A stretch of DNA of 64,000 nucleotides from Rufibacter latericius (GTDB lineage Bacteria > Bacteroidota > Bacteroidia > Cytophagales > Hymenobacteraceae): NCBI RefSeq assembly GCF_003721515.1, contig NZ_RJJD01000008.1:1-64000 (forward strand), given 5' to 3'. Positions 1 through 64,000 of the stretch are shown one piece after another. The notes under the pieces are model-generated. The model was not told where the DNA came from. It did no database searches and saw only the letters and a program-made list of their open reading frames with translations. The position numbers and the translations under genes were made by a program. Each line of letters starts with the position of its first letter. Positions within the stretch are counted from its first letter, which is position 1.

Positions 1-140
1 TGGAAGAGCCGCAGGGCCGCCCCCGCCGCCAGGGCCAGGGCCGTCAGCCGCCCCGCCCAGCGCGCCGAGCCCCACCGCCGCGGGGCCGACACGGCCTCAC
101 CCCCCGGCAGAACCGGGGCTACAGGTAAAGGTAATGACAT
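1..140 (-). CDS. N-terminal fragment of a GT-C (ArnT-like) membrane glycosyltransferase, cut by the window edge
   Basis: Reading the minus strand from an ATG at 140 gives an open frame to the window edge (46 codons) that is not closed. It has a Pro/Ala-rich start, then RLTALALAAGAALRLF, which matches in position and character the first membrane helix of the next gene (KLVIWGLLVTGVCLRIYH). I infer a paralogue of the 279-1952 gene: an integral membrane glycosyltransferase using polyprenyl-phosphate sugars. The first 120 bases are 83 % G+C, far above the neighbour, so the two paralogues have very different base composition. The catalytic region lies outside the window, so function rests on this N-terminal resemblance. 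Confidence 0.5.
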   Translation of the reverse strand, partial: MSLPLPVAPVLPGGEAVSAPRRWGSARWAGRLTALALAAGAALRLF

Positions 141-278
141 AGGTAGATCGCTTTTATTGATGATTAAATGATTTATCTAAGATTCTATAAGCTTCTTCTG
201 CTTTGGATTACCTCTGGGTTTCTTGAAGGAATAAACCAAAATGTTCCTTTCGCTGGCCTCCTTTTAAAGGAAAACAGG

Positions 279-1952
279 CTACTCGGTCTGCATCTGGAAG
301 AGGCTCACCTTGAGCTCAGGAGTTTCGTAGGAAGAAACCTCGGTGCCCATGGCAGAGAACTTTTGATGTAGTTTCTTCCCGCCCACTACTTCCTTATAAT
401 ACCAGGCAGGTCTCTTTTCAAATTCCCCAATCTTACTTCCCCGGTTCTTACTATACAGCACCCAAACCCTTTTGCTTTTCTTCAAAGCTTCCAGTTCAGG
501 GGTCAGCCGGGCAAAGTAATCAGGGGAATTGTTTGAAACGGCCCTAAAATCCTGGCCTTCTTTGGCTTGAAAGGCAAGCCCATGCGTCTTCCTGTAAAAC
601 CAGTATGGGGTAAGCATGTTCCAATACACGTATACCGTATCTCCCTCTTTGAATTGGCTGTTGATGTAAAGTAGGGCCTCTCTGTAATAGGCCTTTTTAT
701 AGCCCCCTAGAAGCTCTGGGTACACCATTTGCTTGGCCGTTGCCCAGAAAGGGGCCAAAAGAAGCAACAAGGGAAAAACGTAAGCCCCTCTCCTGCTCAC
801 CGACCGGAGGATCTGGATGATCTGCTCACTTCCTAAGGCGATTATCAATATAAATAAAGGCGCCAGGAAAACAGTAAGGCGCTCATACATAGGGTACAAC
901 TCGGCTGCCGATGCTCCTACAACCAATACATATGGCAATAGCAAAACCAGGAGAGTCTGCCGGTCCCTTTTGAAAAAGGTAATAAGCCCAGAGACAATAC
1001 AGAGGATTGGAATAATAGGTGTTTTAAGAAAATACCCCAATAATCCGAACTGGCTTCCTCCTTCCCACAGCAAACCCAAGGGGAACCTTATCAACCTATT
1101 TACTCCCTTCCGGATAGGCCATAGAAAGTCTCTTAAGGAAGAGGGCGGAAAAGGCATGAACCCGTTCCTGATTTTAAAATAATGGATGAGCCAGGCAGAA
1201 TCTGTGTGTTTGGAAGTAATTATCAGATAATTGACCCCAAAGCTGATTGCCCAAAGAACAAAGGGAAAAGAAAGCCTCATTACCGATTTCCAGTCTCTCC
1301 TGAACAGGTGGTAAAGCGACACCCCGATTGCCATTCCGGCTAGGATGAATATGGAAGAAAAGGAGAACCATATAATCAAGGCTCCCCAAACACCCCAGAG
1401 CATCAGGGAACGAAAATTCCGCTTTTTGTGGTAAACAAGATACAGATACAGGCAAAGAACAGAGGCTAGCAACTCGGCACTGTACTGCTTTATCTCTACG
1501 GTGTGGTATACCAAGGGAGGGGCAAAAGCAAATATTGCCACGGCCACCGCCACGCCGGGTAATTGCAGGTATCTCCCACAGACTATCCGGAAGATATACA
1601 AAGAAGCAAGTCCGCACAGGAGAGGAAATAACCGAAGAGCCATTTCACTTCCCCCAAAAAGCACTACAGTTAGCTTACACATCAGCAGAAATCCGAGGGG
1701 CGCTTTCTGCTGGTATTCCAGGTCAGAAAAAATCAGGTCCAGAAGATCCATATTAACCAAGCTGGAAGCTAGGTAGATCTCATCTAGCCACAGAGACCTG
1801 TTAACTAGGTAATGATAGATCCGTAAGCATACTCCTGTTACTAGAAGTCCCCAAATGACAAGCTTCCATATCCGGGTTGCTCTGCCCTTTGAAGCAGAAC
1901 TAATCGAATTTTCGTTAACAAGGGTTTTGGTATTACCTATGTGTGTCAGCAT
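279..1952 (-). CDS. GT-C family (GT39/ArnT-like) integral membrane glycosyltransferase
   Basis: A 557-residue protein with about ten to twelve hydrophobic helices. After the first helix comes NRSLWLDEIYLASSL, where the acidic pair in the first periplasmic loop is the conserved catalytic or metal site of GT-C mannosyl/arabinosyl transferases. A soluble C-terminal domain follows (about residues 420-557). Such enzymes take a sugar from a polyprenyl-phosphate donor on the outer face of the inner membrane and add it to a lipid, glycan or protein. The ATG at 1952 gives a short hydrophilic N-terminus before helix 1. Nearby are a DPPR-synthase-like UbiA protein and a GtrA flippase, which could make and flip such a donor. 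Donor and acceptor are unknown. Confidence 0.75.
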   Translation of the reverse strand: MLTHIGNTKTLVNENSISSASKGRATRIWKLVIWGLLVTGVCLRIYHYLVNRSLWLDEIYLASSLVNMDLLDLIFSDLEYQQKAPLGFLLMCKLTVVLFGGSEMALRLFPLLCGLASLYIFRIVCGRYLQLPGVAVAVAIFAFAPPLVYHTVEIKQYSAELLASVLCLYLYLVYHKKRNFRSLMLWGVWGALIIWFSFSSIFILAGMAIGVSLYHLFRRDWKSVMRLSFPFVLWAISFGVNYLIITSKHTDSAWLIHYFKIRNGFMPFPPSSLRDFLWPIRKGVNRLIRFPLGLLWEGGSQFGLLGYFLKTPIIPILCIVSGLITFFKRDRQTLLVLLLPYVLVVGASAAELYPMYERLTVFLAPLFILIIALGSEQIIQILRSVSRRGAYVFPLLLLLAPFWATAKQMVYPELLGGYKKAYYREALLYINSQFKEGDTVYVYWNMLTPYWFYRKTHGLAFQAKEGQDFRAVSNNSPDYFARLTPELEALKKSKRVWVLYSKNRGSKIGEFEKRPAWYYKEVVGGKKLHQKFSAMGTEVSSYETPELKVSLFQMQTE

Positions 1953-2500
1953 GTTACCAAGGCCGTTCCTGAGGAAATAAGGGGTAAGTTCTTTTATTGA
2001 GTTTCTGTGTAAAGAAAAAGCATTATACTACTGGAAGCAATAAACCAGAGCTACAACATTTCCTATAATATACTGGTTTAATACCAATACCCTTCTAAAC
2101 ACTCAATAATAATACCAGAAAATTTTTATTTATTCTATATTTTTTTATAAATAAAGATAATTCTTTAATATTAAGCTTTAGAAGCATCCTTTGTTGAATA
2201 AGGAGAAATGGTTTAAAAGGGACAAAGGCCATTGGTTAAGATCAAGGGAAAGGCTTCCAAGAGGTGAAAAGAGGTAAGCTAACAACTTCAGCAACCTCCA
2301 AGTAGAGTGCCTTTATTATTCCTGATTGGAAGTTGAAGAGCAAGCTTTTAGAGGCTTAGTCTCTTGTTTGGGAACAAAGAAGAAAACCAAGGAAAACCCT
2401 GAGTCACTTGTGTTATCCCTTTTCCCTGCTGTTTTCAGGCAGATTTTTATAAAAGGAGCATAAAACATAATCATCAACTAATTAACTATTTAATATCAAA
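1953..2500. other. AT-rich divergent intergenic region
   Basis: About 550 bases between the divergently transcribed GT-C gene and the HAD gene. No open frame or RNA gene was recognised. A weak hairpin-like stretch (CCTGCTGTTTTCAGG) sits near 2426-2440. Promoters for both flanking genes must lie here, but no clear TTTG / TAnnTTTG pair was found. Confidence 0.5.
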
Positions 2501-3205
2501 ATGCAGAGCATTTCTCCTGTAGATTTCCAGAAGATTAAAGCCGTTATTTTTGACGTAGATGGCACCCTTTATAACCAGTCCAGGCTTCGCAAAAAGATGT
2601 TGTTTTCTTTAATGCGGCATTATGCTCTGAAGCCCTGGCAATTGAAGGACATGTTAATTCTACATCATTTCAGAGCCGAACGTGAAAAGAAATCAGGAGC
2701 TACCGGTGATCTGGAGAACGCTCAATATGCATGGTGTGCTTCTAAAGGCAATTTCCCAATAGATAGAATAAAGAAGGTAGTGCAGTTCTGGATGTTCCAG
2801 TTCCCAAATAAATATCTCCCTGGGTGTGTATATCCTGGAGTTAAGGCTTTTTTTGAGGCACTTCAGAAAAAAGGGATTAAAATCGGCATATACTCTGATT
2901 ATGAAGCCGTTGAAAAACTAAAAGCTATGAATCTGAACGCTGATGTTGTAGTTTCTTCCACCAGTAAGTTAGTTGATCAGCTGAAGCCAAACCCAAAGGG
3001 ATTGCTGTACATCATGGCCCAACTTGGGGTGTCACCCGATGAGTGTTTGTTTATTGGAGATCGGCAGGAACTGGATGGGGAGTGCGCCATAAGGGCTGGA
3101 ATGCCGTACCTAATTGTTGATAAAAAGCCTTTTAATGAGTTTGATTTTTACCATTTACTCACCCAAAACCTGGAAAGAAGCAGGACCAAAAAAGAACTAG
3201 TTTAG
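2501..3205 (+). CDS. HAD-superfamily phosphatase
   Basis: A 234-residue haloacid-dehalogenase hydrolase. Motif I is FDVDGTLYN with nucleophile D18 and acid/base D20. A helical cap follows (about residues 25-110). Motif II is IYSDYE, the conserved Lys lies in the LKPNP region, and motif III is FIGDRQELDGECA. These enzymes use an aspartyl-phosphate intermediate. It stands upstream of and codirectional with a UbiA protein of the DPPR-synthase type. In other bacteria a phosphatase removes the 5-phosphate from polyprenyl-phosphoryl-ribose-5-phosphate, so that role is a reasonable inference. The 525-base gap to the next gene and its separate promoter argue against one tight operon. Substrate is unproven. 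Confidence 0.85.
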   Translation: MQSISPVDFQKIKAVIFDVDGTLYNQSRLRKKMLFSLMRHYALKPWQLKDMLILHHFRAEREKKSGATGDLENAQYAWCASKGNFPIDRIKKVVQFWMFQFPNKYLPGCVYPGVKAFFEALQKKGIKIGIYSDYEAVEKLKAMNLNADVVVSSTSKLVDQLKPNPKGLLYIMAQLGVSPDECLFIGDRQELDGECAIRAGMPYLIVDKKPFNEFDFYHLLTQNLERSRTKKELV

Positions 3206-3456
3206 ACAATATTCAGATATTTTTTATTAACACTACTTCCTTATTTTCACTTAAAATATTTGCCTTAAAACTTTCTTTTAAATTTTAATATAAGCACTGT
3301 TCTTCACGACGCTTCTCTGAAGAAGTATTTACGTTCTTATTAATGCATAAACATTAAGAACAATTAGTACCATATTCTAACACCCTTTCTTGCGCTTTCA
3401 TTTGATAATGGTTTTAGTAGAATGAAGCAAACCCGCTTAGCTACCTCCACTATCAA

Positions 3457-3489
3457 TCTCAACCTGGGACAAATTTTCTCATTTTGGGA
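3457..3489 (+). promoter_or_regulatory. Tandem pair of 13-bp inverted repeats, candidate activator binding sites
   Basis: TCTCA-ACC-TGGGA at 3457-3469 and TCTCA-TTT-TGGGA at 3477-3489 are offset by exactly 20 bp, two helical turns, so both would face the same side of DNA. The same arrangement (TYYCA-N3-TGRRA, twice, 20 bp apart) occurs at 32928-32960, upstream of the EPS block. The layout resembles upstream activator sites of sigma-54 enhancer-binding proteins; one is encoded at 35543-36922. The link is inferred. Confidence 0.5.
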
Positions 3490-3605
3490 ATATCTAAAAT
3501 CTCCTGATCATCAAGTTTCACATTCTATTTAAAAGGAATATTTAAATTTTTTATCAGGAAAGGGATATTTTAGGATTATACACAAAAATGGTTCTCCAAA
3601 ATTTC

Positions 3606-3621
3606 TTGGCATGATTTTAAC
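3606..3621 (+). promoter_or_regulatory. Possible sigma-54-type promoter upstream of the UbiA gene
   Basis: TTGGCATGATTTTAAC has a full match to the -24 consensus (TTGGCAYG) and the right length. The -12 element is degenerate: AC instead of GC after the 10-base spacer. It starts about 125 bp downstream of the centre of the second inverted repeat, and would start transcription near 3633, about 100 bases before the ATG. Confidence 0.35.
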
Positions 3622-3730
3622 CTTTAAAACATCATAGTTAATATTCGAAAGTTTCATTTATCATCCTATACAATCTACGAAATCAAATAATTTGTAAATT
3701 CTATTTAAGCATAAATTCTAAAAACACGCT

Positions 3731-4750
3731 ATGTCTCAAACAGTTACCTTTCCAGAAACACCTACCCCTCAAGTGGTGCTAAGACCCGCCGGTTTTAAGG
3801 AGTATGTGGCCATTGCCCGACCTGATCATTGGTTCAAGAACATCTTCATGCTTCCGGGAATGCTCTTCGCCTTTATGGTGTATGACACTTCCCTTGATTT
3901 GACCTTATTGCTTAGGATTGTGATAGGTATTGTAAGTACCTGCCTCATAGCCTCGGCCAATTACACCATCAATGAATACCTGGATGCGGAGTTTGACCGC
4001 TACCACCCAGAGAAAAAGAAAAGATCAGCGGTAGTAACTGTATTAAGCCCTGTTTATGTCTATACTGAGTATCTATTATTGGTAGTTCTGGGCCTTTCCC
4101 TTTCCTATTTTATTTCGTTACCGTTCCTGGCTTTGGAGGCATTTCTGCTTTTCATGGGCATCATGTATAATGTGAGACCCTTCCGGACCAAAGAGCGGGT
4201 GTACCTAGATGTGTTGTCTGAGTCAGTTAACAACCCCATCAGGTTAGCTCTGGGATGGTTTATTTTTGTGCCTACCGCCCTTTTACCGGAAAGCATGCTG
4301 AACCCAATGTGGGCCTTTATTCCCCCAAGCAGCATCATTGTAGCCTATTGGATGGGCGGTGCCTTCCTGATGGCCACCAAACGTTTTGCGGAATACCGGT
4401 ACATCAACAATCCAGAGTTAGCGGGCCTGTACCGGAAGTCATTTAAGCGGTACACTGAGAACAGCCTGCTTATCTCCATGTTCTTCTATGCCATCACTTC
4501 TGCTTTCTTTTTGGGTATTTTCCTGATCAAGAACAAAATAGAGCTGTTAATTAGCTTCCCTTTCTTCGCCTTGCTCTTTGCCTGGTACCTACAGATTGGG
4601 TTGCGCAAAGACTCTGTGGTACAAGGCCCTGAAAAGCTACACAAAGAAACCTTCTTTATGCTTTATGTGGTGTTGTTCACCGGTCTTTTAATGGCGCTGG
4701 TTTACTTTGATATCCCTGCCCTGAATTGGTTCCTGAAGCAGTCCTTCTAG
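3731..4750 (+). CDS. UbiA-family prenyltransferase of the DPPR-synthase type (polyprenyl-phosphate phosphoribosyltransferase)
   Basis: A 339-residue polytopic membrane protein. Residues 77-98 carry the first Asp-rich motif NYTINEYLDAEFDRYHPEKK with N81, D85, D89 and the following R90, H92, P93 and K95. The D-R-x-H-P-x-K extension is characteristic of decaprenyl-phosphate phosphoribosyltransferases (mycobacterial Rv3806c type), where it handles PRPP, rather than of quinone or haem prenyltransferases. RPDHWFKN near the N-terminus and the later KRFAEYR and KRYTEN segments also fit that subfamily. The predicted reaction is PRPP plus polyprenyl phosphate to polyprenyl-phosphoryl-ribose-5-phosphate. 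It is followed after 59 bases by a GMC flavoprotein. The family call is firm, the substrate likely but not proven. Confidence 0.82.
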   Translation: MSQTVTFPETPTPQVVLRPAGFKEYVAIARPDHWFKNIFMLPGMLFAFMVYDTSLDLTLLLRIVIGIVSTCLIASANYTINEYLDAEFDRYHPEKKKRSAVVTVLSPVYVYTEYLLLVVLGLSLSYFISLPFLALEAFLLFMGIMYNVRPFRTKERVYLDVLSESVNNPIRLALGWFIFVPTALLPESMLNPMWAFIPPSSIIVAYWMGGAFLMATKRFAEYRYINNPELAGLYRKSFKRYTENSLLISMFFYAITSAFFLGIFLIKNKIELLISFPFFALLFAWYLQIGLRKDSVVQGPEKLHKETFFMLYVVLFTGLLMALVYFDIPALNWFLKQSF

Positions 4751-4809
4751 TCTTCCCTACTCCCTTTAGATATCATTAACCTCGGTCAAAGCAATTAACC
4801 TGTAAATTC

Positions 4810-6246
4810 ATGAAAGACACGTTTTACGATCTGGTGGTAATAGGCACTGGTTTCGCATCCACGTTTTTTCTGCATAAGTACCTGAGTAAAGCCCCGGCTA
4901 AAGCCAGAGTTCTTGTTTTAGAAAAAGGGCATTTTTTCCCGCATATGGAACGGGTAAAGGAAAGAAGGGGAGAAAAAACGCCTTATGCCAAACTGAACCC
5001 AGATGCCCAAGAAACATATGCTAATCTCACGCCAGAAAAGAGGTGGATGTTTACCCAAGGGTTTGGAGGCAGTTCTAACTGCTGGTATGGGTGTACTCCC
5101 CGTTTTATGCCATCAGATTTTAAGATGAAATCCTTGTACGGAGTGGCTAATGATTGGCCGCTCCAATACGAGGACCTGGATCCCTACTATTCCCAGGTGG
5201 AGGAACTCATGCATATTTCGGGTCCTGAGGCAACGCCTTTCCCCAAGAAATCACGGTATCCGCTTCCACCCCATGTGTTTACCACGGTAGACAAGATCCT
5301 GCACAAAGAATACGGCAATCTATACATCAACCAACCTACGGCCCGAGCCAGTGTAGCGGTGAACGGCAGAAATGCCTGCTGTGCCAGCGCTGTCTGCCAC
5401 GTGTGCCCAGTAAATGCCAAGTTCACGGTGGAGAATTCCAACATGGGAGTATATGACGATCCTCGGGTGGAAACGGTGTACGGCGCCCAGGTGTATAGCC
5501 TTGATCTGGAGCAAAACAAAGCCAGAAAAGCCAACTACACCAAAGATGGGAAAGAATACCATGTCTCAGCGGACATCTTTGCGCTGGGCACCAATGCCAT
5601 ATTCAACGCAAACATTCTCCTGAATTCCGGTGACACCAACCCGTTCACCGGGAAAGGACTGGGGGAGCAAGTGGCCCTGGAAGCATCGGTGTATCTGGAC
5701 AACTTGGAGAATGTGGGAGGAAGTACCTGGGTGAACGCCAACGGGTACATGTTATATGACGGCGACCACCGCAAAGACTCGGCTGCCTGCCTGATGGAGT
5801 CAAACAACGCGCCTTACATTAGGTTAGAACGCGGAAAATGGCGTCACATGATCAATTTCCGGATGATCTTCGAAGATTTGCCTGAAGCCCGAAACTTTGT
5901 ATCCACTACTTCTGACCGACTGAAACCAGCGGTCACCCACAAAGGGCCTTCAGAATATTCCATGAAAGGAATTGAGTACATGAAAGCCAAATTACCCGGT
6001 GTTCTGGCCTGCTTACCAGTAGAGAAAATAGAATACTCGCCTTTAATTGAATCTGAGGCCCATATTCTTGGCACCACCAGAATGAGCGCTAACCCAACCG
6101 AAGGGGTAATTGACAAACACCTGATCCACCATCAATACCGGAACCTGTTTGTCTTGGGAAGCGGCAGTTTTACCACTTTTACTCCGGCCAACCCTACCCT
6201 TACCTTATCGGCGCTGTCACTGCATGCGGCTGACAAGAGTTTTTAA
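4810..6246 (+). CDS. GMC-family FAD-dependent dehydrogenase, large subunit
   Basis: 478 residues without a signal peptide. The FAD site is LVVIGTGFAS (residues 9-18) with VLVLEKG ending the second strand. A Gly-rich GFGGSSNCWYG segment follows. The C-terminal GMC domain has the catalytic pair H418 (HILGTTRM) and N461 (PANPTLT). Cysteines C190, C191, C196 and C199 form a cluster like that of membrane-bound sugar or gluconate dehydrogenase large subunits, some of which bind an Fe-S cluster. The next gene encodes a small Tat-signal protein, the usual partner that carries such a subunit across the inner membrane. No cytochrome subunit is present. Next to a DPPR-synthase-like enzyme, oxidation of a lipid-linked pentose (DprE1-like role) is an attractive inference. 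Confidence 0.85.
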   Translation: MKDTFYDLVVIGTGFASTFFLHKYLSKAPAKARVLVLEKGHFFPHMERVKERRGEKTPYAKLNPDAQETYANLTPEKRWMFTQGFGGSSNCWYGCTPRFMPSDFKMKSLYGVANDWPLQYEDLDPYYSQVEELMHISGPEATPFPKKSRYPLPPHVFTTVDKILHKEYGNLYINQPTARASVAVNGRNACCASAVCHVCPVNAKFTVENSNMGVYDDPRVETVYGAQVYSLDLEQNKARKANYTKDGKEYHVSADIFALGTNAIFNANILLNSGDTNPFTGKGLGEQVALEASVYLDNLENVGGSTWVNANGYMLYDGDHRKDSAACLMESNNAPYIRLERGKWRHMINFRMIFEDLPEARNFVSTTSDRLKPAVTHKGPSEYSMKGIEYMKAKLPGVLACLPVEKIEYSPLIESEAHILGTTRMSANPTEGVIDKHLIHHQYRNLFVLGSGSFTTFTPANPTLTLSALSLHAADKSF

Positions 6247-6251
6247 ACAGG

Positions 6252-6266
6252 TTCCCAGAATGGGAA
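6252..6266. promoter_or_regulatory. Single 15-bp inverted repeat between the GMC and Tat genes
   Basis: TTCCCA-GAA-TGGGAA is a perfect 6-3-6 inverted repeat matching the TYYCA-N3-TGRRA pattern of the tandem sites at 3457-3489 and 32928-32960. It has no second copy 20 bp away, so it may be a chance match or a weak hairpin. Confidence 0.3.
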
Positions 6267-6315
6267 AGAAATAGCACCATCCTCTGAATGAGCTAGGGCA
6301 ATAATTAGTACCAAT

Positions 6316-6744
6316 ATGAACAGAAGAAACTTTCTAAGATTGACGGGCCTGGCCGGAGCGGCGATGGTAGCCTTACCGAGTCTGGGTTTTATGTCTACTT
6401 CCATCAAGGAAGCAGCCATAGGGGTGATTACCAAGGAACTGAGCTACCTTAAACTTGACAGGAAAGGAGTTGAGCAGTTCGTAGACGATTACTTTAAGAC
6501 CCATTATATTAATAACAGTCTCAAAACGCAGATTAACCTGAAGTCCTGTTATTACCTGGGCGTCAATGCCAATGATTCACGCCTGCTTTCAAAGCTGGTC
6601 CATAACTACATCACCTGTACAGACTTCTTCATCAACCGGATGGATGAAAGCAAAACAGTGAAATACATGGGCCTGAATAAATCTTATAAAATGCCTTGTA
6701 ACAACCCGTTCTCTTCTTTCTACTACCCAACCACAAGCGTTTAA
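6316..6744 (+). CDS. Small Tat-signal protein, likely accessory subunit of the GMC dehydrogenase
   Basis: 142 residues beginning with a twin-arginine signal: RRNFLR at residues 3-8, then the hydrophobic LTGLAGAAMVALPSL. The mature part is helical, about 110 residues, with CYYLGVNANDSRL and a C-terminal CNNPFSSFYYP. Size, Tat signal and position 69 bases after a GMC gene match the gamma/subunit-3 proteins of gluconate, fructose and glucose dehydrogenases, which escort the signal-less flavoprotein to the periplasm. I infer a periplasmic complex from the pair. Sequence identity to a named family was not established. Confidence 0.65.
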   Translation: MNRRNFLRLTGLAGAAMVALPSLGFMSTSIKEAAIGVITKELSYLKLDRKGVEQFVDDYFKTHYINNSLKTQINLKSCYYLGVNANDSRLLSKLVHNYITCTDFFINRMDESKTVKYMGLNKSYKMPCNNPFSSFYYPTTSV

Positions 6745-6777
6745 CCTAGTCACCAGGTTATCTTATCCATCAAAATG

Positions 6778-6799
6778 GTTTGGCAGAAAGTTGCCAAAC
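6778..6799. terminator. 8-bp hairpin after the Tat-signal gene
   Basis: GTTTGGCA-GAAAGT-TGCCAAAC is a perfect 8-bp stem 33 bases past the stop. No T-run follows, so its role as terminator is only possible. Confidence 0.35.
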
Positions 6800-6940
6800 G
6801 GTAAGTCAACACGAAAACACTAGTGTGACTTATTCGGGGAATATTGATGAAAGCCTCTAACAAGAAGCTCAGTTGAGACAGACCTACCTTAATTAAATCT
6901 TATAGAAAAAATTTATACACTATCAATCCCAGATGCAGCT

Positions 6941-8440
6941 ATGAGTATTCCGTCACTTTCATTTAAACAAGCGTTTACAGCCCAGAGCATCAATTATTAT
7001 AGTTTTTTAAATGAGTATTCTTCGCCGGAAAGGTATGCTGCCTCTCAATTAAAGTACAAGATCTTTTGCTGTGTGTGGGCCATTGCCTCCATCTTTCACA
7101 TGGCCAATTACAACGGGTTCACCCTGAACTTAACCTTTTTCCTCCTTACCAGCGCCGCCATCGGCCTCATCGCCAAGCCTTCTTCCATTGTAAGGCTGAT
7201 CATTTTCATCTCCATGCAGATGTTCCAGGCAACGTTGGATTTACCCGGAATAAGTAACCATTGGATGTTAACGGCTTTTGTCAATATTACCATCCTGCAT
7301 TCCTATGTCTACCTCATCATAAAAAGGAAAAGCTTTTACATTGACAAAGTTGAGTTTTTAAACACCTTTGCCCCACTGGTTAAAATAGAGCTGATCGTTC
7401 TGTACTTCTATGCGGTCTTCCATAAACTGAATGCCGGTTTCTTTGATGAGGAAGCAAGCTGTGCGGTGCGGTTTATTTTAATGCAGAACAATTACTACAA
7501 CATTTTGCCCTCAGATCAGGCATTGTTGTCCCTGAACATCTATGCTACCCTTATCTTAGAAGCGGCCATTCCCTTGATGCTTGTATTCAAAAGATTGCGG
7601 TATTGGGGAATCTTGGTAGGATTGGTATTCCACTTCATTATTGCCTATAACCCAATCAACGGCTTTTACGATTTCTCCTCTTTCGTTTTCGCCCTCTACT
7701 TTTTATTCACCAGCACTAGTTTCAGTTATAAGATCAAAACCTTGTACCAGAACTTCGTTCGTCGTAAAGGTGTCTTGAAGAAACAATTGCTGCAATTCAA
7801 CATCGTAAACTTTGTGCTTTTTACGGTTAGCCTCCTTTTCACCCTTTACCTGATCTATTATTACAACAAAGTTTTCCAGGACTATTTCCGTCACATTGTT
7901 TGGACCACGTATGGCTTAGTCTTCATCGGCATCTTTGCACTGTCCATGAACACCAAAGAAAAGGACAAAGAAAAAGAGACCAATCCATTTTCTTATGCTC
8001 ATTATTCACTTCTGCTTTTCCCTGTTTTGGTGTTCCTGAATGGCTTATGCCCTTATCTGGGTCTGAAAACCGAGTCTTCCTACACCATGTTCTCTAACCT
8101 AAGAACCGAAGGTGGAATCTCTAACCATTACATTGTTCCCGCCAGCTTGCAGATCTTTGATTATCAGAAGGATATTGTTGAGATTGTTTCAACCTCTGAG
8201 TACCACCTGAAGAATGTGAAGAAAGCAGACAAGCTCATGACCTTCTTTCAGTTCCGTAGGTTTGTGAGAACAGAAAGACCTGAATTTGTTACCTACAAAA
8301 GAAACGGAGTACTTAAAACTTTCGAGCTTGATAAGGCAACCGCCAATGATGAGTTATTACAGAAAGACAATTACTTACTGGAGAAACTCATGTACTACCG
8401 GTACTTCAACAAAAGCGGCGTTCAGGAGTGCGCGCATTAA
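6941..8440 (+). CDS. Multi-pass membrane protein, HTTM-like, copy 1 of a tandem pair
   Basis: 499 residues with roughly ten hydrophobic helices and a soluble tail of about 110 residues. The core NHWMLTAFVNITILHSYVYL, then YFYAVFHKLNAGFFDEEASC, resembles HTTM (horizontally transferred transmembrane) proteins related to vitamin-K-dependent gamma-carboxylase, which have a conserved Lys after the central helices (here in FHKLN). No thioredoxin or carboxylase domain is visible. The next gene is a clear paralogue of similar length and is colinear throughout. Its position after a UbiA/GMC/Tat group suggests a membrane-lipid or quinone-linked reaction, but no substrate can be named. The HTTM assignment is by resemblance only. 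Confidence 0.6.
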   Translation: MSIPSLSFKQAFTAQSINYYSFLNEYSSPERYAASQLKYKIFCCVWAIASIFHMANYNGFTLNLTFFLLTSAAIGLIAKPSSIVRLIIFISMQMFQATLDLPGISNHWMLTAFVNITILHSYVYLIIKRKSFYIDKVEFLNTFAPLVKIELIVLYFYAVFHKLNAGFFDEEASCAVRFILMQNNYYNILPSDQALLSLNIYATLILEAAIPLMLVFKRLRYWGILVGLVFHFIIAYNPINGFYDFSSFVFALYFLFTSTSFSYKIKTLYQNFVRRKGVLKKQLLQFNIVNFVLFTVSLLFTLYLIYYYNKVFQDYFRHIVWTTYGLVFIGIFALSMNTKEKDKEKETNPFSYAHYSLLLFPVLVFLNGLCPYLGLKTESSYTMFSNLRTEGGISNHYIVPASLQIFDYQKDIVEIVSTSEYHLKNVKKADKLMTFFQFRRFVRTERPEFVTYKRNGVLKTFELDKATANDELLQKDNYLLEKLMYYRYFNKSGVQECAH

Positions 8441-8529
8441 GAAACAGCTATTCTTAAGCAACTTCCTTTATCTATTCCTAACCAAGAGAAAGGGTTCTTT
8501 TTAGGGCCATTTTCTGAAAGTAAAACAAA

Positions 8530-8568
8530 ATCCATCCCGTAGCTAGGGCCTTCAGCTACGGGATGGAT
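8530..8568 (+). terminator. Strong 15-bp hairpin between the two HTTM-like genes
   Basis: The arms at 8530-8544 and 8554-8568 (ATCCATCCCGTAGCT and its exact complement) enclose a 9-base loop, 90 bases after the first paralogue. A short T-run (CTTTTG) follows at 8575-8580. It would separate expression of the tandem copies, or attenuate the second. Confidence 0.7.
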
Positions 8569-8635
8569 TCCACACTTTTGATCACATTCCCCCATTTCAC
8601 CCCAGAAACCCACCTGGGTTTTCATCTATCAAATC

Positions 8636-10126
8636 ATGGCCAGTACTTCTAACTCTTTAGAAAAAAAAATTACCGGGCAGAGAATCACCCAGGATAGCTT
8701 TTTTAAGGAGCCAGTTTCTCATGAAGAGTATACCCACTTCCAAGTAAAATATCGGGTTTTCTGTTGCTTGTGGGCCATTGCCTCCATTTTCCATATGGCA
8801 AACCACAACTCCTTCACCCTTAATCTTACCTATTTTTTATCAACCCTTACGGCTATCGCCCTACTGGCGAAGCCTTCGTCCATTGCAAGGCTCCTGGTCT
8901 TTGCCTTGATACAGATGTACCAGGCGTATTCAGAAATGCCTGACACTTCGAACCACTGGGTTTTAGCTGCCTTCATCAATTTAACCATCGTGCAATCTTA
9001 TCTGTACCTGGTGGTGAAGCGAAGAAGCTTTCACATTGACAAGGCCGAGTTTCTTAACACCTTTTCCCCTTTGGTCAATCTGGAGCTGATTACGCTTTAC
9101 TTTTTCGCTTTTTTCCATAAACTGAACTCGGGCTTTTTTGATCCGGCGGCTAGTTGTGCGGTCAGGTTCCTCGTCTTGCAAAACGACTATTACAATCTGT
9201 TGCCTACCAGCAAAGACGTTATCACCCTCAACATTTACCTAACCATCCTGATAGAAGCACTCATCCCTATTTTGATTGTTTTAGGGAGAACACGCCGCTG
9301 GGGCATCTTGCTGGGTTTGGTTTTTCACTGCATTCTCGCCTACAATCCCTTGAATGGCTTCTATGACTTTTCGGCTACTGTATTTGCTCTATATTTCCTG
9401 TTGACTGATGCAAGTTTTAGCGCCATAATTAAAAAAATCTACGGAAAACTACTTGAAGGGAAAAAGCTTATCAAAGAGCGCTTAGCTTCTTTCAATGTCC
9501 TGAACTTTACCTTATTCGCCGCCACATTAATAGTGATAATGGGGTTGGTGCACTACTATACCCGAACTGATGACTATTTCAGGCACTTAGTCTGGACGGG
9601 GTACAGTGTCACGTTTATCATCCTCTTCCTTCTGTCTTTGAAGACTAGTCGGCAAGAGACCCAAAGCAAAGTTTTTGCAGGGGCGCACTATTCCCTTTAT
9701 TTATTTCCGGTGCTTGTTTTTCTGAACGGCTTTTGCCCCTATTTGGGATTAAAAACCGAAACCTCCTATGCCATGTTCTCCAACCTTAGAACGGAAGGGG
9801 GCAAAACAAACCATTTCTTGGTACCGGTCTCTTCGCAGATTTTCAATTATCAAAAAGACGTGGTGGAGATCATTTCCTCCTCTGACCCTTTCTTCCAAAA
9901 ACTTGCTGCTGAGCAGAGACAACTAGTGTACTTCCAGTTCAGGAAATACGTCAGAAAGAATAAAGTCCAGCAGGTTACTTACCTCAGAAACGGACAGGAA
10001 TTCTCCTATGCCCGAGGCCAGTCATTTACAACACATGATTTGCAAAAGAAAGAGCACCCAGTCTTGGAAAAATTGATGTTGTTTCGGAATTTCTACAAAA
10101 GTGAAGTCCAAGGTTGCCTTCACTGA
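8636..10126 (+). CDS. Multi-pass membrane protein, HTTM-like, copy 2 of a tandem pair
   Basis: 496 residues, colinear with the preceding gene from KYRVFCCLWAIASIFHMAN to the C-terminal cysteine-containing end (VQGCLH versus VQECAH). The block LGLKTETSYAMFSNLRTEGG is almost identical to copy 1, and so are HKLNSGFFD and the NPLNGFYDFS segment. Conservation is strongest in the membrane core and in LKTExSYxMFSNLRTEGG, pointing to functional residues there; the N-terminal 30 residues diverge. The pair arose by tandem duplication and both copies are intact, so they may be partners or handle different substrates. A GAAACCCACCTGGGTTTTC palindrome lies at 8603-8621, just ahead of the ATG. Confidence 0.6.
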   Translation: MASTSNSLEKKITGQRITQDSFFKEPVSHEEYTHFQVKYRVFCCLWAIASIFHMANHNSFTLNLTYFLSTLTAIALLAKPSSIARLLVFALIQMYQAYSEMPDTSNHWVLAAFINLTIVQSYLYLVVKRRSFHIDKAEFLNTFSPLVNLELITLYFFAFFHKLNSGFFDPAASCAVRFLVLQNDYYNLLPTSKDVITLNIYLTILIEALIPILIVLGRTRRWGILLGLVFHCILAYNPLNGFYDFSATVFALYFLLTDASFSAIIKKIYGKLLEGKKLIKERLASFNVLNFTLFAATLIVIMGLVHYYTRTDDYFRHLVWTGYSVTFIILFLLSLKTSRQETQSKVFAGAHYSLYLFPVLVFLNGFCPYLGLKTETSYAMFSNLRTEGGKTNHFLVPVSSQIFNYQKDVVEIISSSDPFFQKLAAEQRQLVYFQFRKYVRKNKVQQVTYLRNGQEFSYARGQSFTTHDLQKKEHPVLEKLMLFRNFYKSEVQGCLH

Positions 10127-10180
10127 CAAAGGAAAAGAATCAAGGATTAAAGTTAACCTCTCACCATTGCTATTTAAAGC

Positions 10181-10216
10181 GTTTTAGGCCTGTTTTCACC
10201 AAACCGGGGCCTAAAC
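10181..10216 (+). repeat. 36-nt GTTT...AAAC intergenic palindrome
   Basis: A member of the dispersed 36-nt family. The outer arms TTTAGGCC (10183-10190) and GGCCTAAA (10208-10215) pair perfectly. It sits between the HTTM copy 2 stop and the next ATG, 15 bases before that start. Confidence 0.6.
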
Positions 10217-10231
10217 AAAAACAAGAATTTT

Positions 10232-11056
10232 ATGGAAAACTTAACCAGAGTGAACTCATCAAGGGTCTTTTCTTTCCTCCTGAAAATATTTGTGGGAGTG
10301 ATTATGATGAGCCTGATTGCCGTCACCTTAGACCACTATTTCAAGTTTATAGCCGTCAACCCGAAAATTGCCAATAGTTATACCTTCAGGACCTATCTGG
10401 TGGGAATGTTCGATTGCAATGGCGAAAAAAACATCCCTACCTACTTTTCCTTTATGAACCTCATCCTCAGCGCCGGCCTGTTGTTCACCATCGGGAAGGT
10501 GGTGAAAGAATCAGAAAAGCCAGGGTTCTACAAAAGATGGTACCTGATGGGTTTTCTGTTCATCTTCTTAGCCTTAGATGAATTACTGATGCTGCATGAA
10601 ATAATGGGGTTGCCCTTTATCTTTTTGATCAAGTACCTCAATCAAGGGAATGACATTTCTTTTGTCCGTTTCACCGGCTTCATCCCCTACTTCATAGTTC
10701 TCGTCTTTTCCTTTGTCTATTTTATCAACTGGTTCCTGGCGCTTCCCAGGAAAACCATGGTTGGCTTTGTTTTATCAGGAGGCATGGTTGTTTTTGGGGC
10801 TTTGGGTGTAGAAATGATTGGGGAGTTCCTGATGGGTTTATATGGCAAGTACAGTTATCCTTACAAAGTTGCCACTACCGTAGAAGAGTCCTTTGAGATG
10901 CTGGGAATCCTGTTCTTTATAAAGTTCCTGATAGATTACTTAGAAACCCAAAAGGATCTGATTACCCTTACTTTTGATTTAAGGAAAGATAAAAAGAGGC
11001 AGTTCAGTCCGGAAGGTGAAGTTCAGGCAACCCCCAGATCAAAGCAACTGATCTGA
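10232..11056 (+). CDS. Unrecognised membrane protein with DELxxLHE motif, copy 1
   Basis: 274 residues with about seven hydrophobic helices and a charged C-terminal tail of about 40 residues. I do not recognise the family. It is a paralogue of the gene at 11781-12623: both share GEKNIPTYFS in the first large loop, an intramembrane acidic/His motif (LDELLMLHE here, IDELFALHE there), and a late T-x-E-E-S-x-E-x-x-G motif. Those Glu/Asp/His residues within helices would suit metal binding or catalysis in the membrane. It follows the HTTM pair on the same strand, and the two family members converge on a GtrA gene. No function is assigned. Confidence 0.6.
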   Translation: MENLTRVNSSRVFSFLLKIFVGVIMMSLIAVTLDHYFKFIAVNPKIANSYTFRTYLVGMFDCNGEKNIPTYFSFMNLILSAGLLFTIGKVVKESEKPGFYKRWYLMGFLFIFLALDELLMLHEIMGLPFIFLIKYLNQGNDISFVRFTGFIPYFIVLVFSFVYFINWFLALPRKTMVGFVLSGGMVVFGALGVEMIGEFLMGLYGKYSYPYKVATTVEESFEMLGILFFIKFLIDYLETQKDLITLTFDLRKDKKRQFSPEGEVQATPRSKQLI

Positions 11057-11124
11057 GCCGCCCCTGGAAAGGCTAAGAGAAACTTCCGTTCATTAACCTA
11101 CACCTAGGTTCGCGATAAATACAA

Positions 11125-11176
11125 AGAGCTTAAAACGATGGTGTTCTTCCCATGAGACACCCTTGTTTTAAGCTCT
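11125..11176. terminator. Bidirectional terminator-like hairpin in the convergent gap
   Basis: The arms 11125-11144 and 11157-11176 (AGAGCTTAAAAC... and its near complement) form a 20-bp stem with two mismatches and a 12-base loop. It lies 69 bases after the plus-strand gene. Confidence 0.6.
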
Positions 11177-11200
11177 GTTTTCTGAAAACAACTGAAAAAC
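11165..11200 (+). repeat. 36-nt GTTT...AAAC intergenic element
   Basis: Begins GTTTTAAGCTCTGTTTTC and ends GAAAAAC, exactly 36 nt, overlapping the right arm of the preceding hairpin. The inner TGTTTTC-TGAAAAC arms pair. Confidence 0.5.
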
Positions 11201-11265
11201 GTACTAATCAAAAGGGTCCTTCTTCCTTCAACTACTTAGTATTCCTTACCTCGGGTAAAGCTGAC

Positions 11266-11294
11266 CTCCTTTCTTCCCATCCTCAAGAAAGGAG
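11266..11294 (-). terminator. 10-bp hairpin downstream of the GtrA gene
   Basis: CTCCTTTCTT (11266-11275) pairs perfectly with AAGAAAGGAG (11285-11294) around a 9-base loop, 18 bases past the GtrA stop on the minus strand. Confidence 0.5.
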
Positions 11295-11311
11295 AAAAGC
11301 CAAAGGTGTTT

Positions 11312-11722
11312 TCATCCTTTGAACACAAATACCTTTTTGGTCACAAAGTTGAAGACCGCTACCAGCAGAATTGCCAGGAATTTACCGGATTTGGGTTCGA
11401 GCATCACCTTCTCCACAAACAGCCACACCAGCCCTTGGTTGATCAGTAAACCGGCAATAGAGAAAAACATAAAAGCGATGAATTCTACTTTGGAAGAGTA
11501 CTTGCCAGACTTAAATACCCAAACCTTAGAGATAAGATAGTTTAAGAGGATGGCCAGTATGGTAGAACTAAAATTGGCCACCATATAATTGACATGGTAG
11601 AAGTCAATAAGCAGGATAAAAATAGCCATATCAAAGACAACGCACACCCCTCCTACCAAGACGAATTTTATCATCTGCAGGAATTTTTCTTGTCTTTCTG
11701 ATTTTTCGATAAACGAAATCAT
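11312..11722 (-). CDS. GtrA-family membrane protein (lipid-linked sugar flippase type)
   Basis: 136 residues, four hydrophobic helices, the usual GtrA size. FVLVGGVCVVFDMAIFILL at the N-terminus and LNYLISKVWVFKSG before the third helix are typical, as is the C-terminal FVTKKVFVF. GtrA proteins help move polyprenyl-phosphate sugars across the inner membrane. In mycobacteria one (Rv3789) works with decaprenyl-phosphoryl-arabinose. Placed between two unknown membrane paralogues and near a DPPR-synthase-like UbiA protein, it could flip the product of that enzyme. It could equally serve the GT-C enzyme at 279-1952 or EPS decoration. Confidence 0.88.
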   Translation of the reverse strand: MISFIEKSERQEKFLQMIKFVLVGGVCVVFDMAIFILLIDFYHVNYMVANFSSTILAILLNYLISKVWVFKSGKYSSKVEFIAFMFFSIAGLLINQGLVWLFVEKVMLEPKSGKFLAILLVAVFNFVTKKVFVFKG

Positions 11723-11780
11723 AGGTGGTTGTGGATGGTGATGCTCCGGCTCCGGACGAATTACTGGTAAGTAATGGTCC

Positions 11781-12623
11781 TTACAACGCCTTTCCTGAGG
11801 TTACTTTCTTACCCTTTGGGCCAGAGAACTTCGTTATAGCTTCGGTTGGGGTTTCTTCTCTCTCTTTGGGAGTATTGATGGAAACGTTCAGCCTCACATT
11901 TGTTAAGCTTTTTTGGCCTTCCATATACTTAATTAGGGAGTAGATGAAGTAAATGCTTCCTATAAACTCCAAAGATTCTTCTAAGGTGGTCACCAGTTTA
12001 TAGACCGACATGAGGTTACTGCTCACAATCAAACCACTCACCATTTCCATTCCTACAGCACCCGCCAGGAAGATGAAGCCCGACACTAAAAAGTTGTACA
12101 GCGTTTTCTTGGGCAGCGAAAAGGCAAACTTCACGAAATAAGACCCTACCAGAAGAATGGCCAGCCCGTAAGGCACAAACCACGCGAAGTGCAGCAGACC
12201 CAGATTATCTTGTCCAAACAGCTGCTGCAGAACCGTTCGCATTGGTTTTGCGGTTATTTCATGCAGAGCGAACAGCTCATCAATAGCCAGCCACACAAAA
12301 AGCCAACCAAGCCAGAACCATTTTCTATGATAGAGTGGCTCTGGACCCAGTCTCACGTGTTTCGAGATCAGGAAAAGGAGGGCTGCGCTGAACAGGAAGT
12401 TACCGGTGGAGAAATAGGTAGGAATGTTTTTCTCCCCATCAAAATAGAACATGCCGGTAACGTAGTTCTTAAAAGTATACCTGGAGGCAAGATTGGAGGA
12501 GGTGTAGTTTTCCAAATAAAATTCAAGGGAAAGCACAAGGAGGTTCAGCACCAAAAGCACAAAGAATACCTTTAGCAGAAACGTGAGAACGGCTCTTGAT
12601 TTCAGGTTATAAAAATATTCCAT
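11781..12623 (-). CDS. Unrecognised membrane protein with DELxxLHE motif, copy 2
   Basis: 280 residues, colinear with the plus-strand gene at 10232-11056: FLLKVFF at the start, GEKNIPTYFS, LAIDELFALHE, then KLVTTLEESLEFIGS. About seven helices and a 45-residue charged tail. The tail ends are unrelated in the two copies, so the membrane part carries the function. The 58-base gap to GtrA and shared strand suggest cotranscription (this gene first, then GtrA). Function unknown. Confidence 0.6.
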   Translation of the reverse strand: MEYFYNLKSRAVLTFLLKVFFVLLVLNLLVLSLEFYLENYTSSNLASRYTFKNYVTGMFYFDGEKNIPTYFSTGNFLFSAALLFLISKHVRLGPEPLYHRKWFWLGWLFVWLAIDELFALHEITAKPMRTVLQQLFGQDNLGLLHFAWFVPYGLAILLVGSYFVKFAFSLPKKTLYNFLVSGFIFLAGAVGMEMVSGLIVSSNLMSVYKLVTTLEESLEFIGSIYFIYSLIKYMEGQKSLTNVRLNVSINTPKEREETPTEAITKFSGPKGKKVTSGKAL

Positions 12624-12718
12624 ACATGGTGCGTTATGACAAATCCATTATCAGGCTCCTTGCTCCTGATTTCCTGTAGATCTTCTGTTTTACGGGAAAA
12701 ACACCTAAACCTTCTCCC

Positions 12719-13717
12719 TTAAGAGGCGACTTTTGAGAACCTGTATTTTAGAATTTTTACGAAGTCATCATTCAAAGGCATTCCTTTCAAGGCCTTGAAA
12801 GCAAACTTTACCCCATTCTTATAGTCTTTCTCCCGAAGGTAGTTTTTGGTATTGGTCATCATCTGCTCATGGTAAATGAGCTTATCCAGTTTCTGAGTAA
12901 CTCTTCTTACCGCTATCAACCGCCGGTTTGTGTTGAGTTTTCTGAAATCGTGCGTAAAAAGCTCATTCAACCTGGGGTCAACCCGGTCTTTGTAATGCCA
13001 ATAATGGTTGATAACCTCGCCGGAAGGCTGGATCTTTGAAGCAGCGTTCAATACCACCGTAAAAGCAAGTTGCTCACTTATTCGCCATTTAGTCTTCAGA
13101 AAAAATTCATCAGAAAGGGCAAATACATCTGGGATAAACTTCTTCATGGTCCTGGGCATTCCAATTACCCCCGCATTCCACACGTGCTGCAGCCGGTTGA
13201 ATTGCTCTTGCTGGGTTCCTACCTTGAAAGTCTTGCTTTCTATGAGGTTCAGGAAAGACCGGGGGAATTCCTGGGCATCTAGCGTTTCAGTGTTCAACCA
13301 CTTATAAACCGACACCATTTCTTCAAAGGTCTGCTCCCGTAGGTGCATAAAACTTTGCCCCGGCACCAGTTTATCCAGAAGATTCTGCGGGTTGGTGATG
13401 AAGAAAGTATCAGTGTCAATATACAGAACATCATCCTCTGGATATTGCTGATAGGTTTTATCAATTACGGATATTTTGAACCGGTAAATAAGGCCAGATT
13501 TCTTGGTACTTTCCTCAATCTCGGACAAAGGAACATGCACATACGACACCTCGAAATCGGCTAGGTAAGGTTTGAAGTAGTCTGGGTTATCGGTATAGAT
13601 AATCACCCTCACTCCTCCTTTACTTCTATCATACCAGCTCCAAAAGCTTAAAACAGCAAAAAGCGTTCTTTTGAATTCAATCTCTTTACCATAGCACAGT
13701 AAAACAACGTTCTTCAT
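12719..13717 (-). CDS. GT-A fold glycosyltransferase of the EPS locus
   Basis: 332 residues. The N-terminal nucleotide-binding strand is NVVLLCYGKE, and a DxD metal/nucleotide-sugar motif occurs in VLYIDTDTFF near residue 100. WNAGVIGMPR further on resembles the NxG acceptor-side motif of GT8-like enzymes. The C-terminal 80 residues are basic and helical. No signal or membrane helix is seen, so it acts on a lipid-linked intermediate at the cytoplasmic face. It is the last gene of the EPS glycosyltransferase run, 171 bases from its neighbour. The donor sugar cannot be read from the sequence. Confidence 0.75.
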   Translation of the reverse strand: MKNVVLLCYGKEIEFKRTLFAVLSFWSWYDRSKGGVRVIIYTDNPDYFKPYLADFEVSYVHVPLSEIEESTKKSGLIYRFKISVIDKTYQQYPEDDVLYIDTDTFFITNPQNLLDKLVPGQSFMHLREQTFEEMVSVYKWLNTETLDAQEFPRSFLNLIESKTFKVGTQQEQFNRLQHVWNAGVIGMPRTMKKFIPDVFALSDEFFLKTKWRISEQLAFTVVLNAASKIQPSGEVINHYWHYKDRVDPRLNELFTHDFRKLNTNRRLIAVRRVTQKLDKLIYHEQMMTNTKNYLREKDYKNGVKFAFKALKGMPLNDDFVKILKYRFSKVAS

Positions 13718-13887
13718 ACTTCTTCCATTACAGTTTCAAACAATCAATGGCATATTTTGAAAAAAGCAGTATAAGCTTCAAACTGAATTACTTTTCTTAT
13801 AAGTTACTTCTTTTAATTAAGCAATTCAATACCGACTAATTTCTTATAAAGCGGGTTAAATAAGCCCTTAGATTTTCAATTAAAAAC

Positions 13888-14958
13888 TCAGGACAATAGA
13901 GACTTATAAAAGGCAATCGTCTCAGCGGAGATGGTCTCGGGATCAAGGCAGGAAATATCTGGCTGTGAGTTACCTGGCTTCTCTGTTTCGTTTTTGAGTT
14001 CTAACATGCCTTGCTCCAACACTTGGGCAGAAATCTGCCCCTGATAGGTTTTAATCCAGCAGGAACCCACCAACTGCTTTAACTCAGACAAAGCCCATAA
14101 ATCTGGGGCTAACGTTGGCTTTCCAAAACTAAGATTCAGCAAGGCCGATCCAGAGTTAAAGATCTTGTTGTAAGGGGTCACTACGACATCAGCACAATTG
14201 AAATACAGCTGAAGATCTTCGTCCTTTACAAAAGAATCCATAAACAAAACGCCTTCTGCGCCTTTCAATTGATGATCAAGTTCCTCTTTGATATCCTCAT
14301 GCACATTCCCCGCGATAAGCAGCAAAGTGTTCGGGTTCTTCAGTTCCTGATAGGCCTTGATCAGTCCGATGACGTTTTTGTAAGCCCTTATTTGGCCCAA
14401 AAAAAGGAAAACAAACTTATCTGACCCGATGCCCAGCTTTTGCCGGGCCTGGACTTTGCTGGTTTCGTTTTTATAATAATCCTTGTAATGCGGATGGTAG
14501 ATATGCGCTAATTTCTTTGCCTGGTTCTTTTGTGTCTTCTGGTTGATCAGATCTAATCCAGATTGATTTAAGCTGATAAACCCATCCACATTCTTGAACA
14601 TGAAATCGTTAAGTTTCCTCTGAAGCGAAGGAAACTTTCCCTCATGGTCTTCCAGGTTATGCACCGTCCAGACTACCTTTTTATTGAACAGTTTAATCAG
14701 GTTTATAAAGGCAAAGAATAGGTTCAGTCTAAGGTTTGCCCTGAATAAGCTATCCCCGAAAATAACATTGGATGGCCAATGGATATGGAATATTCTGTAC
14801 TTAGAAGACAAGGCATATTTAACGCAGCTTTTTAAGGCATAATCAAATTCATAGATCGGATAGCCTTGTTTTTCCATAGGCCTATACAAGATATAGTTGT
14901 ATGGATTTCCTGCCCTCGTAGAAAATGCTGGGCAAGCCAATATCCCGAACCCTTCCAT
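13888..14958 (-). CDS. GT4-family (GT-B fold) glycosyltransferase
   Basis: The start at 14958 (ATG) overlaps the flippase stop as TGATG, so the two are translationally coupled; the longer upstream frame would run far into the flippase gene and is rejected. 356 residues. An early GNPYNYILY segment is followed by WTVHNLEDHEGKF in the acceptor domain, the C-terminal domain start FLFLGQIRAYKNV, and the donor-site region NSGSALLNLSFGKPTLAP, which replaces the usual E-x7-E. It acts in the cytoplasm on the EPS repeat unit. Donor unknown. Confidence 0.8.
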   Translation of the reverse strand: MEGFGILACPAFSTRAGNPYNYILYRPMEKQGYPIYEFDYALKSCVKYALSSKYRIFHIHWPSNVIFGDSLFRANLRLNLFFAFINLIKLFNKKVVWTVHNLEDHEGKFPSLQRKLNDFMFKNVDGFISLNQSGLDLINQKTQKNQAKKLAHIYHPHYKDYYKNETSKVQARQKLGIGSDKFVFLFLGQIRAYKNVIGLIKAYQELKNPNTLLLIAGNVHEDIKEELDHQLKGAEGVLFMDSFVKDEDLQLYFNCADVVVTPYNKIFNSGSALLNLSFGKPTLAPDLWALSELKQLVGSCWIKTYQGQISAQVLEQGMLELKNETEKPGNSQPDISCLDPETISAETIAFYKSLLS

Positions 14959-16427
14959 CAATTGTACACTTTTTCTTGTTTCAAGACCTTTACCTGTACG
15001 GTTTCTACCATGTACTTCCTGTAAGCACCGGGCATGAAAAGATAAAGCAAAGAACAATAAGTTGCCCCTCCCAAAGCCACCAGAATAATCAACCTGAGGA
15101 TCAAAGGAGTGGAAACCAAATAGGTGGCTGCTTGCGCCAGAACGAGCACCATTAGGAAGGCAGACAATAAAGCAGGAAGCAAGGCCTTCACATATTTCCC
15201 CCAATTAACGCCGGTAAGTTGCAGGGCGCACCAAACCGAAACTGGATAAAGCAGGATGGCTCTTCCGGCAAAAGCCAGAGCAGTAGCCAAAAGCCCAAAA
15301 CGGGTAAAAATCAAAAAGGCAGTAACATTGGAAATTGCATACAGCAAAGTAAGCCTTGTCTGCCACTGCGGCTTGTTTTTAGCCACCATGGTACTTTGGT
15401 TGTAGTACCCAATAGAGGTCAGGAAACCAATGATGGTTACCACTTGCATGATAGGAACCGAGGCAAGCCATTTTTCCCCTAAGATAAGCAGGGTGATATC
15501 TTTGGACAGCATGGCAATTCCAGCAAAAATGGGAGCCGTGACCATGGCCGTTAAGGTCGTAGACTGGAGGTAAATCTTAGCCAGACCTGCCTCATCGTTC
15601 TGGAGTTTGGAAAACGCCGGAAGCGAAACGCGTAGGAGCGCGGTAGAAATTACCGTATTCAAGGTGCTGGAGATTCGCTTACCCGTGGTATAGATGCCGG
15701 TAGAAACCGGACCCAAGAAATACGTCACAAAAAAGACATCGCTGTTCTGATTCGCGGCGTTGCTCAGATTGGTTAAAGCAATGTATTTACTGAAATTCAG
15801 GATTTCCTTCAAAGAGGTCTTGGACACGTTCAACCCCGGACGCCAGGTAGTGGTAAACCATAACAAGATTAACTGGGTAATGGCTGTTGTCAATTGCTGA
15901 GCCAGCACACTGGTGACGCCGAACCCCTGCATGGCCAGGTAAACCCCAACCAAGCCGCCTAACCCCACAGAAATAATAGACCTGATAGCGATGGTTTTGA
16001 AATCCATCCGGCGTCTGAGCCACACCTCGTGGATACTGGACAAACCTGTGGTAAGGATGATAAAACTGGTGGCCCGCATCACAATAGCCAATCCCTTAGA
16101 ATCAGTCAGGTCCTCAAAAAAACCCGCGGTGAAGAAGAGGAACAGAAACGCAGGGATAGAACAGCCTAAACAAAGCCAAAAGCCGGTATTGTAATCAACC
16201 TCCTCTGGGTTCTCCTTCCTCACAATGGCTGTCACAATACCATCATTGATGACGGCCACAAATATGTTGACAAACACAAAGGAAAAGGAAAGCAAACCAA
16301 ATACTTCAGGCTCCAGCAACCTGGCCAACACTACAAACACAGACAAAGTAATAGCCTGCCGAAAGAAGTTATCTATGATAGCCCAAATTGTACCTTTAAA
16401 GAAAGTTTTACCTGAATGATCAGCCAT
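14958..16427 (-). CDS. Wzx-type polysaccharide flippase (MOP superfamily)
   Basis: 489 residues with 12-14 hydrophobic helices. The opening GTIWAIIDNFFRQAITLSVFVVL, the GLSSIHEVWLRRRMDFK segment and LGPVSTGIYTTGKRI are typical of the PST/WzxC branch of lipopolysaccharide flippases. It would move undecaprenyl-diphosphate-linked repeat units to the periplasm for Wzy polymerisation. An in-frame TTG lies seven codons upstream inside the previous gene, but the ATG at 16427 has GGGAG about 15 bases before it and avoids the overlap. The stop overlaps the next start (TGATG). Confidence 0.9.
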   Translation of the reverse strand: MADHSGKTFFKGTIWAIIDNFFRQAITLSVFVVLARLLEPEVFGLLSFSFVFVNIFVAVINDGIVTAIVRKENPEEVDYNTGFWLCLGCSIPAFLFLFFTAGFFEDLTDSKGLAIVMRATSFIILTTGLSSIHEVWLRRRMDFKTIAIRSIISVGLGGLVGVYLAMQGFGVTSVLAQQLTTAITQLILLWFTTTWRPGLNVSKTSLKEILNFSKYIALTNLSNAANQNSDVFFVTYFLGPVSTGIYTTGKRISSTLNTVISTALLRVSLPAFSKLQNDEAGLAKIYLQSTTLTAMVTAPIFAGIAMLSKDITLLILGEKWLASVPIMQVVTIIGFLTSIGYYNQSTMVAKNKPQWQTRLTLLYAISNVTAFLIFTRFGLLATALAFAGRAILLYPVSVWCALQLTGVNWGKYVKALLPALLSAFLMVLVLAQAATYLVSTPLILRLIILVALGGATYCSLLYLFMPGAYRKYMVETVQVKVLKQEKVYN

Positions 16428-16435
16428 CTGATTTC

Positions 16436-17269
16436 TTATTTCTCCCAAAGGTCTATTGGGAACGCAGCTAATAATTTGGTGGCATCAAATTGCGGCGCCG
16501 GCATTCCGCCCATTTCCAAAGCTTGGGCTACAGAAGTGGCAAATTCAACTTCTCCCCTTCCTGTTCCCATCAGGTAATCATTGTATTTGAACAGGTTCTC
16601 GGTTTCAGTAAACCTGATGTAACAAGCCGGAATCCCGAAAGCTTCGGCGATGATCAAGCCGTGCAAAGAACTGGCTATTACAAATTCGGCCTTCAGAATT
16701 TCCTCCACGCATTTATTCCAGCCCCAGACAGGAGAAATCACGTTTTCTAAACCCAGGGACCTCACTGTTTTCAGATCATGCAGGTTAGGAACCACCACAT
16801 ACCGTTTCTGGCCTGTTTTCCTGAATCTACCCGGAAAAAGGTGGGGAAGAAGCAAAGCAGGATCTCCGTATACCTCCGGAACCGGGATTCCCCGCTTCTG
16901 TAGAAACTCTCTGGTAAGCGGACCCCGAACAGCCCGTACATCTAAGGTGGAGAATTGGTGCTCGTTTACGTCTACCTTGCCATTCACGCCGGTTCCCCAA
17001 ATCACATCATTGTCATGGGCGAAATGCATTACAGAGCCAATCGCCAGCATGGTTCGCCGCTGTATGGTCTCTTCCTCCAGTAAATGATTTCTGTCTGACA
17101 AGACCTTTGACACAACTACTTTGGACAGGTGATCTCCAAAATTCAAGGTTCCATCCAAAGGTTTCCAATAGTACAGCTTGACATGGTTGAAATTCAACTC
17201 TGCTTCAGATACGGGCTCTATTGGGTTTGAAAAGGAAAGTCTTCTTTTTATTTTTTCAGACAAAAACAT
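16436..17269 (-). CDS. Polysaccharide pyruvyl transferase family protein
   Basis: 277 residues. NFGDHLSKVVVSKVL near residues 42-56, WGTGVNG, VRAVRGPLTREFLQKRG and VYGDPALLLP follow the order of PF04230 enzymes, which transfer pyruvate from phosphoenolpyruvate to sugar hydroxyls to form acidic ketals. A late ASSLHGLIIAEAFGIPACYIRF contains the conserved His-Gly. It implies that the EPS carries pyruvate, hence negative charge. It lies 8 bases upstream of the flippase start in the same operon. Confidence 0.85.
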   Translation of the reverse strand: MFLSEKIKRRLSFSNPIEPVSEAELNFNHVKLYYWKPLDGTLNFGDHLSKVVVSKVLSDRNHLLEEETIQRRTMLAIGSVMHFAHDNDVIWGTGVNGKVDVNEHQFSTLDVRAVRGPLTREFLQKRGIPVPEVYGDPALLLPHLFPGRFRKTGQKRYVVVPNLHDLKTVRSLGLENVISPVWGWNKCVEEILKAEFVIASSLHGLIIAEAFGIPACYIRFTETENLFKYNDYLMGTGRGEVEFATSVAQALEMGGMPAPQFDATKLLAAFPIDLWEK

Positions 17270-17402
17270 AATGGCTTTACTACTTTAAAGAGAAATGAAA
17301 AGGCTAAAAAGGCAATTAAAACCCAGGTAAACCTTCTCTATTTACGTTGTCTTCCTCTCCTACTTTCAGGAAGCAATTTCGTGTATTTAATAATATATTA
17401 GC

Positions 17403-18323
17403 TTAATAACCAGGCACTATCAATATATTCTTGCCAAAAATTTTCTTCATTATTTTACGCACTTTGTTCCGGGCTTTTGCATAGTAAATTCTGGAAGAAC
17501 TTATTTGGCTTTCTCCGTTCCAAGGCGTTTGACTCAGATAATGGAAGAAAAGGTCTTGGTAAGACTGATTATAATTATAGGACTTATAAATAGGCTTCGT
17601 TGACATGAAATGGATAATGTTTGGGTCAGCATGATCCCCTTCGGCGAAGTAATTCCACAGGCCATCCAATTCCTGCCAATGGTCTGCCAGCAGAACATTC
17701 AGGCCGTATTGGTCAGGGAAATTAGCGAAGTCTTTATTTACCTTGATGCACTCCAGAACTTTGCTGGTGATGTTGGCGGCTTTCCACTTTTTTATGTCTA
17801 CCATCAGCAAACCAGTATTAAAGTACTTGGCACTCCCCTCCAAGTTAAGCTCCTTGTAGTTGGCTACCCCGCCCCATCTGCAATCAATGGTTTTGATCCT
17901 TGAATCAGTAACTGCTGCTATGATCTTGTCCTTGATATCCAGGTTCCAAAGAAGGCTGATGTCTTTCTGGACGATCATATCAACATCCAGGTAAATCACT
18001 TTCTCTACCTTCTTTGGCAAGAAATAAGAGATAAACAGCCTCATGTAGATATTCAAAGGCCAGGAACTCTTGTCTAAGGGCAGCTCAATACCGGAAGGAA
18101 CTGCATCTGCCATATTAATCCAATGCAACGTAGTGATGGCAGGGTTGACAGACGCTTCCAATTTCTTCTTCGTCTTTTCTTTGACATTATCCTCCACCAC
18201 ATAAAACTCCAGGGGCTCTTTTGTTTTATGATTGACCTCAATGGATTTTATCAACGCTGCCAATAAAATCACATAGTGATCATCAGAGACAACTACAATT
18301 GAAATTGGAACAGATCCATTCAT
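17403..18323 (-). CDS. GT8-family glycosyltransferase (LgtC-like)
   Basis: 306 residues. SIVVVSDDHYVILLAALIKSI at the N-terminus, DxD in KVIYLDVDMIV, NTGLLMVDIKKW and FPDQYGLNVLL give the ordered GT8 signatures, and a late HF motif is present (IIHFMSTKPIYK). The basic C-terminus ends FGKNILIVPGY. GT8 enzymes are retaining, usually galactosyl or glucosyl transferases. It is part of the EPS locus, 133 bases upstream of the pyruvyltransferase. Confidence 0.85.
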   Translation of the reverse strand: MNGSVPISIVVVSDDHYVILLAALIKSIEVNHKTKEPLEFYVVEDNVKEKTKKKLEASVNPAITTLHWINMADAVPSGIELPLDKSSWPLNIYMRLFISYFLPKKVEKVIYLDVDMIVQKDISLLWNLDIKDKIIAAVTDSRIKTIDCRWGGVANYKELNLEGSAKYFNTGLLMVDIKKWKAANITSKVLECIKVNKDFANFPDQYGLNVLLADHWQELDGLWNYFAEGDHADPNIIHFMSTKPIYKSYNYNQSYQDLFFHYLSQTPWNGESQISSSRIYYAKARNKVRKIMKKIFGKNILIVPGY

Positions 18324-18356
18324 AATCTAAGGGGAACTTTAACCACTAAAAACACT

Positions 18357-18397
18357 TTCTGGCCAAAAACGGGAAAACACCCCAAAAACGGCCAGAA
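18357..18397 (-). terminator. 8-bp hairpin between two EPS glycosyltransferase genes
   Basis: TTCTGGCC (18357-18364) pairs with GGCCAGAA (18390-18397). The A/C-rich loop is 25 bases. Possible terminator or processing site. Confidence 0.35.
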
Positions 18398-18422
18398 CAT
18401 AGAGAGGGAGCAAACCAATATT

Positions 18423-19616
18423 TCAATAGGCGCTTTCCAACTCAGGGTAAATTGACTTCATAAAAACCGACACCACATTCTCCCAGGTAAACTCTTTTGC
18501 AAAATCCTTTCTTCTTTCCTGCTGATCCTGTGAATTCTCCAGTAGCGCCTTCTCTGTTTGAGAGATAAATTCGCTTGAACCGGTAGCCAAGTAGGTTTGG
18601 TCCTGAAAAACCTCTCGCATGGTATTGGTGGAAGTAGCCACCACCGGTTTCCCCATGGCCAGGTACTCAATCACTTTGAGCGGGAAGTTACTGTTAGTAA
18701 TATCATTGAGAATCTGCGGATTGATACAGACATCAAACCCTTGCAGATAGGCCGGAACATCCTTGGTATGCTTTAGTCCCAGAAAGTAGACATTTGGTAA
18801 ATGATGGAGTTCACTTGCTTTAAAGTCGTCATCTTCTTTGCCAATCAAAACGAAACTCCAGTCAGGCCGGGCTTTTGCCAGGTCTATCATCAAAGCCAGA
18901 TCTAGCCTTAGCGTGATCAACGCCCCTACATACCCAATAATAGGCCCCGGAATATCTTTCAAATCCTGCGGAATTGGTCTAACCTTTTCAGAAACATATT
19001 GGCTGGCATCAAAGCCGTTCCCGATGTAAAAACTGTTGCGGTTGTATTTTTGGGCTCTTTTGGTAAAATCATGCGAATTACACACCACCGCATCAGATTT
19101 CTGCATCAACTTGGGTTCTAAACTAGCCCCATGCTTTCTCCAATAATCTAACCCCAGGGTATAATCCCGGTCTAAATACACATACTTCTTAGGCTGCAGA
19201 ATTTCCTTTAGATAGTAGCTCCTGAAGATATCTTTGTCATTCACCAGTATGAATTCGTCGAAGCCTAATACCTCCAATGCCTCTTTGATATCTTTCCCTA
19301 ACCGCTCGTTATTCAATCTGTTCAAAAGGGAAAAAATTGGAGTAAAGGGCACCCAATTGATAGACTCAATGACCCTTTTGGGGTTCAACGCCCATAAATT
19401 GGTGTCTAACTGCTGAAGAGTGTCTTTCTTGTTTTTGATGGCCTCAATGTGCGCGGTGACATATTCATCATTGTGGGAGGCCAGAGTCGCCCGCCGGTCA
19501 ATGGGAGAGTTCACGTACAGCACTTTGTGGTTTTTTGCCAATTCCTTTGCCAGACAAGTGGAGGTAGACTCTCTATCTGTATTGATTCTTTGCAGACTGA
19601 CAAAAACGAAGTTCAT
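18423..19616 (-). CDS. Glycosyltransferase group 1 (GT4-like)
   Basis: 397 residues. The N-terminal half has STSTCLAKELAKNHKVLYVN, and DYTLGLDYWRKHG mid-protein. The C-terminal Rossmann half begins IIGYVGALITLRLDLAL, with FVLIGKEDDD and the donor site NFPLKVIEYLAMGKPVVAT, whose Glu aligns with the E-x7-E position. It is a cytoplasmic enzyme of EPS repeat assembly. The donor is not deducible. Confidence 0.85.
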   Translation of the reverse strand: MNFVFVSLQRINTDRESTSTCLAKELAKNHKVLYVNSPIDRRATLASHNDEYVTAHIEAIKNKKDTLQQLDTNLWALNPKRVIESINWVPFTPIFSLLNRLNNERLGKDIKEALEVLGFDEFILVNDKDIFRSYYLKEILQPKKYVYLDRDYTLGLDYWRKHGASLEPKLMQKSDAVVCNSHDFTKRAQKYNRNSFYIGNGFDASQYVSEKVRPIPQDLKDIPGPIIGYVGALITLRLDLALMIDLAKARPDWSFVLIGKEDDDFKASELHHLPNVYFLGLKHTKDVPAYLQGFDVCINPQILNDITNSNFPLKVIEYLAMGKPVVATSTNTMREVFQDQTYLATGSSEFISQTEKALLENSQDQQERRKDFAKEFTWENVVSVFMKSIYPELESAY

Positions 19617-19681
19617 AACGAAAGGGCTAAGAAGCGAGGCTAAGAAATCACCTCCAAATTTTGACTTGATACGTCAGGGTC

Positions 19682-20458
19682 TTACCTGGCAAGATGTAGA
19701 TCGAAGTTATATTTCACTTGTCTGTAAATATCTCTGGCAAAAGAGACAAGAGGGTTTTTGCTCTTCGTCCAGTCACTTCTAATCAGAGTACTTGGCTCCT
19801 GGTCTGTGTTGATCTGGTGGAAGAGCGATTGGTAGTCATTGTAGAACAGTCCTCTTCCTTTTTTACGGATGAAGGAAACACACATGGCGTACTCGCATTT
19901 GTCAATACTCCCTTCTTCTTTGTATCGGCCGAACTTCTGCAGAAACGTGCTTCTCCTTAAATGCGGATGGTCACTATAGAAATAAACCTTTTTGTATTGA
20001 GGAGCAAACGGGTAGATATACATCTCTGAGAAACCCTTTCCAAATGGTTTTAGATAGGGATACAAGAGGTAAGAATAGTACCGAATGATATCCAGGTCTT
20101 GGTGCTCATCCATGATCTCCAGGCTTTCCTGCAGCTTTCTGCAGAAACCCTCCTGCGGGTCAAAATCTTCCTGAACATACAGGGTGTAAGGGGTTGTCAC
20201 AGCGTCTTGCCCTTTGTTGATATTATTCCCTAACCCCCGGTTTTGAGGGGTAGTAATCAGTTTGAACTTGTACTCCTTTTGTAATTCATGCAACCGTTGC
20301 AGGTGTTCTGGCTTACTTGCATCATCTGACACTACAATCTCGCCGAAGGCACAATTCTTATCCCGGAAACTCCTTAACAGGCGCTCTAAAGAAGAACTTC
20401 TATTATAATGGGTAACTAATAAAGAAACTTCTTGAAAGGTGTACATATCATTTCCCAT
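19682..20458 (-). CDS. GT2-family glycosyltransferase, HYNRS paralogue A
   Basis: 258 residues. VSLLVTHYNRSSSLERLLRSF opens the GT-A fold, then VVSDDASKPEHL, TPQNRGLGNNINKGQD and a D-x-D-like YVQEDFDPQ. A closely matching protein is encoded at 21597-22493 (same VTHYNRS.SLERLL, KPEHL, NKG.NAV and YVQEDF blocks), with one different GT2 between them. They probably add successive residues of the same type. An in-frame second Met lies four codons after the first; either could be the start. Confidence 0.8.
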   Translation of the reverse strand: MGNDMYTFQEVSLLVTHYNRSSSLERLLRSFRDKNCAFGEIVVSDDASKPEHLQRLHELQKEYKFKLITTPQNRGLGNNINKGQDAVTTPYTLYVQEDFDPQEGFCRKLQESLEIMDEHQDLDIIRYYSYLLYPYLKPFGKGFSEMYIYPFAPQYKKVYFYSDHPHLRRSTFLQKFGRYKEEGSIDKCEYAMCVSFIRKKGRGLFYNDYQSLFHQINTDQEPSTLIRSDWTKSKNPLVSFARDIYRQVKYNFDLHLAR

Positions 20459-20547
20459 TAGGGTGGCTTACTCTTAGGTAGGTTTTAAAACCCCTTTAAG
20501 GTATTTGGTTTGACAAATAGTCCGGTTTTCTTGCTAAGTACGGTGCC

Positions 20548-21405
20548 CTATTTATTAGTCATACTTATGTTCTTGGGCATTCGGGTGTTAAAGTGATTTT
20601 TGAATCTCTTCAGCTCTTTGATAATCCTGGCATTCAAAGCTTGGGAGAAGTTTCCGGTTCTCTGTAAGGTGCGTGGGCTAGTCCAGGCACGGGCTTTATT
20701 TGATCGCACCTGCTTTATTTTCCCGTATTTCATCAACCCTAAACAAAGCTGGCCATCGTCTCCCCAGAAGCTTGTTTCTATAAACCCAACCTTTAAACCG
20801 TATTCTTTTACATACCCCATGCTAAGTCCATAGGCATTGTAGTAAGGTCGGTTCAGTTGCCGGATTTCAGAAATCACATCCTTCAAAGACTCTAAAATGT
20901 ATAGTTTCCACCGGGGAAATCCTGGTTCACTTATGAAGGAATAACGGCCATAGACACAAACCACATTTGGTTTAACTAAAACCTTCATCATTTCATCAAG
21001 CCAGCAAGAGGGATAATAGCAGTCTGCATCTGCCAGGAGAATATACTCCCCGGCGGCATTTTTCTGTCCGGTTTGCCGAGCTGGGCCACACCCCTGTTTG
21101 GCCTCAAATAAGGATCTCACATGGAGTCTGTCAACAGTATCTTGGGTCCGGTCTTTTGAGTTGTTATTGATAACAATAATTTCAAATGGGATTTTAGTCT
21201 TCATCTTGGACAAACTGGCCACGCACCGCAGGATGTTAACCTCTTCATTCCAGGCAGAAATGAGGATACTTACCAATGGCCGCTTACTTTGCACCCTATC
21301 CAAGTCCGCGTTTATTTTGTCAAATACGCTGGCAGGTATTTGCTCAAAATTCTCATAATCAAACTTCAGGTGATTGATCCATTCCGGATTGGTGATAACT
21401 CTCAT
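20548..21405 (-). CDS. GT2-family glycosyltransferase
   Basis: 285 residues. VSILISAWNEEVNILRCVASL, IIVINNNSKDRTQDTV, RQTGQKNAAGEYILLADADCYYP (DAD as the DxD) and FWGDDGQLCLGL are ordered GT2 motifs. No membrane helix. It lies between the two HYNRS paralogues on the same strand, with an 89-base gap downstream and 191 bases upstream. It is the only gene in this stretch with a long AT-rich leader (21406-21596), so an internal promoter there is possible. Confidence 0.85.
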   Translation of the reverse strand: MRVITNPEWINHLKFDYENFEQIPASVFDKINADLDRVQSKRPLVSILISAWNEEVNILRCVASLSKMKTKIPFEIIVINNNSKDRTQDTVDRLHVRSLFEAKQGCGPARQTGQKNAAGEYILLADADCYYPSCWLDEMMKVLVKPNVVCVYGRYSFISEPGFPRWKLYILESLKDVISEIRQLNRPYYNAYGLSMGYVKEYGLKVGFIETSFWGDDGQLCLGLMKYGKIKQVRSNKARAWTSPRTLQRTGNFSQALNARIIKELKRFKNHFNTRMPKNISMTNK

Positions 21406-21596
21406 GAGAAATTTAGTTATTAATTATTCACAAGATGATTTTAGCCATCCTTAATTTAAATTTAATCTTATATTCAGGCTATAAATTTAACTCAAAATAT
21501 ATATTTTGTATATTATTTTTACTTTTTCTTTTAATAAAATATGATTACGAACAATTTCCTGATTAGTTATTCCGCTCTCCAAGTTCTAAAACTCCC

Positions 21597-22493
21597 TTAA
21601 TCAAGTTTGTTTTGACTCCATTTTTGGGTGAATGCCAGCATTACATCATTTTTTATGATGCGGAATTTCAAATACCACCACCTAAGAAACAAGATGGCTG
21701 GAACCCGCTGCTGTCTCCAACTTACCCGTTCCATGGTGCTAGGTTCCTCTGGCGAGTTCTTTTGCTCAAAAAGGGCGGAGAAATTCTCAAAGTACACCCC
21801 TTTTCCCCTATTCTTGATAAATGAGAGGCACATTTTGAATTCGGTGATATCGCCTTTCTTCCCTTCTACATACTTCCCAAATTTATCTAAGAAATTGCTT
21901 CGTCTCAGGTGCGGGTGGTCACTGTATTGATAGAACTTTAAATGGTTTGAAAACCAGGGCTGACCCTTGAATACCATTTCAGAGAACCCTTTTTCAAACG
22001 GTTTTAGGTACGGATACCGGAAATAAGCATAAAACCGCACCAAGTCTATTTCCTGTTGTTTCTTTAAAATCGTTAAGCCGTCCAAGAAGTGTTTCGGGAA
22101 AGCAGGCTTGGGCACAAAGTCCTCCTGAACATAAAAGGTATAAGCCGTCTTTACAGCATTCTGACCCTTGTTCATGTTATGGCCCAACCCCTTGTTTACC
22201 GGAGTAGTGATCAGTTGAAAGTGAAATCTACTTTGGAGTTTCCTGAGCGCATTCAAGTGCTCTGGCTTGCTTCCGTCGTCTGACACAACTATATCTTCAA
22301 AACCACAACTAAGTTCCTTGAAAGAGGTAAGGAGGCGTTCAAGTGAACCGCTTCGGTTGTAATGGGTGATCAGCAAGGTTACATCATGAAAATAGTGTTT
22401 GGGGTTGTCCATGTCATTCAAGTCCAAAAAATCTGGTGCAAACCGCTCTTTTAGATAAGAACCGGTTTTTGTAGCGTCTGTAATTTCTCCCAT
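21597..22493 (-). CDS. GT2-family glycosyltransferase, HYNRS paralogue B
   Basis: 298 residues, a paralogue of the 19682-20458 product with a longer N-terminus. VTLLITHYNRSGSLERLL, VVSDDGSKPEHL, TPVNKGLGHNMNKGQNAV and YVQEDFVPK are conserved. The ATG at 22493 overlaps the acetyltransferase gene by 43 bases. A second ATG at 22412 (MDNPKHYFHDV) would remove the overlap and leave the family core intact, so the start is uncertain. Confidence 0.8.
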   Translation of the reverse strand: MGEITDATKTGSYLKERFAPDFLDLNDMDNPKHYFHDVTLLITHYNRSGSLERLLTSFKELSCGFEDIVVSDDGSKPEHLNALRKLQSRFHFQLITTPVNKGLGHNMNKGQNAVKTAYTFYVQEDFVPKPAFPKHFLDGLTILKKQQEIDLVRFYAYFRYPYLKPFEKGFSEMVFKGQPWFSNHLKFYQYSDHPHLRRSNFLDKFGKYVEGKKGDITEFKMCLSFIKNRGKGVYFENFSALFEQKNSPEEPSTMERVSWRQQRVPAILFLRWWYLKFRIIKNDVMLAFTQKWSQNKLD

Positions 22494-23092
22494 TGGGCTG
22501 TATCGAAGTTATACTGCTTGAGTATTCTTGCTGGATTCCCTCCCACCACTGAGTAAGGAGGCACATCTTTGGTTACTACACTTCCGGCTGCCACAACAGA
22601 GTGTTTCCCTATCCGTACGCCAGCCGTAATCACTGCATTCGCCCCAATCCAACATTCATCTTCAATAACAATCTCCCCCGTGGTACAGGGTTGGTCTTTG
22701 ATAGGCACCTTTACATGCTCATACCCATGGTTCAATCCCGATATCACCACATGCTGGGCAATGATGACATGGTTCCCGATGGTTACTGGCCCGATGACCA
22801 CATCAAATAGCCCCACAAAGGTGTTTGCCCCGATATGTACCGGACCCATGCCATTGTTGATGACCGCATAATCTTCTATCACAGAGTTCTCCCCCACTGA
22901 AAACGGGTTGAAGGGCAGGACATCCAAACGGGAATTAGGCCTGAAAACGGCATCATTCCCCTTTTTGTGGTAAAAAGGGTTCATGAACTGCCTCACCCAC
23001 CACCGGGGCTTCGCCTGGTTCTTGGGCATAAGCAGGTAAAGGGCCAATGCCTTTAGCCGAGGGTCAGTTTTTATTTTTTGAACGATGCTCAA
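22451..23092 (-). CDS. Hexapeptide-repeat acyltransferase (WcaF/Maa-like)
   Basis: 213 residues. Left-handed beta-helix repeats run through IGANTFVGLFDVVIGPVTIGNHVIIAQHVVIS and IGANAVITAGVRIGKHSVVAAGSVVTKDVPPYSVVGGNPARIL. The catalytic His is in SGLNHGYEH. The N-terminal 60 residues form a helical cap. It likely O-acetylates a sugar of the EPS repeat using acetyl-CoA, as a trimer. The gene overlaps the next GT2 gene by 43 bases if the longer start of that gene is used. Confidence 0.88.
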   Translation of the reverse strand: MSIVQKIKTDPRLKALALYLLMPKNQAKPRWWVRQFMNPFYHKKGNDAVFRPNSRLDVLPFNPFSVGENSVIEDYAVINNGMGPVHIGANTFVGLFDVVIGPVTIGNHVIIAQHVVISGLNHGYEHVKVPIKDQPCTTGEIVIEDECWIGANAVITAGVRIGKHSVVAAGSVVTKDVPPYSVVGGNPARILKQYNFDTAQWEKLQTLQKPVLI

Positions 23093-23140
23093 TTTGCTCT
23101 TGTTAATAGTAAGGATACCTCAGTACTTCTGCAGGTTCAT

Positions 23141-24349
23141 TCAAATTGCTTCACTTACATCTTGCTGCCGAACCAAAATGGTAGGGCTTGCGGCTCTATC
23201 TGCTTTCTCCCAGGCAGCGGGTTGGGCTTTCCGGAAGAACCGGATGAACCCCAGGAACACCGCCAGATTCATCATGGAGAAATAAAGCGGCAGTACCAAC
23301 GGCTTTATCTTTTTGCCCTTCAGTTCAGCCTTCCAGCCTAACCAAGCCAGGAAATAGAAAAGCACCTGTGCCGTGAAAAGGAGTTGATTGAATAAGCCAC
23401 CTTTCCAGGCAAGGCTAAAGCTGACCGGAATCAGAAGGGCTAGCATCAAAGGGGCAAGGCTCCAGCGCAGCACCCGATGCGAAACATACAGAAAGGTCAC
23501 AATCGGTTGCCGGAACGGATTCAGCAGTGCGCCCAACCGGAGCATAGATTGCCAACCGCCGGCACAGATTCTGACCTTCCGCTTCATTTCTTCCTTAATG
23601 GAGGTAGAAGGGCTTTCCGAGGCAAACGCCAACGGCTCATAAACAACTTTGAAGCCTTTCTCCACTATTCTCAGGGACTGCACGAAATCGTCCAGAATGG
23701 TGTCTTTTTCAAGTGGTTCAAACAAAGACGACCGAAACGAAACCAATTCTCCCGCTGCCCCCATTAAACTGTAAATCTCAGAATCACAGCGTTTCAGGAA
23801 AGACTCATACTTCCAATACAATCCTTCGCCGGCGCCAGAGGCAGACTCCAGGTCCAATACTTTCTTCTCGCCTGAGACGGCACCCACCTGGGGATCCTGG
23901 TAGTGCTTTATAATCTCCTGCACCGCTTCTTTGTTCAGGAAGGAATTACAATCTGTGAAGATGACAAACGGCGTTTCCACGAACTGCATAGCTCTGTTCT
24001 CTGCCATGGCCTTTCCTCCGCGGACGGGGGAATGCAGATGAAGCACCTGCGGGTAGGCAGCCAAAACTTCAGCTGAATCATCGGTAGAGCCGTCGGTGAT
24101 AAAAACTATCCTGAGTTTCTCTTCGGGGTAATCCAAGGAAAGGCAGTTCTCAACTTTGCTTTCCAAAATGAAAGCTTCGTTGTAAGCCGGTACCACAAGT
24201 GTCACCTCTGGCTCAAAACCCCGCAAAAGGTATTTCTTATTATTCTTAGTCTTCCATTTGGCCCATACCCATACCACCAGTGCATACCCAACGTAGGTAT
24301 AAAACACCAGGGCTAAAGCTACCCAAAGAAGTACTCCCAAAACTTCCAT
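23141..24349 (-). CDS. Membrane-anchored GT2 glycosyltransferase
   Basis: 402 residues. An N-terminal helix (LLWVALALVFYTYVGYALVVW) precedes the GT2 domain: VTLVVPAYNEAFILESKVE, ITDGSTDDS, GGKAMAENRAM, DCN as the metal motif (IFTDCNSF), and TILDDF. RICAGGWQSML stands where processive enzymes have QxxRW. Three C-terminal helices follow. The topology is that of glycan synthase-like enzymes anchored at the inner membrane. It probably adds a sugar to the lipid-linked EPS unit rather than polymerising. Confidence 0.85.
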   Translation of the reverse strand: MEVLGVLLWVALALVFYTYVGYALVVWVWAKWKTKNNKKYLLRGFEPEVTLVVPAYNEAFILESKVENCLSLDYPEEKLRIVFITDGSTDDSAEVLAAYPQVLHLHSPVRGGKAMAENRAMQFVETPFVIFTDCNSFLNKEAVQEIIKHYQDPQVGAVSGEKKVLDLESASGAGEGLYWKYESFLKRCDSEIYSLMGAAGELVSFRSSLFEPLEKDTILDDFVQSLRIVEKGFKVVYEPLAFASESPSTSIKEEMKRKVRICAGGWQSMLRLGALLNPFRQPIVTFLYVSHRVLRWSLAPLMLALLIPVSFSLAWKGGLFNQLLFTAQVLFYFLAWLGWKAELKGKKIKPLVLPLYFSMMNLAVFLGFIRFFRKAQPAAWEKADRAASPTILVRQQDVSEAI

Positions 24350-24372
24350 ATCCTGTACAGGTAAGTGGTAGA

Positions 24373-24462
24373 CTATTGGTCTTTTCTAAAGGCATTTAGG
24401 CCGCTGAAGAAACCTAACAACAGGAATAAAATGGCTGGGAATGCAAAAATTTCAAATGGCAT
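24373..24462 (-). CDS. Candidate 29-residue single-helix membrane peptide
   Basis: An ATG at 24462 opens MPFEIFAFPAILFLLLGFFS followed by GLNAFRKDQ and a TAG at 24373-24375. It is one hydrophobic helix of about 18 residues with a short basic tail, filling most of the 132-base gap between two membrane GT2 genes on the same strand. It lies 19 bases after the upstream gene's stop and 23 bases before the next ATG. The fit to an operon gap and the clean helix-plus-tail pattern favour a real small protein. There is no convincing ribosome site, so this is tentative. Confidence 0.4.
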   Translation of the reverse strand: MPFEIFAFPAILFLLLGFFSGLNAFRKDQ

Positions 24463-24481
24463 GTTCTTATAATTTAGAGGA

Positions 24482-25681
24482 TTACACTTCAGTAGACACT
24501 TGTTTTACTTTATGCGGGGTAGACAAAAAAGAAGACTTTGCTTTTTTAATCTGGAACAAAGCTTTCACCATGCAGAACAGGGCGTAAGGCAGCTGAACCA
24601 TGGCTTTTACTAGTCTTTTGTCTTTGTAGAAACGCGCTGGCAGGGCAATAAAAAGAGCCGAACTTAACATCAGGAGCAACACGGCCCAGAACAAAGGTGA
24701 AGGGCCTACAGGCACAATAAAAGATGCCAGGAAGAAAAAGCCCAGCACTCCAATCAACAAGATACGGGGCACCAGAAACGCTTGAACCACTTTGTTGAAG
24801 AACTCGAAGTTGCCGTTTTTCACCAGCTGCACGACTCCTTCCAGAGCATATTTTTTCAAAAACTCAATTTGGGCGGCAATCCACCGGGTGCGTTGCTGGG
24901 TGAAAACCTTTGCGTTCTCTATTTTCTCGTCATATACATACACCTCATCCAGGTAGCAGATCCTTTCCTGATCCTTCACTATCCTGAAGTCTAGCTCTTT
25001 GTCCTCGCCTACCGTTTCCCCTATGCCTTGTAAAAGCTTTTTCAGGTATTGGTAATCGAAGGCCATTCCGGAGCCGATCAACGCCGAGGACATTCCCACG
25101 GCATAATGTCCTTTCCGGTAGATGGTGTTATTGATTTCCTCATTGCAGGCGTCCAGGAAGGCAAATGACGAGTCCATGTTCTTGGCGGTCCTATGCCCTT
25201 GAACAACTTTATAGCCTGCATTAAAGGCTCTGTTTACTTCCTGCAAGAAGCCAGGGCCCATGATGTTGTCAACATCCAGAATGGCCACTATGTCATAGGC
25301 GTTCTCGGGCAGAGTATTCAGGGCCGCAGCCAGTGCTTTGCCTTTGGTGCTCTTTTCGAAAAACACCTCCAAAACGCCTACACCTATGGTTTTCAGCTCC
25401 TGGATGGTTTCAGATTCCAATCCATCGGCGATCACATAGACATCAAAATCACCGGTATAAGCATGCTTCAGGGCGGCTTTACTGGTTTCCAGGATTACCT
25501 CATTCTCTCGGTAAGTGGGGATTAAGACGCAGAAACGGCGGTCTATTCTCAGTTTTTCTTTAAGCGGTTTCGCTTTTATAAGACCGGCCAAGGCGAAGAA
25601 CAGGAGGTAGCAGCAGTTGAACAGGAGAAAAGCCCCTATCGCATAAAGAAGAAGATCCACTACTGTTCCCAAAATAGCCAT
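24482..25681 (-). CDS. Membrane GT2 glycosyltransferase with QxxRW motif
   Basis: 399 residues. An N-terminal helix (residues 5-35), then the GT2 domain: CVLIPTYRENEVILETS, VIADGLESE, KGKALAAALNTL, DVDN metal motif, ETVGEDKELDFR and QQRTRWIAAQ. The D, DxD, ED and QxxRW set is that of processive beta-glycosyltransferases such as cellulose and hyaluronan synthases. Four C-terminal helices follow. Within a Wzx/Wzy locus it may instead be a single-addition enzyme, but a synthase-like role cannot be excluded. Confidence 0.87.
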   Translation of the reverse strand: MAILGTVVDLLLYAIGAFLLFNCCYLLFFALAGLIKAKPLKEKLRIDRRFCVLIPTYRENEVILETSKAALKHAYTGDFDVYVIADGLESETIQELKTIGVGVLEVFFEKSTKGKALAAALNTLPENAYDIVAILDVDNIMGPGFLQEVNRAFNAGYKVVQGHRTAKNMDSSFAFLDACNEEINNTIYRKGHYAVGMSSALIGSGMAFDYQYLKKLLQGIGETVGEDKELDFRIVKDQERICYLDEVYVYDEKIENAKVFTQQRTRWIAAQIEFLKKYALEGVVQLVKNGNFEFFNKVVQAFLVPRILLIGVLGFFFLASFIVPVGPSPLFWAVLLLMLSSALFIALPARFYKDKRLVKAMVQLPYALFCMVKALFQIKKAKSSFLSTPHKVKQVSTEV

Positions 25682-25795
25682 GTGTGTTTTAAGCTTGTTT
25701 TAATCAAATCCGGCCAAAAGCGGTATTCCTTTTTTTGGCCACAAACTGCATTTATAATCTTTTATCTCATCTGGCAACAGCCTATGCTGAAGCAG

Positions 25796-26749
25796 CTATC
25801 CTGGTGAAGGCAGGGCCTCCTCTCTGGGAACCTTCCCAGACAAACTAGGCGTAACCTTGCTGTGGATGTTTCGGGCCGTTAGGTTCCACCATAGCCCCCT
25901 TGCTAATGCTTTTAAGTGTTTCCCCTCCCGCCTCAATCCAAATTCCAGCGCCTTCTTTGGGATGGCTGCCAGCAAGAAAATCAGCATGCTGGTCCATTTA
26001 GGTCCGCCGGTAATGTTCCTTCTGATAAATAGGAGACGGTTTCTGTTCATATAATAGGTTTTAAGCACCGAGGCTTTGCCCACTGAAACAGACTCTTTGT
26101 GGTACACCACTGAAGGAGCTACGTAATGACAGGTATAGCCTGCCCTTTTTATCATTTCGCACCAATCCAATTCTTCATAATACAGGAAGTAAACCTCTGG
26201 CATCAAACCCGCTTCTTTGATAATGCGCATAGGCACCATCATGGCGGCTCCATCTGCTAATACAGTTGGGCGGGAGGTGTCATGCTGTCCTTTATCCTGC
26301 TCCAGCTGCCCTATGGTGATGCTGCGGCCCGTCCAGGGATTGATGCCTGTAGAGCCGGCATACTGAAGCACGCGATCTGTCCCGTAGTAGATGATCTTAG
26401 GGGAAGCAATTCCAACTTTCCTATCCCGCTCGAAGAGTTCTACCAAAGGCTCCAGAAAATCGGGTTCCACCTCGGTATCGTTGTTCAGAAACAGGAGGTA
26501 ATCTCCTTCTGCCTGGGCTATTCCCAGGTTATTTCCCCCGGCAAACCCAACATTGACCGAAGACCTGATCAATTTCACCTCTGGGAATTGCTCCTTGATC
26601 ACCATTGGGTCATCGGTGGGAGAGGCATTGTCCACGACGATAATCTGCAGGTTTGGGTATGTTACTTTCCGAAGCGATGCCACCATTTCACAGGTTACTG
26701 CCGCTTGGTTGTAATTCACCGAAATAACTGACACCAAAGGCTTACGCAT
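25796..26749 (-). CDS. GT2 glycosyltransferase, rhamnosyltransferase-like (WbbL type)
   Basis: 317 residues. VSVISVNYNQAAVTCEMVASL, IIVVDNASPTDDP, VGFAGGNNLGIAQAEGDYLLFLNNDTEV and YEELDWCEMIKRAGY are the standard GT2 rhamnosyltransferase-type blocks; NND is the metal motif. The C-terminus (about 80 residues) is basic with one possible membrane-associated helix. Its ATG lies inside the polymerase gene: the 8-base overlap ATGCGTAA couples translation of the two. Confidence 0.87.
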   Translation of the reverse strand: MRKPLVSVISVNYNQAAVTCEMVASLRKVTYPNLQIIVVDNASPTDDPMVIKEQFPEVKLIRSSVNVGFAGGNNLGIAQAEGDYLLFLNNDTEVEPDFLEPLVELFERDRKVGIASPKIIYYGTDRVLQYAGSTGINPWTGRSITIGQLEQDKGQHDTSRPTVLADGAAMMVPMRIIKEAGLMPEVYFLYYEELDWCEMIKRAGYTCHYVAPSVVYHKESVSVGKASVLKTYYMNRNRLLFIRRNITGGPKWTSMLIFLLAAIPKKALEFGLRREGKHLKALARGLWWNLTARNIHSKVTPSLSGKVPREEALPSPG

Positions 26750-28199
26750 GAGCTTCTACCGGCTGAGCTTCTTTGTCAAGTTTAGGTCCCAGGAAGATAA
26801 ATGCCCACGAAATATAGATGATCATGGAAGAAGGCATCAGGTTCATGATCTCGTTACTATAACTACTGATGATAATACCGGTGTAGCCCGCTGTAAGTGC
26901 TGTGAGCTTGAATTTGAGTCCCTTGTCTTTGGTATTCCAAACGATGCCGCAACTTTTCCCGATGATGTACATCATCAAGCTGATCCAGATGATAAAGCCC
27001 GGTGTACCGAACTCCGCCCAGACCTTAACCCAGTAACTATCCGGCGGAATGGAAGCCAAATAGGTACCCTTGTTATAGTTACGTCCGGTAAACCCAATTG
27101 CTCCTACCCCACCACCAAACGGGTGACTGCTAAGGTACCTTTCAATCCTAGTCTGGTTTGTAAGGCGCAGGTTGAAAGAAGCATCGTGGGGCCGAAGCGC
27201 CGAACGCATCCTTCTGATTTCAAAGTGGCTTTGCCCAATGGAAGTGAACTTCAGAAAACAGAACCCCATCACCACAATGAGCAACGCCATGGAGGCAATC
27301 TTAAAATTTTTGGTGATGAACACGATTACGCCCAATCCGATAAAAATGGTGAAAATTGCACCCCGTGTTCCTGAGATAGATTCACCGTACAGAAAAGCCA
27401 TGGCAGCCAAACCGCAGAGAACTCTTTTCCATATTTTAAAGGGTCCGAAAGCCAATACCAGGGCGATTACGAAAAGGTGAGCCTGTGAAGCCCCAAACTG
27501 GCTGGCATCGGTGTAAAAAGAAAAGGCCCGTAACTCTCCAAAGATTAAGTGGGTCAGGTACCCCGAGGTGGTTAGCCACATTTGCTCCGCCGGGGTAAGG
27601 CCAAATTTCACCTGCTTCACCCCGTTCAGAGTAGCCAGTAAGGATAGCGCAATAATCAAGATCAGGAAAGTATTCAGGTCTTTCTGGGTATTGAAAATCA
27701 TGAGGCAAAGAGGCACCAAAAGCATCCAGAGTAAAGGATACCTGAAATCCAGCATCCACCCCATGATATTGGAACCAGCCGGGTTAAATAACTCAAGAAT
27801 GTAAATCAGCGTCCAGGCAAAGCCAAGTACACAGATCTCTTTGGTCAGATAGGACCAATCATATTGTTTAGTTGTGTGAAAAATGACCCCGAGCCAGGTA
27901 AGCCCAAGAAGGGCCTCCACCCCATAGATGTACGGATAACCACCACCTATTTCCCTGGCCAGTAGGTTAAATAGAAAGCAATAGATGACTAAGGCAATCA
28001 ACCCAACTTTAGGCTGCTTGAAGACGGAGTACAGAAAAGGAACAACCAGTAAAATGCAAAGCATTAAACCGGGCACAAGAAAACCTAACTGAGCGGTAAG
28101 CCAGCCTATTCCAATTGCAGTTAAAGCAATCAGGGGTAACAGTAAACTGAATACTTTTTTATCTGAAGAGATTTCAAGTTGCCTCATGGTGGTTCGCAT
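26742..28199 (-). CDS. O-antigen polymerase/ligase-like protein (Wzy)
   Basis: 485 residues, about eleven helices. The Wzy_C-type periplasmic loop is about residues 330-410 (HPFGGGVGAIGFTGRNYNKG, then PPDSYWVKVWAEFG), with Arg and His residues typical of these enzymes. It would polymerise flipped undecaprenyl-linked repeats in the periplasm. A 135-base intergenic region with two hairpins separates it from the chain-length gene upstream, whereas it overlaps the next gene by 8 bases. Confidence 0.85.
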   Translation of the reverse strand: MRTTMRQLEISSDKKVFSLLLPLIALTAIGIGWLTAQLGFLVPGLMLCILLVVPFLYSVFKQPKVGLIALVIYCFLFNLLAREIGGGYPYIYGVEALLGLTWLGVIFHTTKQYDWSYLTKEICVLGFAWTLIYILELFNPAGSNIMGWMLDFRYPLLWMLLVPLCLMIFNTQKDLNTFLILIIALSLLATLNGVKQVKFGLTPAEQMWLTTSGYLTHLIFGELRAFSFYTDASQFGASQAHLFVIALVLAFGPFKIWKRVLCGLAAMAFLYGESISGTRGAIFTIFIGLGVIVFITKNFKIASMALLIVVMGFCFLKFTSIGQSHFEIRRMRSALRPHDASFNLRLTNQTRIERYLSSHPFGGGVGAIGFTGRNYNKGTYLASIPPDSYWVKVWAEFGTPGFIIWISLMMYIIGKSCGIVWNTKDKGLKFKLTALTAGYTGIIISSYSNEIMNLMPSSMIIYISWAFIFLGPKLDKEAQPVEAHA

Positions 28200-28219
28200 T
28201 TGTACTCATCTTTTATCTG

Positions 28220-28236
28220 CTAACCCAGAGGGTTAG
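28220..28236. repeat. 7-3-7 inverted repeat upstream of the polymerase gene
   Basis: CTAACCC-AGA-GGGTTAG, perfect, 21 bases before the Wzy ATG on the minus strand. It lies directly next to the 11-bp hairpin at 28240-28281, so the leader could fold into two stems. Confidence 0.5.
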
Positions 28237-28239
28237 TTA

Positions 28240-28281
28240 AACCTTTCCCTCGCATTTGTGTGCCAAAGCAAGGGAAAGGTT
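28240..28281 (-). terminator. 11-bp hairpin between the chain-length and polymerase genes
   Basis: AACCTTTCCCT (28240-28250) pairs exactly with AGGGAAAGGTT (28271-28281) around a 20-base loop. No T-run follows, so partial termination, attenuation or mRNA processing is more likely than full termination. Confidence 0.45.
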
Positions 28282-28334
28282 CTCTGATAAAATATTGAAT
28301 TGAATATTATATGATTCTTGTTATATAACTCTTG

Positions 28335-30518
28335 TTAAACTGTTTCTAAAGCGGGCAGTCCTTTAGGAGAAGGAAGCACTTTCTGATCCTGGAGCATCTG
28401 CTTTGGTCTTACCACTACCATTTCTTTGGCATCCTCTGGTCGCACTGAGCTTAGGACTGTCTCTATTGGGGCATTGGTAACTTTCTGGATGTTTTCAAAC
28501 ATGGTTTTGTCTGACTGTTGCCAAACTCTGTTTGATTTCACCGTTAACAACACTAGGTCCAGGTGCTTGAACAGAGACACTGGGTATGTTTCCTCCAAAA
28601 GGGCCGGGAATTCTACCAGCACTACGGCGTTATTCAGATAGTCAAGTCCGGCTAAATCTGAAACCGAGGCATCTGTCAGTACTCCTTGCAGTGGCGAGTA
28701 GAAAGCATTATGTGCATCTGGACTTACCGAGCCTTTGTGGTTCTCTGGGTGCAGCACTTGCGTTTCGATTCCCATGGAGATCAGGTTATTGGCCAAGGCT
28801 CTGCAGAGGGCGGTTTTGCCTTCTCCTGACATGCTGCTCAACACACCTACCACGAAAGGATATGGTGAATCTTTTTGCTTCATCTTCAGAATCAGCTGGC
28901 GGGCAAGCTGGTCTTCAGCATTCTGAGCCAGAAGCAATTGCTTTGAACTTGAGCTCACTGCCGCTGGAAGAACTCCAAAAATGGGGTATTCCATTTTCTT
29001 TACTGCCACAGATGGCTTCCGCAATGAATCATCCAACAACTCACGGGCTAACAATACACCCAGGGTCAGGAAGAACACGCCAATCGAACCGAAGAGAATC
29101 AGGAGAATGCGGGTCATTTTTGCGGGGCTTCCTGGCAGATAAGCCGGGTCAATCACCTTCAATTGGGAAGCCAATTCAATGTTCTGTTGGTTCAGCTTGC
29201 TTTGGTTCAGACCTTCCAATTGCGCCAGGTAATCCTGCTCAGCCATGGTCACCTCGCGGGTAAGCTTTCTGTTCTCATCACCAAGCGGCATCAGCTTTGC
29301 ATATTCCTGGGTGTACTCAGAGCTTTGCTTGTCAACCAAGTTACGTTTGCTCTTAAGTTCTTCTAGTAAGAAAGTGGCTCTAACCCAGTCATTAAGCAAA
29401 TTGGGAGTTGGCAACCCTTGCACTGAGTGGGTGTTGTTGTAGTGCTTGTCCACGGAAGACATCATCTTTTTGGAAAGATCGTCTGCTTCCTTCTTTAAAC
29501 TAGCTAAGCGGCTGGCTTGCGGACCATTTGCATTTCCTTTGTTCAGCAGTTCCAGTTCTACAATCTCGGTTGTCACCTTAGAGAGTCTTCCTTTCAATTG
29601 AAGTACTTCCTGGCTGTAAAGGTTTGGAATACCTCTGTTTTTCAAGCTTTGCTCCAGAGACCGGAGGGTAGACAAGGCACCTGCATATTCTATTTCAAGG
29701 TCCTTTCCTTTAGCCACCAAAGAGCTCTTCTCACTTGTGGTGCTTCCAACCTGGGAATTGTAATCAATGATACCGTTCACCTGCTGGAACCGAAGCAGAC
29801 TTTCCTCCGCGTTCTTCAGTCTTTCCTGCGCTTTCTCTGTGGTTTTCACAAAGTGGTCCACAACTGACTCAGCCTGAGCAGTAAACAGTGTCCTATGCTT
29901 CTCAAACAATAACTTGGTAAGCATATCCAAGGTGTGCTTGCATTGGGCAGGATCTCTGAAGGTGTAGGTAACCTGCAACAGGTCACTGTCTCCCATCCGC
30001 TTAGATTCAAGGGCAGAAAAAGCGTCTGCCGAATACCCCAAATCACTGTTATAGATCACATCGCGGATAACGTTGTTCTGAGTTGCGTTGAAGTAGGCCG
30101 AAAGGTTCTTTGCAGTTTCCTCTACCGTTCCAGCCACCAGTCTGCTTCTTAAAGAAGCTGGGATCAACTCTTTCAGTTGGTTGTAGGCTTCTTCCCCAAT
30201 GATATTCGGGTCATGTGCCTTTAACATCAAGTGTGAAGCCAAGAGGCGGAAACCCAGTTCATCTCTCAGGTCTCTGGAATCAAGGATAGAGATTAAGTTC
30301 GCAAACCCGTCTTTGGTAGCCTTGTATTGGGTGCTGCTTTTAGTTACATCACTGATATTGTACCCGGATGCAATACCCGTGTAAATTGTAGTTCCTGATT
30401 TATATTCATCCACCTGATCTTTGGTAAAGAAGAAGATAGAGGCTGCCGTTACAGTAGTTACCGCAATCAGTAGGAACCAGTTCCGATTTATAAGTCTAAA
30501 GATGTCTGTGAGTTTCAT
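28335..30518 (-). CDS. Polysaccharide co-polymerase (Wzz/Wzc-like) with a degenerate tyrosine-kinase domain
   Basis: 727 residues. N-terminal Wzz domain with helix 1 at about residues 15-31, a long periplasmic coiled-coil region, and helix 2 (ILLILFGSIGVFFLTLGVLL) near residue 480. The cytoplasmic domain retains a P-loop, LSSMSGEGKTALCRAL. The Walker A' Asp motif is replaced (TQVLHPENH), the Walker B Asp is Glu (VVLVEFPA), and the C-terminal tyrosine cluster of BY-kinases is absent. It therefore probably controls EPS chain length without autokinase activity. It is coupled to the TolC-like gene by an ATGA overlap. Confidence 0.85.
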   Translation of the reverse strand: MKLTDIFRLINRNWFLLIAVTTVTAASIFFFTKDQVDEYKSGTTIYTGIASGYNISDVTKSSTQYKATKDGFANLISILDSRDLRDELGFRLLASHLMLKAHDPNIIGEEAYNQLKELIPASLRSRLVAGTVEETAKNLSAYFNATQNNVIRDVIYNSDLGYSADAFSALESKRMGDSDLLQVTYTFRDPAQCKHTLDMLTKLLFEKHRTLFTAQAESVVDHFVKTTEKAQERLKNAEESLLRFQQVNGIIDYNSQVGSTTSEKSSLVAKGKDLEIEYAGALSTLRSLEQSLKNRGIPNLYSQEVLQLKGRLSKVTTEIVELELLNKGNANGPQASRLASLKKEADDLSKKMMSSVDKHYNNTHSVQGLPTPNLLNDWVRATFLLEELKSKRNLVDKQSSEYTQEYAKLMPLGDENRKLTREVTMAEQDYLAQLEGLNQSKLNQQNIELASQLKVIDPAYLPGSPAKMTRILLILFGSIGVFFLTLGVLLARELLDDSLRKPSVAVKKMEYPIFGVLPAAVSSSSKQLLLAQNAEDQLARQLILKMKQKDSPYPFVVGVLSSMSGEGKTALCRALANNLISMGIETQVLHPENHKGSVSPDAHNAFYSPLQGVLTDASVSDLAGLDYLNNAVVLVEFPALLEETYPVSLFKHLDLVLLTVKSNRVWQQSDKTMFENIQKVTNAPIETVLSSVRPEDAKEMVVVRPKQMLQDQKVLPSPKGLPALETV

Positions 30519-31264
30519 TTGCTTTGTATTAAGTCGATTATTCTAGTTCCGATTGTTTCTTCCATCATTAAAAGCTGGGTCTCATAGTTGACCTTCGCTG
30601 TTTGTAAGGCGGTGGCAGTGCTGGTATAAGCCTGCTGCACGTTAGACATGGCGTCTATCATTATTTCGCCGCTTTTGAATTGTTTCTTGGCCAATTCCTG
30701 GCTTACTACTGCGGTTTGATAAGCTTGTTGCTGTAACTCCAACTGTGATTTTGCCAAAACCAGGTTCTGATACAAAGTGATCACGCGCATCCTTACCGCT
30801 CTTTCCGCCAGCTTTCTGCTGCCTTCCACTTGGGTAATGGCTAAATCCTGGTTCTTAAGGGTGTTATGGCGGCTAAGGAGCTGGCCTAAGGGCAAAGACA
30901 TGGAGAAACCCATAGAGTATCTGGCACGCAAGGGAGCGTCAAAGGCATTGAAGGAATTCACCGGCTCTCCGTTGGAATTCCAGTTATTCATACTTCCGTA
31001 GGTATAAGAGGAGTTGATGGAAAAGCCGCTATAGAAATTTTTACGGATAATCTTTTTCTGTTCAATAGATGCCAGTTTAGCGGCTTCTGCATTCTCTAAC
31101 TCTGCTGAATTGGCAATGGCTGTTTCAATCAAAATGGGCAGGGCATATTCTGAATTGAAGAGCTTCTTTTCCCAATCGGCTCCTTTAGCAGGGGCAGTTT
31201 GGGCTGAGGCCACCAGACCATACAGGGCCAAAAAAAGTGCAAGCGAAAGTTTTTTCATATTCAT
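30515..31264 (-). CDS. Half-size TolC-like outer-membrane protein
   Basis: 249 residues with a signal peptide (KKLSLALFLALYGLVASAQ). IETAIANSAELENAEAAKLASIEQKK is a TolC-type helix start; then a beta-hairpin-like block with YSMGFSMSLPLGQLL; then long helices (LAERAVRMRVITLYQNLVLAKSQLELQQQAY and KSGEIMIDAMSNVQQAY). Normal TolC proteins have two such repeats and about 420-490 residues; this has one. No Wza/OPX gene is present in the locus, and the 4-base overlap with the co-polymerase gene suggests this protein is its outer-membrane or periplasmic partner. That role is inferred. Confidence 0.7.
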   Translation of the reverse strand: MNMKKLSLALFLALYGLVASAQTAPAKGADWEKKLFNSEYALPILIETAIANSAELENAEAAKLASIEQKKIIRKNFYSGFSINSSYTYGSMNNWNSNGEPVNSFNAFDAPLRARYSMGFSMSLPLGQLLSRHNTLKNQDLAITQVEGSRKLAERAVRMRVITLYQNLVLAKSQLELQQQAYQTAVVSQELAKKQFKSGEIMIDAMSNVQQAYTSTATALQTAKVNYETQLLMMEETIGTRIIDLIQSK

Positions 31265-31270
31265 TATTTG

Positions 31271-32437
31271 TTAAACATTTTCTTTTTGAAACATTGCTGG
31301 TACAGTCTTGAGCAGGATGTATAAGTCTTTCTTCATTGAGAACTTTCGGGCATATTCTATATCCAATGCCTTGCGCTCCTCCTCTGACATGTTCTTTTTA
31401 CCTCGCTTGCTTACCTGCCATAAACCAGTGATCCCGGCAGGGGCAATAAAACGGGCTGCATATTCGTCTGTGGTTATTTTTTCAGCCTCATAGATGGGAA
31501 GAGGCCTGTTTCCTACAATGGACATGTCTCCCCGTAAGACATTATACAATTGTGGTAATTCATCGATGCTGGTGTTGCGAAGGAACAGCCCCAGGCGCGT
31601 TACCCTTGGATCATTCGCGATTTTGATGAAGGCAGGACCAGTCTTCGTTTTCTTTGATTCTATGTATTGTTGTTCACAGATGATTTTACCTTGTTCGTCA
31701 ATCAACTTGTTAGCGCACTCCAGGCTGCCTCCCGCACAGGCGGTACAAAGGGTAAACCCCTCCACATTGAATTCCTTGGCAGGCGCCTGGTACTGGTTGA
31801 AGACCTTGATAGAGTCCAGTAGTTGGTCTGCATCTTGTCGCATGGACCTGAATTTCCAGAATTTAAAGATCTTAAATCCCGTACCCACCCGATAAGAGTA
31901 ATAGAAGGCCGGTCCTTTTGATTCCAGCTTAATCAATAGCGTGATAATCAGCAAAATTGGAGAAAGACAAAGAAGCGCAACAGAAGCTACAACAATATCA
32001 AATACTCTTTTCCCTAAAGGGTATCTGTATGCATAAGCATTCTCAATACTTGATTTTGTCTCCATTCTTTTGGCTTGGGCTAAGTAATTGATTCTGGTAA
32101 TTAGCTTTTCCTGATCAGGCTTTTGGCAGAAGATATCTGACACTCCTGCTGCCATTAACATTCTCTGCAAGGTGGGAGGAACTGGGCTATTGGCTAACCA
32201 GATCACAGGAGTAGAAACCGTGTATTTCTCTTTAATTGCCCTTAACAAATTGATGCCTAAAGGAGATCCTGGTGACGCAGCATTTATTATTATATGGTAC
32301 TGATCGCCTCTTTCCAGTGATTGTAAGAAAAGCTTAGGGTTGCCAAAATGCTTTATCTCTATACTCTGACCAAACTCCGATTTAAACCCATCTGCTTCCT
32401 GCGTGTCCGGTGATAGAAAAACAACCCTCATCCCCAC
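31271..32437 (-). CDS. Pseudo-receiver fused to an initiating sugar-phosphate transferase (WcaJ/WbaP-type PGT)
   Basis: 388 residues. Residues 1-115 fold like a response-regulator receiver (final Lys K106 in FCQKPD) but have Asn52 (IIINAASPG) in place of the phosphoacceptor Asp. Residues 140-388 are a bacterial sugar transferase: membrane helix 145-170, KFWKFRSM, catalytic D292-E293 in [16 protein letters not shown], and [12 protein letters not shown]. It loads the first sugar-1-phosphate onto undecaprenyl phosphate. An insert with C231, C234, C241 and C254 may bind zinc. The next gene upstream is a free CheY-like receiver, 6 bases away. Start at 32437 or, two codons later, 32431. Confidence 0.88.
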
Positions 32438-32443
32438 TTCTCC

Positions 32444-32824
32444 TTAAGATATCTTTACTCTTTTAAGAACATTTTTTATTCTTATTTCAAGCTCCTCTGG
32501 ATTAAAGGGTTTGATCATATAATCATCTGCTCCACTCCTAAGGCAAAGGATTTTGTTTCTTGACTCCTCTTTTCCAGATAACATTATCAAAGGAATATCT
32601 TTGAATAAAGTGCTGGCTCTTAGCTGTTTGATAAAATCCAAACCATTCATAAAAGGCATTTCAAAATCAGCAACAATGGCATCAATGTGATGTCCTTCTT
32701 CCAACCAAGCCATGGCTTCTTTTCCATTTGATTTTACTACAACCTGATAGGCTTTGGAGAAGTAATGTTCCAGTATCAATCCTATGGTAGGCTCATCGTC
32801 CACAATTAATATACACTGTTTCAT
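32444..32824 (-). CDS. CheY-like single-domain response regulator
   Basis: 126 residues, receiver only. The acidic pair lies in ILIVDDEP, the phosphoacceptor is D53 in IVADFEMPFMNG, the switch Ser is in MLSGKEES, and the Lys is K105 in YMIKPF. There is no output domain, so it must act by protein contact. It is the first gene of the EPS run and lies 6 bases from the pseudo-receiver/PGT fusion, suggesting it signals to that protein or relays phosphate from the HPt of the 33379-35259 product. Confidence 0.9.
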   Translation of the reverse strand: MKQCILIVDDEPTIGLILEHYFSKAYQVVVKSNGKEAMAWLEEGHHIDAIVADFEMPFMNGLDFIKQLRASTLFKDIPLIMLSGKEESRNKILCLRSGADDYMIKPFNPEELEIRIKNVLKRVKIS

Positions 32825-32848
32825 TTTTATCTTTTTTATAAATACTAT

Positions 32849-32864
32849 GAAATTACCGTGCCAA
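32849..32864 (-). promoter_or_regulatory. Possible sigma-54-type promoter of the EPS block
   Basis: On the minus strand, TTGGCACGGTAATTTC has a perfect -24 element (TTGGCACG) and the correct 10-base spacer, but TC instead of GC at -12. Transcription would start near 32838, about 14 bases before the receiver-gene ATG. The candidate activator sites lie 70 and 90 bp further upstream. Confidence 0.4.
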
Positions 32865-32927
32865 TATTGTTTTTGTATTAAAATTTAGTAGCAGAGTATA
32901 ATTTATACAGTTTCCTTGCTATGCTTA

Positions 32928-32960
32928 TCCCATTTTGGGAATACCGGTTCCAATCTGGGA
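32928..32960 (-). promoter_or_regulatory. Tandem pair of 13-bp inverted repeats, candidate activator binding sites
   Basis: TCCCA-TTT-TGGGA (32928-32940) and TTCCA-ATC-TGGGA (32948-32960) are offset by exactly 20 bp, as at 3457-3489. The first is a perfect inverted repeat. Distance to the -24-like element fits enhancer sites of a sigma-54 activator. Confidence 0.55.
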
Positions 32961-33378
32961 CTTAAGAAGAATATCAGGGAGAACAAGGAGATGTAGAAGG
33001 TTGAAAAAGGGCTTTTCACCTTAAGACTGATAACACCTTAACAATACTTTTTGGTGTACTCTTGTTATTTTATGGTTGGTTTACTAAATAAGGGCTAAAA
33101 GAGATTATTTCTTTAGTTTTCTTCTTATACATTCCAATTATTTACAATTATTATTGCTTTCGAATTTATACAGTTTTTTGATTATAAAAACGCACTATTT
33201 GGCAATTGAAGACTTAAAAAACAATTAAGCCTTCGCAAGGCTATTATTCATTTCTTAAACTTTATTTAATATTCTGCTCCCTTAATCTAACTTCACCAAC
33301 CTATTTAATTCATCTATTTAATCAAATGCTTATTTAGAGTCGAATTTAAAAATTCACCCCAAAAACAAGACTTACTTA

Positions 33379-35259
33379 TCAAGAGGCATCCAGTTCTTTT
33401 GAAAACATATCCATTACTTTCTGAGTAGTTTCCTTCACCACCAATAATAATTTATTAATCTCAGGAAGGTTGGTTTGGGAGCCTGAGATTTCTTCAATGC
33501 GTTTCATGGCTTCAGCTGCTTTGGTGATTTTGATGTTCCCATAAGTGGACTTAAGGCTATGTGCAATAAGAGAAACAGCTTCCCACTCCTGGCGCTGAAC
33601 TGCGTTTATTAATTTAGACAATTGCTCTGGCACAATTTCAATGAAAAGCTTCTGCATTTTCCTGATAAAGACACTGTCCTCGGCCATATTCCCCAACCCA
33701 GAGAAGTCAAACAAAGGTTGTTCTTGTTCTCCTTTCTTTGGCTCCCGGGTAATCTGTTCCCTAGAATGATACCCGGTGTTTTTGGAAATACATAGATATA
33801 AATCAAAGGCGTGGTAAGGCTTCCTTAAGAAATCAGCATAACCAGCTTCCCTGTATTTCTCAAATGCAGTGGGTTCAGGATTATTTGTAAAGGCCACAAT
33901 GGGAGTGAACCGATTGGCTCCCTCCAGGCTCAGGATTTCAGAAGCAACTTCATTGCTATCTGAATCCATCTCTTCCACATCCATTAAGATTAAATCATAG
34001 CTTTCCTGAGTGGCCATCCTTTTACCTTCCTCTCCATTGATGGCTATGTCCAGTTTGGTGTTCCAGTTCTGAATTTGGTGTTTGACCAATGCGTGGCTAT
34101 TCTCATCTCCATCTACCAAAAGCAGTTTCAATCCTTTAGCTTGCTCTGGATAGATTGAATTTTCTTGAGGTAACCCTTCCTTAACCTTAGCTTCCTGTTT
34201 CTGCGGTATTATTGGAAAAGAAAGCATAAACTCTATACTTGTTCCCTGATCCTCATTTTCTAGCAGCCACGCTTTTCCACCTTGCAGTTCAATCAACTTT
34301 TTGCAAGTATAGACACCTAAGTCAATTCCACTACGGTTGTACTTCTCATCGGCTTGCTGCTTTGTTTCAGGTTTAAACAATCTGGTTAATGCTTCATAGT
34401 TTTGATCCAAGCCTAAATTGCTGATGGAGAATTGCAGGGTGAGCATGTTTTCAACTCTTTCTCTTTGAAAAAAGGAAAACAAAACCTCTTTGCTCTTGGT
34501 GTACCTAATGGCACATTTGATGACTTTCACCAAAACCAGGTTCAGGTAAACCGGATTGATTTCAACCGGCGGGATTGGTCCTTCGGGCTCTCTAAACCGG
34601 ACCGTCACCTCCTGATCCGCGGCTTTGGTGATGAGGGGTTGCATGATCCCCCGGATGAAAGCTGCAATATCTACGGTTTCTGTGGCTACTTCAAATACCC
34701 CGGCTTCTACCCTGGCGTACTCCAAAACATCTTTAGGAACTTCCAGGATATAGTCTGAGATAGAAAGAATGGAATTCAGATACCTTTTCTGGTCTTTGCT
34801 GATGAACGTTTGCTTCAGGAGCCTGACCAAACTTATAATGGCGTTGATAGGAGCTTCCAGTTCCCGGTTGACTTCCGCCAGCAGTTTTTCCTTGGAGGCA
34901 AACGAATCTTCTGCGATCTGAATGGTCTCTTTCAGGTTGGTGATTTCGGCAGAGGTTGAAAACAACCAGCGTTCCCCAGATTGATTCACAACTGGCTTTT
35001 TCACCGTCAGGAACCAGGCTCCCCTTCCGTCTTCTAGTTTATAAAACTCCTCTATTTCATTTGCCTCATTCGCTTCAAGCACCTCCAGATCCCGTTCATA
35101 GGAGAAATCGAAATCTACTGCACCTTTTTCAAGCACTTGGGGCAAAGTTGATCTATGTAACGAGGCATAAGCGAAATTGGCCCAAACTATTTTCCCTCCG
35201 GAATCTTTGATATAAGTGGGATTGGGGCTTTCCTCGAAAATCTGGTAAATAAATTGCAT
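33379..35259 (-). CDS. Pseudo-histidine kinase with PAS, receiver and HPt domains
   Basis: 626 residues. PAS domain 1-108 (ESPNPTYIKDSGGKIVWAN). The dimerisation helix carries NRELEAPINAI at 131-141, where the phosphorylated His should be, with Arg132 instead. The ATPase-like domain (about 205-350) has C249 in place of the N-box Asn and no clear G1 box. The receiver (376-492) is intact: LLLVDGDE, D427, T458, K480. The C-terminal HPt (about 525-626) has H567 in IAHSLKSTYGN. It looks like a phosphorelay hub fed by another kinase, perhaps the one at 37482-39545. No membrane helix. Confidence 0.85.
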   Translation of the reverse strand: MQFIYQIFEESPNPTYIKDSGGKIVWANFAYASLHRSTLPQVLEKGAVDFDFSYERDLEVLEANEANEIEEFYKLEDGRGAWFLTVKKPVVNQSGERWLFSTSAEITNLKETIQIAEDSFASKEKLLAEVNRELEAPINAIISLVRLLKQTFISKDQKRYLNSILSISDYILEVPKDVLEYARVEAGVFEVATETVDIAAFIRGIMQPLITKAADQEVTVRFREPEGPIPPVEINPVYLNLVLVKVIKCAIRYTKSKEVLFSFFQRERVENMLTLQFSISNLGLDQNYEALTRLFKPETKQQADEKYNRSGIDLGVYTCKKLIELQGGKAWLLENEDQGTSIEFMLSFPIIPQKQEAKVKEGLPQENSIYPEQAKGLKLLLVDGDENSHALVKHQIQNWNTKLDIAINGEEGKRMATQESYDLILMDVEEMDSDSNEVASEILSLEGANRFTPIVAFTNNPEPTAFEKYREAGYADFLRKPYHAFDLYLCISKNTGYHSREQITREPKKGEQEQPLFDFSGLGNMAEDSVFIRKMQKLFIEIVPEQLSKLINAVQRQEWEAVSLIAHSLKSTYGNIKITKAAEAMKRIEEISGSQTNLPEINKLLLVVKETTQKVMDMFSKELDAS

Positions 35260-35309
35260 AACCTTTTAACAACAATTCCATCCTTCCCCACCATTGTAGT
35301 TCTTTGGTA

Positions 35310-35342
35310 CAAATCTTTCTGCTTCTATTCTCTATTATTCAA
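35310..35342 (-). promoter_or_regulatory. Candidate Bacteroidota promoter of the pseudo-kinase gene
   Basis: On the minus strand TTG (35342-35340), a 22-base spacer and AAGATTTG (35317-35310; consensus TAnnTTTG) lead to a 5' leader of about 45 bases. Confidence 0.4.
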
Positions 35343-35374
35343 CTTAATACCTGCCTACACCAACCTATTATTTT

Positions 35375-35403
35375 TTTGTAAGCCAATGTGTTTGTAAGCC
35401 AAT
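35375..35403. repeat. Direct repeat TTTGTAAGCCAAT, two copies 16 bp apart
   Basis: Copies at 35375-35387 and 35391-35403. The core TTGTAAGCC recurs inverted at 35520-35528 (GGCTTACAA). All lie in the 283-base gap between the pseudo-kinase and EBP genes. Possible regulator sites. Confidence 0.4.
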
Positions 35404-35479
35404 ATTCTTAACTGTATTCTAAATCAATTCAGATTCATGAACAAATAAACCGGCCAAATGCGTCTGATAACAGATTCAC

Positions 35480-35515
35480 GTTTAACGCCTTGTTTTCTAC
35501 TTTTAGCCTCAAAAC
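35480..35515 (+). repeat. 36-nt GTTT...AAAC intergenic element
   Basis: GTTTAACGCCTTGTTTTC... to ...CCTCAAAAC, 36 nt. It is very close in layout to the copy at 53901-53936, and lies 28 bases past the EBP stop. Confidence 0.55.
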
Positions 35516-35542
35516 AGCTGGCTTACAAGGTGCAGAGTTGGG

Positions 35543-36922
35543 TTAGTACCTTTTCTGCTCAGGAATAAGCACATCTCCTTTTTGGATCATCCTGTAGATG
35601 GTAGATTTTCCGACTTTGAGCTTATCGGCTACATAGACCACATTGTAATTGTATTTATCTAAATAGCTCTGAACCATTTCGTGAATATACTCGTCCAGAG
35701 TTTTTTCCTGGTTGGCAGACCCTGAAACGGCCTTTTGCAGTTGAATATCATTTTCTGTCACAGAGCTGGAATCTGAGAGGACTGCGGCCAACTCTACTAC
35801 TGCCTTTAGTTCCCGCACATTCCCTGGGTAAAGGTGGCCTAGGAGCTTTTTTTGCGCTTCGGAGGTGAAGGTTTTGTCCTCTAAATCATTCTGCTTGCAG
35901 AAATCTTTGAGCACCTTATGCGCTATCAACAAGATATCATGCCCTCTTTCCCGCAGAGGAGGCAAATGGATTTGGATACCCAACAGCCTATAGAATAAGT
36001 CTTCCCTGAAGTTCCCTTTCTTCACTTCATCTATGAGGTTTCGGTGGGTAGCGGTGACAATCCGGACTTTCACGGGAATGCTCTTGTTTGATCCTACGGG
36101 TGTCACTTCGCGCTCCTGCAGTACCCTGAGAAGCTTTGCCTGCAGGTTAAAACTCATTTCCCCTATCTCATCCAAAAAGAGTGTTCCTCCGTTTGCTTCT
36201 TCGAATTTTCCCACCCTACGGGAAGTGGCCCCAGTGAAAGCCCCTTTTTCGTGCCCGAAGAGTTCACTCTCCAGCAATTCAGAAGGTAGGGCGGCGATGT
36301 TCACTGCCACAAAAGGCATCTTAGATCTTCTAGAATTCTGGTGGATGGCTTTGGCAATGAGTTCTTTCCCAGTACCGGTTTCGCCAGTTACGGTAACGTT
36401 TATGTTATTGGCTGCGGCTTTCTCCACCAACTGGTATACCTTCTTTATTGGCTCAGACGAACCAACCAAATCACTGCCCAGGGAGTATTTTTGCTTTACT
36501 TCTTTGCGCAAATCCTCTATTTCCCGCCTCAGAGATCTATTGTGTTTAATCTTTTCTACAATGCTCCAAAGACGCTCTTTTGTTTCTTCATTTTTGACGA
36601 TATAATCATATGCACCCATCTTCATCAGGCTCACCGCTTTTCTGATATCCTCCTGGCCTGAAATGATGATGATGTACGAATTGGGGCTCTTTTCCAGAAC
36701 CTTCTGCAAAACCTCCTCTCCAGTGATTGAAGGAAGATGATAATCCAAAGTAATGATGGTAGGAGCGTCTGTTAAACGCCCCAGAAACTCATCAACCGAG
36801 TTGAACACCTCTACTTCATGGTCAGGGTTGGTTGAAAGATGATAGCTCAGGAACTGTGAATACCAGAGATCATCCTCAAGAACGAAGATCTTAGCAGAAC
36901 TGTCATTTTGTAAGCTGGACAT
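35543..36922 (-). CDS. Sigma-54-dependent NtrC-family response regulator (enhancer-binding protein)
   Basis: 459 residues. Receiver 1-125 with phosphoacceptor D60 (ITLDYHLP). AAA+ domain about 150-390: Walker A GETGTGKE (180-187), GAFTGA loop at 227-232 for sigma-54 contact, and Walker B GTLFLDEIGEM. A short C-terminal helix-turn-helix (YNVVYVADKLKVGKSTIYRM). It activates RNA polymerase-sigma-54 from remote sites. It lies among the EPS-linked signalling genes, and candidate sites with matching geometry occur upstream of the EPS block and of the UbiA gene. Its own leader has a 12-bp inverted repeat. Confidence 0.93.
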   Translation of the reverse strand: MSSLQNDSSAKIFVLEDDLWYSQFLSYHLSTNPDHEVEVFNSVDEFLGRLTDAPTIITLDYHLPSITGEEVLQKVLEKSPNSYIIIISGQEDIRKAVSLMKMGAYDYIVKNEETKERLWSIVEKIKHNRSLRREIEDLRKEVKQKYSLGSDLVGSSEPIKKVYQLVEKAAANNINVTVTGETGTGKELIAKAIHQNSRRSKMPFVAVNIAALPSELLESELFGHEKGAFTGATSRRVGKFEEANGGTLFLDEIGEMSFNLQAKLLRVLQEREVTPVGSNKSIPVKVRIVTATHRNLIDEVKKGNFREDLFYRLLGIQIHLPPLRERGHDILLIAHKVLKDFCKQNDLEDKTFTSEAQKKLLGHLYPGNVRELKAVVELAAVLSDSSSVTENDIQLQKAVSGSANQEKTLDEYIHEMVQSYLDKYNYNVVYVADKLKVGKSTIYRMIQKGDVLIPEQKRY

Positions 36923-37481
36923 GGAGATCAGAAAATAAAATATTCAATAAAAACAATTAACTATCTTCTATTGCCAATTTAAGAAAGTATTTGGACAATA
37001 GTTAATTGTGTTTGCACTTCTCTGCACCTATTTATCAGAAACCGCAGGTTTATTAAATATTTTTCTTTTAAAATTGGACGCTGAACAGGTCATACTTCTT
37101 CAACTCAGGTCCTTTTCTATTCAATTAAGACTTGATCAGACATTTCACACCAATCTACGTCATCAACTATAGAGTTCTCTACCTCTGATTGATTAAAAAG
37201 ATAAAGGCTGTGAGTAATTGGGTGGAGTAGTAAAAGGAGGGTTGATGCCTGAGAGGATCACAAGGAAGAGGCTTGTTAACAATAGATCGCCGCATTCATA
37301 CATTTGGTTCAGACAGAAAGTACTGGCTAATTCAACTTATAATCAGGCAAATTCTCCTTTTAACCGAAAACACCTATTACCCTTTGTCACTGAGTAGGTA
37401 TTCATTCTAAAACCATCAAGGGAAGTAGATTTTCCCTGAACCTCCCGGGCCCTAGGGATCATACATGGCTTGGCGCCCTCC
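36923..37481. other. Intergenic region between EBP and hybrid kinase genes
   Basis: 559 bases. The only clear structures are the 12-bp inverted repeat near the EBP start and a weak AGGGAA/TTCCCT hairpin at about 37417-37438 just past the hybrid-kinase stop. No credible small gene. Confidence 0.5.
36953..37009. promoter_or_regulatory. 12-bp inverted repeat upstream of the EBP gene
   Basis: ACAATTAACTAT (36953-36964) and ATAGTTAATTGT (36998-37009) are exact complements 33 bases apart, with inner ATTGCCAA/TTGGACAAT also nearly complementary. It starts 31 bases upstream of the ATG. It could be an operator pair or a leader stem. Confidence 0.45.
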
Positions 37482-39545
37482 TTAACAGGGAACCTTGTTC
37501 AGGTCAATATGTTGGAGTAGTTTATTGAACAAGTCTTGCGGCACAAACGGCTTGGTCAGATAATCATTTACCCCGGCTTCAACAATTCGTTTACGTTCCG
37601 CATCGCTGGCATTAGCCGTTAAGGCAATAACCGGCACCTGGAAACCTGCCTCACGCAAAGTAGATACCGTCTGAAAACCATCCAAATTTGGCATGTACAG
37701 GTCCATTAGGACAAGGTCATACTCCGTGGAGTTAATCTTGGAAAGGGCAGCTAACCCATCTTCGGCGGTATCAACTTCTGCATGCCAGTTGGTTAACAGC
37801 TTTGTGGCAACGGTTTTGTTCATAACGTTGTCATCTACCACCAATATTTTTACTCCTCTTAGTTTAGAATAAGGAATTTTACTACCTGCTGATTTAGGGA
37901 GCGTAACCAAAGAGGCTTGCGGCTTCACAAATTTCAACCGTACACTAAAAATTGATCCCTCCCCTTCCACGCTTTTCACCTGGATGGTTCCTTTATGGAG
38001 TTCCACCAGGTTTTTGGTGATAGACAAGCCAAGGCCGGTTCCACCATATTCCCGATGAGTGGATGTATTTACCTGCGTAAAGCTATCAAATATAGCATCC
38101 TGCTTTTCTGCCGGAATCCCGATACCGGTGTCAGACACAGAAAACTCCAGCACCCACTCTTGGTTGGTCTGGTAGATAACCTCTACCCCCAACTTCACAG
38201 AACCGTGCTCTGTGAATTTGATGGCATTGCTCAATAGGTTGTTCAGAATTTGCATCAACCTAACCGGGTCACCGGCTACTTCTGCAGGAGTACGCGGGTC
38301 TATGGAAAGATCAAAGTTGATTTTCTTTTCCATAGACCGAAGGCAGAGTGCCTGGTGCGTATTCTTCAGGAGGTCCTTTAAATGGAAGTTCACTTTTTCC
38401 AATTCTACCTTTCCGGCCTCCATTTTGGAGTAATCAAGGGTATTGTTGATCAGGGCAAGCAGGCTCTGCGAAGAGAAGTGAATGGAGTTCAGGTTTTCTT
38501 TGTACTCCTCCTTCAATCCGTCTTCCTGTAAAAGCAGGTAAGTAAGGCCCATGATGGCATTCAGAGGTGTACGGATCTCATGGCTCATATAAGAAACAAA
38601 CTCGGCCTTAACCTGGGCCGCATGCTCTGCAGCTATCTTTTCTGACACCAAAGCCCTTTCTTTTCTGACCTGCTCAGTGACATTCTGGATAGTACCTATC
38701 ACCTTGGTTCCCTTTGTGGTTCTGGAAATAGATTTACCTTTCACCCGCATCCAAAGGGATTCTTCCTCCCCGAGCACCTCCACCAAACAATTCAGATCTT
38801 CCCCGTTATTAACCAGTTCTTCCCAGGCATTGATCAGGTATGCCTGCCCCTCTTCGGCCACATACGGCAAAAGAGACGCAAAACTGGTCAGGGTTATGGA
38901 AGAGGGAATGCGTAGCAGATCATAGATATATTCTGAACAGAAAAAAGCTTCTGATTCTAAGGAATACTCCCAGAAACCAGCTTCTAATAAAGAATTAACC
39001 TCTTCACTTAAAGAAGCGGTCTTGGACAGACTATGTAAGTCCTGAGCGGATTTTGCATGCACCTGAATGTCGTCGATGCTGTTTATGTAAGAACCTAATG
39101 GGAAGGCTTTAGAACCTTCAAATCTATAAAGACTGAATTTCGGTGGAACACTGAATATAGTATCCATCCCGTATCCTCCTTCCTTTACGTTGCTCCTAAA
39201 AGAGCTATCTCTGAAAACGTAAAAACCTGAATTGGCATAAGAACCATTCTGGAAAGCCGTCCCAAACTGAACTGCCTCCCCAAGGCCTATCATCTTTCTT
39301 TTCCAGGCCTTATCTGTAGAAATAGACAGAAAGGCCATCACTTGCTCTTTCACCAAAGTAATCACTGACTTAATTCCTTGGTTAAAACTGCTAAGCGATA
39401 TGGAGGGAGTAGGAATTTTAAATAGCGTGTCTATTCCCTCTAAATGCTTTGAATAATAGGAATCACTGGTAGTTCTTGGAAATTGCAAGGACTGCCACTC
39501 ATTCATATTAGAAGACTCATTAACGGAGATTGGAGCAGACTTCAT
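37482..39545 (-). CDS. Cytoplasmic hybrid sensor histidine kinase (PAS-HisKA-HATPase-receiver)
   Basis: 687 residues with no membrane helix. An N-terminal region of about 180 residues of unknown type, then a PAS-like domain (about 185-295; GFWEYSLESEAFFCSEYIYDLL). HisKA with H322 in YMSHEIRTPLNAIMG, N box LLSNAIKFTEHG, G1 DTGIGIP, G2 GGTGLGLSI. The C-terminal receiver has ILVVDDNVMN, phosphoacceptor in LVLMDLYMPNLDG and TKPF. All catalytic elements are intact, unlike the pseudo-kinase nearby, so it could be the phosphate source for the local relay. Confidence 0.92.
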   Translation of the reverse strand: MKSAPISVNESSNMNEWQSLQFPRTTSDSYYSKHLEGIDTLFKIPTPSISLSSFNQGIKSVITLVKEQVMAFLSISTDKAWKRKMIGLGEAVQFGTAFQNGSYANSGFYVFRDSSFRSNVKEGGYGMDTIFSVPPKFSLYRFEGSKAFPLGSYINSIDDIQVHAKSAQDLHSLSKTASLSEEVNSLLEAGFWEYSLESEAFFCSEYIYDLLRIPSSITLTSFASLLPYVAEEGQAYLINAWEELVNNGEDLNCLVEVLGEEESLWMRVKGKSISRTTKGTKVIGTIQNVTEQVRKERALVSEKIAAEHAAQVKAEFVSYMSHEIRTPLNAIMGLTYLLLQEDGLKEEYKENLNSIHFSSQSLLALINNTLDYSKMEAGKVELEKVNFHLKDLLKNTHQALCLRSMEKKINFDLSIDPRTPAEVAGDPVRLMQILNNLLSNAIKFTEHGSVKLGVEVIYQTNQEWVLEFSVSDTGIGIPAEKQDAIFDSFTQVNTSTHREYGGTGLGLSITKNLVELHKGTIQVKSVEGEGSIFSVRLKFVKPQASLVTLPKSAGSKIPYSKLRGVKILVVDDNVMNKTVATKLLTNWHAEVDTAEDGLAALSKINSTEYDLVLMDLYMPNLDGFQTVSTLREAGFQVPVIALTANASDAERKRIVEAGVNDYLTKPFVPQDLFNKLLQHIDLNKVPC

Positions 39546-40239
39546 AAATAATATATTTATTCATTCCTTAGGCCAAATATACAATAAATTATTACTTATG
39601 TTTTGTTTTGGGCTTAATTTTTGAAATTAAGCCCAAAAAAATATATGGTTTACCTTATTTTTATAAAATTAATATAAATAAAGTACAATGATAAAAATTG
39701 TTATTGGTTCCTTCTTTTCAAGAACCTGATTGATAATTTAGCCTAAACTACCCTTTTTACCTTGCATTTTCGCGCCTTTTCAAACTAAAAAGCAAACTGA
39801 ATTACAAAATCCTAAAAGTTTACTTAAAGTATTACCTTAATAAATTTATTTTAAAAATGAGCAAAACTCAAAATGAAACTCTAATTGACTTTCAACCACT
39901 TATTCCTTCTTTACACCACGCGAGAACTTCTTCTATTGCGGCTGATTCTTTCCAAAATAACTAGTTTACCAAGGCCTAAGAAGCAGGCACTTAAGAGAGC
40001 AGACCCTTTTTAACGGGGCCTATAAAAAAAGTTTCACAATCTACTGGTAAAATTTTTATTACCTCTGACAATCGCCTAACCAAGCCCAATAAGGGCAAAA
40101 AATATATGAGACAGGTAGAAGGCCGTTTTATTTTTTTGTAAATAATGACTTACTAAAACCCCAAAGTTTTGCAATCGCCGGATAGCTCTCCTTTGAAAAC
40201 CTACCGACAAATCCCCAAAACAAGAGAGCGAAAAAGAAA
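39546..40239. other. AT-rich intergenic region upstream of the hybrid kinase
   Basis: About 690 bases. It contains a 15-bp hairpin (39606-39638). A 35-codon frame at 39857-39964 has no ribosome site and is not called. Nothing else was recognised. Confidence 0.5.
39605..39638. repeat. Perfect 15-bp hairpin of the 36-nt element family
   Basis: TTTTGGGCTTAATTT (39606-39620) pairs exactly with AAATTAAGCCCAAAA (39624-39638) around TTG. It is the most regular of the family's copies, and the only one located upstream of a gene start with no stop codon near. Confidence 0.6.
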
Positions 40240-40269
40240 AAGCCCCTCTTTCAAACGAAAGAGGGGCTT
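40240..40269 (-). terminator. Terminator of the downstream tRNA-Lys gene
   Basis: On the minus strand AAGCCCCTCTTTC-GTTT-GAAAGAGGGGCTT is followed by TTTCTTTTT: a textbook intrinsic terminator 7 bases past the tRNA. Confidence 0.9.
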
Positions 40270-40276
40270 GCAGAAG

Positions 40277-40349
40277 TGATCCCGCTGGGATTCGAACCCA
40301 GGACCCATACATTAAAAGTGTATTGCTCTACCAGCTGAGCTACAGAATC
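40277..40349 (-). tRNA. tRNA-Lys (anticodon TTT), copy 1
   Basis: A 73-nt cloverleaf on the minus strand: acceptor GATTCTG / CGGGATC with wobble pairs, D-arm GCTCAGCTGGTAGAGC, anticodon arm ATACA-CTTTTAA-TGTAT, T-arm CTGGG-TTCGAAT-CCCAG. CCA is not encoded. Identical to the copy at 40419-40491. Confidence 0.96.
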
Positions 40350-40372
40350 AGAAAACGAAAGAAGGTGGTAAA

Positions 40373-40408
40373 AAAAGCCTTCCCGACTTGTGAGCCGGAA
40401 AGGCTTTT
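40373..40408 (-). terminator. Terminator between the two tRNA-Lys genes
   Basis: The arms 40373-40385 and 40396-40408 form a 13-bp stem with one mismatch and a 10-base loop. On the minus strand it ends in a run of seven T, so the upstream tRNA is terminated before the second begins. Confidence 0.8.
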
Positions 40409-40418
40409 GGAAATCAAG

Positions 40419-40491
40419 TGATCCCGCTGGGATTCGAACCCAGGACCCATACATTAAAAGTGTATTGCTCTACCAGCTGAGCTACAGAATC
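40419..40491 (-). tRNA. tRNA-Lys (anticodon TTT), copy 2
   Basis: Same 73-nt sequence as copy 1, with its own downstream terminator. The pair is a recent tandem duplication of a whole transcription unit. Confidence 0.96.
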
Positions 40492-40560
40492 TTTTTACTA
40501 CCTTTGCTTGTAAGGGCGTTACCCTTATTTGCGATGCAAAAGTATCATCACTTTCTGTAA

Positions 40561-41325
40561 ATGCCAAACATTTTTTTCAAATTTTGCCTGCTTTTTTGTG
40601 CCTTTTGCCTCTTCCGGATGCAACCCATTATGGCTCAATCCTCTAACGCAGCATTAACTCAGGCAGATTCTTTATTCAATCAGCACCGATATACCCAGGC
40701 CCTCAGGATTTATGAGCAGTTGCTCTCCCAGAAGCGAATTTACTCTCCCCAAATGCTTCTGAAGATGGCCTACATACATGAAGGCTTGCAGCAATACACC
40801 CAGTCCATGCATTACCTGCAGTTGTACTACAGCAAACATCCCAGCAGGTCGGTGTTACGGAAAATGGAGGAAGTAGGGCTTCAGCAGCATCTTTCAGGCT
40901 ATGAATACACCGACTGGAACTTCTTCAAAACTCAGTTCTATAAATATTACGTCCAGATACTGGAGTTGCTGTTGGTAGGGGCCGTTATCTGCGTGACCCT
41001 GCTCCTGGTCAACTGGTCTAAAAAGAAACCCATCAGCCCCGAGGCCAAAGGCGGGTTTGTCCTGTACCTGGCCTTTCTCTTCTACTTCGCTAATTTCTTG
41101 AGCCTGGACCAACAAGGCATTATCCGGTACAGCAACGTGCCCATCATGACCGCTCCCTCGGCGGGGGCTGGGTTAGTGGCCACCGTGAGCCTTGGGCACA
41201 AAGTGAACATCCTTGGAGAGCAGGACATTTGGTACCGAATAGAATGGGAAAACCAGACAGCCTATATCCGGAAGAATAACCTGTTGCTTCTTCCCCAACC
41301 CCTGGGCGTTAAAAAAGTATTCTAA
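40561..41325 (+). CDS. TPR and SH3-like membrane protein (BatE-like architecture)
   Basis: 254 residues. Signal peptide (FCLLFCAFCLFRMQPIMAQ), two TPR units (ALTQADSLFNQHRYTQALRIYEQL and QMLLKMAYIHEGLQQYTQSMHYL), two membrane helices at about 138-155 and 165-183, and a C-terminal bacterial SH3-like domain (VATVSLGHKVNILGEQDIWYRIEW). Order and size match BatE of the Bacteroidota aerotolerance cluster. The bat neighbours (BatA-D, MoxR) are absent here, so it may be a stand-alone relative. Periplasmic scaffold role inferred. Confidence 0.7.
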   Translation: MPNIFFKFCLLFCAFCLFRMQPIMAQSSNAALTQADSLFNQHRYTQALRIYEQLLSQKRIYSPQMLLKMAYIHEGLQQYTQSMHYLQLYYSKHPSRSVLRKMEEVGLQQHLSGYEYTDWNFFKTQFYKYYVQILELLLVGAVICVTLLLVNWSKKKPISPEAKGGFVLYLAFLFYFANFLSLDQQGIIRYSNVPIMTAPSAGAGLVATVSLGHKVNILGEQDIWYRIEWENQTAYIRKNNLLLLPQPLGVKKVF

Positions 41326-41410
41326 TCCACTTCGGGTACATCACAAACCCAATTCAGTGGCTTTTGCTTTTGGTTTAACTACCCTTAGAACACAACTACA
41401 CTACTTTGTT

Positions 41411-41422
41411 ACCATAGTACAT
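41411..41422. promoter_or_regulatory. TTACCATAGTAC site upstream of the sugar permease
   Basis: Shares 10 of 12 bases with the GTACTATAGTAC palindrome upstream of SusC (47677-47688), and is followed by GTACATAAGC, similar to AGTACATAGC at 47705-47714. Candidate co-regulatory site. Confidence 0.35.
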
Positions 41423-41514
41423 AAGCTACAGCCCCTTGGCAGCTACTTTTAAGGCATTATTCTTCTGCAGGTTACCTAACCAAGCAGCAGGAATTCCCCT
41501 TAACTAGTTGAAGT

Positions 41515-42780
41515 ATGTTACAAACAGCTGTCACAAATCAAAGCGATCTTCTTGGGGAGAAACCAAACTTCACGGAGAGGCGCTTCCTGGTCACTTTTGC
41601 GTTCGTGGTTTCGCTTTTCATGCTTTGGGGTATTGCCATCACCATGGGAGATGTGCTGAACCGTCATTTTCAGAACGTGCTTAATGTATCTAAGGCGGAA
41701 TCTGGCTTGGTGCAGTTCTCCATCTTCGGGGCTTATGCCGTGATGGGCATTCCCGCGGGGTTGTTTATGAAGCGTTTCGGCTACAAAAACGGCGTATTGC
41801 TGGGGCTTACGCTCTATGCCTGCGGCGCTTTCCTGTTCCTGCCTGCTGCAAACGCGGAGTCTTTCGGGTTCTTCCGGGTTGCCTTGTTTGTGCTGGCCTG
41901 CGGCCTGGCGACTTTGGAGGCGGTGGCGCACCCGTTTGTCGCTTCATTAGGCGATGAGCGTACCAGTGACCAGCGCCTGAACTTTGCGCAAGGCTTCAAC
42001 GGATTGGGCGCGGTCATCGGTCCGCTGATTGGCGGCTACTTTATTTTGCGAGTAGGCGGAGATACCCAAGAAGGACTAAGCTCCGTCAAAACGCTTTACC
42101 TGAGCATTGGCGTCCTGATTACCCTTATTGCGATTGCTTTCTCCTTCGTGAAAGTGCCTGCCTTGAAAGATGCCCATGCCATTGACCCGGATGCCTATGA
42201 GGTTCCCTTCACACCACAGGACCTGAAAGCGCCCAAGAAGCTGTTCCAGCACCGGCATTTTGTCTGGGCGTTCATCACACAGTTCTTCAACGTGGGTGCG
42301 CAAGGCGCCACCTGGGCCTTTTTCATCAACTATGGCGTGGAGAAAATGGGACTCAACGATGAAACTGCCTCCTATTACTTCTCCCTGAGCATGGTTATGA
42401 TGATGCTGGGGCGATTTATCGGGACGTACCTGATGCGGTTTATCGCCCCTAATAAACTGCTGGCCGCTTTTGCCCTGGCCAACATGGTCATGTGCCTGGT
42501 CATCGCCCAAAGCTGGGGCTGGCCTTCCTTTATCGCTCTGCTGATGCTTAATTTCTTCTTCAGCATCATGTTCCCTACTATTTTCAGTTTGGGTTTAAAA
42601 GACCTGGGACCTCATACGCAGCAAGCCTCCTCTTTTATAGTGATGGGCGTGGTGGGGGGTGCCGTTTTCCCTCCGCTCATGGGGCTTATTGCGAACCAGG
42701 ATGTAGCGCACGCCTACTACCTTCCCATTCTTTGCTACACTGTTATCTTCCTTTTTGGGTACAGGCTGTACAAACCCTGA
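41515..42780 (+). CDS. MFS sugar permease (FucP/GluP family)
   Basis: 421 residues with 12 helices. FAFVVSLFMLWGIAITMGDVLNRHFQNVL, MGIPAGLFMKRFGYKNGVLLGLTLYACGAFLF and LDALEAVAHPF-like FVLACGLATLEAVAHPFVASLG are typical of the FucP branch of proton-coupled sugar symporters. It faces the cytoplasmic membrane and would take up a monosaccharide released by the PUL enzymes. Its place between a BatE-like gene and the HTCS, and the shared upstream motif with SusC, suggest it belongs to the PUL. Specificity not readable; mannose fits the GH130 gene. Confidence 0.85.
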   Translation: MLQTAVTNQSDLLGEKPNFTERRFLVTFAFVVSLFMLWGIAITMGDVLNRHFQNVLNVSKAESGLVQFSIFGAYAVMGIPAGLFMKRFGYKNGVLLGLTLYACGAFLFLPAANAESFGFFRVALFVLACGLATLEAVAHPFVASLGDERTSDQRLNFAQGFNGLGAVIGPLIGGYFILRVGGDTQEGLSSVKTLYLSIGVLITLIAIAFSFVKVPALKDAHAIDPDAYEVPFTPQDLKAPKKLFQHRHFVWAFITQFFNVGAQGATWAFFINYGVEKMGLNDETASYYFSLSMVMMMLGRFIGTYLMRFIAPNKLLAAFALANMVMCLVIAQSWGWPSFIALLMLNFFFSIMFPTIFSLGLKDLGPHTQQASSFIVMGVVGGAVFPPLMGLIANQDVAHAYYLPILCYTVIFLFGYRLYKP

Positions 42781-42803
42781 GTATTTCAAAACCCTTTAAA
42801 GCA

Positions 42804-42861
42804 CCAGTCCTCCTGTTTTGGGCCTGTTTACGAGAAAACAGACCCAAAACAGGAGGACTGG
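42804..42861 (+). terminator. Strong terminator after the permease gene
   Basis: CCAGTCCTCCTGTTTTGGG... pairs with its complement at 42843-42861: about 25 bp with one mismatch, and a 6-base loop. TTTTTGTTT follows. The inner 36 bases (42815-42850) belong to the GTTT...AAAC family. Confidence 0.92.
42815..42850 (+). repeat. 36-nt GTTT...AAAC element inside a terminator
   Basis: GTTTTGGGCCTGTTTACGAG... to ...CCAAAAC, exactly 36 nt, 34 bases past the stop. Confidence 0.6.
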
Positions 42862-43247
42862 TTTTTGTTTAAGCCACCGGAAAATCAGGCCAAAGGTTCC
42901 AAGCTTCCTGTTCAATTAAGCTTTCACTAATAAGTAAAAGGGTGTGTATTGCTCTTTCTATTTTGGGCTTGATTTTCATAAAACAGGTCTGAAACGGTAT
43001 AGACAGGAAACAGAGATAAACTTTGATGTTCAGGGATTTATAAATGCCTATAGAAGAATCCCGCACCAACTATCACAACGCTAAAGTTTTGGCAAAAATC
43101 AGTAAATTAGATTCATCACCACACTTTTATTGAAAAATATCTTACTAAACGTCACCTATATAGCAACTCTCTGCATTGCCTTGCCCGCAGTCTTGCCAGA
43201 AGAATCACCTTTAGAATTAAATCCGGTCTTCGTTAATTCTCTAGAAT
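42862..43247. other. Leader region of the HTCS gene
   Basis: About 390 bases; apart from the 36-nt element at 42960-42995 no gene or clear promoter was found. A TTG-started frame at 43130 overlaps the HTCS start and is not supported. Confidence 0.4.
42960..42995 (+). repeat. 36-nt element, free-standing copy
   Basis: ATTTTGGGCTTGATTTTC... to ...GGTCTGAAAC. Here it is in the middle of the 467-base gap ahead of the HTCS gene, with no adjacent stop codon. Confidence 0.5.
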
Positions 43248-46200
43248 ATGCTACGTTTCCTTCTGCTGTTCTTTTTGGCTTCGCTTTCCTGGGAAAATTC
43301 AGCTTACGGCCAACCGGCTGAGGGGAGGTTTTACGCAGTGCACCAATTGGACAGTCGAAACGGCCTTTCCAACAGTTGCGTCAACGCTATTTTCCAGGAT
43401 TCTGATGATTTGCTTTGGATAGGTACCTATGACGGCCTCAATGTGTACGATGGCTCCAGTTTCCATATCTTCAACTACCACCAGAAAGGCTCGGGCAAAA
43501 GCATAGGCAACAACGTCATCACCTACATTTCCGAGGATGCGGCTAAAAACATCTGGGTTGAAACCAGCGAGGGCATTTCCCGCTACAGCAAGCAAACCGG
43601 TGAGTTTTACAATTACTTTTATGAAAACGGCAGACAAGTAGATGTACAGGTGTTGGCCATCAGTTCGCAGCATGGGGTATTCTGCCTAATTCAGGAGAAG
43701 GAAAAAACCGTGGGAAAACGCTTCAACCCCACTACCAAAGCCTTTGAACCGTTTAATTTCCCTTTTCCCGTGGCTAACGTTTCAGATTTCGCTTTTGATG
43801 CTCAAGGGAAGCTGTGGGTTTTGAACCAGGACCGGGTGGAGGTCTACTCCCCACAGAACCAGACCTTCCTGAAAGAGCATACCATTCCTATCAAAGCGGA
43901 GAAACTCTTTGTGCTTAGGGAAAAGGTCTACTTCCAGGAAACGGGCACGCACACGCTCAGAGAAATCTCACCTGTAACCTTGCAGACGAAAACAGTGGCC
44001 CTTTTCCCGGAGCCCATCAAAGCCTTGGCACACACTCCTTTCGGTTTTCAGGTAGCCTGGGCCAGCGGAGGAGTTGGGAGCTTTGATCACCGTTTCCAGC
44101 TCATGGGCGATGTTGGCAAAGAGCTCAACCTGCTCCAAAACGTATCCGCTACTTCCTTTTGGGCCTCAAAGGACCAAACGCTTTGGGTAGGAACCGACGG
44201 CAACGGTATCCTGAAAATTGCGCCCAATCACCGATTATTCCATAGCATTTCCGAACTGCCCAACGGAGTTCCTTTCAAAGCAGTGCGGGCTTTTGCCGAG
44301 GTAGGTGAGGAGCTTTGGGTAGGCACCAAAGGGAACGGTATTCTCAGGTTTAAGTATGCCCCAAACCGGACGCAATTGGAGACGGAACCACTCTCCTACT
44401 CGGCGCCTCAGCAATTAGAGAACAACGCAGTGTACGCCATCCAGCCCGGAAAAGAAGGACTTGTTTACCTTGGCACCGACGGACTAGGTATTACATTGTA
44501 TGATCCCCAAACCAAAACCTTCCTCAAATGGAAGGAAGTGGAAGGCAGCGACCACTACCCAACGTTTGCCTCGGTGTATGCCGTGTTGCCGGACCAGGAC
44601 AGCTCTGTGTGGTTGGCGACCAGCGGTTATGGCCTGGTTCATCTAAAACTCCGGGCCCTAGGCTTGGGCAAATGGGCAGTACAATACCTGGAGCGTTTCA
44701 TGTTCCATGGCGATGGGACCGGCCCGGCCAGCAACGTGATTTTTTCTTTAATGGAAGGCAAGGACCATCACCTTTGGCTGGGCTGTCGCAATGGAGGGCT
44801 GAGCTTGTTCGATAAAATCACCCGCAAATTCCGGCATTTTAAAGCTTTCTCTGTGGCCGAGGGTTTGTCCCATAACGATGTACTCTCGCTCTACAAAGAC
44901 CGCCAGAACTATCTTTGGATTGGCACCAGCTATGGCCTGAACTGGGTTAAGGAAAGTGATGCGCTCCTGCACAAAGTAATCTTCAGGAAACTGACCACCG
45001 AGGAAGGTTTGCCCAACAACTCCATCCACGGCATCACGGAGGATGGCAAGGGAAACATCTGGGTCAGCACCAACAATGGTTTGGCCCGCATCAACCCCTC
45101 GTCGCTTCAGATAGACCGGTTCCAAGCCGAGGACGGGTTGCAGGGAAACGAGTTCAGCGACGGAGCCGTGTGGAAGAACGCCCAGGGAATGCTGTTCTTC
45201 GGAGGGATTTACGGGTTCAATTACGTGAATCCTGAGGAGATCCAGTACAGCAACCGTCAGGTGAATTTGCTGGTGTCTGACCTGCAACTAGGCAGCAAGA
45301 TCTACCGCAGCGCCTATGGTCAGTTGGTGCTTCGGCCCGGTCAATCCCAAAAAGCGGAGAATTTCACGGTACCCCGCCGCGAGGGGTTCTTTGATGTCCG
45401 GTTGAAGGCCATTGACTTCCAGAAATCAGAGAAATCGCAGTACGCTTATATGCTGGAGGGGGCAGACCAGACTTGGGTGTATTCTGGCACCAACGGAAGA
45501 ATCTCCTACCGCAACCTGGCGCCCGGCACCTACACATTCAAAGTAAAATGGACGAATGGTGAAGGTCAATGGACGCCGGAAGCTGTGTTGTTCCGGGTTA
45601 CCGTAGACCAGTACCTTTGGCTGAGCTGGCAGGCATTTCTCTTCTATTTTGTGGTAGCGGTGGTGGTCATTTACGCTTACTCCTCTTACCGCCGAAGCCG
45701 CCTGGAAATGAGAAACCAATTGGACTTGGAGCATCGTTTGCGGTTGAAGGACGAGGAAGTGCACCAGGAGCAGCTGAGTTTCTTCACCAACATCGCCCAT
45801 GAGCTGCAAACCCCGCTCACGCTCATCACCGGCTCTTTGGAACGCTACCTCCAGAAAAGAGGGCCACAGACTAAAACCGGTGACAGCGCTTATTTCCTGT
45901 CTTTGGTACAGCAACACACTTCCCGGCTGCATTACCTGGTGAACCAAATCCTGGAGTTCAGGAAGGCGCAGGAAGGCCACCTGAAGGTGCATTACAGCTA
46001 TGTGAATGTCTCGGCGCTGCTCGCCAACATCGCCGAACTGTTTAAGCCTCTGCAGGAACAGAAAAAGCTCCGCTTCACCTCCCACATCAGCCCGGCCATT
46101 CTGGGCTGGACCGACAAGGACAAGCTGGAGAAGATTGTCTTCAACCTGCTCTCCAACGCATTCAAGCACAGCGAATCCAACCAGGAAGTAATTCTTACCG

Positions 46201-47372
46201 TGACTGAGAACGCCGCTACCCACCAGGTGCAGATCACGGTGGCCAACTCGGGCAGTAATCTATCACCGGAACAACTGCGAAAGCTGTTTGACCGGTTCTT
46301 TGTGCTGGATAGCACCCAGAAAAGTAAATTCAGTTTCGGGATTGGGCTGGCGTTCACCCAGGAAATGGTTTCGCTGCTCAACGGGCAGATTACGGTGCAA
46401 AGCGCTGACGACTGGGTAACGTTTACGGCCACGCTTCCTATTTCCGCCATTCCGGGCGTGACGGGGCTCACCCGGGATAACGTGTTGCAAGACAAGCCCT
46501 CTCCGCTGTTGCACGCTGCCACGCACCAACCCCGGAAACAAAACGGGCAACCCACCTCCCAAAACAACAAACGCGCCCTGCTCCAGAGCTTAGACCCGAG
46601 CCACAAACCCATGGTACTGCTGGTGGAAGACGAAGCCGATATCCGCTATCTCCTGCGTGACTTGCTGGAAGAGGAGTTTTTGATTTTTGAGGCCGAAAAC
46701 GGTCAGCAAGCGCTGGAGTTACTAGCCAAAACCCTCCCCGACCTGATCATCTCCGATATCATGATGCCGGAGATGGACGGCCTGGAGCTTTGCGCGCGCC
46801 TGAAAAATACCCCGGAGACCTGCCACATTCCGGTGGTGCTGCTCACTGCCCGCGGCACCCTGGAGGAAAAAGTTGAAGGTTATGACGCCGGCGCCGATGC
46901 TTATATTCCCAAACCCTTCCATACCGCTCACCTGCTGGTGCGGGTCCGCAAACTGCTGGAATACAAGAACCGCCTGCACCAACTGTTTCAGAAAGACAGC
47001 TTCATCCTTTCTCTAGAGGAGGATCAACTGGAAAACACTGATAAGGAATTCCTATCCAAAGCACTCCAACGCATTGAAGCGCACCTGGACAACCCCGACC
47101 TGAACGCCGCCCTGCTGGAAAAGGAGCTGATGCTGAGCAAAATGCAGCTCTACCGCAAGCTAAAAGCCCTCTCGGCCATGACACCCGCCGAGTTCATCAA
47201 ACATGTGCGCCTGCAGAAAGCGGCGGCCCTGTTGCAGAACACCAACCTAAGCGTGTCTGAGATCTTCTACCAAACCGGCTTCAACAACCAATCTTACTTT
47301 TTCCGGGAGTTCAAGAAACGCTACGAGTGCTCTCCCAATGAGTACCGTTCCCATCACCGCATCCAAGCCTGA
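43248..47372 (+). CDS. Hybrid two-component system regulator (HTCS) of the PUL
   Basis: 1374 residues. Signal peptide, then a large periplasmic sensor of two-component-regulator propeller repeats (for example LLWIGTYDGLNVYD, TLWVGTDGNGILK, YLWIGTSYGLNWV, NIWVSTNNGLARI), a Y_Y_Y domain (about 680-790), one membrane helix near 790-810 (LSWQAFLFYFVVAVVVIYAY), HisKA with H851 (NIAHELQTPLT), ATPase domain (LLSNAFKHSESN, GIGLAFTQE), a receiver with D1170 (LIISDIMMPEMDG), and a C-terminal AraC-type DNA-binding domain. It senses an oligosaccharide in the periplasm and activates the adjacent susC/D genes. Confidence 0.97.
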   Translation: MLRFLLLFFLASLSWENSAYGQPAEGRFYAVHQLDSRNGLSNSCVNAIFQDSDDLLWIGTYDGLNVYDGSSFHIFNYHQKGSGKSIGNNVITYISEDAAKNIWVETSEGISRYSKQTGEFYNYFYENGRQVDVQVLAISSQHGVFCLIQEKEKTVGKRFNPTTKAFEPFNFPFPVANVSDFAFDAQGKLWVLNQDRVEVYSPQNQTFLKEHTIPIKAEKLFVLREKVYFQETGTHTLREISPVTLQTKTVALFPEPIKALAHTPFGFQVAWASGGVGSFDHRFQLMGDVGKELNLLQNVSATSFWASKDQTLWVGTDGNGILKIAPNHRLFHSISELPNGVPFKAVRAFAEVGEELWVGTKGNGILRFKYAPNRTQLETEPLSYSAPQQLENNAVYAIQPGKEGLVYLGTDGLGITLYDPQTKTFLKWKEVEGSDHYPTFASVYAVLPDQDSSVWLATSGYGLVHLKLRALGLGKWAVQYLERFMFHGDGTGPASNVIFSLMEGKDHHLWLGCRNGGLSLFDKITRKFRHFKAFSVAEGLSHNDVLSLYKDRQNYLWIGTSYGLNWVKESDALLHKVIFRKLTTEEGLPNNSIHGITEDGKGNIWVSTNNGLARINPSSLQIDRFQAEDGLQGNEFSDGAVWKNAQGMLFFGGIYGFNYVNPEEIQYSNRQVNLLVSDLQLGSKIYRSAYGQLVLRPGQSQKAENFTVPRREGFFDVRLKAIDFQKSEKSQYAYMLEGADQTWVYSGTNGRISYRNLAPGTYTFKVKWTNGEGQWTPEAVLFRVTVDQYLWLSWQAFLFYFVVAVVVIYAYSSYRRSRLEMRNQLDLEHRLRLKDEEVHQEQLSFFTNIAHELQTPLTLITGSLERYLQKRGPQTKTGDSAYFLSLVQQHTSRLHYLVNQILEFRKAQEGHLKVHYSYVNVSALLANIAELFKPLQEQKKLRFTSHISPAILGWTDKDKLEKIVFNLLSNAFKHSESNQEVILTVTENAATHQVQITVANSGSNLSPEQLRKLFDRFFVLDSTQKSKFSFGIGLAFTQEMVSLLNGQITVQSADDWVTFTATLPISAIPGVTGLTRDNVLQDKPSPLLHAATHQPRKQNGQPTSQNNKRALLQSLDPSHKPMVLLVEDEADIRYLLRDLLEEEFLIFEAENGQQALELLAKTLPDLIISDIMMPEMDGLELCARLKNTPETCHIPVVLLTARGTLEEKVEGYDAGADAYIPKPFHTAHLLVRVRKLLEYKNRLHQLFQKDSFILSLEEDQLENTDKEFLSKALQRIEAHLDNPDLNAALLEKELMLSKMQLYRKLKALSAMTPAEFIKHVRLQKAAALLQNTNLSVSEIFYQTGFNNQSYFFREFKKRYECSPNEYRSHHRIQA

Positions 47373-47376
47373 TGCC

Positions 47377-47410
47377 GTTTTGACGCTGTTTTCCAGAAAT
47401 GACCTTTAAA
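47377..47410 (+). repeat. GTTT...TAAA copy of the 36-nt element family
   Basis: GTTTTGACGCTGTTTTCCAG, starting 4 bases past the HTCS stop. The right half is degenerate. Confidence 0.45.
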
Positions 47411-47497
47411 TGAATATCAACTGCGATTAGAAGCAACACCTTTACAGCGAACTCTTGCCTCATATAACTGAAGCCAGACTTTGACAGCTTAGTTTCT

Positions 47498-47531
47498 GTT
47501 TTTGGCCTCCTTTCCGGAATACAGCTTGAAA
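47498..47531 (+). repeat. Degenerate copy of the 36-nt element family
   Basis: GTTTTTGGCCTCCTTTCCGG... to ...CTTGAAA; arms partly complementary. Confidence 0.4.
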
Positions 47532-47676
47532 ATGGGTAAACCATTGGCTTCTTCCCTCCCGTCAAATGTCTTCTTTCAAAAAGGAGTTCTCCCGTTCGCC
47601 TGAACCCATCAGCGAAACTATACCCACCAGAATGCAGAACACTGCCTCATCAAATTAAGCTTGAATTAGCCGGTTG

Positions 47677-47688
47677 GTACTATAGTAC
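47677..47688. promoter_or_regulatory. GTACTATAGTAC palindrome upstream of SusC
   Basis: A perfect 12-bp palindrome 45 bases upstream of the -7 box, where an HTCS-type activator would bind. A half-site (AGTACATAG) follows at 47705-47713. Similar bases occur upstream of the permease gene. Confidence 0.4.
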
Positions 47689-47732
47689 ACCACATTGTGA
47701 CTCCAGTACATAGCCTAGGAACAGGTAAATTT

Positions 47733-47740
47733 TACATTTG
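47733..47740 (+). promoter_or_regulatory. -7 promoter box of the SusC gene
   Basis: TACATTTG matches the Bacteroidota TAnnTTTG consensus. No TTTG at the expected -33 distance, consistent with activator-dependent transcription. Confidence 0.5.
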
Positions 47741-47864
47741 AATCAACTCCCCCTAGCCCGGCAAAAGCAGGAAAGTTCAAAGGAACAAGGTTCCTGAAAA
47801 GACATTCCACCCGCTTCGGCGGCCTTTGCCGAGCGAGAATTGCCAGGAAGGAACACACCCATTC

Positions 47865-50800
47865 ATGTACCATTTACTAACAGACAACATGCATAGAACA
47901 TCTACTCATGGGGCACAGCCTCACCTTCAAAAGACGTTCCCGGGAGCAAGGCGCTGGAAGTTGCGCTTTCTGGGGATGTTGCTGCTCTGCCTGTTCTTGG
48001 CTGGCCAAGCCTTTGGGCAAACGTTCACGGTGAGCGGGGTGGTGCGTGATGATACCGGCACCGGGCTGGCGGGGGTCACCGTGCAACTGAAAGGGGCCAC
48101 CACTGCCACGGCCACCAATGCAGACGGCAGCTACTCTTTGACCGTGCCCAGCGGAAGCGGCACCCTGGTGTTCACCTACATCGGGTTCCAGACGCAGGAA
48201 GTTGCCATCAATGACCGATCTACCCTCAACGTCACGCTGGCCACTGACCAACAGGCCCTGGATGAAGTAGTGGTGGTAGGATACGGCACACAGCAGAAAA
48301 GCCAAGTAACGGGGGCAATCTCGTCCATCAAAGGAGCCAGTCTGGCCCAGACGCAGGCGGTGGATTTAAGCACAGCATTGCAAGGCCAGGCCGCCGGCGT
48401 GAACGTCACCTCCCCCACCGGCGCGCCCGGTACCGAGGCCGTGATCAGAATCAGAGGCATTGGCACGCTCAACAACAGCAATCCGCTCTTTATTATTGAT
48501 GGGGTGCCGGTCACTGGCGGTTTGAACACTATCTCGCCCAATGACATTGAGTCCATTGAAGTGCTGAAAGACGCCGCTGCCTCGGCCATTTATGGGGCCC
48601 GGGCCGCCAACGGCGTGGTGCTGGTGACTACCAAATCGGGTAAGGCGGGTAAAAACGAGATTGCCGTGGAGGCTTCGTACGGATTGGCCAGCGCCATCGG
48701 CTTACCAGAGATGGTGAGCACCGCCGAGTTCATTGAACTGCAGAACGAGGCTTTTACGAATGACGGGGCCACCACCCGCAACAATGACAACGCCGCCACA
48801 CTCCCCAACACCGATTGGCTGGATGCCGTTTTCCGCACCGCGGGCATCCAGCGGTATAACCTTAGCTTCTCCGGCGGCAACGACGTGACCCGATACTACA
48901 TCTCGGGCAACCTGGTGAACCAGGAAGGCACCATCCAGAATTCAGAGTTCAAGCGCTACGGCATCCGGTCCAACGTGAGCAGCAGTGTGAAGAAGTGGCT
49001 GACCGTGGGCGAGAACCTCAACCTCACCTATGACTACACCAAAGCCCTGGGTGCCTCCGGCGATGGCGGTCGGCCCGGCAGTTTGCCCGGCGTGGTGCGA
49101 TACGCGCTGCTGCGACCCAACGCCATTCCCGTTTATGACCCCGTTACCGGATTTTACACCGATTTACCGCCCGCCTCGCTCTACCAGAACTCCATTCTGT
49201 ACGGCGATGCCAAAAACCCGCTCGCCATCGCTGATTACCGTAATCGGGCGCTGGACCGCTACCGAGCGGTGGGCAACATCTACGCCGAGGTCAAGTTCCT
49301 GGAAGATTTCCGCCTGCGCACCGATGCGGGCCTTGATTTCTCCCTGCAGGAACAGCAACAGTACAACGGCCAGATTCCCGGCGACCGCACCACCCTCACG
49401 GATAAGGACAAGTCCCTGGATAAATTCCGGCACCGGTACTACACCCTCAACTGGACCAACACCCTCAACTACAACCATAATTTCAACGAAGCCCATGACG
49501 TAGGCTTCACCCTGGGCACCGAATACGTGACCTTCAAGGTAGATTACCTGTCGGCGGCGCGCAACGGCTACGATAACCGCACCGATGCCAACCCCGATCT
49601 GCAGTACCTGGACTTCGGGCTGGGGCAGCAGTTCAGCAGCGGCGTAGAGGAAGAATGGGCCTTGATGTCCTATTTCGGGCGCGTTTCTTATGCGTTTAAG
49701 GAAAAATACCTCTTAACCGCCAACCTCCGGGCCGATGCCTCTTCCCGCTTCAGCGAGAATAATAGAACCGGGTATTTCCCCTCCGTTTCGGTGGGCTGGA
49801 ACCTGGCGCGGGAGAACTTCATGCAAAATGTGAGCTGGCTACCGGACCTTAAACTGCGCGCCAGCTGGGGCCAGTTGGGGAACCAGGAAATCGGGTTGTA
49901 TCCGTTCGCCACGCTGTACTCCACCTCCAACGGCGTGTTGCAGCCAATTAGCCTGGGTAACCCCGATGTGAAATGGGAAACCACCGAGCAGACCAACGTG
50001 GGGCTGGACGCTTCGTTGTTCCAGGGAATGGTGAACCTGAGCGTGGATTACTTTGATAAACAGTCCCGCGACATCCTCATCCAGCTGCCCGCTTCTTATA
50101 CCAACGGAGACGCCGCGCCTCCTTACGTGAACGGTGCCAAACTCTCGAACAAAGGCTGGGACTTCACGCTCAATTACCGGCAGAGCACCGGCGGCTTTTC
50201 CTGGGATGTGACCGGCAACCTGACCACCGTGAAAAACCGCGTGGAGTCTCTGTACCAATCCAAAGAGCAGATCCTGTCTTCGGGCTCCGGCAGCGTGATT
50301 CTGCGTGAGGGCTTGCCGCTGAGTGCGTTTTACGGCTATAAAACCAACGGGCTGTTCCAAACCGAGGAAGACGTGCAAGCCTACGTTAACGCCACCGGCG
50401 AGCAACTGCAGCCCAACGCCCAGCCCGGCGACATCCGGTTCGTGGATGTGAACAACGATGGCAAGATTGACGATGCCGACCGCACCATCATCGGGGATCC
50501 TAACCCTGAGCTGCTCTACAGCCTGAACGGCACCTTCAGCTTCAAGAACTTCGACCTGAACCTGTTCTTCAACGGCGTCTACGGCAACGAGATTTACAAC
50601 GAGGTGGACAACATCATCAACAGCTTTGACGCCCGCGGTTTTAACGTGAAGCGGAATTTCTACGAGGAACGTTGGCACGGCGAAGGCACCAGTAATTCCA
50701 TGCCCCGGGCCACCTATCAGGACCCCAACAACAACCGCCGTTCCTCAGATAGGTACGTGGAAAGCGGATCTTACCTGCGCCTGAAAAACGTGGTACTGGG

Positions 50801-51023
50801 TTACACCTTGCCGGGCACTTTGATGCAGCAAGTGGGCGTGAGCAGAGCCCGGGTGTATGTAAGTGCCCAAAACCTCTTCACTGTCACCGATTACGGTGGC
50901 ATGGACCCTGAGCTGTACACCAACGAGAACCTGGCCAATTACGGCGATTTGGGCCGAGGCATTGACATGGGCACGTATCCGCAGTCGCGCATTTTCACCT
51001 TCGGGTTGCAGTTGGGCTTCTAA
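47865..51023 (+). CDS. SusC/RagA-type TonB-dependent outer-membrane transporter
   Basis: 1052 residues from the ATG at 47865, chosen for AGGAAGGAA about 12 bases upstream; a TTG 13 codons earlier is less likely. Signal peptide ending FLAGQAFGQ, then a carboxypeptidase-regulatory-like domain (VSGVVRDDTGTGLAGVTVQLKG), TonB box/plug start EVVVVGYGTQQKSQVTGAIS, plug (IRIRGIGTLNNSNPLFIIDGVPV, DAAASAIYGARAANGVVLVTTKSG), and a 22-strand barrel to a C-terminal aromatic-rich strand (SRIFTFGLQLGF). It imports oligosaccharides, gated by TonB, with the SusD lid encoded next. Confidence 0.97.
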   Translation: MYHLLTDNMHRTSTHGAQPHLQKTFPGARRWKLRFLGMLLLCLFLAGQAFGQTFTVSGVVRDDTGTGLAGVTVQLKGATTATATNADGSYSLTVPSGSGTLVFTYIGFQTQEVAINDRSTLNVTLATDQQALDEVVVVGYGTQQKSQVTGAISSIKGASLAQTQAVDLSTALQGQAAGVNVTSPTGAPGTEAVIRIRGIGTLNNSNPLFIIDGVPVTGGLNTISPNDIESIEVLKDAAASAIYGARAANGVVLVTTKSGKAGKNEIAVEASYGLASAIGLPEMVSTAEFIELQNEAFTNDGATTRNNDNAATLPNTDWLDAVFRTAGIQRYNLSFSGGNDVTRYYISGNLVNQEGTIQNSEFKRYGIRSNVSSSVKKWLTVGENLNLTYDYTKALGASGDGGRPGSLPGVVRYALLRPNAIPVYDPVTGFYTDLPPASLYQNSILYGDAKNPLAIADYRNRALDRYRAVGNIYAEVKFLEDFRLRTDAGLDFSLQEQQQYNGQIPGDRTTLTDKDKSLDKFRHRYYTLNWTNTLNYNHNFNEAHDVGFTLGTEYVTFKVDYLSAARNGYDNRTDANPDLQYLDFGLGQQFSSGVEEEWALMSYFGRVSYAFKEKYLLTANLRADASSRFSENNRTGYFPSVSVGWNLARENFMQNVSWLPDLKLRASWGQLGNQEIGLYPFATLYSTSNGVLQPISLGNPDVKWETTEQTNVGLDASLFQGMVNLSVDYFDKQSRDILIQLPASYTNGDAAPPYVNGAKLSNKGWDFTLNYRQSTGGFSWDVTGNLTTVKNRVESLYQSKEQILSSGSGSVILREGLPLSAFYGYKTNGLFQTEEDVQAYVNATGEQLQPNAQPGDIRFVDVNNDGKIDDADRTIIGDPNPELLYSLNGTFSFKNFDLNLFFNGVYGNEIYNEVDNIINSFDARGFNVKRNFYEERWHGEGTSNSMPRATYQDPNNNRRSSDRYVESGSYLRLKNVVLGYTLPGTLMQQVGVSRARVYVSAQNLFTVTDYGGMDPELYTNENLANYGDLGRGIDMGTYPQSRIFTFGLQLGF

Positions 51024-51070
51024 TTGTTGTTGAGGCTCTCGGGCCGATTATTCCACCCAAACTATCAGAC

Positions 51071-52564
51071 ATGAAAAAGTATATTTATAGCCTGTTTTTG
51101 CTGATTGTCCTGCAAACCAGTTGTCAGGACGAGCTGGACAAACTCCCGCAAGGGAAACTCACCGAGGGGAACGTTTTCACCCAGGCCAGTGATTTCCAGC
51201 TGGCCATCGATGCCGTGTACCTGCCCATCACCAACCGGTTTAGGGGCAATTGGGAGTGGGAAAACGGGGCTTCCATCCCCCGTGAATGGGTCATAGGCGA
51301 TGTTATGAGTGATGATGCCGTAAAAGGAGGCGGCGGCTTGGGCGACCAGGAAGATATGAGAAGGATGGAGACCTTCAATATCTTTCCCGAGAACAACAAT
51401 GTCCTGGGCATCTGGCGCTTCAACTACAAAGGCATCAACGCGGCCAACACGTTTCTGCAGCAGGACGGAACCAACGTTGCCGGCCTCAGCGCTGACCTAT
51501 ACAACCGCATGCGTGGCGAAGCCTACTTTCTGAGGGCTTTCTACTACTTCCGGCTGTTGGTCAACTTCGGCGGGGTGCCGCTCCTGGCCCCGGAACAGGG
51601 AAAGAATACTAATAACGTGCGCGCCTCGGTGCAGGAAGTCTACGCCCAGATTGAGAGCGACCTGGTCCAGGCCATGCAACTGCTGCCCATGTCCTACCCC
51701 GAAGATGCCAATTACCACCGCGCCACCAGCGGGGCGGCCCTCGCGCTGCTGGCCAAAACCTACCTCTACCGCGAGCGCTGGCAAGACTGCCTCAACGAGA
51801 TTGCCGAGGTGCAGAAATCAGGCTACATGCTGCTGCCCGAGTTTGAGGATAATTTCAACGGCGAGGGCGAAAGAGGCAAGGAAATCATTTTCGCTTCTAA
51901 GCACGAGGCCGGATTGGTGCCCTCCCAGGGCTCCATCCTGAACGCCGTATTCGCGCCGCAGGGCAAAGGCTGGGGCTTCCAGATTCCTACCCAGGACCTG
52001 GTGGATGAATTCGAACCGAACGACCCTAGGCTGAAGGCCACCGTCTTCATGGCTGGCGACAAATGGCTGGACGGCTCAGACTACAACCCCGCCTGGTCTC
52101 CGCTCACCGGCTACAACGTGAAGAAGTTCATGCAAAACGTGACACCTATTGACGACGGGGGCGTGGACTACATCTACATCCGCTACGCTGATGTCCTACT
52201 CTGGAAAGCCGAATGCCACGCCGAACTGAACCAATTAGCCGAGGCCCGGGCCGCGCTGGAACAGGTAAGGGCCCGCGCCCGAAGTAACGCCAGCGATCCA
52301 TCGGCGCTGCCAGAAGTCACCACGAATAACCAGCAGGAACTGCTTGCCGCCATCCGGCACGAACGGCGGGTAGAACTGGCATTTGAAGGGCACCGCTACT
52401 ATGACCTGGTACGCTGGGGCATCGCGGATGAGGTGCTGGCCAGGGCACCAGATGCTGATCCGCTGAAAGGCTACAAAGATTACGGCAACGGCTGGCAGCC
52501 CAGCAATGCCCTACTGCCCATTCCGCGCCGCGAGGTTGATTTATTGGGTTTACCGCAAAATTAA
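51071..52564 (+). CDS. SusD/RagB-type glycan-binding lipoprotein
   Basis: 497 residues. Lipoprotein signal with Cys at the LQTSC lipobox, then QDELDKLPQGKLTEGNVFTQASDFQLAIDAVY. RMRGEAYFLRAFYYFRLLVNFGGVPLL is the SusD TPR signature, and the C-terminal RHERRVELAFEGHRYYDLVRWG is also diagnostic. It forms the lid over the SusC barrel on the cell surface. It starts 47 bases after SusC in the same operon. Confidence 0.97.
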   Translation: MKKYIYSLFLLIVLQTSCQDELDKLPQGKLTEGNVFTQASDFQLAIDAVYLPITNRFRGNWEWENGASIPREWVIGDVMSDDAVKGGGGLGDQEDMRRMETFNIFPENNNVLGIWRFNYKGINAANTFLQQDGTNVAGLSADLYNRMRGEAYFLRAFYYFRLLVNFGGVPLLAPEQGKNTNNVRASVQEVYAQIESDLVQAMQLLPMSYPEDANYHRATSGAALALLAKTYLYRERWQDCLNEIAEVQKSGYMLLPEFEDNFNGEGERGKEIIFASKHEAGLVPSQGSILNAVFAPQGKGWGFQIPTQDLVDEFEPNDPRLKATVFMAGDKWLDGSDYNPAWSPLTGYNVKKFMQNVTPIDDGGVDYIYIRYADVLLWKAECHAELNQLAEARAALEQVRARARSNASDPSALPEVTTNNQQELLAAIRHERRVELAFEGHRYYDLVRWGIADEVLARAPDADPLKGYKDYGNGWQPSNALLPIPRREVDLLGLPQN

Positions 52565-52631
52565 GCCAAAAACGCCCCGGCTTCTCATGAATGGAGCCGG
52601 GCTTATTCTCTCAAAAAACAAGATATCCACT

Positions 52632-53843
52632 ATGAAAAATATACTAAGAACTACCGCCATACTGCTTTTGGTGTTGGGGTTTGCCAGTTGCCAGAGCAAA
52701 CGGGAGAAAACAGAGCAGGCCCAAGCCTCGGCCACAACGCTGAATACTTCTGAGGATTGGACCCTGGGCCCCTTTGTGAAAGCCGATGCCGCTAACCCAG
52801 TGCTGGTGCCTGATCCTAAAGCCATGTTCTTTGACCCCATCCGCAAGGACTCCGTAGCGTGGGAAGCCAAAGACGTATTTAACCCCACCGTGGCCGTCCG
52901 CAACGATACGGTGTACATGCTGTATCGCGCCGAAGACAAGATTGGAAAGTTCGCGGGGACTTCGCGCCTAGGCCTGGCCTACAGCACCGATGGCCTGAAG
53001 TTTACCAAGTACCCGGCCCCGGTGCTCTACCCAGATAACGATGCGTACAAAGCGCTGGAATGGGAAGGCGGCTGCGAAGACCCGCGCATGGTGGAAGACG
53101 AGAACGGCACCTACTACCTCACTTACACCGCCTATGACGGTAAAACCGCCCGCCTCATGATCGCTACCTCCAAAGACCTGCGGAACTGGAAAAAGCACGG
53201 CTCAGTGTTCGGGAAGGTGAAAAACGGCAAATACGTGAAGTACTGGACCAAGGCCGGTTCCATCATCGCGCGGCAGGTGGGTAACCGATTGGTAGCTACC
53301 AAAATCAACGGCAAGTACCAGATGCTGTGGGGCGAATCGAATATCTACATGGCCACCTCGGATAACCTGATTGATTGGACCCCGGTCCCCGAGACCGATC
53401 CCACCAAAGCCAAACCCGATAGCATGCGCGGCTACGACGAAGCCTTTAAAGTGGTCTTCCAACCCCGCAAACACCAGTTTGACAGCGAACTGGTAGAACC
53501 CGGCCCGCCCGCCCTGCTCACCGATAGAGGTATCGTGTTCATCTACAACAGCAAAAACAGCCCCACCTACGGTGATACCACCATAGCTGCTGGAAACTAC
53601 GCCGCCGGCCAGGTGCTGCTGGACAAAAAAGACCCGTTCAAAGTGCTGGCCCGCACCCCCAAATGGTTCATCACCCCAGACAAAGACTACGAGATCAACG
53701 GACAGGTAGACAACGTGTGTTTTGTGGAGGGGCTGGCGCCGTTCAAAGGCAAGTGGTACCTCTACTACGGCACCGCCGATTCCAAAATCGCGGCCACTGT
53801 GGCAGACCAGAAAGGCACCAACAATGCTACCGCAGCGAAGTAG
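52632..53843 (+). CDS. GH130-family lipoprotein (beta-mannoside phosphorylase or beta-1,2-mannosidase type)
   Basis: 403 residues from ATG 52632; the upstream frame runs back into SusD and is rejected. Lipobox LGFASC. Five-bladed beta-propeller motifs: VFNPTVAVRNDTVYMLYRAED, RLGLAYSTDGLKF, GGCEDPRMVEDENGTYYLTYTAYDG with the proposed catalytic Asp D150, then RLMIATSKDLRNWKKHG and VEPGPPALLTDRGIVFIYN. Secreted members of this family are often beta-1,2-mannosidases; intracellular ones are phosphorylases. The lipid anchor favours hydrolysis or processing in the periplasm or at the surface. It is the only glycosidase of the locus. Confidence 0.85.
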   Translation: MKNILRTTAILLLVLGFASCQSKREKTEQAQASATTLNTSEDWTLGPFVKADAANPVLVPDPKAMFFDPIRKDSVAWEAKDVFNPTVAVRNDTVYMLYRAEDKIGKFAGTSRLGLAYSTDGLKFTKYPAPVLYPDNDAYKALEWEGGCEDPRMVEDENGTYYLTYTAYDGKTARLMIATSKDLRNWKKHGSVFGKVKNGKYVKYWTKAGSIIARQVGNRLVATKINGKYQMLWGESNIYMATSDNLIDWTPVPETDPTKAKPDSMRGYDEAFKVVFQPRKHQFDSELVEPGPPALLTDRGIVFIYNSKNSPTYGDTTIAAGNYAAGQVLLDKKDPFKVLARTPKWFITPDKDYEINGQVDNVCFVEGLAPFKGKWYLYYGTADSKIAATVADQKGTNNATAAK

Positions 53844-53860
53844 AACCTGACCTTTTATGT

Positions 53861-53906
53861 TCAAACGGAAAGAGCCCGCAGCATGCTGCGGGCTCTTTCC
53901 GTTTGA
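53861..53906. terminator. 46-nt perfect palindrome, bidirectional terminator
   Basis: TCAAACGGAAAGAGCCCGCAGCA is followed at once by its exact complement. It is in the convergent gap between the GH130 gene and the SDR gene. Arms run GAAAGAGCCCGC / GCGGGCTCTTTC with T- and A-rich flanks. Confidence 0.9.
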
Positions 53907-53936
53907 CGCCTGTTTTCAAGAAATCAGACCCGAAAC
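53901..53936 (+). repeat. 36-nt GTTT...AAAC intergenic element
   Basis: GTTTGACGCCTGTTTTCAAG... to ...CCCGAAAC, exactly 36 nt, overlapping the end of the palindrome. Confidence 0.6.
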
Positions 53937-53942
53937 AAGTTT

Positions 53943-54749
53943 CTATTTAAAAGGAGAATCTGGCTCTTTCTTCATGTGGTTGTAGACCAGTTTGTCGGTG
54001 AGGTTGGGGAACCACTTGCTCAGGAACACTGTCAGTTTGCCTTGACCCGTCATAACCAGTTCGCGTTTGCGTTTGCGGGTTCCTTCCAGGATAAGATGGG
54101 CCACCTCCTCGGCGGTCATCATCTTGGCTTCGTCGCGCGGGGACTCTCCCTGCTGACTTCCGTCGGCGGAGAGGGCGGTGTTGCGGATGTTGGAGGCCGT
54201 AAAGCCTGGGCAGGCAATCATTACATGCAGGCCTTGATGCAGCGTCTCGGTGCGGAGCGCGCCCAGAAAACCCTGCATCGCGAATTTAGAGGCAGAGTAA
54301 CCCGTGCGGCCTGGCAATCCCTGATACCCGGCAATGGAAGACACCCCGATTACCGATCCTTTGGTTTTCAAGAGATACGGCAACGCGAACTTAGTGCAGT
54401 ACACGGTTCCCCAGAAATTGATGTCCATCAACTGCCGGATTACCTCCAGGTCCACATCCTGGAACAAAGCTCGCATGCTGATGCCCGCGTTGTTCAGCAT
54501 CACGTCTATCTTCCCGAACCTGGCTACGGTTTCTTCAATGAGGCGGCGGCAATCCTCCTCTTTGCTTACATCGCCGGTCACGGCCAGATACCCCACACCG
54601 GCGGCTTTCAGTTCCTGGCCTACTTCCTGCAACTTCTGCGTGCTTCGGGCGGAGATCACGATTTTTGCACCGGCCTTTCCGAAGGTCAAGGCGCAAGCCC
54701 GGCCAATCCCGGATGATCCGCCGGTGATAATGACAACTTTATCTTTCAT
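53943..54749 (-). CDS. Short-chain dehydrogenase/reductase
   Basis: Start taken at 54749 (MKDKVVIITGG); ATGs at 54764, 54773 and 54827 are also in frame, but a -7 box lies between the last and the others, ruling out 54827. 268 residues. Rossmann TGGSSGIG, NNAG region VMLNNAGISM, catalytic Ser in GVSSIAGYQG, and Y-x-x-x-K in GYSASKFAMQG. The C-terminal helix (TVFLSKWFPNLTDKLVYNHM) is amphipathic and may touch the membrane. Oxidoreductase of unknown substrate; it is not linked to the UbiA/GMC cluster. Confidence 0.9.
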   Translation of the reverse strand: MKDKVVIITGGSSGIGRACALTFGKAGAKIVISARSTQKLQEVGQELKAAGVGYLAVTGDVSKEEDCRRLIEETVARFGKIDVMLNNAGISMRALFQDVDLEVIRQLMDINFWGTVYCTKFALPYLLKTKGSVIGVSSIAGYQGLPGRTGYSASKFAMQGFLGALRTETLHQGLHVMIACPGFTASNIRNTALSADGSQQGESPRDEAKMMTAEEVAHLILEGTRKRKRELVMTGQGKLTVFLSKWFPNLTDKLVYNHMKKEPDSPFK

Positions 54750-54784
54750 GTTCAATTGCTTCATAAGCCGCATGGCAGCCACCG

Positions 54785-54792
54785 CAAATCTA
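54785..54792 (-). promoter_or_regulatory. -7 box of the SDR gene
   Basis: TAGATTTG on the minus strand matches TAnnTTTG exactly. The start of transcription near 54778 leaves a leader of 15-30 bases. No convincing -33 TTTG. Confidence 0.55.
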
Positions 54793-54878
54793 CGATAAGT
54801 TTTGCACCATTTTCCTCCTCCCTCCATCGCACCTTTCCCGGAAAGCCATCAACTATATCTTAGGCCACATGGGGGTAA

Positions 54879-54894
54879 ACGGCTTAAAAGCCGT
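54879..54894. promoter_or_regulatory. 7-2-7 palindrome between divergent genes
   Basis: ACGGCTT-AA-AAGCCGT lies between the SDR and the surface-repeat gene, 34 bases before the latter's ATG. Possible operator or leader hairpin. Confidence 0.35.
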
Positions 54895-54927
54895 CTTTAC
54901 TTCTAACCACCTGCCAAAAGGTGCCTG

Positions 54928-55980
54928 ATGACAATTCCCATGAAAAGATTCTTCTTCCCCCTTGCAGCCCTCCTCATGCTGGCTACTGATTGCTTCTCCC
55001 AAACCACCACGAAGGCTTCTCTGGAGTATCGGCCGGTGCAATTCTCGGTCACGCCGGGCTTGGGCTCCAACGGCAAACAGAGCGAACAATACTACACTTC
55101 CTTTTCCTTCGGGGTGCTGGGCGATAAAAGCGGTGGCGTAAGCGGTCTCCAGCTCAGCGGCTTAATTAACCGAAACCACTACTTCTCAAAAGGGCTTCAA
55201 CTGGCCGGGCTCATCAATACCGTAGGTGCGCTGCCCACAGATTTTTCTATCCCGCAGCGTCAGCAGCCAGACTCAATCATCTCTCCCGAGGCCAGCTTGG
55301 AAGGCTTACAATTGGGCGGCATTCTTAACTCCGTGGAAGGCGATGTGAATGGCGCCCAGATTGGCGGAGTCCTTAATACAGCCACCGGCGTACTGAACGG
55401 TCTGCAGATTGGGACCATTAACCGCACGCGCCACTCCAAAGGCCTGCAAATTGGATTGATCAACATGGCGGACACCAGCAGCGGCGCTACCATTGGGTTA
55501 ATCAACATTGTGCGGCACGGCGGCTATTACCGGGCCGAGGTCTGGGCCGGGGAAACCTTCTTCGCCAATGGCGCCCTTAAACTAGGAACCCAGAAACTGT
55601 ACAGCATTTTCGCGCTGGGATGGGGACTGCATGAGGAACAGCACCACTTCGGGTACGGGTTGGGGCTGGGCTTCCCGGTGAACCCCAAGGGCATGTTCCT
55701 GGATGTGCTCATTTACCAGGTTAGCGAGAACAAGTTCTGGACCAACGGCTCCAGCAACCTCCTGGAACAAGTGCGTCTTACCAAAGAGCGGGACCTGGGA
55801 AAAGTGGCCTTGCTGTACGGGCTCACCCTCAACGTATTCGTCTCTAACCGCCGTCCGCTCACCACCGGCGAAGACCCGGGCATGAAACTGGAACCCTGGC
55901 CTTTGTTTGAAAACATCTCCAGACAGTCTCGGGTGACGGTGTGGCCCGGCGTCAATTTGGGCGTTAGATTTAAGAAGTAG
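54928..55980 (+). CDS. LA_2272-type surface repeat protein
   Basis: 350 residues. Signal peptide (KRFFFPLAALLMLATDCFSQ). Residues about 70-200 are tandem degenerate repeats of about 15-20 residues with the core G-L-Q-L/I-G-x-I/L-N (GLQLSGLINR, GLQLAGLINT, GLQLGGILNS, GAQIGGVLNT, GLQIGTINRT, GLQIGLINMA, GATIGLINIV), the pattern of a beta-solenoid or barrel. The C-terminal half looks like an outer-membrane beta-barrel with alternating strands. Function unknown; an envelope location is likely. Start at 54928 with AAAAGG ahead; an alternative ATG is four codons later. Confidence 0.75.
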   Translation: MTIPMKRFFFPLAALLMLATDCFSQTTTKASLEYRPVQFSVTPGLGSNGKQSEQYYTSFSFGVLGDKSGGVSGLQLSGLINRNHYFSKGLQLAGLINTVGALPTDFSIPQRQQPDSIISPEASLEGLQLGGILNSVEGDVNGAQIGGVLNTATGVLNGLQIGTINRTRHSKGLQIGLINMADTSSGATIGLINIVRHGGYYRAEVWAGETFFANGALKLGTQKLYSIFALGWGLHEEQHHFGYGLGLGFPVNPKGMFLDVLIYQVSENKFWTNGSSNLLEQVRLTKERDLGKVALLYGLTLNVFVSNRRPLTTGEDPGMKLEPWPLFENISRQSRVTVWPGVNLGVRFKK

Positions 55981-55990
55981 CAGGCAGTCC

Positions 55991-56026
55991 TTTTAGGGCC
56001 TCTTTTCTGGAAAAAGGCTCTGAAAC
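55991..56026 (+). repeat. 36-nt intergenic element
   Basis: TTTTAGGGCCTCTTTTCTGG... to ...CTCTGAAAC, 11 bases past the surface-repeat stop. The AGGGCCTCTTTT arm partly pairs with AAAAAGGCTCT. Confidence 0.5.
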
Positions 56027-56051
56027 GGAACACTTCCATAGAAAAGGAGTC

Positions 56052-56089
56052 CGCTTCCCAAATTACTGCCATCAGGATTTCGGGAAGCG
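56052..56089. terminator. 8-bp hairpin before rlmD
   Basis: CGCTTCCC (56052-56059) and GGGAAGCG (56082-56089) are exact complements around a 22-base loop. No T-run; role unclear. Confidence 0.3.
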
Positions 56090-56192
56090 AACTCACCTCT
56101 GATTTTTCACAAACCCGATTTAAGGCCGATTTCCTAAAAACGCTTGCAATACGCATTTCCTCAGAAAAGACCCTGATGCAGAGTTTTATTCT

Positions 56193-56200
56193 TAATTTTG
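56193..56200 (+). promoter_or_regulatory. -7 box directly ahead of rlmD
   Basis: TAATTTTG fits TAnnTTTG and ends 7 bases before the GTG start, so the transcript would have almost no leader. No TTTG at -33. Confidence 0.45.
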
Positions 56201-56207
56201 CGGTATT

Positions 56208-57626
56208 GTGAGAAAATTCAAGAAAAAGAAACATAAATACGAGGTGATCCCGCAGCTGCGGGTGGAGGAAATGGCTGCCGAAGGCAAGTGCATTTCCCGC
56301 CACGACAACTTGGTGGTGTTCATCTCAGACGTGGCCCCCGGGGATGTGGTGGACGTGCGCGTGACCAAGAAACGCAAGAATTACCTGGAGGCGGTGCCGG
56401 TGCATTTCCATGAGTATTCCGAGGCCCGTACCCAGCCCTTCTGCGAGCACTTCAACGTCTGCGGCGGCTGCAAGTGGCAGCACATCCCCTATGACACCCA
56501 GCTGTTCTACAAGCAGAAGCAGGTGAATGACAACATTGAGCGCATAGGTAAGATCACCGGCCATGAGATGCTGCCCATTCTGCCCTCTGACCGCGTTAGC
56601 TTTTACCGCAACAAACTGGAGTTCACTTTCTCGGGCAACGCCTGGCTTACCAAAGAGCAGATAGACAGCGGCGAAGATCTGGACCGCAGAGCCCTGGGCT
56701 TCCACGTGCCGCTGCGCTTTGACAAGATCGTGGACATCCAGCACTGCTACCTGCAACCGGCCCCGTCCAACGAGATCAGGCTGGCGGTGAAGAACTACGC
56801 GCGGGAAAACAACCTGCCCTTCTTCGATCTGGTAAAACAGGAAGGCTTTCTGCGGAACCTCATCATCAGAACGGCCAATACCGGCGACCTCATGGTGATT
56901 GTGCAGGTATTTCAGGACCGTCCGGAGTGGCTGATTCCGTTATTGGATTTCCTGCGGCAGGAGTTCCCACAGATTTCTTCGCTTCATTACGTGATCAACA
57001 GCAAAGGCAACGAGACCTTCCATGACCTGGAGGTGGTATGTTACCACGGCGATCCGTACATCCATGAGCAGATGGAAGGCCTTCGGTTCAGGGTAGGACC
57101 CAAGTCTTTCTACCAGACCAACTCAGAGCAGACCTACAACTTGTACAAGCTGACCCGTGAGTTCGCGGTGCTCAACGGTCACGAAACCGTGTATGACTTG
57201 TACACCGGCGCGGGTACCATCGCCAACTTCGTGGCCCGTTCCGCGGCGCAGGTGGTGGGCATAGAGTACGTGGCCAGCGCCATTGAAGACGCCAAAATCA
57301 ACTCGCAGATCAACGACATCACCAACACGCACTTCTACGCCGGTGACATGAAAGACGTGCTCACGCACGACCTTTTCGCCAAGCACGGCCGCCCCGATGT
57401 GATCATCACCGATCCTCCCCGCGCCGGGATGCACCCTGACGTGGTGGCCAAACTGCTGGAGGTAAAAGCCAGCCGCATTGTGTACGTGAGCTGCAACCCG
57501 GCCACCCAGGCCCGCGACCTGGAAATGCTCGCCGACCTATACGACGTGGTGAAAATTCAGCCCGTAGACATGTTCCCGCAGACCTACCACGTAGAAAGCG
57601 TGGCCCTGCTCACATTGAGAAGCTAG
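56208..57626 (+). CDS. rlmD: 23S rRNA (uracil-5)-methyltransferase RlmD
   Basis: 472 residues from a GTG; the next Met (residue 22) would cut the TRAM domain (RVEEMAAEGKCISRHDN). TRAM domain about 16-78. The Fe-S cysteines are in FCEHFNVCGGCKWQH plus a later Cys. SAM site DLYTGAGTIANFVARSA, ITDPPRAG, and catalytic Cys in YVSCNPATQARDL. Methylates a uracil in 23S rRNA with S-adenosylmethionine. The long terminator-like hairpin at 57643-57698 closes the unit. Confidence 0.93.
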   Translation: MRKFKKKKHKYEVIPQLRVEEMAAEGKCISRHDNLVVFISDVAPGDVVDVRVTKKRKNYLEAVPVHFHEYSEARTQPFCEHFNVCGGCKWQHIPYDTQLFYKQKQVNDNIERIGKITGHEMLPILPSDRVSFYRNKLEFTFSGNAWLTKEQIDSGEDLDRRALGFHVPLRFDKIVDIQHCYLQPAPSNEIRLAVKNYARENNLPFFDLVKQEGFLRNLIIRTANTGDLMVIVQVFQDRPEWLIPLLDFLRQEFPQISSLHYVINSKGNETFHDLEVVCYHGDPYIHEQMEGLRFRVGPKSFYQTNSEQTYNLYKLTREFAVLNGHETVYDLYTGAGTIANFVARSAAQVVGIEYVASAIEDAKINSQINDITNTHFYAGDMKDVLTHDLFAKHGRPDVIITDPPRAGMHPDVVAKLLEVKASRIVYVSCNPATQARDLEMLADLYDVVKIQPVDMFPQTYHVESVALLTLRS

Positions 57627-57642
57627 GCTTTCCAAAGAAAAA

Positions 57643-57698
57643 TGCACCTATTGATTTGAGGCAACTTCTTAAAAATCAGCCTCAAAACAACAGGTGCA
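57643..57698 (+). terminator. Terminator-like hairpin after rlmD
   Basis: TGCACCTATTGATTTGAGGC (57643-57662) pairs with 57679-57698 at 18 of 20 positions around a 16-base loop. Confidence 0.75.
57654..57688 (+). repeat. Copy of the 36-nt element in the rlmD terminator
   Basis: ATTTGAGGCAACTTC... to ...GCCTCAAAAC, the inner part of the hairpin. Confidence 0.45.
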
Positions 57699-57753
57699 CA
57701 AAACAACTTACATCGGGTTACGTGATACTTGATACGCCATACGTGCTACCATT

Positions 57754-58122
57754 ATGCAAAACGATCCAGAACTGAACGGTAAATACCTGGGCACCATCAC
57801 CAAAGACTTTGTACAGGTGTCTGATACGTTAAAAGAGGCTTCTTACCTCATTAGAAAGCGAGACATCTCCAAATACCCGATTTTCGTGTTCTCCAAAGAG
57901 GTCACTAAGATTGGCGGGCTCATCATTGCCGCCGAGGAACGTTATCTGGACTGGAACATAAACGCTTCTTACCTGGAGGATTTCGTGGGCCGCAAGCTGG
58001 TGCTGGAAGACAAAATAGAGGATTTCCAGCAGGCCTACCGTGATGCCGATGAATATTGCTGCCTCTTCGTGATTGACCGCGATTTTATGAATTTCGTGTT
58101 CGTGCCGTATCCAGAGGATTAA
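57754..58122 (+). CDS. Conserved small protein of unknown function
   Basis: 122 residues, acidic, no signal or membrane helix. The start has VSDTLKEASYLIRKRDISKYPIFVFSKE, then GGLIIAAEERYLDWNINASYLEDFVGRKLV, and the end CCLFVIDRDFMNFVFVPYPED. It reads as an alpha/beta cytoplasmic protein and I do not know its family. It is 9 bases ahead of an LMW tyrosine phosphatase gene, so the two are probably cotranscribed. Confidence 0.7.
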   Translation: MQNDPELNGKYLGTITKDFVQVSDTLKEASYLIRKRDISKYPIFVFSKEVTKIGGLIIAAEERYLDWNINASYLEDFVGRKLVLEDKIEDFQQAYRDADEYCCLFVIDRDFMNFVFVPYPED

Positions 58123-58131
58123 TCGGCCAGC

Positions 58132-58455
58132 ATGAACGTACTTTTCGTTTGCAGCCGTAACCAGTGGCGCAGCCCCACCGCCGAGAAGGTTTTCCAGACC
58201 GTTGAAGGCTATAACTGCCGGTCAGCGGGTACCTCAGACAGCGCCCGCATCAGGATGTCCGCCAAACTGCTGGCCTGGGCCGATGTGGTTCTAGTGATGG
58301 AGAAAAAGCACAAGCAGCTGCTCATCGCCAAATTCGGAACAGAAGCCAGAGACAAGCAAATACACGTACTGGACATCCCAGATGACTACGCCTACATGGA
58401 TGAGGAATTAATAAACATCTTAAAAGTCTCGGTACCTCCGCTTTTAACCCTCTGA
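58132..58455 (+). CDS. Low-molecular-weight protein tyrosine phosphatase family, short form
   Basis: 107 residues against about 150 for classical LMW-PTPs. The P-loop is C7-SRNQW-R13 in LFVCSRNQWRSPTAE. The general-acid Asp region is DIPDDYAYMDEE near residues 82-95. The helix between strand 2 and the acid loop is shorter than usual. It removes phosphate from tyrosine or another small substrate. It is far from the EPS locus, whose co-polymerase lacks a tyrosine tail, so a link to EPS is unlikely. Confidence 0.8.
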   Translation: MNVLFVCSRNQWRSPTAEKVFQTVEGYNCRSAGTSDSARIRMSAKLLAWADVVLVMEKKHKQLLIAKFGTEARDKQIHVLDIPDDYAYMDEELINILKVSVPPLLTL

Positions 58456-58458
58456 TTT

Positions 58459-58494
58459 GTTTTGGGCCTAGTTTTGAGAAGTTAATCCTAAAAC
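58459..58494 (+). repeat. 36-nt GTTT...AAAC intergenic element
   Basis: GTTTTGGGCCTAGTTTTGAG... to ...CCTAAAAC, exactly 36 nt, 3 bases past the phosphatase stop. Confidence 0.6.
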
Positions 58495-58520
58495 AGGCAA
58501 TTCCGGTTGATCCTTTAACT

Positions 58521-58566
58521 GTAAAAGAGAAGGGCGAGATGATACCACCTTGCCCTTCTCTTTTAC
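58521..58566. terminator. Bidirectional terminator between phosphatase and thiL genes
   Basis: GTAAAAGAGAAGGGC (58521-58535) pairs with its exact complement (58552-58566) around a 16-base loop, with A- and T-runs in the stem. Confidence 0.88.
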
Positions 58567-58580
58567 CCTATCTGGCAGAA

Positions 58581-59609
58581 TTAACCGAAGTGGTTCCAGC
58601 CTTGGGCTTTGATGGGGAAGGTGTTGCCGCTTGGGGTCACCAGCCGCACACCCTCGCCGGCATCGGTGATGCTCCCGATGATGGTGATATCTGGGTGGTT
58701 CCTGATTTTATCGAAGTCGGCCATTTTCACGGTGAAGAGCAGTTCGTAGTCTTCGCCGCCGTTAAGGATACAGGTCACGGGGTCTAGTTTGAATTCCTCG
58801 GCAGTTTCCAGGGTCTGCTGGTCGGCGGGGAGTTTGTCCTGGTAGATAGCGGCCCCCACCCGGCTCTGCGAGCAGATGTGGAGCAGTTCAGAGCCCAATC
58901 CGTCAGAGATATCGATCATGGCTGTGGGATGCACGCCCAGTTCCTTCAGTTCATGGATGACATCCATGCGGGCCTCGGGCCGAAGTTGCCGCCCGATCAC
59001 GTAGTCTTTGCCCTCCAATTCTGGTTGGGTCTCAGGATCAGCTAAGAATGCTTGTTTTTCGCGCTCAAGCAGTTGCAGGCCCAGGTAAGCGCCGCCCAGG
59101 TCTCCGGTCACGCAGATGAGGTCATTCAGTTGGGCCGTGCTGCGCAGGACCGCTTTGCCTTTTTCTACTTCGCCCAGCGCCGTGACACTGATCACCAGGC
59201 CACCGCGCGAGGCTGTGGTGTCGCCGCCCACCAGGTCTACTTTGTAGTTCTCGCAGGCCAGGCGCATGCCGGCGTACAGTTCCTCAATGGCCTCTACGGT
59301 GTAGCGTGCGCCAATGGCCAGACTCACCACAATCTGGGTAGGAACGGCGTTCATGGCGGCAATATCAGACACGTTCACGGCCACTGCTTTGTAGCCCAGG
59401 TGTTTTAAGGGGCAGAAAGTGAGGTCAAAGTGCACGTTCTCCACCAGCATATCGGTAGAGACCACAATCTGCTTTTGGCCGGGCTCCAGCACGGCGGCAT
59501 CGTCCCCGATGCCTAAGACGGTTGAGGTTTGGTGGGTTTCAATATTTTCCTGCAAACGGCGAATCAACCCGAACTCGCCCAGGGTGTCTAAAGAGGTATA
59601 TTCTGACAT
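58581..59609 (-). CDS. thiL: Thiamine-monophosphate kinase
   Basis: 342 residues from ATG 59609 (MSEYTSLDTLGEFGLIRRL), the usual ThiL N-terminus; a longer frame to 59780 adds 57 low-complexity residues and is rejected. GIGDDAAVL carries Mg-binding Asp pairs, then NVSDIAAMNAVP, DLVGGDTTASRGGLVISVTALG, ICVTGDLGGAYLGLQLLE, AMIDISDGLGSELLHI and LNGGEDYELLF. It phosphorylates thiamine monophosphate to thiamine diphosphate with ATP. No thiamine riboswitch is visible upstream. Confidence 0.96.
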   Translation of the reverse strand: MSEYTSLDTLGEFGLIRRLQENIETHQTSTVLGIGDDAAVLEPGQKQIVVSTDMLVENVHFDLTFCPLKHLGYKAVAVNVSDIAAMNAVPTQIVVSLAIGARYTVEAIEELYAGMRLACENYKVDLVGGDTTASRGGLVISVTALGEVEKGKAVLRSTAQLNDLICVTGDLGGAYLGLQLLEREKQAFLADPETQPELEGKDYVIGRQLRPEARMDVIHELKELGVHPTAMIDISDGLGSELLHICSQSRVGAAIYQDKLPADQQTLETAEEFKLDPVTCILNGGEDYELLFTVKMADFDKIRNHPDITIIGSITDAGEGVRLVTPSGNTFPIKAQGWNHFG

Positions 59610-59759
59610 ATTGTAGCTTCTTATCGTACTTTTTCGTCCTATATAATAGGAGATATACGTTTTCGTCTTATTTTTAGAAAAACTTGCCCGAAACGCAAAG
59701 ATAGCTTTTCCCGGGCACCTTTCATTGCATTGCCGCCACAGCACCGGGAGTAAAGAAAA

Positions 59760-59791
59760 TTTGCTAACGGGCGTTCGCATTAGTAGCTTTG
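59760..59791 (+). promoter_or_regulatory. Consensus Bacteroidota promoter of the TetR gene
   Basis: TTTG (59760-59763), a 20-base spacer and TAGCTTTG (59784-59791) match TTTG-N19-21-TAnnTTTG exactly. It is the best vegetative promoter in the window. Leader about 14 bases. Confidence 0.8.
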
Positions 59792-59809
59792 ACTGTAAAC
59801 AGTACCTCT

Positions 59810-60391
59810 ATGTCCAGCACCCAATTATCGCGCAAAGAACAAATAGACCAAGTTGCCACTTCGCTTTTCAAATCCAGGGGCTTCGCCGCTACCACCATGC
59901 GCGACCTGGCGCTTGAACTAGGCATTGAGGCTGGCAGCCTGTATTCGCACATTAAATCCAAGGAAGATATTCTGCAGCGCGTCTGTTTCAAAATGGCCGA
60001 TGAATTCAACGCGGCCTTTGACGAGGTGAAAAACCAAGACGTACCGGCGGGCGAAAAGCTTCGGCTGGCGGTAGCCTCTCACGTGCGGGTATTGACCAAG
60101 AACCCTCCGGCGGCGGGCGTGTTCCTGAACGAATGGCGTCACCTGAGTGAGCCTTCCCTGAGCAAGTTCCATGACATGCGTTACCAGTATGAGGAAAGCC
60201 TGCGGGAGATTGTGCGCCAGGGCATCGCCAGCGGCGAGTTCAAAGTCACCGATGAGAAATTTGTGGTACTGACGCTCCTCTCCAGCCTGAACTGGTTGCA
60301 CATGTGGTATAAACCCGAAGGCAAGATGAGCCCAGACGAGATTGCCGAGTTCCTTTCCAATCTTTTGCTTAACGGGCTGAAAAACTTTTGA
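59810..60391 (+). CDS. TetR-family transcriptional regulator
   Basis: 193 residues from ATG 59810; a TTG start seven codons earlier would overlap the promoter. The helix-turn-helix domain spans residues 8-55: RKEQIDQVATSLFKSRGFAATTMRDLALELGIEAGSLYSHIKSKEDI, split here at its core. The C-terminal ligand domain (about 75-190) ends FLSNLLLNGLKNF. It sits divergent from thiL with its promoter in the 200-base gap. Target genes unknown. Confidence 0.92.
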   Translation: MSSTQLSRKEQIDQVATSLFKSRGFAATTMRDLALELGIEAGSLYSHIKSKEDILQRVCFKMADEFNAAFDEVKNQDVPAGEKLRLAVASHVRVLTKNPPAAGVFLNEWRHLSEPSLSKFHDMRYQYEESLREIVRQGIASGEFKVTDEKFVVLTLLSSLNWLHMWYKPEGKMSPDEIAEFLSNLLLNGLKNF

Positions 60392-60614
60392 TTCTGGCTG
60401 TTTCTACGGCCGCTTTATAATTTCACATGTGTCATGACGTTCCTTGGGGGAAGCGGCTGCCTACCCGGTGCCCAAATCCCCTAAAAGAAGTGCTTAACCG
60501 GTGATTTGCGGTGTAACGGGAAGGGGACCGGATACGTTTGCAGGGTGGTTGGGTGTCTAAAACCCGGCACAGGCAAAACAACAGGCATCCGTCTGTTCCA
60601 TTTACAGTAGAAAC

Positions 60615-61256
60615 ATGAAAAAGAATATACTCTTTGGGCTTACCATGGCATTTCTGTTGGGCGTAGCAGGCTGCTCCAAAGACGCAGGTAAGTCGGGTCC
60701 GCTGGCCCGGCCCATTTCCAATGAACAGTTAAAAGAGCAACTCACCGTCCTTTCAGACACCCTCAACGGTAAATGGAACGTGATGATGTGGAGCGACAGC
60801 GTGAAAACCCAGCAGATGGAAGAGATGCTGGCCGCTATTCCGCCCGGGGCCATGGAAGCCCAGAAACGGGCCGACTTGCAACAGGCCATCCGCCGGTTGC
60901 GCACCTTGCGCTATGACCGCATTTCCGTCCGGGACTCTGACCGCATAGACGCCTATGATGCCGCCCAAGACTCGGTTTGGAACGCTCTGCGCGCCTTTTT
61001 ACCAGAGAGCGGCCCAACCGGTGTGGCCCGGGTTGATTCCCTGAACCAATCCATCACCGCCCATCAAACTGAAACCGTTTTTTACCGCGGCCGCTACGAC
61101 CAAACCGCCAAAGAACTGAACACCCTGCTTCGGCGCTACAAAAAACAGGTGCCTAAACTGGGCAAACCATACGACACCCTGCAACCTGCCCCTCTGTTCC
61201 AGTGGGTAGACAAGGACGCCAAACTTACCCAAGAGGAAACAGGAGAAAATCAGTAA
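60615..61256 (+). CDS. Putative lipoprotein with helical mature region
   Basis: 213 residues. Lipobox LGVAGC (Cys at residue 20). The mature part is mostly charged helix: ISNEQLKEQLTVLSDTL, MMWSDSVKTQQMEEMLA and a long heptad-like stretch with DSLNQSITAHQTETVFYRGRYDQTAKELNTLL. The family is not recognised. Likely periplasmic or outer-membrane anchored. Confidence 0.65.
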   Translation: MKKNILFGLTMAFLLGVAGCSKDAGKSGPLARPISNEQLKEQLTVLSDTLNGKWNVMMWSDSVKTQQMEEMLAAIPPGAMEAQKRADLQQAIRRLRTLRYDRISVRDSDRIDAYDAAQDSVWNALRAFLPESGPTGVARVDSLNQSITAHQTETVFYRGRYDQTAKELNTLLRRYKKQVPKLGKPYDTLQPAPLFQWVDKDAKLTQEETGENQ

Positions 61257-61261
61257 ACCTG

Positions 61262-61295
61262 CTTCCGGCGTGTTTTCCGGATTTAATGGCTAAAC
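61262..61295 (+). repeat. Degenerate copy of the 36-nt element
   Basis: CTTCCGGCGTGTTTTCCGG... to ...GGCTAAAC, 5 bases past the lipoprotein stop. Confidence 0.35.
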
Positions 61296-61350
61296 AAGGA
61301 AAGCGCTCCTCTTGAATCTAGCCCAGGAATTTATTTGATCGATTTCCTAG

Positions 61351-61393
61351 AAAACAGGAAAGCCTCAGAGTTCATCTGAGGCTTTCCTGTTTT
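61351..61393. terminator. 19-bp bidirectional terminator
   Basis: AAAACAGGAAAGCCTCAGA (61351-61369) pairs exactly with TCTGAGGCTTTCCTGTTTT (61375-61393) around GTTCA, between the convergent lipoprotein and peptidase genes. Confidence 0.92.
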
Positions 61394-61424
61394 AAGGCTG
61401 TTTTCAGCTTATTGGCCGGTAAAC
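61389..61424 (+). repeat. 36-nt GTTT...AAAC intergenic element
   Basis: GTTTTAAGGCTGTTTTCAGC... to ...CCGGTAAAC, 36 nt, in the convergent gap, 26 bases past the peptidase stop on its strand. Confidence 0.5.
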
Positions 61425-61449
61425 ACACCTTTAATTAAAATTACTTTTC

Positions 61450-63183
61450 TCAGCCAAGTTGCGCCAATTCGTCTTTCACGAAGTCAACCAAGGACTGGAT
61501 GTACTCGCTGGAGAAATCAAAGCGGATACCGGCGGCATCATAGATCTCCCCGATGGTGGCAGTGTACCCCAGGCTAAGGGCTTTTTTGTAGCCTTCCAGT
61601 GCCGCTTCGGGTTCAGATTTGTAGCGTTTCCAAACGGCGACGGCGCCTAGTTGGGCCATGGCATACTCTACATAGTAGAAAGGCACTTCGTAGAGGTGCA
61701 GCTGCTTCTGCCAGATGTAAGGCTTGATGTGCTCCAATCCGCTCCAGTCTACTTCCTGCAGGTTGAACTCCTCGAAAATACGCACCCAGTTCTGGTGGCG
61801 CTCTTCTACGGTGTGGTTCGGGTTTTCGTAGACCCAATGCTGGAACTTGTCAATGGTGGCTACCCACGGGAAGGTTTCCAGAACGCCCTCCAAGTGCTGA
61901 CGTTTGGCGCGCACCAGATCATCTTGGTTTGGGAAGAAAATATCCCAATGGTCGATGGTCAATAACTCCATGGACATGGAGGCGAGCTCGGCTACCTCGG
62001 AAGGTGGGTGTTTGGCGGCGTTCAGGGGCAGGTCACGGGTCAGAAACGAGTGGACCGCGTGGCCACCTTCGTGCAGCAACGTCACCACATCGCGGAGCGA
62101 GGACGTCGCATTCATGAAGATAAACGGCACGCCGATTTCATCCAGCGGATAGTTGTAGCCGCCCGGTGCTTTGCCTTTGCGAGACTCCAGATCCAAGTGC
62201 CCCATTTCGCGCATGGTTACCAGGCAATCGCCCAGGAATGAATCAAGGCGGTAGAAGCACTCAATGGTTTGGGAAAGCAGTTGGTCACCAGTTTTAAACG
62301 GCTCCAGCGGAGGCAGTTGACTGGGGTCTACGTCCATGTCCCAGGGCCGAAGCGAATCCAAACCCAGTTTCTTTTTATGTTCCTGGTCTATCTGGCGGGT
62401 CACCGGCACCACCTTCTCTTTGATGGCCTGGTGGAACGAAAAGGTATCCTCGGGACCGTAATCAAACCGGCCCAGGGCGGCGAACATGTAATCCCGGAAG
62501 TTCTCAAAGCCAGCGTTCAAGGCTACCTGGTGGCGCAGCTGGATCAACTCGGTATAAAGCTCATCCAGTTTTTCCTTGTCTTCCAGACGTCGGTTTTGGA
62601 TGGCTATATAAGCTTCCTCGCGTACGGCGCGGTCAGTTTGCTTGAGGCGGTCAGCGGCGCGTTGCAGGGTCATCTCCTCGCCGTCCAGGGTCACCATCAT
62701 GGCCCCGGCGATGGGGCCGTACTGCTGCTGCTTGGTGCTAATCTCGGTCTGCAGTGGAATATTCTCCTCCCGGAACAACTCAATGGCCCGCCGAACGCCC
62801 CGCAGGTAAATGCGGAATTTCTGCTCGTCAAGCCCGTCAATGTACGGCGACTCCACCAGCTTGCGGTTGAAGGCATCGTCATACGGTGAGGCTTTAGGCT
62901 CAATTTCGGTGACGAAGAACTGGAACGCCTGGGTGAGCGCCTCGTCTTGGGTATCGCAGGTCATTTTGATGTACCGCCAGGCCAAGTTCTCAGAGAGCAC
63001 GCTCTCCAGTTCACTTCGGTCAGCGATCCACTTTTCCAGGTCTTCCTGCGAGTTGATCTCACGGGTTTTCAGTTCCTCGAAATAAGACTCCAGCGATTCC
63101 CAATCCCCAACTTCAAAATCGGCGGGAAGGTACTGGCGGGTTTTGCGTTCTGGCAACGCGAGCGTTTGGGAGGTGTTTTCCAT
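61450..63183 (-). CDS. M3-family oligoendopeptidase (PepF-like)
   Basis: 577 residues from ATG 63183; an in-frame TTG four codons upstream is less likely. A helical N-domain (residues 1-200) with FRDYMFAALGRFDYGPEDTFSFH mid-protein. The zinc site is LHEGGHAVHSFLTR with the third ligand in the ELASMSMELLTIDHW region. C-terminal QKQLHLYEVPFYYVEYAMAQLGA is typical of PepF. A cytoplasmic zinc peptidase degrading oligopeptides. The gene starts 18 bases after the upstream ferredoxin-reductase gene ends. Confidence 0.95.
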   Translation of the reverse strand: MENTSQTLALPERKTRQYLPADFEVGDWESLESYFEELKTREINSQEDLEKWIADRSELESVLSENLAWRYIKMTCDTQDEALTQAFQFFVTEIEPKASPYDDAFNRKLVESPYIDGLDEQKFRIYLRGVRRAIELFREENIPLQTEISTKQQQYGPIAGAMMVTLDGEEMTLQRAADRLKQTDRAVREEAYIAIQNRRLEDKEKLDELYTELIQLRHQVALNAGFENFRDYMFAALGRFDYGPEDTFSFHQAIKEKVVPVTRQIDQEHKKKLGLDSLRPWDMDVDPSQLPPLEPFKTGDQLLSQTIECFYRLDSFLGDCLVTMREMGHLDLESRKGKAPGGYNYPLDEIGVPFIFMNATSSLRDVVTLLHEGGHAVHSFLTRDLPLNAAKHPPSEVAELASMSMELLTIDHWDIFFPNQDDLVRAKRQHLEGVLETFPWVATIDKFQHWVYENPNHTVEERHQNWVRIFEEFNLQEVDWSGLEHIKPYIWQKQLHLYEVPFYYVEYAMAQLGAVAVWKRYKSEPEAALEGYKKALSLGYTATIGEIYDAAGIRFDFSSEYIQSLVDFVKDELAQLG

Positions 63184-63201
63184 AAAAGAGGTCAAAAACG
63201 A

Positions 63202-64000
63202 TTAACCAATCTCAATCACCACATCGGCGGTGAGCGGATGGCCTACGCAGTTTAGAACGTATCCTTGGGCAATTTCTGCATCTGACAGGCCTTCGCGCTC
63301 GTCTAAATGCACGCGACCGCTAATGCACTTGCCCATACAGGCGGTACACAGGCCGGCCTGGCAGGAATAAGGTAAGTCTATATCGGCTTTCAGGCCAGCT
63401 TCCAGAATGGTTTCGGTAGGTTTCACTTCTACCTGATACTCCTGGCCTTCGTAGATGATGGTGACCGTGCGGGCGATGATCTCGTCTGATTCCGGTGCGG
63501 CACTCACATCCGCGGAATGGGCCTCCGGACCGGTTGGGGCGGTGAAACTTTCCTTGTAAATATTGGCGGCGGGCACACTTTTGAAGTGGAGGGCTTCGCG
63601 CACCTCGTTCATCATGCCTTCAGGGCCGCACATGTAAAAGCTTTCCTGCTGGTAGCCGGGCAACCTAAGATCATCCAGGAGGCGCAGCACCATGGTACGA
63701 TCCAGCAACCCGATGTGTTCTTGCTTCTCCGTTGCATCTACCAGGGCTTCGTTGAACACGTGCACCACCTTCAGTTTCTCTGGGTGCTGCTGCTCCAGTT
63801 GGGCTAGTTGGTCTTTGAAGATAACCGAGTCTACGTTGCGGTTTCCGTACACGAGGGTAATCCGGCTCTGTGGTTCGTATTTGAGGGTGCTTCTCAGCAT
63901 AGACATCAGCGGGGTGATGCCGCTTCCGCCGCCAAACAAGAAGATATGGCGCTTCTGGGAAGGTTCTGGCTTTAGGTTGAAGTTCCCAATGGGGGCCATT
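63202..64000 (-). CDS. PaaE-like flavodoxin/ferredoxin reductase, 3' part; 5' end beyond the window
   Basis: At least 265 residues shown. The frame is still open at the window edge; the first Met (MAPIGNF) is in the FAD-domain segment that usually reads P-x-G-x-F, so the true start lies outside. NAD-binding domain: FLFGGGSGITPLMSML, LVYGNR, YMCGPEGMMNEV. C-terminal plant-type [2Fe-2S] domain: SCQAGLCTACMGKC and LNCVG. It passes electrons from NAD(P)H through flavin and Fe-S cluster to an oxygenase or similar partner. Confidence 0.93.
   Translation of the reverse strand, partial: MAPIGNFNLKPEPSQKRHIFLFGGGSGITPLMSMLRSTLKYEPQSRITLVYGNRNVDSVIFKDQLAQLEQQHPEKLKVVHVFNEALVDATEKQEHIGLLDRTMVLRLLDDLRLPGYQQESFYMCGPEGMMNEVREALHFKSVPAANIYKESFTAPTGPEAHSADVSAAPESDEIIARTVTIIYEGQEYQVEVKPTETILEAGLKADIDLPYSCQAGLCTACMGKCISGRVHLDEREGLSDAEIAQGYVLNCVGHPLTADVVIEIG

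Follow-up and report, generated by a model that had tools for sequence, protein, structure and literature searches.

In Rufibacter, two promoters of a single EPS cluster carry the same paired palindromes and would form a dedicated EBP regulon, probably sigma-54 dependent, in which a non-consensus -12 element is conserved. We consider it likely that the EBP encoded in the cluster reads both pairs and activates the EPS and ubiA genes through sigma-54. The pairs, their spacing and near-uniqueness, the -24-like core, RpoN and the joint occurrence of pairs and EBP are all seen directly in the sequence.

The window is the whole 64,000-nucleotide stretch of Rufibacter latericius DNA that was analysed. 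On the ubiA side (3457..3489, plus strand), the palindromes TCTCAACCTGGGA at 3457-3469 and TCTCATTTTGGGA at 3477-3489 lie upstream of ubiA at an offset of 20 bp. On the EPS side (32928..32960, minus strand), TCCCATTTTGGGA at 32928-32940 and TTCCAATCTGGGA at 32948-32960 lie upstream of the EPS operon at the same offset. A sequence-only reading of the window had described two TYYCA-N3-TGRRA pairs with an exact 20-bp offset, and both were located at these coordinates, one at each promoter. The sole genome copy of TCCCAWWWTGGGA lies inside the EPS-side pair. Beyond the pairs, four single TYYCA-N3-TGRRA sites occur in the window, at 5436, 6253, 24161 and 29744. Site 6253 (TCCCAGAATGGGA) was rejected as functional and taken as a chance match, since the clusters of relatives have no high-scoring counterpart there.

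The first gene past the ubiA-side promoter encodes a UbiA-family prenyltransferase (3731..4750, plus strand), whose nearest named models are decaprenyl-phosphate phosphoribosyltransferases, matched below cut-off. The rest of this unit probably covers 4810..11056 on the same strand, and would comprise a GMC-type oxidoreductase (4810-6246), a short protein whose Tat-signal match falls just short of the cut-off (6316-6744) and three open reading frames that no Pfam model matches with confidence (6941-8440, 8636-10126 and 10232-11056). A HAD-family phosphatase gene (2501..3205, plus strand) is parted from ubiA by the promoter region. The HAD and ubiA genes overlap in 8 of the 9 copies outside the genus; in Rufibacter the gap with the promoter measures 396-589 bp. 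This suggests how a promoter region between formerly overlapping genes can let a neighbouring locus control one of the two.

The EPS operon starts on the minus strand with a stand-alone receiver protein (32444..32824), followed by a polyprenyl-phosphate sugar-1-phosphate transferase (Bac_transf, 31271..32437). The remaining EPS cluster (11312..31264, minus strand) would belong to the same operon, judging from strand and packing. It encodes outer-membrane efflux-type, Wzz-type chain-length and Wzy-type proteins, a flippase-type polysaccharide exporter, glycosyltransferases, a pyruvyltransferase and a GtrA/DPMS-type protein. In the seven genomes with contigs spanning both the ubiA and EPS loci, these are about 24-29 kb apart, so they appear to be parts of a single cluster. 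A regulon joining the UbiA and EPS loci had been proposed earlier; the same pair does stand at both, but within what appears to be one cluster.

The EBP gene (35543..36922, minus strand) encodes a receiver, an AAA+ sigma-54 interaction domain with GAFTGA and an HTH-like C-terminus. The product matched PF00072 and PF00158, as expected of an NtrC-type EBP, and alignment revealed the GAFTGA motif, as had been read from the sequence, and the HTH-like C-terminus; a separate HTH model had no match on this protein. Two kinase genes, also on the minus strand, adjoin it. One (33379..35259) encodes a proposed phosphorelay partner, a histidine kinase in which HisKA, HATPase, receiver and Hpt domains were matched and PAS stayed under the threshold. 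The other encodes a hybrid histidine kinase with HisKA, HATPase and receiver domains (37482..39545), the proposed sensor of the relay. In the mechanism that we propose, the EBP is probably phosphorylated through these two hybrid kinases and would bind as two dimers to the TCCCA-N3-TGGGA palindromes, paired at a 20-bp offset. Acting from a fixed distance, it would activate RNA polymerase-sigma-54 sitting on the TTGGCAYG -24 element. The EPS operon, leftward from 32824, and the ubiA unit, rightward from 3731, would thus be switched on jointly.

The pairs are real and conserved. Matrix-scored 20-bp pairs occurred at both promoters in all nine Rufibacter genomes with the ubiA, EPS and EBP genes, the window genome included, and G004 has a 20-bp pair on the EPS side. 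Strict consensus in both halves was found in 8 of the 18 pairs over both promoters; on the ubiA side this held for 4 of the 9 genomes with a close ubiA orthologue. When the matrix was built from EPS sites alone, a ubiA-side 20-bp pair was among the top four pairs in 9/9 genomes. A matrix from ubiA sites alone placed the EPS pair among the top four in 8/9 genomes (all except G002), and also in G004. With the pair profile R1, the window genome (G000) had only two places at E<=10, the two promoters, among 150 of 2808 first-look candidates that were scored in full. A genome scan for 20-bp pairs had been suggested; the pairs are few in the genome and conserved in 9/9 genomes.

We located the -24-like element downstream of each pair. 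The TTGGCAYG of the earlier reading was found at 3606 (plus strand) and 32864 (minus strand), where TTGGCATG and TTGGCACG, respectively, start. The ubiA-side core TTGGCATGATTTTAACC (3606..3622, plus strand) lies 116 bp past its pair and lacks the -12 GC. The EPS-side core TTGGCACGGTAATTTCA (32848..32864, minus strand) lies exactly 63 bp past its pair, and its -12 is TTTC as compared with TTGC. The pair-to-core gap was 63 bp in 9/9 genomes on the EPS side and 116-119 bp in 9/9 on the ubiA side. The spacers themselves are near random, with identities of 0.58 and 0.56 (shuffled, 0.54). Other distances vary: on the ubiA side, 60-161 bp from core to ATG and 187-279 bp from the HAD stop to the pair; on the EPS side, 226-418 bp from the upstream stop to the pair, with a tighter 31-41 bp from core to ATG.

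Across the 18 cores, the -24 element was always TGGCAYG followed by R. At the -12 position, where sigma-54 promoters have GC ten bases past the GG, no core has a G (0/18), and G004 likewise lacks the GC. For comparison, the groES and grpE promoters were taken from nine genomes of the genus, G004 and eight of those above, with both genes located by family search. They kept the -12 GC in 18/18, and TGGCA was invariant in them and in all 18 cores. This phylogenetic comparison was used instead of the canonical sigma-54 pattern TTGGCAYGRWWWTTGCW, which had 0 matches in 10 genomes and is too strict to be informative, because the groES and grpE elements have the -12 GC yet do not fit it. The groES and grpE promoters bear other repeats than the pairs. 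A search for a groES promoter next to two other types of EBP turned up no high-scoring element shared by the genomes. The -12 element had been called weak; it is weak at both promoters, but this understates a consistently non-consensus element. Similarly, the assignment to sigma-54 is supported by RpoN, present with its three domains, and by the -24-like element, but not by the -12 GC. The absence of this GC is part of the conserved pattern.

One tentative and possible explanation is that these are EBP-controlled sigma-54 promoters of a class that gave up the -12 GC under selection and has position-locked paired enhancers instead. If so, the gaps of 63, 106, 116-119 and 171-173 bp, which are about 43, 54 and 108 bp apart, would hold the activator on one helix face. 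Basal, activator-independent EPS expression would then be raised by the EBP, and there would be no strict sigma-54 off state.

The EBP might also bind the pairs at a promoter outside the standard sigma-54 type. TTGGCAYG would then be a half-promoter or the site of another factor, and transcription would start along another route, or along one that needs the activator only in part. In favour are the missing -12 GC in 18/18 cores and G004 and the non-consensus -12 of E. coli promoters with evidence of activator bypass (PMC4551910). We nevertheless consider this reading unlikely: sigma-54 activators are described as defined by GAFTGA (PMC12316311), and TGGCA does not vary across the 18 cores and 18 groES and grpE promoters. 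A sigma-A promoter was rejected as well, as the -7 box TAnnTTTG is absent between pair and ATG in 18/18 promoters.

The distribution of the EBP was compared with that of the pairs. Within the genus, all 10 EBP-bearing genomes had a best R1 match at E<=0.008, and a repeat search agreed. Among the six EBP-lacking genomes, four had no match and two had one at E of about 0.6 (0/6 below E 0.5); since the EBP, EPS genes and pairs move as one cluster, this co-occurrence may reflect few events. Further weak matches (E<=10) were found in the EBP holders G015 (0.21), G003 (0.70, 0.78 and 2.1), G002 (2.4 and 3.9) and G010 (2.5 and 2.6). Outside the genus, 13 of 39 genomes had a match at E<=1, for the most part no better than chance; one match in G024 (E 0.033) adjoins its EBP. 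In other genera, a near-perfect palindrome was found near the EBP homologue in 6 of 16 regions examined, with best scores of 17.9-19.3, and in two of these six the palindromes form 20-bp pairs. The EBP homologues of G017, G022, G030 and G034 (56-58% identity) and of G042 lack a strong adjoining site, which speaks against the proposed mechanism, as does G020, where the EBP homologue has its own site and the EPS and ubiA genes are without one. The EPS-orthologue regions of G023, G026 and G027, genomes without a close EBP, had no sites. We also scanned 57 EBP loci (L168-L224), of which five (L171, L180, L196, L198 and L208) are from Bacteroidota by record title. The 52 loci from outside Bacteroidota had no pairs. 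Three pairs were found, all in Bacteroidota: one in Bacteroidales (offset 21) and two in Paraprevotella (offset 20), these lying 1.8 kb away from the EBP. In G045, two R1 matches (E 0.004 and 0.008) lie away from its EBP homologue.

That another protein, such as a different EBP or a repressor, binds the palindromes appears quite improbable. Candidates exist, with 10 EBP-family matches listed in G000, and the G045 matches away from the EBP homologue would suit this reading. However, the window EBP and the pairs share one distribution within the genus, whereas two other G000 EBPs were, among the matches listed, matched at similar range and identity in genomes without pairs. Sites adjoining EBP homologues in other genera, and the different repeats at groES and grpE, also argue for the cluster EBP as the binder.

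For the chance expectation, the window was resampled 200 times with a first-order Markov model. Single TYYCA-N3-TGRRA consensus sites numbered 8 per 64 kb as compared with 2.2 in the resamplings, which gave 0 consensus pairs at every offset from 13 to 59. With a looser matrix, all offsets together gave 0.095 pairs per 64 kb in the resamplings, and offset 20 gave 0. Across 406,692 bases from the clusters of 10 genomes, this matrix found 20 pairs at offset 20, a count that omits the known G002 EPS pair, which falls under the per-half threshold. Between 13 and 60, no offsets other than this occurred except 34 (n=2) and 54 (n=4). Sites at these spacings are present in G011 and G002, which have tandem pairs. 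Chance does produce single half-sites, at a rate of about 2 per 64 kb, but an origin of the pairs by chance, or as neutral leftovers of common descent, is extremely improbable, given 0 consensus pairs in 200 resamplings, sites conserved between flanks near shuffled identity and spacing locked in 9/9.

Activators of sigma-54 are usually regarded as free in their distance from the promoter, owing to DNA looping, and their promoters as having the -12 GC. In Rufibacter, the distance varies by no more than a few bases although the spacers have diverged, and the GC is consistently avoided while the chaperone promoters keep it. Both the free-distance rule and the -12 GC rule can therefore be tested in one small regulon. 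The cluster also provides a candidate set of regulator, site and targets for EPS control in Bacteroidota.

Among the open-licence PubMed Central papers listed in our literature searches, none described such a motif or regulon. The sigma-54 regulon of Flavobacterium psychrophilum, also of the Bacteroidota, has typical -24/-12 elements in its SM4 motif, with groES and grpE among its genes; groES and grpE of Rufibacter also have -24/-12 elements. The SM4 selection given in PMC9723704 names no EPS operon, and the Rufibacter EPS and ubiA promoters depart at the -12. Desulfovibrio DVU0110 and DVUA0057 are likewise GAFTGA response regulators with EPS or biofilm target operons (PMC4641369). They belong to another phylum, and their reported sigma-54 consensus keeps tTGCt. 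The PrsK/PrsR PEP-CTERM system (TIGR02915) also has an NtrC-type response regulator beside a kinase and EPS genes. TIGR02915 was the top NCBIfam match of the window EBP, at 382.6 bits under a cut-off of 502.6. We rejected membership on this score and on the exosortase distribution, which does not track that of the EBP: 7 of 10 holders and 3 of 6 non-holders have an exosortase, and the G000 copy is on another contig (C14). In the PrsR system, one site, in some cases repeated, precedes the -24/-12 promoter by 62.8 nt on average (PMC1569441). Motif 1 of PrsR has TTTACA at its end and motif 2 fits GG/GC, whereas Rufibacter has TCCCA-N3-TGGGA and a departing -12.

The palindrome TYYCA-N3-TGRRA occurs as two copies offset by 20 bp at 3457 and 3477 (pair 3457-3489, forward strand), upstream of the UbiA-family gene at 3731-4750, and again at 32928 and 32948 (pair 32928-32960, reverse strand), at the promoter of the exopolysaccharide (EPS) operon that runs leftward from 32824. 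Downstream of each pair in the gene direction is a -24-like TTGGCAYG core, TTGGCATG starting at 3606 on the forward strand and TTGGCACG starting at 32864 on the reverse strand. Sites, offsets and cores all lie where the sequence-only reading had placed them. Single matches occur four times elsewhere in the window (1-64000 of contig C23, in a genome of 5.67 Mb), and first-order Markov resamplings (n=200) gave an expectation of 2.2 per 64 kb. Not one consensus pair appeared in these 200 resamplings.

The genome was scanned on both strands with R1, a sequence-only pair profile (42 rows, 21 pairs). Full scoring covered 150 first-look candidates per genome, and the E-values are rough. Within that set, the only matches at E≤10 in the window's genome were the ubiA and EPS promoters, and the prediction of few genomic matches was borne out. 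Genomes used in training match by construction; the informative part is that this genome holds no further places. Pairs were found in all ten genus genomes with the EBP (a GAFTGA activator encoded at 35543-36922, reverse strand), with best E-values of 0.00013 to 0.008; four of the ten also gave weak extra matches (E 0.2 to 3.9). Six genomes without the EBP gave nothing in four cases and one place at E of about 0.6 in each of two. A single palindrome is not specific, since the exact string TCCCAWWWTGGGA, present once in the window's genome (at the EPS pair) and at the EPS pair in six of the ten EBP genomes, also occurs at four other places in those ten and at four places spread over three of the six without the EBP. 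One relative, G004, has a lone perfect TCCCAAAATGGGA (L105, about 11319; C8:186318) about 21 kb from its EPS pair, with no strong -24/-12 match within 300 bp. In G045, a distant relative, R1 matched at C1:1255014 and 2560432 (E 0.004 and 0.008), away from its EBP homologue.

Sixteen Rufibacter genomes were compared. Close orthologues of ubiA, the EPS sugar transferase and the EBP were all present in nine, the window's included, with EBP identities of 82-100%. G004 has the EPS transferase (56%) and EBP (70%), and no ubiA orthologue was found there; the remaining six lack orthologues of all three, with no EBP match above 48%. The exact 20-bp pair is kept at both promoters in 9/9 genomes with all three genes; genome counts are not independent events. 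The strict consensus is fitted by both halves of the ubiA pair in four of the nine, by one half in three and by neither in two; for the EPS pair the figures are four with both and five with one. All 18 pairs score ≥24 with a half-site matrix derived from these same pairs. Pair detection is not circular, because a matrix trained on EPS pairs ranks a ubiA-side pair among the top four in 9/9 genomes, and one trained on ubiA pairs does so for the EPS pair in 8/9 (exception G002). G011 and G002 carry a second ubiA-side pair, also at 20-bp offset, and there the distal one is recovered.

The gap from pair to core is 63 bp at all nine EPS promoters and 116, 117, 117, 119, 116, 117, 117, 119 and 116 bp at the nine ubiA promoters. 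Mean pairwise identity is 0.78 (EPS) and 0.68 (ubiA) for pairs, 0.90 and 0.84 for cores, and only 0.58 and 0.56 for spacers, which is close to the 0.54 of shuffled ones. Most of the remaining distances vary: core to ATG is 60-161 bp at ubiA and a fairly tight 31-41 at EPS, and upstream stop to pair is 187-279 and 226-418 bp, respectively. Pair and core are therefore kept at a set distance. The distal ubiA pairs lie 171 bp (G011) and 173 bp (G002) from the core, and the G004 EPS pair lies 106 bp from its TTGGCACA; gap steps of about 43, 54 and 108 bp would keep one helix face. Outside the genus, distances from site to nearest TGGYA (G025, 66; G032, 73; G036, 74; G024, 92 bp) have no single common step. 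The EPS spacer (32865-32927) and its relatives contain a partly conserved TTATACTCT-like block and then a TTTAATA-like block, possibly a bend or the site of a second factor.

The activator combines a receiver domain, an AAA+ domain with GAFTGA and a C-terminus resembling an HTH, and by sequence definition is an EBP. The presence of two kinases next to it, one of them carrying an Hpt domain, would fit a phosphorelay. We sampled 18 homologue loci outside the genus among the matches listed (≥41% identity over most of the protein), 16 of them over 16-20 kb and two (G047, G051) over about 4 kb. In 6/16 (G020, G024, G025, G032, G036, G045) a near-perfect palindrome and the EBP gene are about 300 bp or less apart; the chance expectation for sites scoring ≥17 is 0.125 per 64 kb in sequence resembling the window. 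These form a 20-bp pair in G024 and G025, and in G045 a second site follows 28 bp on. No site of such strength was present in the other ten (G017, G022, G030, G031, G033, G034, G035, G042, G044, G054), G042 and G054 having weaker, distant sites, and none scoring ≥14 lay within about 4 kb in G047 or G051. Three of 22 further Bacteroidota loci (L149, L156, L165) have a site that lies outside the EBP gene but no more than 500 bp from it (scores 14.9-16.6); pairs are absent from 52 EBP loci in other phyla. EPS-orthologue regions had no sites in G023, G026 and G027, which lack a close EBP, nor in G020, whose EBP homologue is located elsewhere. This distribution makes the EBP the best candidate binder of the pairs. 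In G025 (L234, 10950-13075) the pair stands ahead of a Por_Secre_tail (type IX secretion tail) gene transcribed away from the EBP, and G024, G032 and G036 have sites in a similar place. In two Paraprevotella species (L180, L196; 13048), related palindromes are paired at a 20-bp offset 1.8 kb past a more distant EBP homologue, which suggests that paired geometry is wider in Bacteroidota.

The proposal of a sigma-54 regulon held in part. The genome encodes an RpoN that has its three domains, both promoters have the -24 element, with TGGCA invariant and YG conserved over 18 promoters, and no sigma-A -7 box was found between pair and start codon in any of the 18. However, the -12 GC is missing in 18/18 (TTTCA at EPS, TNAMC at ubiA), so neither promoter has the -12 of a sigma-54 promoter; the G004 EPS core also lacks it (TCCCC). 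As internal control we used groES and grpE, which are assigned a sigma-54-like motif in F. psychrophilum (excerpts of PMC9723704), in nine genus genomes (G004 included, G009 excluded). With TTGGCACARGAATCGCT (GGCA in one genome) and TTGGCAAAATAGTTGCC-type elements, these promoters keep the -12 GC in 18/18, and the departure is therefore specific to the EPS/ubiA regulon, not the genus. They also have conserved upstream repeats (L260-L268, L272-L280; CTGACAAAAT-like and ATGCCAGAATGACATAAAA-like), which other EBPs probably bind. A leaky sigma-54 promoter at EPS and ubiA would be a fair reading, because a non-consensus -12 was seen in E. coli promoters that showed signs of activator-bypass transcription, and earlier work cited there found that changing the -12 increased bypass (excerpts of PMC4551910).

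Outside the genus, nine ubiA copies with strong matches were compared, seven weaker UbiA matches being left out. A HAD-type gene lies upstream in 9/9, and the frames overlap by 4-32 bases in 8/9 (taking the most upstream ATG as start); one of two G026 copies has a gap of 377 bp without a consensus site. In the nine Rufibacter genomes the gap is 396-589 bp and contains pair and core. The promoter region seems to be an insertion that split an old HAD-ubiA gene pair, the direction being judged from outgroups. The ubiA unit is about 24-29 kb from the EPS cluster in seven genomes with both on one contig, and on a separate contig in G009 and G010; operon extents are predicted from strand and packing. 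Window 2501-6246 encodes a HAD phosphatase, UbiA (nearest models decaprenyl-phosphate phosphoribosyltransferase, scores below cut-off) and a GMC-type oxidoreductase, which suggests supply of a polyprenyl-phosphate sugar donor to the EPS cluster. At 43248-53843 a polysaccharide-use locus adjoins that cluster, with a hybrid two-component regulator, a SusC/SusD-type pair and a GH130-type phosphorylase.

Taken from sequence, these features describe a putative conserved two-promoter EBP regulon of one EPS cluster, with an unusual and conserved core, that probably depends on sigma-54. We rejected identity of the EBP with PrsR on its score against the model, and its site differs from that in excerpts of PMC1569441. 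The regulon nevertheless works like the PrsR-type control of surface polymers described there.
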